From the NCBI GenBank assembly GCA_910890315.1, contig CAJVGD010000024.1, positions 1 to 39,671 of the forward strand: 39,671 nt of DNA, written 5' to 3'. Position 1 is the first letter of the stretch, and each line of letters begins with the position of its first letter. The notes under the pieces were generated by a model. That model did not search any database, was not told the origin of the DNA, and was given only the letters and a program-made list of their open reading frames with translations. The DNA comes from Serendipita indica DSM 11827 (Eukaryota > Basidiomycota > Agaricomycetes > Sebacinales > Serendipitaceae). The position numbers and the translations under genes are program-made. Below are positions 1 to 39,671 of the stretch, piece by piece.

Positions 1-932
1 CGCGTATGTGCACCTCTCAACCAGTCCAGATGGAAACTAGGCTAGATTACATGGCAGCCGCTGCTTGGGTGAGACCCGTCCAATTTCAAGCGTATTCCCT
101 CGATTGACCGATTACAAGTCCTCCTTACCGCCTATCAGGTGCGCATTTACCACAGGTCTGCTAAATAGGTGGCGCCATTACTATCAATCGCTTCCACCTT
201 ATCCGTCTCCTCGCCCTCCAAGCGATATGTTGGCCCGCGACGTTTTACACTTCGCTTCCTAATTGGTAGGGTCGAACGCCCTTTAGCCTGCTGGGCTGTG
301 ATAGGTACCACAACATGCGTGAGTAGCTTTCTCACGAGGGGACATGATTGACGTCGTGTACAGATAACGCGCTCTATACAACTTTGGTGACCTCGAACAT
401 TGACGACTGGCACCGCGACTCAGTCTCGACTCAGTACTCTGCACATACCGTCGCCTCGATTGCGCTCGGGTTTGGCGGAAAAAGGTCTGGGAGGGACCGA
501 GGCGGAAAGTGAAGGCAGGAGTAGCAGGCTCCAACGGCCGTCACATCAAGAACAATAGCCGAAAATGGGACTGGAACGAAGTCGTGTGGAAGTGTGCATT
601 TCCCCGCGAGTGTGCTACTTTTCATGGCATGGAGTCTGTTATTCAGTCGAGAACTCGACCGACTGAATCTGTCTAAACAGGACTGACCAGCATCACTCCA
701 ACCGTTCAATAACCCTAAATTTATTGTTGGTATCCGAAAGGATGCACGCCTGGACTGCATACGTTGTGGCATTCGCTGACATATAGGATACTTATCGATG
801 CCTGTTCATCGTCACACCGTCTCTACGCGACGATTTACCTTGTTCTCTTGTATATTGGTGTATGTTGTATCGATTTGCCTGGAAAAGCCATCTGTCTTGA
901 CATGCTCTAAGGGGTCCATTGAATCTCATGAA
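1..932. other. Duplicated non-annotated block, no gene recognised
   Basis: No reading frame here matches a family I know. The block is repeated at 8607-9568 with scattered small indels that shift most frames between copies, which argues against a conserved long coding region. A short plus-strand stretch reading LDYMAAAAWV, followed by a GTGAGA donor-like site, is kept in both copies up to a small indel and could be an old exon. The right part, from about 730, is the 3' flank of the HAD copy. Confidence 0.5.
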
Positions 933-1957
933 TTAAGATGCTTTTGGGTCCGAATCGTACGCAGGAAGGCCCCATTCCTCAGGTTGAAACTGCTCTAGGG
1001 AGGAAAGCATGGTCACGTCCAAGGACGAGTCGACGGCGAGTAGATTTGGATCCGGTACCCAAACGACTAAGGAAGGGTGAGAATACACGATATCGACGAA
1101 GGGTTCACTGACTTTGCATCCCAGCTGCTTTGCCACCCAAAACACCCGGGATTCCGTGTTCGAAGACCTGGAGGTTCATGAGAAGCAGTGAGCACAGATG
1201 ATCCACTACATACCAAACCTTTGCTCCTCTCAAGCTTCTCTTGTTTGCTGATATCGTGCTCCTCCCTTCCAACATTTCTGCCAATCAACTCTGCTGCACA
1301 GAGAAAAATATCCGGAAATGGTTTTCCTCGTACAACCTTTTCGGTACTCCAAACAGCCTTTCCATGCTCCGAGTCATCACCACACATAATCTTGTCGCCG
1401 AATAACCGAAAGATTTCGACCTTTTCGGGATCGCACTTTTCGTGGTGGGTCTTTAGATCGAAATTACGTCTGATGGAACCAATTGCGATGGCCATGGGGA
1501 TGCTGTGCATGTAACTGTCGGACGAGTTTGGCTGCACCGGGCATGAGACGGGTGAGTGGCCACTCAAGATCTTGGAGGCGTCGTCGCTCAGCGAGTAGTT
1601 GTCAATGCTGAGCTCGTATTCGATCCCAGAAAGGAGTTCCCACACAAGTTCTGCTCTGACACGTTCGGTTGGGAGGAACATCAGCCAAGTACTTTAGAAG
1701 AGAACAAGCTACCTGCGTTTGCCCATCACCTGGGACTTAATCTCCCATGTCATTTCACGTCCATAACGCGCCAGAATAGAATCTTTTCAGAGACTTAATA
1801 CTTGATCGGAGGCCGTACTGGTTACTTCGGTGTAAACGCGCTCGCTGTCGCTAGACAATGATCAGAAGGCACTCGTGCAGATGAATTTAAGGTATATGAG
1901 TAGGCCATCCATATCAAAAAGAACATATTCGACAGGCTGTCTCGTGCTTGAAGCCAT
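933..1957 (-). pseudogene. HAD-family phosphatase, decayed copy 1
   Basis: The opening ATG at 1957 is followed by the HAD motif I stretch FDMDGLL. Downstream exons match the intact paralog at 9569-10607, including the GKPFPDIFLCAAELIG region. The copy is damaged. The intron 1 donor that reads GT in the paralog reads AT here. The acceptor before the ERVRAELV exon reads AA instead of AG. A base is missing in the Asp-Asp-Tyr-Leu-Ala-Glu stretch, so the frame slips. The motif IV Asp of FEDGIPG is His (FEHGIPG). Any one lesion might be tolerated, but together they indicate a pseudogene. It lies 223 bp downstream of the NLR stop on the same strand. An active copy with unusual splicing is unlikely. 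Confidence 0.85.
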
Positions 1958-2180
1958 GTCGCCGGGTCAAAGGATGTCCTCACTACATGGTCGCTGACAG
2001 AACTCTGGAAATGTCTAACACTTCCTGGGTACTTGACTCAATCGGCATTCGGATAAGATGATCCCAACCCAGATCATACTCGAGACTGACATAGGATCTG
2101 ATACTGACTGATTATATATGTAAGAGAGAGAGAATCAACACTCGAATACAGTTGGAATGATCTGGTAGAGCAAGACATGA

Positions 2181-5100
2181 CTATGTAGAGTGTTCAGTGC
2201 ATATACAGCAGAGGGAGAGGAGTCGTTGAAATCTACCACGAGAGGGACGAGATTGTTGTGAAATAATGGACTCCAGCAGCTCTTTTGAGTCCACAGTACA
2301 ATGATGATCCGCACCCAAGACTTCAACGCGTAGTTCCATGGTCTCTTGAAGGAGCCTTGCAGCTTCGCTGAGTTGATTATTCCTGCATAATGTGATAGAG
2401 AGGCTGTATGAGGCATTGAGAGTTGTTGGATGGCGCGGACCGAGAGTCTCCAGCCGCAGAGCAAGGACGTCCTGCTCAATCTTTCCTGCCTCGTCCAACT
2501 GACCACGATCAAACAAGGTGACAGCAAGGTTAGCCATTGCCAAAATGGTATGTGGATGGCGCTGTCCAAGGATGTCGAGCCGCAGAGCGAGTACCTCTCG
2601 CATCATCTTCTCTGCTTCGTCCAACTGACCACGCTGGTTCAAGGTGTTGGCAAGGTTGCCTATTGCCGAAATGGTATCTGGATGGCGCTGTCCAAGGATG
2701 TCGAGCCGCAGAGCGAGTACCTCTCGCTGAATCTTCTCTGCTTCGTCCAACTGACCACGCTGGTTCAAGGTGTTGGCAAGGTTGCCCATTGCCGAAATGG
2801 TATCTGGATGGCGCTGTCCAAGGATGTCGAGCTGCAGAGCGAGTACCTCTCGCCTCACCTTCTCTGCTTCGTCGAACTGACCACGCTGGTTCAAGGTGAC
2901 GGCAAGGTTGCCCATTGCCGAAATGGTATCTGGATGGCGCTGTCCAAGGATGTCGAGCCGCAGAGCGAGTACCTCTCGCTGAATCTTCTCTGTTTCGTCC
3001 AACTGACCACGATCAGACAAGGTGACGGCAAGGTTGCCCATTGCCGAAATGGTATCTGGATGGCGCTGTCCAAGGATGTCGAGCCGCAGAGCGAGTACCT
3101 CTCGCCTCATCTTCTCTGCTTCGTCCAACTGACCACGCTGGTTCAAGGTGACGGCAAGGTTGCCCATTGCCGAAATGGTATCCGGATGGCGCTTTCCAAG
3201 GATGTCGAGCTGCAGAGCGAGTACCTCTCGCATCATCTTCTCTGCTTCGTCCAACTGACCACGCTGGTTCAAGGTGACGGCAAGGTTGCCCATTGCCGAA
3301 ATGGTATCCGGATGGCGCTTTCCAAGGATGTCGAGCTGCAGAGCGAGTACCTCTCGCATCATCTTCTCTGCTTCGTCCAACTGACCACGCTGGTTCAAGG
3401 TGTTGGCAAGGTTGCCCATTGCCGAAATGGTATCTGGATGGCGCTGTCCAAGGATGTCGAGCCGCAGAGCGAGTACCTCTCGCCTCATCTTCTCTGCTTC
3501 GTCCAACTGACCACGATCAGACAAGGTGACAGCAAGGTTGGCCATTGCCGAAATGGTATCCGGATGGCGCTTTCCAAGGATGTCGAGCTGCAGAGCGAGT
3601 ACCTCTCGCATCATCTTCTCTGCTTCGTCCAACTGACCACGCTGGTTCAAGGTGTTGGCAAGGTTGGCCATTGCCGAAATGGTATCTGGATGGCGCTGTC
3701 CAAGGATGTCGAGCTGCAGAGCGAGTACCTCTCGCCTCATCTTCTCTGCTTCGTCCAACTGACCACGCTGGTTCAAGGTGACCGCAAGGTTGCCCATTGC
3801 CGAAATGGTATCTGGATGGCGCTGTCCAAGGATGTCGAGCTGCAGAGCGAGTACCTCTCGCTCATCTTCTCTGCTTCGTCCAACTGACCACGCTGGTTCA
3901 AGGTGGCCGCAAGGTTGCCCATTGCCGAAATGGTATCTGGATGGCGCTGTCCAAGGATGTCGAGCTGCAGAGCGAGTACCTCTCGCTGAATCTTCTCTGC
4001 TTCGTCCAACTGACCACGCTGGTTCAAGGTGGCCGCAAGGTTGCCCATTGCCGAAATGGTATCTGGATGGCGCTGTCCAAGGATGTCGAGCCGCAGAGCG
4101 AGTACCTCTCGCCTCATCTTCTCTGCTTCGTCCAACTGACCACGCTGGTTCAAGGTGTTGGCAAGGTTGGCCATTGCCGAAATGGTATTCGGATGGCGCT
4201 TTCCAAGGATGTCGAGCTGCAGAGCGAGTACCTCTCGCTCAATCTTCTCTGTTTCGTCCAACTGACCACGATCAGACAAGGTGACGGCAAGGTTGCCCAT
4301 TGCCGAAATGGTATCTGGATGGCGCTTTCCAAGGATGTCGAGCTGCAGAGCGAGTACCTCTCGCTCAATCTTCTCTGTTTCGTCCAACTGACCACGATCA
4401 GACAAGGTGACGGCAAGGTTGCCCATTGCCGAAATGGTATCTGGATGGCGCTGTCCAAGGATGTCGAGCTGCAGAGCGAGTACCTCTCGCCTCATCTTCT
4501 CTGCTTCGTCCAACTGACCACGCTGGTTCAAGGTGACGGCAAGGTTGCCCATTGCCGAAATGGTATCCGGATGGCGCTGTCCAAGGATGTCGAGCCGCAG
4601 AGCGAGTACCTCTCGCCTCATCTTCTCTGCTTCGTCCAACTGACCACGCTGGTTCAAGGTGACGGCAAGGTTGGCCATTGCCGAAATGGTATCTGGATGG
4701 CGCTGTCCAAGGATGTCGAGCCGCAGAGCGAGTACCTCTCGCATCATCTTCTCTGCTTCGTCCAACTGACCACGCTGGTTCAAGATGTTGGCAAGGTTGC
4801 CCATTGCCGAAATGGTATCTGGATGGCGCTGTCCAAGGATGTCGAGCCGCAGAGCGAGTACCTCTCGCATCATCTTCTCTGCTTCGTCCAACTGACCACG
4901 CTGGTTCAAGGTGACAGCAAGGTTGGCCATTGCCGAAATGGTATCTGGATGGCGCTGTCCAAGGATGTCGAGCCGCAGAGCGAGTACCTCTCGCTCAATC
5001 TTTTCTGCTTCTTCCGACTGACCACACTTCTCTAACATGTCCCCAAGCTCGACCATCACCCATATTGAGCTTTTGTGCCGTTGACCGTGACACTGCTGGA

Positions 5101-7693
5101 CTTTGGAGAGTGCACATTTTAGCAGTTCTTGGCAAGCCCTCCAGCCACCCAACGAGTGGTAAAGCTTGTGGAATGCCAATGCGTGTGCCACATCCTCCGA
5201 TTGCACTGACCGAGGAATATTGCTAGCATGTGGAAGCAATTGCCAAAGCCGCCCATTGCTATCCTCCAACGGCCGGATTGCCCCCAGTACGAGTTGTGTC
5301 GCCGTGCGCGCATAGTGTCGATTATCTTCATCGTTAAGATAATCCTTGATGTACATCTGAAGGAGTGGATGCACAGTGTAGAATAACCCATCGTTCGAAG
5401 CATTGATAAATGACGCTTGAGATGCCGAGTCAATGATCTCCTGGAATGCGACCTCGTTCCACGCCGTGCCTAGAATCTCCTGGAGCGTTGAGATGAATGT
5501 TTTGTCAGACTCAGGGGGAGGAAAGTCATTCAAAACAGTGTATGTAGTAAAGCTGGACTCTATCGAGTGCTCAAACAATGAAATCGGGATGAGCGAATGG
5601 TGAAGAAATGCGCAAATCTTCAGGAAGTCTTGCGTCTTCGCCGGCAAATTGTGGAACGACAGGTCGAATGCGGTGTATGTCGACGATGTATACTCGTTGC
5701 CGAAATCTGGCTGCTTGCGCAGGAGTTCGTCTCGGTGCTTTCGAAACGTGTTCACATACGTTTCGAGTCGCCGTGTTTTGCGAATGTACACTCCTGCTTG
5801 AGTGATCGCGAGCGCCAGCATCCCCAACTCCTGAACGATCTCGATAGACTTGGTGTTGGATGTAGGCGAGGCATTGGCGAGTTTGTGAAGCAGATTGACC
5901 GCCTCGTTTTCCTCGAGATCACCAACAGCAACAGCGCCATCCGGAGCGTAGCTTATGCACTCGCTATTCCTCGTGGTGATCAAAATAAACCCGTGAATGG
6001 AAGCGGGAAGATATGGGCCAAGGTCGAGGTTTTGGGAGTCGGCATTGTCCACGAATAGTAACCAGCCTCTTTCTTTGCCGTCGAGGTAGGCAACTGCATC
6101 CTTCCACCCCATCGCTCTGTACTCCGGACCCAAGGAGCGAATAAATTGCTCCAAGTCTGCTTCAATTTGCGTCTGACTGGAGGCGTCGACAAAAATCACC
6201 CGAGTAAACCTAGTAAAGATGAGACAGTTCCAAGCATTTCTATCGTTCGTACCTGGCTTCGTTCTCTCCAATCCAGTTCGTTGCTAGTTGAGTCTTACCT
6301 GACCCTCCGATTCCATGTAATATACACCTTGGTTGACGTTGCACCTGACCACCCGGGAGCAACTTCTGCGTGATGAGGGACTGGACCGCCTCTCGCTTGA
6401 TGTAGCTCCTTGATACGGATGGACGAGGTTTAGGCAGTATGTCCTCTGGAGGGGCACATTCCTCATTTGCTACAGCTATGCTTTGATCAGCTAAAGACAG
6501 CGGGGTAGACTGGTTACAAACTGCGAAGCTTGTCCTCTATTGCCCACTTCTCCTGCACTGCCAGGCTGGCATTGTCGACGTACCCCTTGAGGCGATGATA
6601 AACCGTTTTATAGTTTTCTTCATCTTTGGATGAAAATCGAACCATGTTGCGGTGATTCGCATGAAGCACGATCGGCGTCCCGTTGCGGTCACCGGAGATA
6701 GTGGCTGAGTGATATGGAACATTCTATTTTTCGTTTAGTATTGTATTCGTGATTGGGAATCCACTGACCAGGTCTCCACGATTCCCAATACCTGATGTCG
6801 CATACTCCGCATAAAAGAAGATGCTGTTGATCTTCTCACTCGCCGCAACGTACAGACTCTGAATGTTCTCGAGTTCAGCCGAATTGGATCGAAGATCCTT
6901 GATGATATTGTCGGTAGTCTCCATGTATACCGACGCCAAGAGGTTGATTCCTTCAAGAATGTTTGTATTTTCGAGGCCGGAGTGCGGGGTTCCAAAGAAT
7001 AAGATTCCATGTGTGGATACGACCACGTCCCGAAGGCCACTCTTGGATGTCAAACTCTCATTATGGCAAATGACGAGAGCCTATGAAAGGGTCAGCACCT
7101 GGGTTTTGGTGGCTCCCGTATTACGAACCCATTTGAGAATGATGCCTCCTAGATCATGGGCAACGAAAATGATCGGACGCTAACCACTTGTTCAAAGGAG
7201 GCCAATCGGCAAGAATTGTTTCCCTTACTCGAGCGTCCTTGCGTACCCGTGAGAGTGCCTGGGCTAACTTCTCGGCATGTCGACGCATCGTCTGGGTTGA
7301 TACACATTCTCGACTGCGAGTGTCGGCGTCGTATCCATAGAGAAGGACTCGAGCGTTGGGTATGTCGGTACGCAAGAGGTCACGTAGCCACAAGTCTCCG
7401 TCTTCTGTCGTCCATGTCTTCTCTCTATGTCCTTGCAGACCATGAATAGCGACGATACTGGCGGGGAAAGCTAGGTGAGCGGCGAGCACGTGTAATAGCT
7501 GGGGTACTTGCTCGACGACAGGGTCAGTTCCAGACTGGACTTCTAGGAATCCGAAATGATCCGTCTTTGATTCTGTCTTCGAAGCCGAAGGCCTGTTACT
7601 CTGGGAATCCAGAGGTGTGGATTGGGCGTCGTTGTGCGACAATGATTGGGAGAGACGTAGGGTGTCCAACGAGGACAAGCGAGCATCCGACAT
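2181..7693 (-). pseudogene. NLR 1: esterase-like/NB-ARC/TPR protein with one frame break
   Basis: This is a STAND (NLR-like) receptor gene of the fungal esterase-NB-ARC-TPR class. Seven exons can be drawn: 7512-7693, 7229-7457, 7129-7179, 6769-7080, 6522-6723, 6253-6469 and 2181-6209. Exons 1-5 encode the alpha/beta-hydrolase-like domain (AIHGLQGHREKTW, then FVAHDLGGI, then LFFGTPHSGL). Exon 6 carries the P-loop GIGGSGKTQLA. Exon 7 has Walker B (GWLLFVDNAD), ILITTRN and GMLALAI, then 20 TPR units and two diverged cap units. One C is missing near 3860 inside repeat 9/10, so the last half of the array is out of frame. Exon 7 is 4029 nt, whereas the intact paralog's exon length leaves remainder 1 on division by three. 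Everything else is open, so a base-calling error in a highly repetitive array is a real alternative to gene death. The C-terminal tail resembles that of NLR 3. Confidence 0.85.
2475..4993 (-). repeat. TPR-coding minisatellite, 20 units of 126 bp
   Basis: Twenty 42-residue kinesin-light-chain-type TPR units of the form REVLALxLDILGxRHPxTIS then AMxNLAxTLxxRGQLDEAEKxx. The span is 2519 bp, which is 20 times 126 minus the single missing base near 3860. Units differ at a few recurrent positions only (R/Q, Q/K, D/N/H, G/A, V/N/A, NQ/SD and the last two residues). This points to recent expansion and homogenisation. Confidence 0.95.
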
Positions 7694-8110
7694 TGTTCAC
7701 GATGGAGATGGTGAGGAGCAAGCAAGGCTCGTTATTTGCTCAGAGGCGTGGCGCTAAACAGCTGGTGAGACTGGCACAGAGACCCCAATGAGCCAGCGGT
7801 GAAGATAGTCAAAAATGGCAACAATGTGAGCTAATGTCTCCACAATGACATTACATTTCAAAACAGCAGATCATTGATTTCCTCGAGTAAATAAGAGTGG
7901 TATAGTATCCTGAGGATGTCTTTACTTTGGAGGTCTGCTTCTTCCGAGACCATGGGCTATACTGAGACACCTGAGTCCTTGTGGACGCAATGACGTGAGA
8001 ATGGCATGTTTTATGAATTTGAACTAACAAGGCACATCCAATAGGCCGTCTAGTGGTCGAGGACACGGTCGAGTCCAATTCTTGACCACCACATTCACTC
8101 GGAAGGAAAA
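7694..8110. promoter_or_regulatory. Divergent intergenic region between NLR 1 and the Chz1-like copy
   Basis: About 417 bp separate the NLR 1 start codon from the start of the damaged Chz1-like copy, and the two point away from each other. The left part is duplicated upstream of NLR 2 (15460-15797). The part next to the Chz1-like ATG resembles the sequence before the intact gene at 21133, sharing a ccaccacattcactc stretch. No reading frame or clear core promoter motif is evident. Confidence 0.5.
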
Positions 8111-8362
8111 ATGTCCGACACGGAAATGCAAATGTAAAGCTTTAATGGTTAGTGTTTTTGGAGTAACTAAGACCATTGTAGGGACACGACGGAGGAACAT
8201 CGTGAGGTCGAACACGAGGAGAGCATTGAGCAGTCGATGGATCCAGCAAAGATTCTACCAACACGCATCCATCCCAACATGCCAAACGTCGATTACACGT
8301 CTCGAGGCGATTGCCCGTGCAGGACATCCTGCGACCGAGGTAAAGACGCTCATAAGACTTGA
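8111..8362 (+). pseudogene. Chz1-like histone chaperone, internally deleted copy
   Basis: The start MSDTEMQM, the first intron (donor at 8134, acceptor ending 8181) and the following exon match the intact gene at 21133-21575. After the SIEQSMD codons the sequence jumps straight to DPAKILPTR. It therefore lacks the acidic stretch and the second intron present in the intact copy. The deletion ends share the bases GATGGATC, so it looks like a microhomology-mediated loss. Two further bases are missing near the TCTCGAGG stretch, which throws the conserved C-terminus out of frame. Translation would stop at the TGA at 8360-8362. A short product could be made but would lack most of the conserved region. 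Confidence 0.75.
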
Positions 8363-9568
8363 ATATCTCCTCTACAGCGTGCATCTTTGCATCATTCACG
8401 GTCAAAAACACACAGCAACAATGCCAAACCGCCGTCAGTCAATGGCCACAAAACTTTGCCGCTAGACAATCATGCCATTGTCGTCGGAATCAGCGGTAGT
8501 TCGATCAACTGGAGCGTAAATTTCGAACAACTCATGCCGTTGATGTTCCAATGTCTCCGCACGCTTGCTATGATCCCTGCAGGTGTCGAGACGCTGCACC
8601 TTCTCGCGCGTATGTGCACCTCTCAATCGAGTCCAGATGGAAATACTAGGTTGGACTATATGGCAGCCGCTGCTTGGGTGAGACCCGTCCACATTTCAAG
8701 CGTATTCCCTCGATTGACCCGTTATAGTCCCTCCTAACCGCCTATCAGGTGCTTGCATTTACCACAGGCCTGCTAAATAGGTAGCGCCATTACTATCCAA
8801 TCGCTTCTATTCTTATCCGTCTCCTCGCCCTCCAAGCGATATGTTGGCCCGCGACGTTTTACACCCTTCGCTTCCTTCAGTACGACGGGGTCGAACGCCC
8901 TTTAGCCTGCTGGGCTGTGATAGGTACCACAACATGCGTGAGTAGTTTTCTCACAAACAAGGGACATGATTGACGTCGTGTACAAATAACGCGCTCTATA
9001 CAACTTTGGGTGACCTCGAACATTGACGACTGGCACCGCGACTCGGTCTCGACTCAGTACTCTGCACATACCGTCGCCTCGATTGCGCTCGGGTTTGGCG
9101 AAAAAAAGGTCCTGGGAGGGACCGAGGCGGAAAGTGAAGGCAGGAGTGGCAAGCGCTCCAACGGCCGTCACATCAAGAACAATAGCCGAAAATGGGACTG
9201 GAACGAAGTCGTGTGGAAGTGTGCATTCCCCGCGGGGGTGTGCTACTTTTTCATGGCATGGAGTCTGTTATTCAGTCGAGAACTCGACCGACTGAATCTG
9301 TCTAAACGGGACTGACCAGCATCTCACTCCAACTGCGTTCAATAACCCCTAAGTTATTGTTGGTATCCGAAGAGGATGCAAGCGCCTGGACTGCATACGT
9401 TGTGGCATTCGCTGACATATAGGATACTTATCGATGCCTGTTCATCGTCACACCGTCTCTACGCGACGATTTACTCTGTTCTCTTGTATATTGGTGTATG
9501 TTGTATCGATTTGCCTGGAAAAGCCATCTGTCTTGACATGCTCTAAGGGGTCCATTGAATCTCATGAA
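8363..9568. other. Non-annotated block, partly duplicated at the window start
   Basis: From 8607 onward this is the partner of bases 1-932. The first 240 bp continue from the damaged Chz1-like copy. A plus-strand open stretch at 8387-8737 includes AIVVGISGSSINWS and LDYMAAAAWV and ends beside a GTGAGA donor-like site. I cannot assign it to a family. The rest, to 9568, contains no convincing coding region and ends as the 3' flank of the HAD gene. Confidence 0.45.
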
Positions 9569-10607
9569 TTAAGATGCTTTTGGGTCCGAATCGTACGCAG
9601 GAAGGCCCCATTCCTCAGGTCGAAACTGCTCTAGGGAGGAAAGCTTGGTCACGTCCAAGGACGAGTCGACGGCGAGTAGATTTGGATCTGGTACCCAAAC
9701 GACTAAGGAAGGGTGAGAATACACGATATCGACGAAGGGTTCACTGACCTTGCATCCCAGCTGCTTTGCCAGCCAAAACACCCGGGATTCCGTCTTCGAA
9801 GACCTGGAGGTTCATGAGAAGCAGTGAGCACAGATGATCGACTACATACCAAACCTTTGCTCCTCTCAAGCTTCTCTTGTTCGCTGATATCGTGCTCCTC
9901 CCTTCCAACATTTCTGCCAATCAACTCTGCTGCACAGAGAAAAATATCCGGAAATGGTTTGCCTCGTACAACCTTTTCGGTACCCCAAACAGCCTTTCCA
10001 TGCTCCGAGTCATCACCACACATAATCTTGTCGCCGAATAACCGAAAGATTTCGACCTTTTCGGGATCGCACTTTTCATGGTGGGTCTTTAGATCAAAAT
10101 TACGTCTGACGGAACCAGTTGCGATGGCCATGGGGATATTGTGCTTGTGTAAGTGCCGGACGAGTTTGGCTGCACCTGGCATGAGACGGGTGAGTGGCCA
10201 CTCAAGATCTTGGAGGCGTCGTCGCTCAGCGAGGTAGTCGTCGATACTGAGCTCGTTTTCGATTCCAGAAAGAAGTCCCCACATAAGTTCTGCTCCGACA
10301 CGTTCGGCTGGGAGGGAACATCAGTCAAGTGCTTTAGAAGAGAAAAAGCTACCTGCGTTTGCCCATCACCTGGGACTTAATCTCCCATGTCATTTCACGC
10401 CCATAACGCGCCAGAATAGAATCTTTTCACAGACTTAGTACTTGATCGGAGCAAACCAAGGGCCTTACTGGTTACTTCGGTGTAAACGCGCTCGCTGTCG
10501 CTAGACAATGATCAGAAGGCACTCGTGCAGATGAATTTAGGGTACATGAGTAGGCCATCCATATCAAAAAGAACATATTCAACAGGCTGTCTCGTGCTTG
10601 AAGCCAT
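9569..10607 (-). CDS. HAD-superfamily sugar-phosphate or nucleotide phosphatase, intact copy 2
   Basis: Predicted 268-aa haloacid dehalogenase-type phosphatase, close in layout to HDHD1/GS1-like (pseudouridine-5'-phosphatase) enzymes. Likely exons are 10546-10607, 10469-10500, 10357-10422, 9850-10307, 9749-9803 and 9569-9702, which join in frame to 807 nt. Motif I is FDMDGLLIDSE, with the nucleophile and acid/base Asp pair. Motif II is the Thr/Ser of AIATGS, motif III is the Lys of GKPFPD, and motif IV is VFEDGIPGVLAGKAAG followed by VVWVPD. The third intron keeps frame only if it begins GC rather than GT, giving the family-like MGKPERV junction; a GT donor four bases later breaks the frame. 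The gene follows NLR 2 on the same strand after about 270 bp. The substrate cannot be read from the sequence. Confidence 0.85.
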
Positions 10608-10875
10608 GTCGCCAGGTCAAAGGATGTCCTCACTACATGTTCGCCGACAGAACTCTGGAAATGTCTAACACTTCCTGGGTACTAGACTCAATCGGCACTC
10701 GGATAAGATGATCCCAACCCAGATGATACCCAAGACTGACATAGGACCTGATGCTGACTGATTGTATATGTAAGAGAGAGAGAATCAACACTCGAATACA
10801 GTTGGAATAATCTGGTAGGGCAAGACATAACTATGTAGAGTGCTCGGTTCATATACAGCAGGCAGACAGGAGTCG

Positions 10876-13800
10876 TTAGAATATATGACAAGATTGACGA
10901 GATTCTTGTAAAGCAATGGCCTCCAGGAGCCTTTGTGAGCTCACAGTACAACGATGTTCCCTACCCAAGACTTCAACGCGTAGTTCCATGGTCTCCTGCA
11001 GAAGCCTTGCGGCATTGTTGAGTTGATTATTCTTGTATAATGTCGTAGAGAGGTTGTATGAGGCATTGAGAGTTGTTGGATGGCGCGGACCAAGAGTCTC
11101 CAGCAGCAGAGCGAGGACCTCTTGCTCAATCCTTCCTGCTTTGTCCAACTGACCACGCTCGTTCAAGGTGACAGCAAGGTTGGTCATTGCTGAAATGGTA
11201 TCTGGATGGCGCTGCCCAAGGATGTCGAGCCGCAGAGCGACTACCTCTCGATGAATCTTTTCTGCTTCGTCCAACTGACCACGCTCGTTCAAGGTGTTAG
11301 CAAGGTTTCCCATTGCCGAAATGGTATGTGGATGGCGCTGTCCAAGGATGTCAAGCTGCAGAGCGAGTACCTCTCGCTCAATCTTTTCTGCCTTGTCCAA
11401 CTGACCACGCTGGTTCAAGGTGACAGCAAGGTTGGCCATTGCCGAAATAGTATCTGGATGGCGCTGTCCAAGGATGTCAAGCCGCAGAGCGAGTACCTCT
11501 CGCCTCATCCTCTCTGCTTCGTCCAACTGACCACGCTGGTTCAAGGTGACAGCAAGGTTTCCCATTGCCGAAATGGTATGTGGATGGCGCTGTCCAAGGA
11601 TATCGAGCTGCAGAGCAAGTACCTCTCGCCTCATCTTTTCTGCCTCGTCCAACTGACCGCGCTGGTTCAAGGTGATGGCAAGGTTGCCCATTGCAGAAAT
11701 GGTATGTGGATGGCGCTGTCCAAGGATGTCAAGCTGCAGAGCGAGTACCTCTCGCCTCATCCTCTCTGCTTCGTCCAACTGACCACGCTGGTTCAAGGTG
11801 TTGGCAAGGCTGTCCATTGCCAAAATGGTATGTGGATGGCGCTGTCCAAGGATGTCGAGCCGCAGAGCGAGTACCTCTCGCTGAATCTTCTCTGCTTCGT
11901 CCAACTGACCACGCTGGTTCAAGGTGACAGCAAGGTTTCCCATTGCCGAAATGGTATCTGGATGACGCTGTCCAAGGATGTCGAGCTGCAGAGCGACTAC
12001 CTCTCGATGAATCTTTTCTGCTTCGTCCAACTGACCACGCTCGTTCAAGGTGTTAGCAAGGTTTCCCATTGCCGAAATGGTATGTGGATGGCGCTGTCCA
12101 AGGATGTCAAGCTGCAGAGCGAGTACCTCTCGCTCAATCTTTTCTGCCTTGTCCAACTGACCACGCTGGTTCAAGGTGATGGCAAGGTTGCCCATTGCCC
12201 GAATGGTATGTGGATGGCGCTGTCCAAGGATGTCGAGCCGCAGAGCGAGTACCTCTCGCCTCATCTTCTCTGCTTCGTCCAACTGACCACGCTCGTTCAA
12301 GGTGACAGCAAGGTTGGCCATTGCCGAAATAGTATCTGGATGGCGCTGTCCAAGGATGTTGAGCCGCAGAGCGAGTACCTCTCGCCTCATCCTCTCTGCT
12401 TCGTCCAACTGACCACGCTGGTTCAAGGTGACAGCAAGGTTTCCCATTGCTGAAATGGTATGTGGATGGCGCTGTCCAAGGATGTCGAGCTGCAGAGCGA
12501 GTACCTCTCGCCTCATCTTTTCTGCCTCGTCCAACTGACCACGCTGGTTCAAGGTGATGGCAAAGTTGCCCATTGCCGAAATGGTATCTGGATGGCGCTG
12601 TCCAAGGATGTCGAGCTGCAGAGCGAGTACCTCTCGATGAATCTTTTCTGCTTCGTCCAACTGACCATGCTGGTCCAAGGTGATAGCAAGGTTGGCCATT
12701 GCAGAAATGGTATCTGGATGGCGCTGTCCAAGGATGTCGAGCTGCAGAGCGAGTACCTCTCGCCTCATCTTTTCTGCTTCATCCAACTGACCACACTCCT
12801 GTAACATATCCCCAAGCGTGGCCATCACCCATCTTGAGCTTTCATGCCGTTGGTCGTGATGCTCCTGCACTTTGGAGAGTGCAGATTCTAGCAGTTCTTG
12901 GCAAGCCCTCCAGCCACCCAACAAGTTGTAAAGCTTGTAGAAGGCCAATGCGTGTGCCACATCCTCCGATTGCACTGATCGAGGGATGTTGTTAGCGTGT
13001 GGAAGCAATTGCCAAAGCCGCACATTGCTACCCTCCAACGGCCGGATTGCCCCCAGTACGAGTTGGGTCGCCGTGCGCACATAGTGTCGATTATCTTCAT
13101 CGTTAAGATAATCCTTGATGTACATCTGAAGGAGTGGATGCACAGTGTAGAATAACCCATCGTTCGAAGCATTGATAAATGACGCTTGAGATGCCGAGTC
13201 AATGATCTCCTGGAATGCGACCTCGTTCCACGCCGTGCCTAGAATCTCCTGGAGCGTTGAGATGAATGTTTTGTCAGACTCAGGGGGAGGAAAGTCATTC
13301 AAAACAGTGTATGTAGTAAAGCTGGACTCTATCGAGTGCTCAAACAATGAAATCGGGATGAGCGAATGGTGAAGAAATGCGCAAATCTTCAGGAAGTCTT
13401 GCGTCTTCGCCGGCAAATTGTGGAACGACAGGTCGAATGCGGTGTATGTCGACGATGTATACTCGTTGCCGAAATCTGGCTGCTTGCGCAGGAGTTCGTC
13501 TCGGTGCTTTCGAAACGTGTTCACATACGTTTCGAGTCGCCGTGTTTTGCGAATGTACACTCCTGCTTGAGTGATCGCGAGCGCCAGCATCCCCAACTCC
13601 TGAACGATCTCGATAGACTTGGTGTTGGATGTAGGCGAGGCATTGGCGAGTTTGTGAAGCAGATTGACCGCCTCGTTTTCCTCGAGATCACCAACAGCAA
13701 CAGCGCCATCCGGAGCGTAGCTTATGCACTCGCTATTCCTCGTGGTGATCAAAATAAACCCGTGAATGGAAGCGGGAAGATATGGGCCAAGGTCGAGGTT

Positions 13801-15459
13801 TGGAGAGTCGGCATTGTCGATGAATAGTAACCAGCCTCTTTCTTTGCCGTCGAGGTAGGCAATTGCATCCTTCCACCCCATCGCTCTGTACTCCGGACCC
13901 AAGGAGCGAATAAATTGCTCCAAGTCTGCTTCAATTTGCGTCTGACTGGAGGCGTCGACAAAAATCACCCGAGTAAACCTAGTAAAGATGAGACAGTTCC
14001 AAGCATTTCTATCGTTCGTACCTGGCTTCGTTCTCTCCAATCCAGTTCGTTGCTAGTTGAGTCTTACCTGACCCTCCGATTCCATGTAATATACACCTTG
14101 GTTGACGTTGCACCTGACCACCCGGGAGCAACTTCTGCGTGATGAGGGACTGGACCGCCTCTCGCTTGATGTAGCTCCTTGATACGGATGGACGAGGTTT
14201 AGGCAGTATGTCCTCTGGAGGAGCATATTCTTCATTTGCTACAGCTATGCTTTGATCAGCCAAACACATTGGGATAGACTGGTTACAAACTGCGAAGCCT
14301 GTCCTCTGTAGCCCACTTCTCCTGCACTGCCAGGGGGGCATTGTCGACGTATCCCTTGAGGTGATGATGAACCGTTTTATAGTTTTCTTCATCTTTGGAT
14401 GAAAATCGAACCATGTTGCGGTGATTCGCATGAAGCACGATAGTTGTCCCGTTGCGGTCACCGGAGATAGTGGCTGAGTGATATGGAACATTCTATTTTT
14501 CGTTTAGTATTGTATTCGTGATTGGGAATCCCACTGACCAGGTCTCCACGATTCCCAATACCGGAAGTCACATACTCCGCATAAAAGAAGATGCTGTTGA
14601 TCTTCTCACTCGCCGCAACGTACAGACTCTGAATGTTCTCGAGTTCAGCCGAATTGGATCGAAGATCCTTGATGATATTGTCGGTAGTCTCCATGTATAC
14701 CGACGCCAAGAGGTTGATTCCTTCAAGAATGTTTGTATTTTCGAGGCCGGAGTGCGGGGTTCCAAAGAATAAGATTCCATGCGTGGATACGACCACGTCC
14801 CGAAGGCCACTCTTGGATGTCAAACTCTCATTATGGCAAATGACGAGAGCCTATGAAAGGGTCAGCACCTGGGTTTTGGTGGCTCCGCATGAACCCATTT
14901 GAGAATGATACCTCCTAGATCATGGGCAACGAAAATGATCGGACGCTAATCACTTGTTCAAAGGAGGCCAATCGGCAAGAATTGTTTCCCTTACTCGAGC
15001 GTCCTTGCGTATCCGTGAGAGTGCCTGGGCTAGCTTCTCGGCATGTCGACGCATCGTCTGGGTTGATACGCATTCTCGACTGCGAGTGTCGGCGTCGTAT
15101 CCATAGAGAAGGACTCGAGCGTTGGGTATGTCGGTACGCAAGAGGTCACGTAGCCACAAGTCTCCGTCTTCTGTCGTCCATGTCTTCTCTCTATGTCCTT
15201 GCAGACCATGAATAGCGACGATACTGGCGGGGAAAGCTAGGTGAGCGGCGAGCACGTGTAATAGCTGGGGTACTTGCTCGACGACAGGGTCAGTTCCAGA
15301 CTGGACTTCTAGGAATCCGAAATGATCCGTCTTTGATTCTGTCTTCGAAGCCGAAGGCCTGTTACTCTGGGAATCCAGAGGTGTGGATTGGGCGTCGTTG
15401 TGCGACAATGATTGGGAGAGACGTAGGGTGTCCAACGAGGACAAGCGAGCATCCGACAT
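10876..15459 (-). CDS. NLR 2: esterase-like/NB-ARC/TPR receptor, intact
   Basis: Predicted 1431-aa cytosolic STAND NTPase of the fungal NLR type. Exons are 15278-15459, 14995-15223, 14895-14945, 14539-14850, 14291-14492, 14022-14238 and 10876-13978, 4296 nt in frame. Residues about 60-320 form an alpha/beta-hydrolase-like (DUF676/PGAP1-like) domain. Its nucleophile elbow reads AHDLGG, with Asp146 where serine is usual. The P-loop GIGGSGKT begins near residue 378, Walker B is GWLLFIDNAD, followed by ILITTRN and GMLALAI. TPR units fill 804-1349 (13 units) with diverged caps to the end. Intron 1 begins GCAAGT (a GC-AG intron); being 54 nt and open, it could also be retained, adding 18 residues. 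The NB-ARC part is almost identical to NLR 1. The stop comes earlier than in NLR 1 and 3, removing a shared tail of about 15-20 residues. Such proteins act in non-self recognition and cell death in other fungi; here that role is inferred. Confidence 0.9.
11125..12762 (-). repeat. TPR-coding minisatellite, 13 units of 126 bp
   Basis: The span is exactly 13 times 126 bp with an open frame throughout. A second-order pattern is visible: units 9-10 repeat the signature of units 2-3, unit 12 matches unit 6 exactly at protein level, and units 7 and 13 both start REVVAL. A block of about five or six units has therefore been duplicated inside the array. Confidence 0.95.
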
Positions 15460-15794
15460 TGTTCACGATGGAGATGGTGAGGAGCAAGCAAGGCTCGTTA
15501 TTTGCTCAGAGGCGTGGCGCTAAACAGCCGGCGAGACTGGCACAGAGACCCCAATGAGCCAGCGGTGAAGATAGTCAAAAATGGCAACAATGTGAGCTAA
15601 TGTCTCCACAATGACATTGCATTTCAAATCAGCAGACCATTGATTCCCTCGAATAAATATGAGTGGTGTAGTATCCTGAGGATGTCTTTACCTTGGGGAG
15701 GTATGTTTCTTCCGAGACCATGGGCTATACTGAGACACCCGAGTCCTTGCGGACGCAATGACGTGAAAATGACATGTTTTATGAATTTGAACTA
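15460..15794. promoter_or_regulatory. Upstream region of NLR 2
   Basis: Duplicate of 7694-8030. No open frame of note. It ends at the breakpoint where similarity to the left duplication unit stops and the orphan NLR fragment begins. No specific regulatory motif can be defended. Confidence 0.45.
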
Positions 15795-16083
15795 ACGAGG
15801 TGTCCGACCAGTTGTTCCATCAAAAATAGCGCAGTTTCGTGCTTTTGGTCGTGACGCGGCTGAACTTGGGAAGTGCGGACTCTAATAGCTCTCGACATGC
15901 CTTCCAGTCCCCCAATGCATCGCAAAGTGTGTAGAAAGCAAATCCGTGCGTCAAATTCTCTGATTGCACAGATCGAGAGATTCTTTAAGTGTGTGGGAGC
16001 AATTGCCAAAGGTGCGCATTGCTCTCCGCCGGCACCCAGCACGAGCTGCATCGTCGTATGCGCATACTATCGGTTATCCCGTG
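15795..16083 (-). pseudogene. Orphan fragment of a third-type NLR (linker before the TPR array)
   Basis: The minus strand encodes MQLVLGA, then REFDARICFLHTLRCIGG, then QKHETALFLMEQL. It aligns at DNA level with about 18005-18290 of NLR 3, the region between NB-ARC and the first TPR unit. There is no P-loop, no TPR array and no start. The reading frame changes within the fragment compared with NLR 3. At its right end it joins directly to HAD exon 3 sequence near 16083. It is a breakpoint scar left by recombination between cassettes. Confidence 0.85.
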
Positions 16084-16323
16084 GAATGTAACCTCCCATG
16101 TCATTTCATGCCCATAACGCGCCAGAATGAAATCTTTTCAGAGACTTAGTACTTGATCGGAACAAAGCAAAGACTTTACTATTATAGTCACTTCGGTGTA
16201 AACGCGTTCACTGTCACTTGACAATGATCAGAAGGTAGTCGTGCAGATGGATTCAGGGTACATGAATAGGCCATCCATATTGAAAAGGACGTATTCGACA
16301 GGCTATATCATGTTTGAAGCCAT
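16084..16323 (-). pseudogene. HAD phosphatase, 5' relic of copy 3
   Basis: Matches exons 1-3 and the first two introns of the HAD gene at 9569-10607, then ends abruptly at the junction near 16083. The start codon at 16323 is followed after five codons by an in-frame TAG. The motif I nucleophile Asp is replaced by Asn (FNMDG instead of FDMDG). It lies 204 bp downstream of the NLR 3 stop, the same position the HAD copies hold behind NLR 1 and NLR 2. This shows the HAD-NLR order predates the separation of the three cassettes. Confidence 0.85.
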
Positions 16324-16527
16324 GTCGCCGAGTCGAAGGATGTCCCGCTACATAACCGCTCGCAAAATTCTGGAAATGCCTAACACTTCCTGCGTACTTG
16401 ACACCAATCAACACTCAGATCACACCCGAGAACCGACATAGGTCCTGTTACTGACTGAGCGCCCATGTAAGAGAGAGAGAATCAATACTCGAATACAATT
16501 GGAATGATCTGGTAGAGCAAAACATGA

Positions 16528-19500
16528 CTATGTAGAGCGCTCGGTGCATGTACAGCAGACGGACAGGATTCGTTGAAATCTACCACGAGAGTGACGAGAT
16601 TGTTGTAAAACAATGGTATCCAGGAGCTCCTTTGATTTCACAGTACAACGATGATCCGCACCCAAGACTTCAACGCGTAATTCCATGGTCTCTTGCAGAA
16701 GCCTTGCAGCCTCTTCGAGTTTATTGTTCTTGAACAAAGTCATAGAGAGATTGTACGAGGCATCCAGAGTTTCTGGATGCCGTGGTCCAAGCATCTCCAG
16801 ACGTAGAGCAAGTACTGCTTGCTCTAGTTTCTCCGCATCGTCCAGCTGGCCACATTGATAAAGTGTATTGGCAAGGTTGGCTATTGCCAAAATAGTGCCT
16901 GGATGGCGCCGTCCAAAGATCTCCAGCCGGAGAGCAAGTGCCGTTTGTTGAAGCATTTGCGCCTCTTCCAGCTGATCACGGTCGTACAAGGTGCTTGCAA
17001 GGTGATCCATTGCCAAAATGGTGTCTGGATCCCGTGGTCCACGGACGTCAAGCCATAGGGCAAGAACCTCCCGCTCAAGCTTTTCTGCCTCATCCAGTTG
17101 ACCACTTTCATGCAAGGTGGGTGCAAGGTTGTTCATTGCCAGAAGGGTGTTCGGATTGCGTGGACCAAGGATGTCAAGCCACAGAGCGAGTACCTCTCGT
17201 TCAAGCTTTTCTGCCTCGTCCAATTGACCAAGCTTGTGCAAGGTACCTGCAAGGTTGTTCATTGCCAAAATGGTGTCTGGGTGGCGTTGTCCAAGGATTT
17301 CCAGCCGCAGAGCAAAGACCTCTCGCTCTATCTTTTCTGCCTCTTCCAACTGACCCAGGTCGCGCAAGCTGCCGGCAAGGTTACCCATTGCCAAAATGGT
17401 GGCTGGATGACGTGATCCAAGGATGTCAAGCCGCAGAGCGACTATCTCTCGCTCAAGCCTTTCCGCCGCATCTAACTCACCACGGCTGTACAAGATGGTT
17501 GCGAGGTTGCTCCTTGCCACGATGGTGTTTGGATGACGTGGTCCAAGGATGTCAAGCCGCAGAGCAAGTACCTCTCGTACAATCTTTTCTGCCTCTTCCA
17601 GCTGACCACGCTCATGCAAGATACCCGCAAGGTTGTTCATTGACGAGATAGTGTCTGGATGATGTGGTTCAAGGATCTCCAGCCGCAGGGCGAGCACCTC
17701 TCGCTGAATCTTTTCAGCCTCGTCCAACTGACCAAGGGCGTGCAAGGTACCCGCGAGGTTGTTCATTGCCAGAATGGTGGCCGGATGGCGTGGTCCAACA
17801 ATCTCCAACCGCAGAGCGAGTACTTCTCGTCTCATCTTTTCCGCCTTGTCTAACTGACCAAGGTTGTGCAAGGTGTTAGCAAGGTTGCCCATTGCAGTAA
17901 TAGTGTCTGGATGGCGTGGTCCAACAATCTCTAACCGGAGTGCAAGTACTTCCTGCTGAAGCTTTTCCGATTGATCCGACTGGCCACAGTCCTGTAATAC
18001 CCGGCCGAGTTGTTCCATCAAAAAGAGGACACTTTCGTGCTTTTGGCCGTGACGGTGCTGAACTTGTGAAAGCGCGGACTCTAATAGCTCTCGGCATGCC
18101 TTCCAGTCCCCCAATGCATCGTAAAGTGTGTAGAAGGCTAATGAATGCACCAAATTCTCCGATTGGGCCGATCTAGGGATTTTTTGAACGTGTGGAAGCA
18201 ACTGCCAAAGGCGCGCATTGCCACCCTCCGATGGCCGAATCGCACCAAGCACGAGCTGCATCGTCGTACGTTCATAAAGTCTGTTATCATCATCGCTCAG
18301 ATGATGCTTGATGTACATTTGAAGGATGGGGTGGACAGAGTAGGATAGTCCATCAGTCGAAACGTCAATAAACGACGCGCGCGATGCAGATTTAACAATC
18401 TTCTGGAATTTCTTTTCGTTCCACATCATGCCTAGAATCTCCTGGAGCTTTGAGATGTATACTTGGTCACTTTCTGGTGGAGGAAAGTCATCCAGGACCG
18501 TGTATGTAGCGAAACCGGTACCCATCGACTCCTCAAACAAAGATATTGGGATATTCGAGTGGTTAAGAAATGCACAAAGGTCCAAAAAGCTCTGTGTATG
18601 AGCCGGTAAGATGCGGAATGACAGGTCGAACGCGGTGTACGTTGAGGATGTGTATTCGTCGCCTACGTCTGGCTTCTCGTCCAACATTTCGTCTCGATGC
18701 TTTCGAAAGGTGTCCAAGTATGTTTCGAGTCGCCGGGTCTCGCGAATGTATGCACCCGCCCGAGTAATCGCGAGCGCGAGCATCCCCAACTCCCGAACGA
18801 TCTCAATAGACTGAGTGTTGGATTGAGGTGAGATATTGGCGATTTTGTGAAGAAGATTGATCGCTTCGGTTTCCTCGAGACCACCCACGGGAATTGCACC
18901 GTCCCGAGCGTAGCTGATGCATTCACTGTTCCTCGTAGTGATCAAAATTGATCCATAAACGGAATTAGGTAGGTATGGGCGAAGGTTTAGATCCGGGAGG
19001 TCGGCATTGTCAAGAAACAGGAGCCAGCCTTTTTCCTTGCCGTCGAGGTAGGCCACCGCGTCCGCCCAGGTCATCTTGCTATATTCTGGGCCCAAAGAGC
19101 GGATTGACCGCTCCAAATCTGCTTCGATTTGTGCCTGACTGGAAGCATCAATAAAAATCACCCTAGTGAATCTGACAAAAGGTTAGCGGTTCTCTCGGAA
19201 GCCGTCACAAATCTTACCTGGCTTCGTGATCCCGAATCCATCTCGTTGCAAGCTGAGTCTTGCCTGAACCTCCGATTCCGTGTAATATACACCGTGGTTG
19301 ATTCTGTACGCTGCCCGGAAGCAACTTTTCCGTGATGAGGGATTGAATCACTTTTCGCTCGATGTAGTCTCTTAATACAGGTGGACGAGATTTAGGCAGT
19401 GGGAGGTCTAGGGAAGCTTGCTTTCCCTTTGCCGCATCTGTAAAGCCAATCAGTGCAGAAAGCGTAGGGAGGTGGTTACAAACCACGAAGCCTGTTCTCC

Positions 19501-20610
19501 GTAATCCACTTCTCCTGAACAGCTGCAGGCGCACCGTTGACATAGTCTTTGATATGGTACTGAACCGCTTTATAATTGTCGTCCTCCTTGGATGAAAATC
19601 GGACCAGATTGTGGTGATTCGCATGAAGGACGATTGTCGTTGCGTTGCGGTCGCCAGGGATAGTCGCCGAGTGATACGGGATATTCTATCGCCGAGTTAG
19701 TTTCTGCCCCCTGGATGGCAATACACGAACCAGATCTCGTTGATCCGCAGTGTTCGACGTTACGTATTCTTCGCAGAAGAATATGCTGCTTATTTTCTCG
19801 CTCGCTGTAGTGTATAAATCTTGTATGTTTGCAAGCTCGGATGAATGAGATTGAAGATCCTTGATGATAACGTCTGTAGTTTTCATGTATAGTGACGCGA
19901 AACGGTTGATTACTTCGAGCGAGGTGATACTCTCGAGACCGGAGTGTGGCGTCCCGAAGAATAGGATTGCGTGTGTGGACACGAGGACATCGCGAAGCTT
20001 GTGATAATCTGATGTTAAGCTTTGCGTATGGCAGATAACGAGAGCCTACGAAAAGGTCATCAGCTTATTTCTCGGGGATCTAGTGTCACAAACCCATTTG
20101 AGAATGATGCCTCCTAGATCATACGCAACGAAAATGATGGGGCGCTAGTCACTGTTCAGAGGAGACCAGCCACTGCCAGGATTTACTCACCCGAGGGTGG
20201 TCTTTCCGTGCCCGCGAGAGAGCCTGGGCTAGCCCCTTGGCATGTAGATACATTGTATTTGTTGATACACACTCTCGGCTGCGAGTGTCGGCATCATAGC
20301 CGTATGCAAGAATTCGAGCGTTCGGTATATCGACCGGCAAAAGGTCACGCAGCCAAAGGTGTCCATCATCCGTTGTCCATGTCTTTTCCCTATGCCCCTG
20401 CAAGCCATGAATAGCGACGATACTGCCAGGGCAAATCAACTAAGCCGCGAGGAGGTGCAATGGCTAGTGTGCTTACTCGACAACCGGGTCTATTCCAGGG
20501 GTAATTTCTAGAAACCCAAGATCATCTATCTTTGATTTGGGCATGAGGGTTGGTGATCTGCCAGCCGTGGAATCTGTAGATTGTTCCGCATGTAAACGAC
20601 TATCAGACAT
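16528..20610 (-). CDS. NLR 3: esterase-like/NB-ARC/TPR receptor, intact and diverged
   Basis: Predicted 1265-aa STAND NTPase. Exons 20477-20610, 20191-20422, 20094-20144, 19731-20045, 19484-19685, 19218-19437 and 16528-19171 join to 3798 nt in frame, with GT-AG introns of about 40-55 nt. The start MSDSRLHAEQ corresponds to MSDARL in the paralogs. The hydrolase-like domain (about 45-310) has AIHGLQGHREKTW, the elbow AYDLGG with Asp131, and LFFGTPHSGL, with a possible catalytic His in HANHHNLVRF. The P-loop GIGGSGKT begins near 365, Walker B GWLLFLDNAD near 434, then ILITTRN and GMLALAI. Nine well-diverged TPR units (791-1168) are followed by caps and a Cys-containing tail. Intron positions are the same as in NLR 1 and 2, but the protein is clearly more distant. 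It is divergent from the Chz1-like gene across about 520 bp. A role in non-self recognition is inferred from the family. Confidence 0.92.
16822..17955 (-). repeat. TPR-coding array, 9 diverged units of 126 bp
   Basis: Exactly nine 42-residue units in frame. In contrast to the other two arrays the units have drifted apart (for example EIVGPRHPDT, EILEPHHPDT, DVRGPRDPDT), so it has not been homogenised recently. Unit length has been kept perfectly. Confidence 0.93.
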
Positions 20611-21132
20611 TGTTTATGATGGAGATAATGAGGGACAAGTGGGCTCGGTTCTTTTAAAGATGCACTAAGGACTGGCCCAGGTGGCGAGGCAACTGGCGAG
20701 AACTGAAGCTGGCAAGTAGGGCTGACCTGTCTGTCGGGTTATTTTTTCAATGAATTGATCAGAATAATGGCAATTGACTGTCCACATTTGCTTCGGTCAA
20801 TTAGACCTTGGAACATCGAGCTCTGGCGTCTAGTATGTATAGACTATGAAGGAACGATGCAAGTAATCAATATCTTGCTCGCCTAGATGCGCGATTCTAC
20901 CGGAGACAACGCGCTAAAAGTCGAGCTACACCGATTGAGGCAGCCCATATTCACCCGTTCGTCCGTAATGGATGTCTCCAACGGGGTACACGATGTACAT
21001 GTCTGCGTATTTTGGGGTGATGATTAGTGCAAAGGTCCAGTCAATGGGCCGTTGGTGGTCGAGGTCGCGGTCCTTGGGTCGAAGTGAATCCAGTCTTCGC
21101 CACCACATTCACTCACAACTTTCTTGGGAAAA
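20611..21132. promoter_or_regulatory. Divergent promoter region between NLR 3 and the Chz1-like gene
   Basis: About 520 bp between two outward-facing start codons. The first part after the NLR start is moderately similar to 7694-7740 and 15460-15510. The part before 21133 resembles the stretch before the damaged copy at 8111. No gene is seen, and no transcription-factor site can be named with confidence. Confidence 0.5.
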
Positions 21133-21575
21133 ATGTCTGATACGGAAATGCAAATGTAAAGCCTTAATGGTTAATGCTTTTGGAATAACTAAGAACATTG
21201 TAGGGACACGACGGAGGGACATCGCGAGGTCGAACACGAGGAGAGCATTGAGCAGTCGATGGATCAGTCTGAACACGAAGGAGACGAAACTCATGATGAA
21301 TCTGAAGACTCTGAAGACGAAGAGGCGCTCGTCGTACGTCGCTTTGATGAGGATTTTGCTGATATTGACGCGTGTTTGTGGTACAGGAGATGGATCCAGC
21401 AAAGATTCTACCAACACGCATCCGTCCCAACATGCCAAAGGTCGATTACACGTCCCCCGAGGCGATTGCCCGTGCAGGCATTGCCGGGCAGGATGAGCCA
21501 GATCCTCAGGACGCAGAGTATATCCCCACAGAGGAAGCTGTACCCGAAGACGAAGACCACAGCATGCAGCAATAG
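21133..21575 (+). CDS. Small acidic Chz1-like H2A.Z histone chaperone
   Basis: Three exons, 21133-21155, 21204-21333 and 21387-21575, encode 113 residues. The N-terminal half is rich in Glu, Asp and Ser (MDQSEHEGDE, then EDSEDEEALV). The C-terminal half has EMDPAKILPTR and KVDYTSPEAIARAGI and ends in another acidic stretch. The layout of an acidic arm, an ID/MDP-like motif, a basic patch and VDYTS matches the fungal Chz1 chaperone, which binds H2A.Z-H2B dimers in the nucleus. I recognise this by pattern, not by alignment. The second intron (21334-21386) has GT-AG ends; if retained the frame would change. A damaged copy sits at 8111-8362. Another acidic nuclear protein is the main alternative. 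Confidence 0.65.
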
Positions 21576-21894
21576 CAATAGCCACACTCTCTGGCGGATA
21601 ATTGTCGAAATCGGCCATGTTGCCCCATGTCGCAGCCAGTCCCATGCGCAGTATCAACCATAATAGAAAACTAGTTTCTGACAAGACTATGAGGCGATTG
21701 CCTGCGTCCACAGCTCCCGTCAGGTCCACCCATCGTCGTAATCGCCCGCCGCAGTCGTACATTAAACCTCTTGCACCCGACGCTCACCGCCTGAGCAAAC
21801 GCGGTGCTCGCCCTTCCCTTCTTTCTCATCATTACTCTATCCATAATCAAATTTTAAAATGACCGCGTTTCTCTGCTGCTTTTCCGCTGCAGCC

Positions 21895-22593
21895 ATGTCG
21901 GATGACCCCGACGTAACCCTCTCGCTCGACCCGTCTGCAACGTCGTTTCTCGATGGTGACCTCGTTGATCCCTCGGGGAGAGCAATATATACGATTGAGA
22001 CCGCCGACGCGCTCACAAAATTGTCCTCTGTTCACAGCAGCCGCTCTCGACGACATAGCGCCAACTCGACTAGCTCTGTTGTGGCCAGCATTCGATGGCC
22101 ATCAAGACTAGAACCTTCTAATGGACGAAGATCAAGCCCTGTCATCGCTCCTGATGCAATGGTATCCGTCCACGGGAATACGATCCCCTCTGGTCGTCTG
22201 CTTCGGCCTCGGAAACTCGTCACGTATGTCCGAGCTACTCGTTAAACAAGACATATACCCATAATATTTGATTATAGTGACGGAAAATCGCACAAATTTC
22301 GCATCGACGGTTACAAACCAACATTCCGGTGGAAGCGAACTGGCAAATATTATACTCTTTTTGCCACGGGCCACAAACGACCGATTGCAAAACTCACTTC
22401 CGACCACTTGACCGCGACGTACCGACTGCAGGTCACCGGAACGACACTCGCTTCCTACCATTCGCAAGACGGCCACGGCGCCGTATCTTCCGTCTTACTA
22501 GACCACATTGTCCTCACATCTCTCCTCCTCGTCACCCTCCTCTCGAATGGCGTCGCATCTCAGGTGCGACTGCCACCTGCACGTCCATCGTGA
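21895..22593 (+). CDS. DUF6593 domain protein with C-terminal membrane segment
   Basis: Two exons (21895-22223 and 22278-22593) encode about 214 residues. The start at 21895 reads MSDDPDVTLSLD; an in-frame ATG at 21859 would add 12 residues. The region IYTIETADALTKLSSV, followed by VVASIRW, DGKSHKFRIDGYKP and YYTLFATGHKRPIAKL, is the pattern of the basidiomycete DUF6593 family, which has no known function. Near the C-terminus LLDHIVLTSLLLVTLL is a likely membrane helix, typical for the family. The first gene to the right of the duplicated NLR region, it seems ordinary and intact. Confidence 0.75.
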
Positions 22594-23302
22594 CGGGTAC
22601 AGACGATTTTGAGTTTGAGGAACCAGCCGCGTTCATTTACACTCCTTCATCCCATCCACGTAATCCATTTCTAGACGGCGCTCAATGTCGGCCGTCGTAT
22701 TTTGTCGGAGGCCTGCCGACTATGGCGCCCCCGCCTCCACACCTTTTCGCCACAGAGGAGAGAGACAACTCTCTCGAGCTCCGACGACAGGCGAGCACTA
22801 CTAGTAGTGCCTCTAGTCGCACCCTCGTTCAAAGTTTGGTCCACCGTGTACTGGCCAGCGTATCGTCCAACGATTCTCGCCTGTTCCCATCGTCGTCGAC
22901 AGGCAACCTTCCACACTCGTATGGCGGGAGCACCTCGTCACTGCGGAGCTCTATCCCGGCTCGATATTGATGCGTAGATCGTCACTAAAATCACCCTTTC
23001 TTTCCTTTGTCTCGTGGATTACTCACACTGTACAATTAGCTTTGCCAGTTATCAGAAATCTAGATACCTATACGTCACTCTAATTAATTGAGTAGCAACA
23101 TTACCTCGTTTGCGATCAAGCCCTTCAAGTTCGCAGGATAGCTATAGCTTATCGGACAGAGGGACGACTCTGAAGGCGACTTTGGCGTCCTATTTCCGGA
23201 AGTTCGTCGGGGCATCGGAAAGTGGGAGCTGACAGGACATGGGCGTTAGAGGTGCGATGGCGAGTTGTCAGGCTCTGGGCGTCAACTCTTGGACTCTCCC
23301 TC
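22594..23302 (+). other. Intergenic stretch with an unexplained Ser-rich open frame
   Basis: A plus-strand frame open to 22970 runs through FEFEEPAAFIYTPSSHPRN, a proline cluster and a Ser-rich end (STSSLRSSIPARY). It overlaps the DUF6593 exon in another frame. I could find no GT-AG intron that links it in phase to that gene. It could be chance, an extra exon of an unseen transcript, or the trace of a frame slip. From 22971 to 23302 I see only the 5' flank of the BTB gene. Confidence 0.3.
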
Positions 23303-24109
23303 ATGGATGCTCCCCAAGTCTCTACAGCATTCCCCGAAGGAGAGGGCGATCTTTGCCTCATATCGAATGACGGCGTGCTTTTCTACGTTCACAGCCAGCT
23401 CCTTCGTCACTCGTCCCCCGTCTTCGCGACCATGTTCGAGATCGGGGGCGGCACAGGAAAGCCCGAGGGAAAAAGCAATGATCCCGTTCGCATGGAGGCA
23501 GATGCAGCGACCTTGGAGCTCCTGCTCCTCTATGTCTACCCGCTCCACAAGAACCCACAACTCGAGACTCTCGAGCAAATATCAACTCTCCTAAGTCTCT
23601 CTCATCGCTATGAGCTCAATGGAGTCACCCAACAACTCCGCACGGCGTTGACAGAGTCGCCCGTAGAAGATGATACTGTTACTTTGCCGCTCTATAAGAT
23701 GTCTCCACTAACAGCACTCGCGATAGCAGATGCATATGAGCTAGTGCCGGAGGCAAGGCTTGCGCTGCGTTACTGTCTGGACCTAGATCAGTCACGACTT
23801 CTTCAAGTCACTGGAAATATCAATATTCCAGTCAGAATAATGAGTGTCGTCTTGGCATTACGACAGCAGAGGATCGACTGGTTTGCTTCGAAAATGGACT
23901 CTGTTGGATGGTCAGGACACAACTATCAAGCTTATGCAAAGGCAAGACTAGCAATAGAGCGTAAATTTCAAAAGCGACCGGATCTGTGCACGCTGGAGGA
24001 CGTAGTGTTTTCAAATAACAATCTAGACATACCAGCTGCCACTTTCCATCAATGGAGAAAGGAGTGGTTTCAGATGTATCACAAACTACCAGAATTTGCC
24101 TCGAAATGA
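23303..24109 (+). CDS. BTB/POZ domain protein, paralog 1
   Basis: Single-exon gene of 268 residues. The start MDAPQVSTAFPEGEGD is chosen because both paralogs at 29006 and 30355 begin at the same place relative to FPxGxGD; an ATG at 23222 would add 27 residues. The N-terminal BTB fold shows DLCLISNDGVLFYVHSQLL, then SPVFATMFEIG and LLLYVYPLHKNP. The C-terminal half (ALAIADAYELVPEARLALR, then QRIDWFASKMD) is shared with the paralogs. BTB domains mediate dimerisation and, in some proteins, Cullin-3 binding. This fungal group has no defined function. Confidence 0.9.
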   Translation: MDAPQVSTAFPEGEGDLCLISNDGVLFYVHSQLLRHSSPVFATMFEIGGGTGKPEGKSNDPVRMEADAATLELLLLYVYPLHKNPQLETLEQISTLLSLSHRYELNGVTQQLRTALTESPVEDDTVTLPLYKMSPLTALAIADAYELVPEARLALRYCLDLDQSRLLQVTGNINIPVRIMSVVLALRQQRIDWFASKMDSVGWSGHNYQAYAKARLAIERKFQKRPDLCTLEDVVFSNNNLDIPAATFHQWRKEWFQMYHKLPEFASK

Positions 24110-24870
24110 CCTGGTAAGTAAAGGAACGACCCGAAGGGCAACACTTGCTTACTTTCGTCAGGTGTCCCATTATTCCTAGAGAGAAGAAATGGATCACTGG
24201 TGGAGATGTTGTTGTGTAGACGGCACTGTAGCGGGCATCAAGGTGTCCTACTTTGCCATAAGCTTGTGATACCCACGATTCTCATGGCAACCTATATATG
24301 AAGTCGTCTCGCTCGAGGATTGAGCTCATTCGGTACTATTGTCCATTAAAATCAGATGATACTGCCTATTATTGTCGCGGGAGTCTCGGTGACGGACCAT
24401 GAGCGGCGAGGGGGACACAATACGTCGTCTATAAGGTATCAGGGCATGAAAACGCGAGTATAGACAAGAAGAATACCCATAGGAAGGCGACGGTCCTGCT
24501 CAAACTCGGCAGACGGTGGTGAGAGTTGAAAATGGCCAGCGGCCGTCGTATACCAGAAGTACAAACGTCAGAAGAGTGCTTAAATCGATATATAGCCTAC
24601 AAAGATACTGCACTAAACGTTAGCAGACTCCCAGAGGTCCACGCACCACGGTGAGAGCGACGCCTGACGCCCAAACGCGCCAGCGGCTCGCAAAATCCGC
24701 ACGCGAGCTGATAGCAAATGGTCGAGATTATCCGCGGCAACGCCGTGAGAGTTTGAGAATGGTAAAGGCAGACGCCAAACACGGCGCCATCCTTCTTTTC
24801 AACCACGACGTCGCAGGTGCGCGTCCGGTCATCGTCTTTGAAGGGCCAACCAAGTAATTCCATAGACGGG
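24110..24870. other. Intergenic region, nothing recognised
   Basis: About 760 bp between the BTB gene and the E2-like gene. A TATATA-like run lies near 24291. Short open frames on both strands show no family signal. The frame of the following gene is open upstream to an ATG at 24817, but that leader has no recognisable content. Confidence 0.4.
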
Positions 24871-27861
24871 ATGGACATTGCTCAGCTTTTTCGAACGCGT
24901 TTGCAACGTGATTTGCTTGAGATTCAGGCAAACGCGGACGCAGGCATCCACGTTCACGTTGCCAGCGAGGACATGCGCAGGCTCTGCCTCCAACTGTGCC
25001 CACAAAACGGTCCATGGGCTTATCTGAGGTTACACTTTACGGTTGAGTTGCCGTCGAACTGGGTCCGTGTTTTCTCAATCTTGCCACATCATTGTCAGGT
25101 CGACCTGAACCGTATTATCGAGTTTGGTGTGTCAGGTGTTTCTAAACGCACTTTATTTCGTCTTTTGGACGTCGTCTTGAGAGCCCATTCCGCCTGCGCC
25201 GTCATCGAGGTCGATACTGACGATGTTGCCCCTCATTTTCTTGCACAGCCGGCCAGCCCGCCGCGGATTTGGAGCACGATAAATAATATCCAGCATCCAA
25301 ACATCCTCGACGAAGGTCTTGTGTGTTGCGATCTCTTCCGGGAGACGGCGGGAGGATACTCTGGGACCAAATACGCCGGGTATGTCTCAAATTGTCCAAT
25401 AATGATGTCGTTCGTTGACCGAATAAAAAGCTATACGCCAGGGTATAGGCTGCGTGGTGTGTTCCAGCAACTGCTTGCCATGTTCTCCAGCTCGTGGGTA
25501 AGCGACAATTATGGCTCGCGTGGCGAACACCTCGGGAGTGCTGTTATTGAGCACTACGTCACCGAGGCGGATCTGATGGGTCCATTTCGGCAATCGTATT
25601 CACTCAACGACCGGCGGTCGGCGTACCCCTATGTTGAGTCTGAGCAGCGGTTAGAGAGGCTGTGGAATGCGGATGACTCGGAAGAGGTGTTGATCATGGC
25701 ATACGAGACTGAGGACGGCAGCGAAATTAGACAACTCACCAAAAAGAGCATGTTGCGTGGTCAAATCGTACCCCAGTCAAGCTTTGCCTCAAGTACAAGT
25801 CATTTTGCTACTTCTGAGGTCCAGGCGATCTCGCGTGCCTCGAAAATGTGCGCCTCAACAGGGCGTGTGTTCAAGTTTGAGTCGCGGAGCCCGTTCTGGG
25901 AGCGTACGCGTCGCAAACTTGAAGTATTTGAGTGCACTGAGTGTGGATATGGGATAGATTCGATGCCACATTATTCGCCTGGCGGTATTTTGCCCCTACA
26001 TAAGTTCCGCCCGCCCTACATGATCCCTGCCCGGGTCAACCAGCTTTCACGGCTCAAAATGGACACGTTACACGTTCTGTGCGATTTCCTGCCAGACGAG
26101 TCGCTGCGTGCGCTGAGCGTCGCGTATCCGCCGTTCGACGCGTTTTTGCGACGGGCAAACGTCCTCCGCAGACGCCAAGTGCGCTGTTTCTACCTGTCTA
26201 CACCGTTTGAAGACCGTAAAGAAGGAGCTGGAGAGCCAGAGCTGTCGTCGACGATGGGCATTGGAATTGCGTTGGATGCAAAGACGAATCGCCTGTCGTG
26301 CCCCACCCTCGTCGATGGCTTCCTGTCTGAAGCTGCATTCCAGAAATGCGGCGTAAGAAGGAGCTCAAGGAAACACGAGTTTGGATTTTTCCTCCCGCTC
26401 GCGCTCAACTATCGCCATTTGAAGCAGATCAAGCCCCGCGTGTTTGAATGCCTCAAGACGCTCAGCCAGCAAGTCGCCCTCGCTGATCCACATCGGTGGA
26501 AAAGTAATCCAGCAGTACATTCACCTTCTCTGCGTTCAACACGCGCCACAACGACGATAAAGCCACCTGCATTGAACATTCGGACTCCGCTTCAAGCAGA
26601 CGTCGATAGTGTCAACGTCTTGTACAAGCTCCTAAACGACGTCATGACGGGCTACATGCGTTCTTGCGAGGCCATCCTCGACGCACCTCCAGCCGCCTTG
26701 CGACGTCGTGGAGGCTCAGGAGGATCCCTCCAAGCCCAAATCGAAGAAGAAGAGTCTGCTACTGTCACCTTGACACACGCTGCAGAACGATTCCTCCCCG
26801 TCTATTGGCAGGTTCTCCACCTGTTGATATCCTTATGTCGCGAGAATCCTGCCATTCTTCGTGCAGCTCACGCAAGAGTGAGGCAATTCATCGATCATCC
26901 AGAAAAGAGGAGTAAAGAATACGAGCCCGACCTTGGAGAACTCCTCGTCGTAGCTGCATTGGTCTTTGCCTGCCAGGACGAGGGGCTCCTCCCCTTGCGG
27001 GACACGGGTGAAGTTGTCCCACCGCAACCAACCCGTCAGCGCGAGTCACAGCGATCCCAAACGACACCTGGGGGCAGACGTTACGACCTTCGAAATGGAC
27101 ACAACGCACGACGACCCGCATCAGTTACTTCTGGATCAGGTCGCCAGATATCTGGAAGCGCCAAAGATTCAGTGATCCGCTGGTCGGAGCATTTTGCGGG
27201 GCCACTCCTTAAAGAGGCCATGACGCGCGGTGTAAAGACTGCACTCGAGCATTCCCCCGATTTACAACATCTCGAAACGGGTGCTTGTCCTTACCGTACC
27301 ACAAAGACATTTCAGCACTGTCGTGGACCGCTCAGACAACTCGCGCTCCAAGTCTCCATGGTCGCCGTCTTCAACTATTTCGAAACGATGCAAAAGGGGC
27401 CGCATCCACAGCAGACGCACCTCGACCGAAACTTTGGCAATCCGCCACCAGAAGCAGTCCTCGTCCTCACCGAAGAAGTCAAAGCCGTACACCGGCTTTC
27501 GACATGGGGAGAACTGTTTATCAAAATACAATATGAAAATGGAAAGGCGTGGTCCGATGTCGAGCTCGCCTCTGCGTTGCGACAATGCATGCTGCTCAGC
27601 GAGCGACGAGGCTATCACACCAATCATTACCAACACGCCGAGGCAAAGTCTCGCTTGCTCACGATACGGGCGAAAGGAAAAGGACTGGAAGATGGATCAC
27701 GCCCGACGTATGAAATCAGCGTTGAGCGTTTTGGTCTTTGCTCTCGTAGGCGACCGTTTTATGACACTACCTCGCGTCTGTTTTACAGGCTGCCACCAGT
27801 GTCATGGAAGCCGAGCATCTCGACCATTCCTCGACTTTTAATCCCGAGTCGCTTCTGGTAA
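24871..27861 (+). CDS. Large protein with divergent ubiquitin-conjugating (E2/UBC) domain
   Basis: About 996 residues, starting at MDIAQLFRTR (24871; an in-frame ATG at 24817 is possible). Residues 11-24 (LQRDLLEIQANADA) resemble the first helix of E2 enzymes. WAYLRLHFTVELP fits the central strands. HPNILDEGLVCCDLF (about 142-156) matches the E2 core HPN motif and active-site cysteine. Between strand and HPN lies an extra stretch of about 65 residues that could be an insertion or an unspliced intron. Near 360-375 is a CxxC pair (FECTECG), and near 390-440 an F-box-like helical stretch (LHVLCDFLPDESLRALS). The long remainder is helical and unassigned. The 3' end is uncertain: two GT-AG introns could replace the last codons, the second using the strong GTAAGC donor at 27858, and would extend the gene to about 28063. 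A ubiquitin role is inferred from the motif only. Confidence 0.75.
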   Translation: MDIAQLFRTRLQRDLLEIQANADAGIHVHVASEDMRRLCLQLCPQNGPWAYLRLHFTVELPSNWVRVFSILPHHCQVDLNRIIEFGVSGVSKRTLFRLLDVVLRAHSACAVIEVDTDDVAPHFLAQPASPPRIWSTINNIQHPNILDEGLVCCDLFRETAGGYSGTKYAGYVSNCPIMMSFVDRIKSYTPGYRLRGVFQQLLAMFSSSWVSDNYGSRGEHLGSAVIEHYVTEADLMGPFRQSYSLNDRRSAYPYVESEQRLERLWNADDSEEVLIMAYETEDGSEIRQLTKKSMLRGQIVPQSSFASSTSHFATSEVQAISRASKMCASTGRVFKFESRSPFWERTRRKLEVFECTECGYGIDSMPHYSPGGILPLHKFRPPYMIPARVNQLSRLKMDTLHVLCDFLPDESLRALSVAYPPFDAFLRRANVLRRRQVRCFYLSTPFEDRKEGAGEPELSSTMGIGIALDAKTNRLSCPTLVDGFLSEAAFQKCGVRRSSRKHEFGFFLPLALNYRHLKQIKPRVFECLKTLSQQVALADPHRWKSNPAVHSPSLRSTRATTTIKPPALNIRTPLQADVDSVNVLYKLLNDVMTGYMRSCEAILDAPPAALRRRGGSGGSLQAQIEEEESATVTLTHAAERFLPVYWQVLHLLISLCRENPAILRAAHARVRQFIDHPEKRSKEYEPDLGELLVVAALVFACQDEGLLPLRDTGEVVPPQPTRQRESQRSQTTPGGRRYDLRNGHNARRPASVTSGSGRQISGSAKDSVIRWSEHFAGPLLKEAMTRGVKTALEHSPDLQHLETGACPYRTTKTFQHCRGPLRQLALQVSMVAVFNYFETMQKGPHPQQTHLDRNFGNPPPEAVLVLTEEVKAVHRLSTWGELFIKIQYENGKAWSDVELASALRQCMLLSERRGYHTNHYQHAEAKSRLLTIRAKGKGLEDGSRPTYEISVERFGLCSRRRPFYDTTSRLFYRLPPVSWKPSISTIPRLLIPSRFW

Positions 27862-28413
27862 GCGTGGGTTAGCCTCCTGCCCAAAACAAATACAATTCTC
27901 GTGTCCTCTGGTTTCCTTGTCCGTCGTGTGCCGAATTGATGACTCTAGATGTCCAGTAATTCCCAACGCTCTCCACCTGTTCGATATCCATCTGAAGACG
28001 CAGCGTTCGTCTTGTGTTTTATAGTGTATATAATCGAAATTCAGAATCACGTTTCCCTGTAAACAGATTTCCGTGAGCCGTCTCATTGAACCAGCTCGGT
28101 CAGATGGACAGGCTCATAATAGAGGCAAGGAGCGCGCTACTCGCCTGAAGAGCTCCTCGTCACCACTTGTTCTCATACGGGATGAACGTTACATAGATCT
28201 CGCCTCACACTGTCAATTTTCCTCATAAAATAATGGAATATCACAGGAAAAGAGAGATACCTATACCATTATCCCAGCTTTCATTCCTTTATAGGTGTAT
28301 AGACAGAGTCTCTTCTGCGTACAGTCCTCCGCACCGATATCGTCAGTACTGCACAAAACTTATATCAATACACATGAGATTGTGACCCCCCGGTCATGGG
28401 GACAAGACAAGGT

Positions 28414-28443
28414 GGCAGCGAGAATGGCAGCGAGAATGGCAGC
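28414..28443. repeat. Short tandem repeat, 12-bp unit
   Basis: Two and a half copies of ggcagcgagaat in the non-coding region. Too small to suggest function, but a likely length-variable marker. Confidence 0.8.
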
Positions 28444-28910
28444 TGTGCACGGCGCTATTCTTCAGGTTCCCTCCCATGGTTTGCAAGGTCAGTGATCAAC
28501 CAGGTGTTATCTCTGACCAGGTCGATCAGTACCTTCTGTAGGTGCTCCATAATGAAACAGCCCTAATCTCGTCAATACATGCGTACCAGGCTGTGGTCGT
28601 CCCTCGGGAATGCTTCCAGAAAAACGAATCCAGGTGTAACTACAGGCATTACTGCTAAACACTGATCCTGTGACTCAATGACTTTATTTGTATACGCTCT
28701 AGGTTTAGCAGTCGAGCGTGAATCCTTCCTATGTTTGCGGCCATTCGGAGTCAACCGAGAAGGCGCGTTCTGAGCTCACTGTCTGGCAATGATTTAGAAA
28801 TTTGGCACGAGTTCACTGGTTGCTGGTTAGTAGGCTGCGCCTAGCACCTGCCATGCACCATTCGGCCCTGTAGCCAGCGATTGTTTACTTATAGAGTCGA
28901 CGTGATCTAT

Positions 28911-28916
28911 TATAAA
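28911..28916 (+). promoter_or_regulatory. TATA box before BTB paralog 2
   Basis: TATAAA about 65 bp upstream of the ATG at 28976, a plausible core promoter position. Seen in sequence; function inferred. Confidence 0.45.
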
Positions 28917-28975
28917 ACTCGCGGGGCAGGACATGGGAGCCTACCTGCGTCAGGAAACCCACTTTCCATCTCACA

Positions 28976-29839
28976 ATGGGCGAACAACCGGCTGCAGCCA
29001 CACGCATGGCGGAAATCTCGACCTTGTTTCCAGCAGGTCAAGGGGACTTTCTAGTCACCTCCGCCGACAGGATGCTCTTCTATGTACACCAAACAGCGTT
29101 GCTGCACGCGTCAGGCAACTTTAAAGCGGCATTCGAGAAGTCTGCAAGCGAAGCTACCGCTGGAGCCATTCCTGCCTTGAAGATGGAGGAAAATGCGGTA
29201 ACACTGGAGATTCTTTTTCAATATGTTTACCAGGATCGGCAAAGTCCATCTATTGGTGACGTGCATATACTCAACAACGTCTTTCGTGCCGCGAGGAAAT
29301 ACGAAATGGAGGGAGTGCTGCAACAATTGCGAAAGAGTCTCTTGGAGACTCGCCTCCACCAAGGGAGGATTATTCAGCCGCTATACGTGCGATATCCTTT
29401 CGCTACACTCGCAATCGCAACTGCTTTCGATTGCAAAGACGAGGCACGCTTTGCTTTACGCGAGTGCCTGAAAGGTGACCTGGCGAGCCATATCAAAGAC
29501 GCCTCTGGAATTCAGATTCCGGCTGATCTAGTGGTCTATGTCATGAGGTTGCGAAGAGAACGAGCGGCGTGGTTCTCCTCAAAGTTGGATAGCTGGCCAT
29601 GGCCAACAGAGGGTTGCCATAATTGCTACCGTGGATATGCCGAGATTCGTATGCAGCTGGAGAAGGAGCTGGCATTCTCCTTGGACTATAAAAGCGTGAA
29701 GCAAGTCGTCATAGATCCCTCGCGAACGTGCTCCAGTCAACACCATATCCCTGAAGCAACCCGAGAGCTCATACAAGCTTGGGATGCCGAGTGGTTCGAG
29801 ATGAAGCAGCCGCTTCCCCTTCTCTATACGCAATTGTGA
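28976..29839 (+). CDS. BTB/POZ domain protein, paralog 2
   Basis: Single-exon gene of 287 residues from the ATG at 28976. The ATG at 29006 (MAEISTLFPAGQGD) lines up better with the other two paralogs and may be the true start. The BTB core reads DFLVTSADRMLFYVHQTALL, then FKAAFEKSAS and LFQYVYQDRQ. The C-terminal half has YEMEGVLQQLRKSLLE, YVRYPFATLAIATAFDCKDE and RAAWFSSKLDSW, shared with the neighbours. It is the most diverged of the three in the second half of the BTB fold. No function is known for this family. Confidence 0.9.
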   Translation: MGEQPAAATRMAEISTLFPAGQGDFLVTSADRMLFYVHQTALLHASGNFKAAFEKSASEATAGAIPALKMEENAVTLEILFQYVYQDRQSPSIGDVHILNNVFRAARKYEMEGVLQQLRKSLLETRLHQGRIIQPLYVRYPFATLAIATAFDCKDEARFALRECLKGDLASHIKDASGIQIPADLVVYVMRLRRERAAWFSSKLDSWPWPTEGCHNCYRGYAEIRMQLEKELAFSLDYKSVKQVVIDPSRTCSSQHHIPEATRELIQAWDAEWFEMKQPLPLLYTQL

Positions 29840-30354
29840 CGGATGGTAAGTCGGGTGAATTCTCTTTGACATGTACTAATCAACCTTTCAAGGGATTCAA
29901 GAAATAATCCAATACCCAAACCGGGCACTGATTGTTAGCGAGTGCCTCGACATATGCACAGTAGATATTCTTAACAGAGAGCACATATCTTTTGTTGACT
30001 TGTCGTTAGCGGTTGAGCCCTATGTACCTTGAAACGAGCTACGGTTCGGTCACCCATCCAATACTAATCATCTTGTGAGGATGTCAAAATCCGCTGCTAT
30101 ATTCATTCTCACGTTGTTACATTTGGCCAACGCGTTGTGGTGGCAGGTGCTCATCGGTTCTTTTTACGACACTTGTACGTGTTGAGGTACGCCGGTTACT
30201 CACAGCATGTTCATTACTTACACTAGTTGATGTAAACACGCTCGTTAGATGGTGTACGGTGCTCATTAGATCGTACGATTGAACAGTCAGGCACCGGCAC
30301 AGACCAATACCACTCGCCCCTTCGACTCCGCCGACTTGCGGCAACTTATCAATC
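29840..30354. other. Intergenic region between BTB paralogs 2 and 3
   Basis: About 515 bp. I see no coding region, no RNA gene and no clear repeat. It presumably contains the terminator of paralog 2 and the promoter of paralog 3. Confidence 0.4.
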
Positions 30355-31221
30355 ATGAGCGATGCTCAAGTATCTCCACTATTTCCCGCTGGCAGTGGTG
30401 ACATTCGCCTCATCTCCACAGACGGCACTATCTTCTACGTTCACCGTCTAATTCTCCGACTCGCATCTCCCTTCTTCGAGACAATGTTCGAGATTGGATC
30501 CGAAGGAACTCCTCAGTCAAATCATTTGCCGCTCAGAGTGGAAGCTGATGCGAAGACTTTGACTTGCTTATTGCATTACCTTTACCCAACTCCATGCCGT
30601 CCACGGATTACAGACTTAGGTCAACTTACAGCCACTTTACGTACTGCAAAGAGATACGAAATGGAAGGCGTCATCGAGCAGCTCCGCAGCGTCCTAACGG
30701 AGAGGTATCTGGAAGAAGACGAGCTAATCGTACCCCTCTATATCAGATATCCCTTGCCTGTCCTTCTTATTGCGGATGCCTTCGGCTTCATCGCTGAGAA
30801 AAGGCTCGCCTTGCGGGAATGTCTCGAGGGCGATCTGACCGAACATCTCAAGACCGTAATATCCAGTGATATACCTGCACGAATCATGATAGGACTCCTC
30901 GAACTTCGAAAGGAGAGGCTAGAGTGGTTCAGGTCAAAGCTGAATGCCTGGTCGCCTCCGCTTGTAGAGCCGTGCTGCTCCCAAAAATTCTTGGAGCACC
31001 GTCAGAAAATCGAGACGAAAGTTTACCACTGTCTTGAATTTCAAACATCTGTGGATGAGTTGACCAAAGGTCTTCGATGTGATAATCAAAAGGTGACTAC
31101 TTCTAGCTTCATAAAGGGGCACCTTATTGCAGTTCCATTTGATGCAGTAGTGCAAAGATGGGAAAGAGAGTGGGTAGTGTTGCGGAAATCCATCCCGAAG
31201 GTCCCCCCAATAATGGCGTAG
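30355..31221 (+). CDS. BTB/POZ domain protein, paralog 3
   Basis: Single-exon gene of 288 residues, MSDAQVSPLFPAGSGD. The BTB core is DIRLISTDGTIFYVHRLILR, then SPFFETMFEIGSEG, LLHYLYPTPCRP and YEMEGVIEQLRSVLTE. The C-terminal half carries LIADAFGFIAEKRLALREC and RLEWFRSKLNAW as in the paralogs. It resembles paralog 1 more in the BTB part (FETMFEIG against FATMFEIG) and paralog 2 in YEMEGV and LREC. The three genes share orientation and single-exon structure, so they arose by tandem duplication, with the E2-like gene lying between paralogs 1 and 2. Confidence 0.92.
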   Translation: MSDAQVSPLFPAGSGDIRLISTDGTIFYVHRLILRLASPFFETMFEIGSEGTPQSNHLPLRVEADAKTLTCLLHYLYPTPCRPRITDLGQLTATLRTAKRYEMEGVIEQLRSVLTERYLEEDELIVPLYIRYPLPVLLIADAFGFIAEKRLALRECLEGDLTEHLKTVISSDIPARIMIGLLELRKERLEWFRSKLNAWSPPLVEPCCSQKFLEHRQKIETKVYHCLEFQTSVDELTKGLRCDNQKVTTSSFIKGHLIAVPFDAVVQRWEREWVVLRKSIPKVPPIMA

Positions 31222-31445
31222 CAGCTACAATTTGATAATTCTACGCAGACTGCAACAGAGGCGGTCCGTGATGTTGATTTGCGGCAGCGAACGCTTTTAG
31301 AAAGACACTATAGGTATCCTAAACAGAGAAACTGTATTTCTTGTGCATTGTCACCCAAGGTCGAGTCCAAGTTGTATCTTTGACCCAACCATGTCGACGA
31401 TATCGCGGCGGGCGTGCACAACGATTCAACGTCGGGCAGCACGTT

Positions 31446-32050
31446 ATGCGCCGAAATACGCTCGTTCAGCTTCATCTCACGCACATGGAGAGCACCACCA
31501 CCGACCATCACCATCACGAAGAGGCGCATCCATTCACATATCGACAAGAGAGTAAGAAGCACTGAGGAGAAATGCTTAAAATTAATCTTCGGATTTGTAG
31601 CAATGACTTCTCGACCGATCATCCTGACCAGTGCCGCCTTTGTCGCTCTCGTTGGAATGAACGCGGCCGGACTTTTCGACGTAAAGGATAACAAGCACCC
31701 CATCACTCGCTACATTGCGTCAACAATCGATTCGAGAGATGCAATCATGGAAGAAAACCTGCACAGAATCAACGACGCAAAGGAAGAGGCCGCAAACTAT
31801 CGTCTCGAGTCGACTGCTCGCAAGGATCCCGTCAAGGGCGTCAGGAACCCAGGGTTAGATCTTCTTTATTCTTTCATCGCCTTTGAGCTAATTCTTGTTC
31901 TAGTTTGGCTGCCATTGGATCTCCAACCGGCTTACCCGTCAGGTCAGTGGCTTATATATTCTATCCTTGCAACGCTAACTACCTTGTAACTACAGACCTG
32001 GTGTCGACTTTTCGGACATCAAGCCAAAGCGACTGCCAAGGGACGATTAA
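31446..32050 (+). CDS. Mitochondrial small membrane protein, complex I 17.8-kDa-subunit-like
   Basis: Four exons (31446-31551, 31601-31853, 31904-31942, 31996-32050) join in frame to 150 residues. A His-rich stretch (TTTDHHHHEE) is followed by one membrane helix (PIILTSAAFVALVGMNAAGL). Then come KHPITRYIASTIDSRDAIME, a polar helical part, and the C-terminus GVDFSDIKPKRLPRDD. This order resembles fungal NADH dehydrogenase 17.8-kDa subunits (nuo-17.8 type) of the mitochondrial inner membrane; recognition is by layout and moderate. The start is uncertain. The ATG at 31391 opens a much better presequence (MSTISRRACTTIQRRAARYA) but in another frame, with no clear intron to join it. The gene ends 54 bp from the UTP20 stop, tail to tail. 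Confidence 0.6.
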
Positions 32051-32104
32051 ATTCAGGAATAAGGATAGACTACAGCCAGATGACCCGTGTAGTATACACC
32101 TGCT

Positions 32105-35100
32105 CTATTCCACGCGTCGTTTTTTGGAAGGATAGTTAGAGACCTTGTGCTCTCTGCGACAAGTGTGAGCTTCTGCGAGTACGAACAGAATACCACGACA
32201 AACCTGAATGCCTGCGACTTGCGTTTGCGGCTTTCCTTCTTCGCCATATTCCGCTGTAGCTGTCTCTTTGCCGCTGCTTGAGGATCAGACGCGACCTGTA
32301 GCTTTTGAGCATAAAGTCGCCTCTTCTTATGCAAACTCACCTGCATCGCGCGGGCGACTTTGCGCTCCCGTCGGACGTTCAGAGCACCTTGTCGGATTTG
32401 CCCGTACGCGGCCGTAAACTTGGTGATGCCGACCTTGCTCTGGACAAGATCTTGCAGCTCTTGTGCCACCAGTTTCACTTCATCTGCTAGAATGTCAATC
32501 CAAAGCAACTTTTCGAGGACGAGTCGTTTACCCATGCCAGCGTCACGTATCGTATCGTCTTCCAACAAGCGATACACCGGAGTCAACACGTGATTCAAGA
32601 AACGCTCCAAATCCTCCGCTTCCATATGCGCGACCATGGCCGCGAACCATTGCAAGACTGAGAGGGGTTCCAGATGCCACTTCTTCTGTAGACCACTAAG
32701 TATGGCGTTTAAAGGAGAATAAAAGGCCGTACAGAAGCAGCAAACGTGTTCCGACGCTTGAGGTGAGCGGTTCGGACTTGATAGGAGAGTTTGGAGAAGA
32801 GCCAAGGTAAGGGTGCTCGCTTGATACGCTCCAACTTTGACAGCTCTCCCCTTTCGTTCTCGCCTCCTTCATCATCTTCACTCTCGTCCTCAGAATCATC
32901 TTCTGCATTTTGAGTCGCATCTAGAGTGCCATAGAATGTCTTTCCTAGAAAGACGAGGTTTTTGACGATCTGAAGAGCGAAAGGTTGATCGAGATGCTCG
33001 CTCCGCAATTGAATCGAGGAATTGGTGGCCACGGTGATCATGCCAGCGCGTGAGGCTGGATGCGAGTCGGATTGGTGGCCAAAAGATATTTTCCACGCGT
33101 AGAAGGACCCGAGCAGGCGGGATGCGGCTGCTCTGACCCAAGCATGAGGGAAGAGCATCAAGTCGACTATCGTCTCCCAAGCGATCTCCGTTTGTAGAGC
33201 CCTTTGGCTCTCGTTGTCGATGAACGCCTTGGAGAGCTTGGAGAGCAACCCAAGCGCCTGATATGGGACTTGCCAATCCAAGTCGACATCCATTGCATCC
33301 GTATCCTGCGTCACGAGCGACTCATATCGCTCCAGAGCAGTCTCAATGGCATGGTTGATATCCTCAACAATAGTGCCGAAGTATTGGGCGACGTTATCGA
33401 TCGCGACTTGGGCGACAAGCCCGTAAACCTGGAAAGCGACGCCGGTGAGCGATGCTTGAGTGGTCTGACTAGCCCAAGCATGGACTCGTTCGAGCGTCTT
33501 CTGCCTTTCTTCGTTGCTCATAACGGTGTAGAGCTTCTTGACGAGTCCTGACGCCTTTTCCTTGCACACGGTCGACTCGTCGTTTGCCAAGACCATGACC
33601 AGGGCCGCAAGGAAGAGATCAATGAATTCAGAGAGGAGAGAAGAATCGAATTTGAGGAGGACTGCATCGAGCAGGATCATGACAGAGATCCTTCCTGGCT
33701 CATACACGTAGCTGAGGTTACTCGCCAGGAAGGTCATCTGCTTTCGAAGCCGTCCCTTGCCTTGCGGGTAATCGAGAAACTGGAGCATGATCCCGCGACA
33801 CACTTCCTGCACTTGTGTCGACTGACTGGTCACCATGATGTTCGCAATCTTGTCCATCATGTCGTAGATTTCTGGGACGACCAACTTGCGTTGGATGATA
33901 GCGCGCAAGAGTGCAAACACAGAAGCTTGTCTCTCAGGCTCTTCAAGGTCTGGTACCATAAACTCGAGGAGGAACTGAAGGTCCTGTTCTTTGAGCTGGG
34001 CCGACGGACACTCGAAGGGTAGTGGCCAGAGATTTGAGCGCGGCCTGCGCCACCTCTGATTCTGCGCTACCAGATTGTCGTATAATGTTGACCTGCTGTC
34101 GGGTGATAACAAGCAGTGACTTCGGTACAGACTTCAGAGGTGCCTTAACAATGGATGAGATCGCTTTCAAGCCATTGATTACCACTGCTGTTGCCGAGGA
34201 ATAGAGCGTATTCCCGATCAAACTGACAAGTGGTTCCAGGCGAGAAATGATGCCTTCATCATGAAAGTCGAACCTGTTGCGACGAAATGCGACCGTCAAC
34301 AGATCTAGTCCAAGCACGGTGAATCGATACGAGTTGTGTGCGTAGTGCTTCGTGGCCTGAGGTAGGTCTCGTTTTGTCTGCACGACGTAATCGTTTTTCT
34401 TCCCTTTGCGATTCAGCTCTGGTTTCTCCTGGAGGAATTTGGCGTTTTGGCTGATCAACGTATGACAGAGGGAGAGTAGTGCGTTTGGGTCCAGGGAGGG
34501 ATTGCTGTTTAGTCCACTCGAGAGACGTTTTAGAGTCTCGTCGACAAGCTGCATCACCTTGGCAGCCTGTGTCTCGTACATGATCGACTTCAGCGGTAGC
34601 AGACGTTGGCTAACAACAGAAGGAGACACGAAGCGGGCGAGAATCGTCATTGCATCAAGCCCTTTGGACGACGCACTACGAACTTCCCGAATCTTTGTCT
34701 TGAAATCCTCCCCTTGCGTGTCCTTCCCTGATTGCCCAAAGATGACCTCCGCCGACACTTCCGCGACGCTAGCCGCAACTTCGTCCAAGATTCCATCGGT
34801 GTTGGCTAATCCAGCATCGGAGGTGATATGGTGGATAAGCGAATGACATGTCACCGCAAGAATATGCAACTGCGGTCCTCGAGTCAGAGCCACACGCAAC
34901 TCCTTGATAATAACGGGGAGATAAGAGGGGCCTGTAGAGACTAGAACCTTGCAGAGGACCTCTCTTGCTGTGTCTCTTGTCTCGCTCGACTTGCTGCGTA
35001 AGGCTTGACTGACAATGGTGATCAGCCGGGTGATCTGTGCACGTTGTTTCTCGGCGGGAGGTGCAGTGCGACCTTGACTACCCCAACGGCCATAGGCAAG

Positions 35101-38100
35101 CGAAGAGTATCTTCCGTTTCCTCTCTTTCTCCAGCAAAGCTGAGCAAGGCAGAGAAGACGTCCGTTGACGGCATCAGCAATCTTTGTTTCTGGGACCGAC
35201 TGCACGATTTCTTCAGCCCCTTCCTCGTCGCCATCTTCCTCCTCTTGAACAGGCTCAGGGACATCCTCCTCCATTCTGAAGTGAAAGCTGTCCAGGATAA
35301 TGACGACGGTACGAATCGCAGCTTTTTCGGGCAACTTCTTGTCCTTCACCGCCTTCAAGTATCGCTGAACTAGACTGTAATAGCGACTCCAAATGAGCTG
35401 TCGAGAGATGTGGCCGAGAGTGGTGATGGCCTCATTGACTAAAAAGATGGTCGTGGTTCTCCTCCCCTATGTAGTGACCAACGATTGGGACGAATATCTC
35501 GAATAGCGGAGGATCGCAGTTGCCTTGATCACAAAATTCGGCAAGTCTTCTCAGTGCACGGGTGACGATGAATCTGGATGTGGGCAACATTGTTGAAAAA
35601 GTTGGCTCTTCATCTCCGTTGGCGAGAAGGTGTCATATCTTCGAGGCTCGGAAGCGTTGGGCATTGTTTGATTGCATAAGAAAGAACGGAAATGAGTTCT
35701 GTCCTGACAACCTCGTGCTTGGAACGGAGGCCACCTTCAGCCCGGACAGAAGCTAACACGACCAAAGAGTCGTTGAAACTCGGTCGTATTGACTCTTTTC
35801 CATCCTCTCGATGAATCGTCTCATCGAGAATGCCGATTGTTCGGATAGAAAGCTCGTTCTGATCGTGAATGAAATGGAGCATATTATGCAGGATAGGAGT
35901 CCATTGAGATACTGTGAAGTGGAGTATAGTTCCTCATTTAGGAGGGTAAACGCGTCCATTCGCCGATCAAAGTCGGGTTCCTCTGGCTGACGCGGGTCGA
36001 AAGAATTCATTCGATCACAGATGACAGTTTCTCCATCTGTGGATCCTTGGCCCGAGAGCAGTGAACACTTTAGTGGCCGACGTACAGGCAGCTCGACCTC
36101 GTAGGGTTTGCAAAAGCTGCGAGACATGCTGAACGTGGCGGTGGTCAAAGTGGTCGTCTCTGTTCTCCATAGGTAGCAATAATACAAGCCGTGCGACCAC
36201 TTGCAATAGGTCCACCTTTGCACTCTCGTTGACCTTGCTAGAAGGTTTTGCGAAGAAGGGTAGGAGGAGTTCAGCAAGCCTATCGCTTGAGAGACATCTC
36301 GCACATGATCGGAGATCATGCGCAGAACAGATATTTGCCATGCGAGACGTTGGATGTGACCGCACCCGTCTTTGCACTCTGTATCGCATGACGGTGAGGT
36401 TGTCGATGAGGATGGATGTATGCGGCTGCACAAGGGCTTCCACGATAAGCTGCTCTTGGTGGTGGCATGTGCGAAGATGTTCTCGGCAATATCAAATACA
36501 CGCATGATGACCACTGGCTTGACATTTGGCGTGATGAGGCAGCCATAGATCTTGGGCAAGACTCGTGAGTCGTAGTCCGCTAAAAATGCAGCATATGACG
36601 GGTGAGTGCTCCACACATGGAACAGTTCCATGAGCGAGGAGGGTGATTGAGAGTTCTCTTGTTCGAAAGCCGGTAGACGGCAGGAAATAAACGCGGAAAA
36701 GGCAGTCGGTAGGAACGGGCGAAAGTCGTATTCGATAGGAAGGCGGAATGGATCTGTGAAGCGCTTGATCCCCAGTTGTCGAAGATTTCGAGCGACCTTG
36801 AGAGGAAGTTGTCCAGGAACATCTTCTAGTATATTCTCGTCCTCATTGTCTCCGTCTTTTCGTCCTGGTCTTCGATGACTTGTCGATTCTCTTCTAGAAC
36901 TTTTGTGCGTTTGCAACAATCATCGTGACTGCGTGGAGAAGACCCGAGATGTACGCAGTAAGCTTGACGCCGAGGATTCGATCAACCTCTGCGAGCAGAA
37001 CTAGGAACCCAACTTGCTGCTTGCTAGTCATCGAAGCTGGGAGGGGTCGAACTTGCAACCCTCCATCAATAGCCATGGAATCTGCCATTTCAAATGGCTC
37101 CAGCATAAGATGGACAAGCGTCCCGAGCTCCGAGTCGTGACATTGTCGCAAGGAATTGATGAGAGCTGTCCGTCGTTCCTGCAACTTGTTCCGTCCTCGT
37201 CGTTCACGCATCATTCCGTAGAACAGTCGAATCAGAAATTCGACAAATTCTTCTCTTTCAGACGGCTGCACTGTCGATCCCAGATCAAGTCCAGTAAGGT
37301 GTTTCTTCCATTGACTATCCTCGAGCAGGCCCGGATAGTATCTTATGTAGTAAGCGCCTTGCTCTTGTATGAAAGCATAAATCGACAGCAAGGGGTTTGG
37401 AGATGGCGATGATCGATGGAGAGCAAGGAGATATACGTCGCGCGAAGTTCGTCCGCTGAGACGACCGCCCCCAGATTGTTGAACTTGGATAGAAGAGATA
37501 ACCATGATGCGAGATTGTGTCCTGATGCTTTCTTGGCGCCACTTGGAGAGACGAACGAAAGGAACAGTGGGATGAGTTCGCGGTTATGTCGTTCCGCAAG
37601 CGATGAGCATCCTTCGAGGGTCTTGAGAAGTTGCTTCTCGTAGTTCTCCACGTCGATTCTCTGAGATGACCTGAGCCTATCCAAGGATTAGGAAGGAAGC
37701 ATTAGTATTTGCGCGACTCGCCTTCACAAGAGTCATCACTTCGTCCTCTTGAATTGCGCCTTTCATCGCCTCTAGAGTTTCTTGTAGCCCAGGATTGCGC
37801 CACGTCTTCTCTTCTTCTTGCACTTCCCGATCGTCCTCGTCCTCTACAATCCATGTGGGACGATCCTGGAGCAGAGCCCCTGCAAAGATCGCCAGGATCT
37901 CTGGCCCCATGATATCCCATAACTCTTCGCTCGACCGATTCGCTACATCGATCAAGGCCTGCGAAGTCGCTTTCCACACTGGCATGAGGTTGACCTTGAA
38001 CTGACCTAAATCGGCATAAGTATTTGCACAAGTAAAATGAACTCGACGTACCAACGAGCCAACGGATGCAAAGTTCTGCGGCGCCGGCAGACTGTCCGAC

Positions 38101-39671
38101 CGGGGCTGCATTGCCCACTTTCCCCGTCTTCAGTACTCGTTCAGGGGCCCGTGTTGCAGAGATTTCAACCTCTTCGGCTTGAAGACATGCGGTCACTGCA
38201 AGGTCTTGCGACGAGTCTCGCACAACAAGGTCAGAAGCAAGAATGCGCAGGGCATTGTATCGCAACGCCCCAACGTGAGACATGACAGAAGCTTTGAGCA
38301 TTTCGAAGGCATCCACAAAATTGATTGGGTTTGCACTGCGTGCTTCTGATCAGTTTCATAGGTGATGCGGGGAGGCGGAACTCACGCGTGCTTTGCTAAG
38401 CTGGCTACTCCTTCAAGTACCGGCGAGCTCCAGCTATAGTGTGTCAATGCATGCTGTAGCCATACGTCGACCTTGGAATCAGGGGGTAACTCGTCCATCT
38501 CGCCCAAGACGAGCAGGCAGGATCCAAAGAACCACGAGGCGTTGGCAGCCGTTTCCATATAGTTTTGAATTGGATTCACATCCAAAGAAACAATGTTGTC
38601 GACAATGGATGCGATGGAGGGTGCAAGAGATGGCAGCTGTGGGACGAGGGCGAGAATGTGGTGAAGCTGAATAGAGGATTTATCGTTGAGCTTCCATTCG
38701 TCCAGCAATTTCGCGCAAGATTTCTGGATCGCTTTCTTCCAAGTCGCATCTTCGAGCACTATTCGCTTACTCTCTACCAGCATGCGCAAGAGTCTCAAGG
38801 TAGCGGCTGAATGTGAGGCGATGTGCGCAACAGTAACCCTAAGGAATGTCAGAGATTACTTCAATTTCCAAAATTCGCCTACTTTTGGACCTGTGGTAGG
38901 ATGAACGATCTCCAATTCGCACCCTTAGACTGGTCAAGAGCCGAGAGTGCCTCTGCTACCCAGTAACCGGCCTCTACATCCTACCACGTAGCTTAGCTGT
39001 GCAATGTGGATGATACAGTGCGACTTACCTTCCAGATATGCTCCAGAGCGGAGCGACCTCGTACCCAGAGTGCAAGCTCTCCGCCTTTCAAACATGCTAC
39101 GATCATGGCAGCAACATCTCTTTTCAAAGATAAGGTAAGCGGGAATGAAGACAGCTTGGAGAGCACAGATGCAAGTTGATCGGCTGTAGGCCTGGTGAGT
39201 GGCCATAAGGGTAGGAGGAGAATCCGTACTGTTTGCCATTGCTTCTGCCTGTTTACTTGCGAAACGCGAATATCACCAATGATATGCGAAGCAACCTCTG
39301 TGTTCGCTTTTCGTCAAATGGCTCCGCGAGGGCGTGTATGCGCGAGACAAAGATGTTCGTGATGGGTTGAAAAGACTCGACGGAGCAATAATGCATCGTT
39401 GCGGTCAACACCCGTCGCACGAGCTTGTAAATGGGCTCGAAATCGTCTGCAACGAGGGCATTCTCCAATAACAATTCGAGTAGCGGTAAAGCAGCAGTAT
39501 GCAGTGTCAAAGATGTTGATCGAACGCTTATGATGTATATCCATGCGATAGTATCTGAAAGTGTGTCCAGTGAGCCAACAAGCGCGTCGGTGGCATGGCG
39601 CTTTTGTTCCGACTTGAATTTGCGCAGTGTGGTACCCCAGACTTCTGCTAGTAGTCTTCGTATGTCAGGAC
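32105..39671 (-). CDS. UTP20: UTP20 (U3 snoRNP / SSU processome scaffold), 5' end outside window
   Basis: HEAT-repeat scaffold of the small-subunit processome, needed for 18S rRNA maturation in the nucleolus. Homology is recognisable along the whole strand: PDIRRLLAEVWGTTLRKFK at the right edge, IRWLV joined to GQFKVNLMPVWKA near 38.0 kb, then AKPSSKVNESAKVDLL and NSFDPRQPEEPDFDRRMDAF. Further on are GRISVMILLDAVLLKFDSSL and, near the C-terminus, GQIRQGALNVRRERKVARAM. Several short GT-AG introns fit, including 32696-32745 and 32154-32203; the last leads to the basic tail NYPSKKRRVE and the stop at 32105-32107. The N-terminus lies beyond the right edge. Between about 35.6 and 36.9 kb the reading frame changes about eight times within conserved sequence, plus once near 34.03 and once near 37.36 kb. 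This could be sequence error or a decaying copy. Gene identity is firm; integrity is not. Confidence 0.85.

What the first reader, a model, noticed from the sequence alone, without database searches (positions are those of the whole stretch)
1..21575. Three-cassette NLR / HAD phosphatase / Chz1-like array built by tandem duplication
The order HAD behind NLR on one strand, with a divergent Chz1-like gene in front of the NLR, recurs: complete in cassette 1, HAD-NLR in cassette 2, and HAD relic-NLR-Chz1 in cassette 3. Each cassette has kept a different subset in working form. The NLR is intact in 2 and 3, HAD only in 2, Chz1-like only in 3. This birth-and-death pattern is typical of immune loci. 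Retention of the HAD next to NLRs may be hitchhiking, or the HAD may be a partner or guarded target (inference only).
Basis: partly seen in the sequence, partly recalled or inferred. Interest (0 to 1): 0.75.

Follow-up and report, generated by a model that had tools for sequence, protein, structure and literature searches.

The report
Fungal NLR array with hitchhiking genes
In the root-dwelling fungus Serendipita indica a duplicating block of immune-receptor-like genes has dragged along two unrelated neighbour genes, which keep a good copy and decay elsewhere, while the receptors carry an unusual change at the predicted active site of their front-end enzyme domain.

Summary
The window is a whole contig (C24) of Serendipita (Piriformospora) indica. 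Three cassettes are present: a HAD phosphatase gene behind an NLR, with a small acidic gene in front (absent in cassette 2). Cassettes 1 and 2 are recent duplicates (92-95%); cassette 3 is old (74-78%). C24 is most likely the second-nucleus version of part of contig C12, which shows one recent cassette where C24 shows two. A related array lies about 350 kb away on C12. The HAD (pseudouridine-5'-phosphatase family) is clearly intact only in cassette 2; cassette 1 and C12:639k share two splice-site lesions. HAD DNA lies beside 7 of 59 related NLR loci, all in these arrays: hitchhiking, not partnership. The 'Chz1-like' gene gets no CHZ match. Cassette 1's broken NLR rests on one 1-base change, within assembly noise. 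A further point: the NLR's N-terminal alpha/beta-hydrolase-like domain has Asp instead of Ser at the nucleophile position. So do 34 NLR-linked elbows genome-wide (15 Ser, 7 Asn, 1 Ala), with a nearby His kept in all 27 domains read. Whether this is a changed enzyme or a dead one is open.

The parts
933..1957 (-). Cassette 1 HAD (pseudouridine-5'-phosphatase family), pseudogene
   Evidence: intron-1 donor and intron-3 acceptor lost (both shared with C12:639k), 3 exon bases missing, ATGS to AIGS, FED to FEH
2181..7693 (-). Cassette 1 NLR: hydrolase-like domain, NB-ARC, TPR (20 repeats by one pattern); frame change after 9 repeats (real or assembly error)
8105..8343 (+). Cassette 1 fragment of the acidic ('Chz1-like') gene: 131 bases lost between two copies of GATGGATC, plus a 2-base loss
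   Evidence: repeat positions 8236, 21258, 21389
9569..10607 (-). Cassette 2 HAD, open, 6 exons, 268 aa; intron 3 read as a GC-AG intron
   Evidence: PDB 3l5k, E 1.7e-40; Pfam HAD_2 E 3.5e-15
10876..15459 (-). Cassette 2 NLR, open, 7 exons, 1433 aa, 14 TPR repeats by one pattern; elbow AHDLGG on a 51-base exon
   Evidence: NB-ARC 29.9 bits, cut-off 23.5; TPR
15810..16078 (-). NLR fragment (relic) at the cassette 2/3 junction
   Evidence: 81% to 18008-18288
16076..16567 (-). Cassette 3 HAD relic (5' part and upstream region only)
16528..20610 (-). Cassette 3 NLR, open, 7 exons, 1265 aa, 8 TPR repeats by one pattern; elbow AYDLGG
21133..21575 (+).
19016..39671 (.). Stretch colinear with C12:265343-286000 (reversed): evidence that the contig is a haplotig

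Best explanation
This is a tandem array of fungal NLR genes (hydrolase-like domain, NB-ARC, TPR) in S. indica that grows and shrinks by duplication and exchange between copies. The duplicated block includes two bystander genes, a pseudouridine-5'-phosphatase-type HAD and a small acidic protein gene. On this contig each bystander keeps one open copy (HAD in cassette 2, acidic gene in cassette 3) and decays elsewhere. The NLRs most likely act as non-self sensors: the variable TPR array binds a ligand, the NB-ARC oligomerises on nucleotide exchange, and the N-terminal domain starts a response. Shown: gene anatomy, decay pattern, copy-number difference between contigs, mosaic exchange, TPR variation. 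Inferred: non-self sensing, oligomerisation and output, from known fungal NLRs such as PLP-1.
For: HAD DNA occurs at 6 places in the genome (7 rows, one copy in two pieces), all in these arrays; 52 of 59 related NLR loci have none within 6 kb. NLR frames are kept while HAD copies die. In the HAD block cassette 1 and C12:639k share 35 two-against-two sites, cassettes 1 and 2 share 1; in the NLR block the three groupings have 12, 9 and 4, so copies are mosaics. Over 25,000-39,671 C24 and C12 differ at 47 of 14,617 aligned bases, 3.2 per kb, near the 2.6 SNPs per kb published for this heterokaryon (PMC3192844, passages). TPR counts by one pattern: 20, 14, 8, 7 and 17 in cassettes 1, 2, 3, C12:294k and C12:639k.
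Against: No other species could be compared. The C12 side could be a collapsed assembly: its HAD region has 36 gap openings in one kilobase, and its recent NLR has 21 missing bases and a stop in the N-terminal half, so its true state is unknown. NLRs decay too: C12:634k shows no TPR repeat by the pattern and stops in all frames there, and the C12 copy of cassette 3 shows 6 repeats in two frames, so 'NLR kept, HAD lost' is a tendency. Between cassette 2 and the dead HADs dN/dS is 0.32-0.36, against 0.63 (8 changes) between the two dead ones, so the HAD has been conserved on some branch; a role for one HAD copy in NLR biology is not excluded. Nothing here shows that the NLRs act in non-self recognition.
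Confidence: 0.85

Rival explanations
1. The HAD is a functional partner or guarded target of the NLR, kept next to it for co-inheritance.
For: All six HAD copies found lie beside NLRs; no unlinked copy was found. Fungal NLRs with protein triggers are known, e.g. PLP-1 and SEC-9 (PMC12881547, passages).
Against: The HAD is dead or truncated beside NLRs in cassettes 1 and 3 and at C12:639k; 52 of 59 related NLR loci have no HAD DNA within 6 kb.
Confidence: 0.07
2. C24 and C12:265-296k are not two nuclear versions but a segmental duplication in one genome.
For: The assembly is given as one genome of 24.7 Mb and 55 contigs; the cassette region and one BTB gene differ far more than the rest.
Against: About 20 kb including a UTP20-type gene is colinear, at about 3 SNPs per kb in most of it, close to the published inter-nuclear level.
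Confidence: 0.12
3. The array difference (one versus two recent cassettes) is an assembly collapse on C12. This can hold together with the main explanation.
For: Heavy indel noise in the C12 HAD region; short C12 TPR array, 7 repeats.
Against: C12 runs into DNA with no match to the window right after the cassette boundary.
Confidence: 0.3

Closest known systems
Fungal NLRs of the SesB-like / NB-ARC / TPR type (e.g. Pa_2_10340 of Podospora anserina, PMC4986451, passages)
   Same: Same domain order; homogeneous TPR repeats; repeat-number polymorphism.
   Different: Asp, not Ser, at the nucleophile position of the N-terminal domain (that SesB-like domains have Ser there is recalled). A basidiomycete host, where SesB-like NLR domains are reported as almost missing (PMC9815663, passages), although one P. 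indica NLR is already labelled SesB-like in PMC4986451.
PLP-1 of Neurospora crassa (patatin, NB-ARC, TPR), incompatibility with SEC-9 (PMC12881547, passages)
   Same: Lipase-class N-terminal domain in front of NB-ARC and TPR.
   Different: Different N-terminal domain family; no evidence here of a linked polymorphic trigger.
NLR clusters in Sordariales (PMC12258605, passages)
   Same: Clustered NLRs, with unequal exchange and gene conversion proposed.
   Different: There only 16 of 272 clusters consisted of paralogous copies; here the cluster is made of paralogous cassettes carrying neighbour genes.
HDHD1 / pseudouridine-5'-phosphatase (PDB 3l5k, 9m7l)
   Same: Full-length similarity; HAD motifs kept in cassette 2.
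   Different: Genomic setting only; activity untested.

Membership tests
Fungal NLR | NB-ARC or NACHT domain | tested here: met
   NB-ARC 29.9 bits against cut-off 23.5
Fungal NLR | C-terminal superstructure-forming repeats | tested here: met
   TPR_10 and TPR_12 far above cut-off
Fungal NLR | Control of cell death or non-self response | not testable with these tools
   No functional data
SesB-like alpha/beta-hydrolase | Alpha/beta-hydrolase profile match | tested here: inconclusive
   DUF676 19.8 bits, cut-off 20.3; Abhydrolase_6 16.8, cut-off 26.3
SesB-like alpha/beta-hydrolase | Catalytic Ser in the elbow (HSLGG; recalled) | tested here: not met
   AHDLGG in cassettes 1 and 2, AYDLGG in cassette 3
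SesB-like alpha/beta-hydrolase | Conserved His in the second half of the domain | tested here: met
   kept in 27 of 27 domains read (24 fetched regions, 3 array copies); that it is the catalytic His is my inference
Pseudouridine-5'-phosphatase (HAD) | Full-length similarity and HAD motifs | tested here: met
   for cassette 2; motif names recalled
Pseudouridine-5'-phosphatase (HAD) | Enzyme activity | not testable with these tools
   Not assayed
Chz1 (CHZ domain) | CHZ profile match | tested here: not met
   Searches (E up to 1; C-terminal part, E up to 10): no CHZ hit. Best match in the genome search is C13:317627, also below cut-off
NLR plus guarded partner pair | Partner retained intact beside each NLR | tested here: not met
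   HAD dead beside NLRs; 52 of 59 related loci have no HAD DNA within 6 kb

The most novel reading that the evidence does not exclude
S. indica NLRs carry an alpha/beta-hydrolase-type effector whose nucleophile has switched from Ser to Asp, with Asn forms as mutational neighbours (all 18 Ser codons in the elbow search are AGY, so AGY to AAY to GAY needs only single steps). A His motif is kept, and the switched domain sits in front of both NB-ARC and NACHT. The boldest reading is an immune effector using Asp-nucleophile chemistry, as in epoxide hydrolases and dehalogenases (recalled), rather than serine-lipase chemistry.
Probability: 0.3. Interest if true: 0.7.

Novelty: new variant of a known kind. 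Interest (0 to 1): 0.45.

Why it matters
The array shows how NLR clusters turn over in the fungus with the highest NLR count of a 2014 survey (274; PMC4986451, passages), with two probable nuclear versions side by side and bystander genes marking the duplication history. It moves the proposed HAD-NLR link to hitchhiking. If the Asp (or Asn) elbow is functional, a large set of fungal NLRs uses a different effector chemistry from the one their family name implies; if it is dead, dozens of NLRs work without that enzyme. Either is testable.

Tried and rejected
RIP-like or CpG mutation as the cause of HAD decay: CpG transitions are a minority in the cassette comparisons, so not pursued. The first HAD models, with a GT donor for intron 3, went out of frame; a GC-AG intron restores the frame and gives MGKP. 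I first took a 10-base deletion for an exon lesion; it lies inside intron 2. A first dN/dS run on the NLR used a wrong exon start and is discarded (the NLR part; its HAD part stands); one search replaces it. The first TPR count failed through a bad pattern and was redone; the pattern is strict, and Pfam TPR_10 lists 15 stretches in cassette 2 and 11 in cassette 3 against 14 and 8. A HAD_2 hit between two NACHT places on C10:514026 is a different HAD frame beside what I read as an H2B frame, not support for the link. The HAD_2 search did not recover the window's own spliced HAD, so it is a weak negative for other HADs. The ratio above 1 at 9 of 42 TPR positions is partly circular, the positions being chosen for variability, and is an uncorrected ratio of proportions. 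Elbow linkage used 65 of 107 NB-ARC rows and 24 of 91 NACHT rows; Asp and Ser counts agree, which used all rows; the Asn and Ala counts rest alone. The Ser-type search gave 28 matches against 8 in its backwards control, the Asp-type search 39 against 1. Searches for a HAD-NLR link or an Asp elbow in fungal NLRs (10 of 38, 8 of 204 and 6 of 32 papers listed) and for Serendipita NLR work (12 of 54,962 and 8 of 72 listed) showed nothing on either point in titles and abstract starts; further papers were not read. I saw passages only of PMC3192844, PMC4986451, PMC9815663, PMC12258605 and PMC12881547. The search for heterokaryon assemblies of this species listed none (10 of 490 papers listed).
Full report
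WHERE THIS IS. The window is an entire contig, C24 (39,671 bases), of a 24.7 Mb, 55-contig assembly. An exon of a phosphate transporter in the same assembly is identical, apart from residues at the exon edges, over about 250 aa to the transporter of PDB 9b49/7sp5; that this transporter is from Serendipita (Piriformospora) indica is recalled.

THE ARRAY. Self-comparison shows a recent tandem duplication of cassettes 1 and 2 (92-95%) and an older cassette 3 (74-78%). The NLRs are seven-exon genes: an N-terminal hydrolase-like domain (DUF676 at 19.8 bits, just under its cut-off of 20.3), NB-ARC (29.9 bits, cut-off 23.5) and TPR repeats. Cassette 2 encodes 1433 aa and cassette 3 encodes 1265 aa. 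Cassette 1 has an open N-terminal half with all splice sites, and one frame change after 9 of 20 repeats.

THE HAD. In cassette 2, six exons give a 268-aa protein matching HDHD1 / pseudouridine-5'-phosphatase over its full length (E 1.7e-40). One intron is read as GC-AG, as is one in the cassette 2 NLR. HAD-homologous DNA lies at six places in the genome: C24 cassettes 1, 2 and 3, the two C12 counterparts, and C12:637-640k. Cassette 1 and C12:639k share loss of the intron-1 donor and the intron-3 acceptor, and the change ATGS to AIGS; C12:639k also has RGNPFPD for RGKPFPD (that these are catalytic motifs is recalled). The C12:294k copy keeps the first four introns' splice sites but has 35 missing and 2 extra exon bases, so its state cannot be judged.

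HITCHHIKING. Of 59 NB-ARC loci at 48% identity or more, 7 have HAD DNA within 6 kb, all in these arrays; C24 and C12 versions count separately. NLR frames mostly stay open where HADs die, but not always: C12:634k shows no TPR repeat by the pattern. The acidic gene is complete in cassette 3, and both its exon hits recur without stops in the C12 counterpart; fragments lie in cassette 1 and at C12:633085 and C12:645730. In cassette 1 it lost 131 bases between two copies of GATGGATC, which suggests a microhomology deletion. One open copy of each bystander on this contig and decay elsewhere is what passengers would show. The acidic gene is not shown to be Chz1: no CHZ match, while C13 has a frame reading GRRTRGVKIDF, itself below the Pfam cut-off. 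Distant kinship with Chz1 is not excluded.

TWO NUCLEI. From 19,016 to 39,671 the window is colinear with C12:265,343-286,000, reversed. Over 25,000-39,671 there are 47 mismatches in 14,617 aligned bases (3.2 per kb), close to the published inter-nuclear level, and 68 gap openings against 48 mismatches in the binned count (40 in C24, 28 in C12). In largely coding DNA that points to consensus errors, so single-base frameshifts in either contig should not be trusted. C12 carries cassette 3 and one recent cassette, then DNA without a match to the window (I read WD40 and aminopeptidase-like frames there, not searched). C24 carries at least two recent cassettes. Collapse on C12 is not excluded.

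EXCHANGE AND REPEATS. In the HAD block cassette 1 groups with C12:639k (35 sites against 1). In the NLR block the three groupings have 12, 9 and 4 sites. So the copies, including one about 350 kb away, are mosaics. In 58 pooled TPR repeats (51 distinct; cassettes 1 and 2, C12:639k, C12:294k) variation sits mostly at 9 of 42 positions. The ratio of nonsynonymous to synonymous differences there is 1.3-2.9 in these four arrays and 0.84 in cassette 3, against 0.15-0.33 at the other 33 positions. The positions were picked for variability, so this is consistent with, not proof of, diversifying selection, which is already reported for fungal NLR repeats (PMC4986451, passages).

THE EFFECTOR DOMAIN. 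The elbow reads AHDLGG in cassettes 1 and 2 and AYDLGG in cassette 3, with Asp where a lipase would have Ser. A genome search for A-[HY]-X-L-G-G-[IM] with any X gave 76 matches (backwards control 9). X is Asp 39 times, Ser 18, Asn 10 and another residue 9 times. Lying 0.3-1.6 kb upstream of a listed NB domain on the same strand are 34 Asp (19 NB-ARC, 15 NACHT), 15 Ser (all NB-ARC), 7 Asn (4 and 3) and 1 Ala; 5 Asp, 3 Ser, 3 Asn and the 8 others are not linked to a listed NB domain (flipped-strand control 0 for the Asp and Ser sets). All 18 Ser codons are AGY. I read 27 domains: 9 of the 34 linked Asp, 7 of 15 Ser, 7 of 7 Asn, the Ala one, and 3 array copies. A His in an (A/S/N)(D/N)H-type motif is kept in all 27, with variation around it; for L054 the script's motif printout was offset and the His is read from the translation. 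In a tree of this domain the seven Ser sequences form one group (support 1.0) with ADHC[EQ]MVKF; Asp, Asn and Ala forms make up the rest, with Asn in separate places and NACHT-linked members among NB-ARC-linked ones, though most deep splits there have support under 0.85. Midpoint rooting leaves direction open. A survey of fungal NLR N-termini reports SesB-like domains as almost missing in basidiomycetes (PMC9815663, passages), but an earlier one already labels one P. indica NLR SesB-like (PMC4986451), so the domain class in this species is not new; the Asp elbow may be. A kept His beside a conserved Asp suggests function; the Asn forms and the Ala form suggest tolerance of loss. I put Asp chemistry at 0.3.

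HOW IT PROBABLY WORKS. Ligand binding by the variable TPR array, nucleotide-dependent oligomerisation through NB-ARC, and output by the N-terminal domain are inferred from known fungal NLRs such as PLP-1 (PMC12881547, passages).

VERDICT. The HAD link is best read as hitchhiking in a birth-and-death NLR array. The most interesting lead is the Asp elbow, which lies outside the original claim.

Noticed in passing
window 23303-24109 (+), against the counterpart on C12: BTB gene whose 5' half is almost identical between the two contigs (0-2 mismatches per 60 bases to about 23,600) while the 3' half and flank to about 24,300 differ by roughly 30-50%; both frames are open, 70% aa identity overall. 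A dimorphic C-terminus between the two nuclei, or gene conversion from a paralogue.
   Followed up: partly
genome-wide, e.g. window 14908, 20107, 7142: Asp, Ser or Asn at the hydrolase elbow of NLR N-terminal domains in front of both NB-ARC and NACHT.
   Followed up: yes
C12:633-646k (L015, L016): Second array with a diverged NLR without TPR repeats by the pattern, a dead HAD, an NLR with 17 repeats and acidic-gene fragments; the HAD-side edge matches window 8351, as in C24.
   Followed up: partly
C10:514026 (L040): A different HAD-type frame next to what I read as an H2B frame, lying between two NACHT hits; probably chance.
   Followed up: partly
window 35000-38000: Region around a UTP20-type gene (Pfam UTP20 in the frame at 33943-35466) with 29 gap openings in C24 relative to C12 over three kilobases: likely consensus errors.
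   Followed up: partly
window 24766-27861 (+): 1031-aa open frame with a weak ubiquitin-conjugating-enzyme match below cut-off (24.4 bits against 27).
   Followed up: no
C16:223362 and C16:201591 (L026, L028): Two phosphate transporter genes on C16, one matching the solved transporter almost exactly, the other clearly diverged.
   Followed up: no
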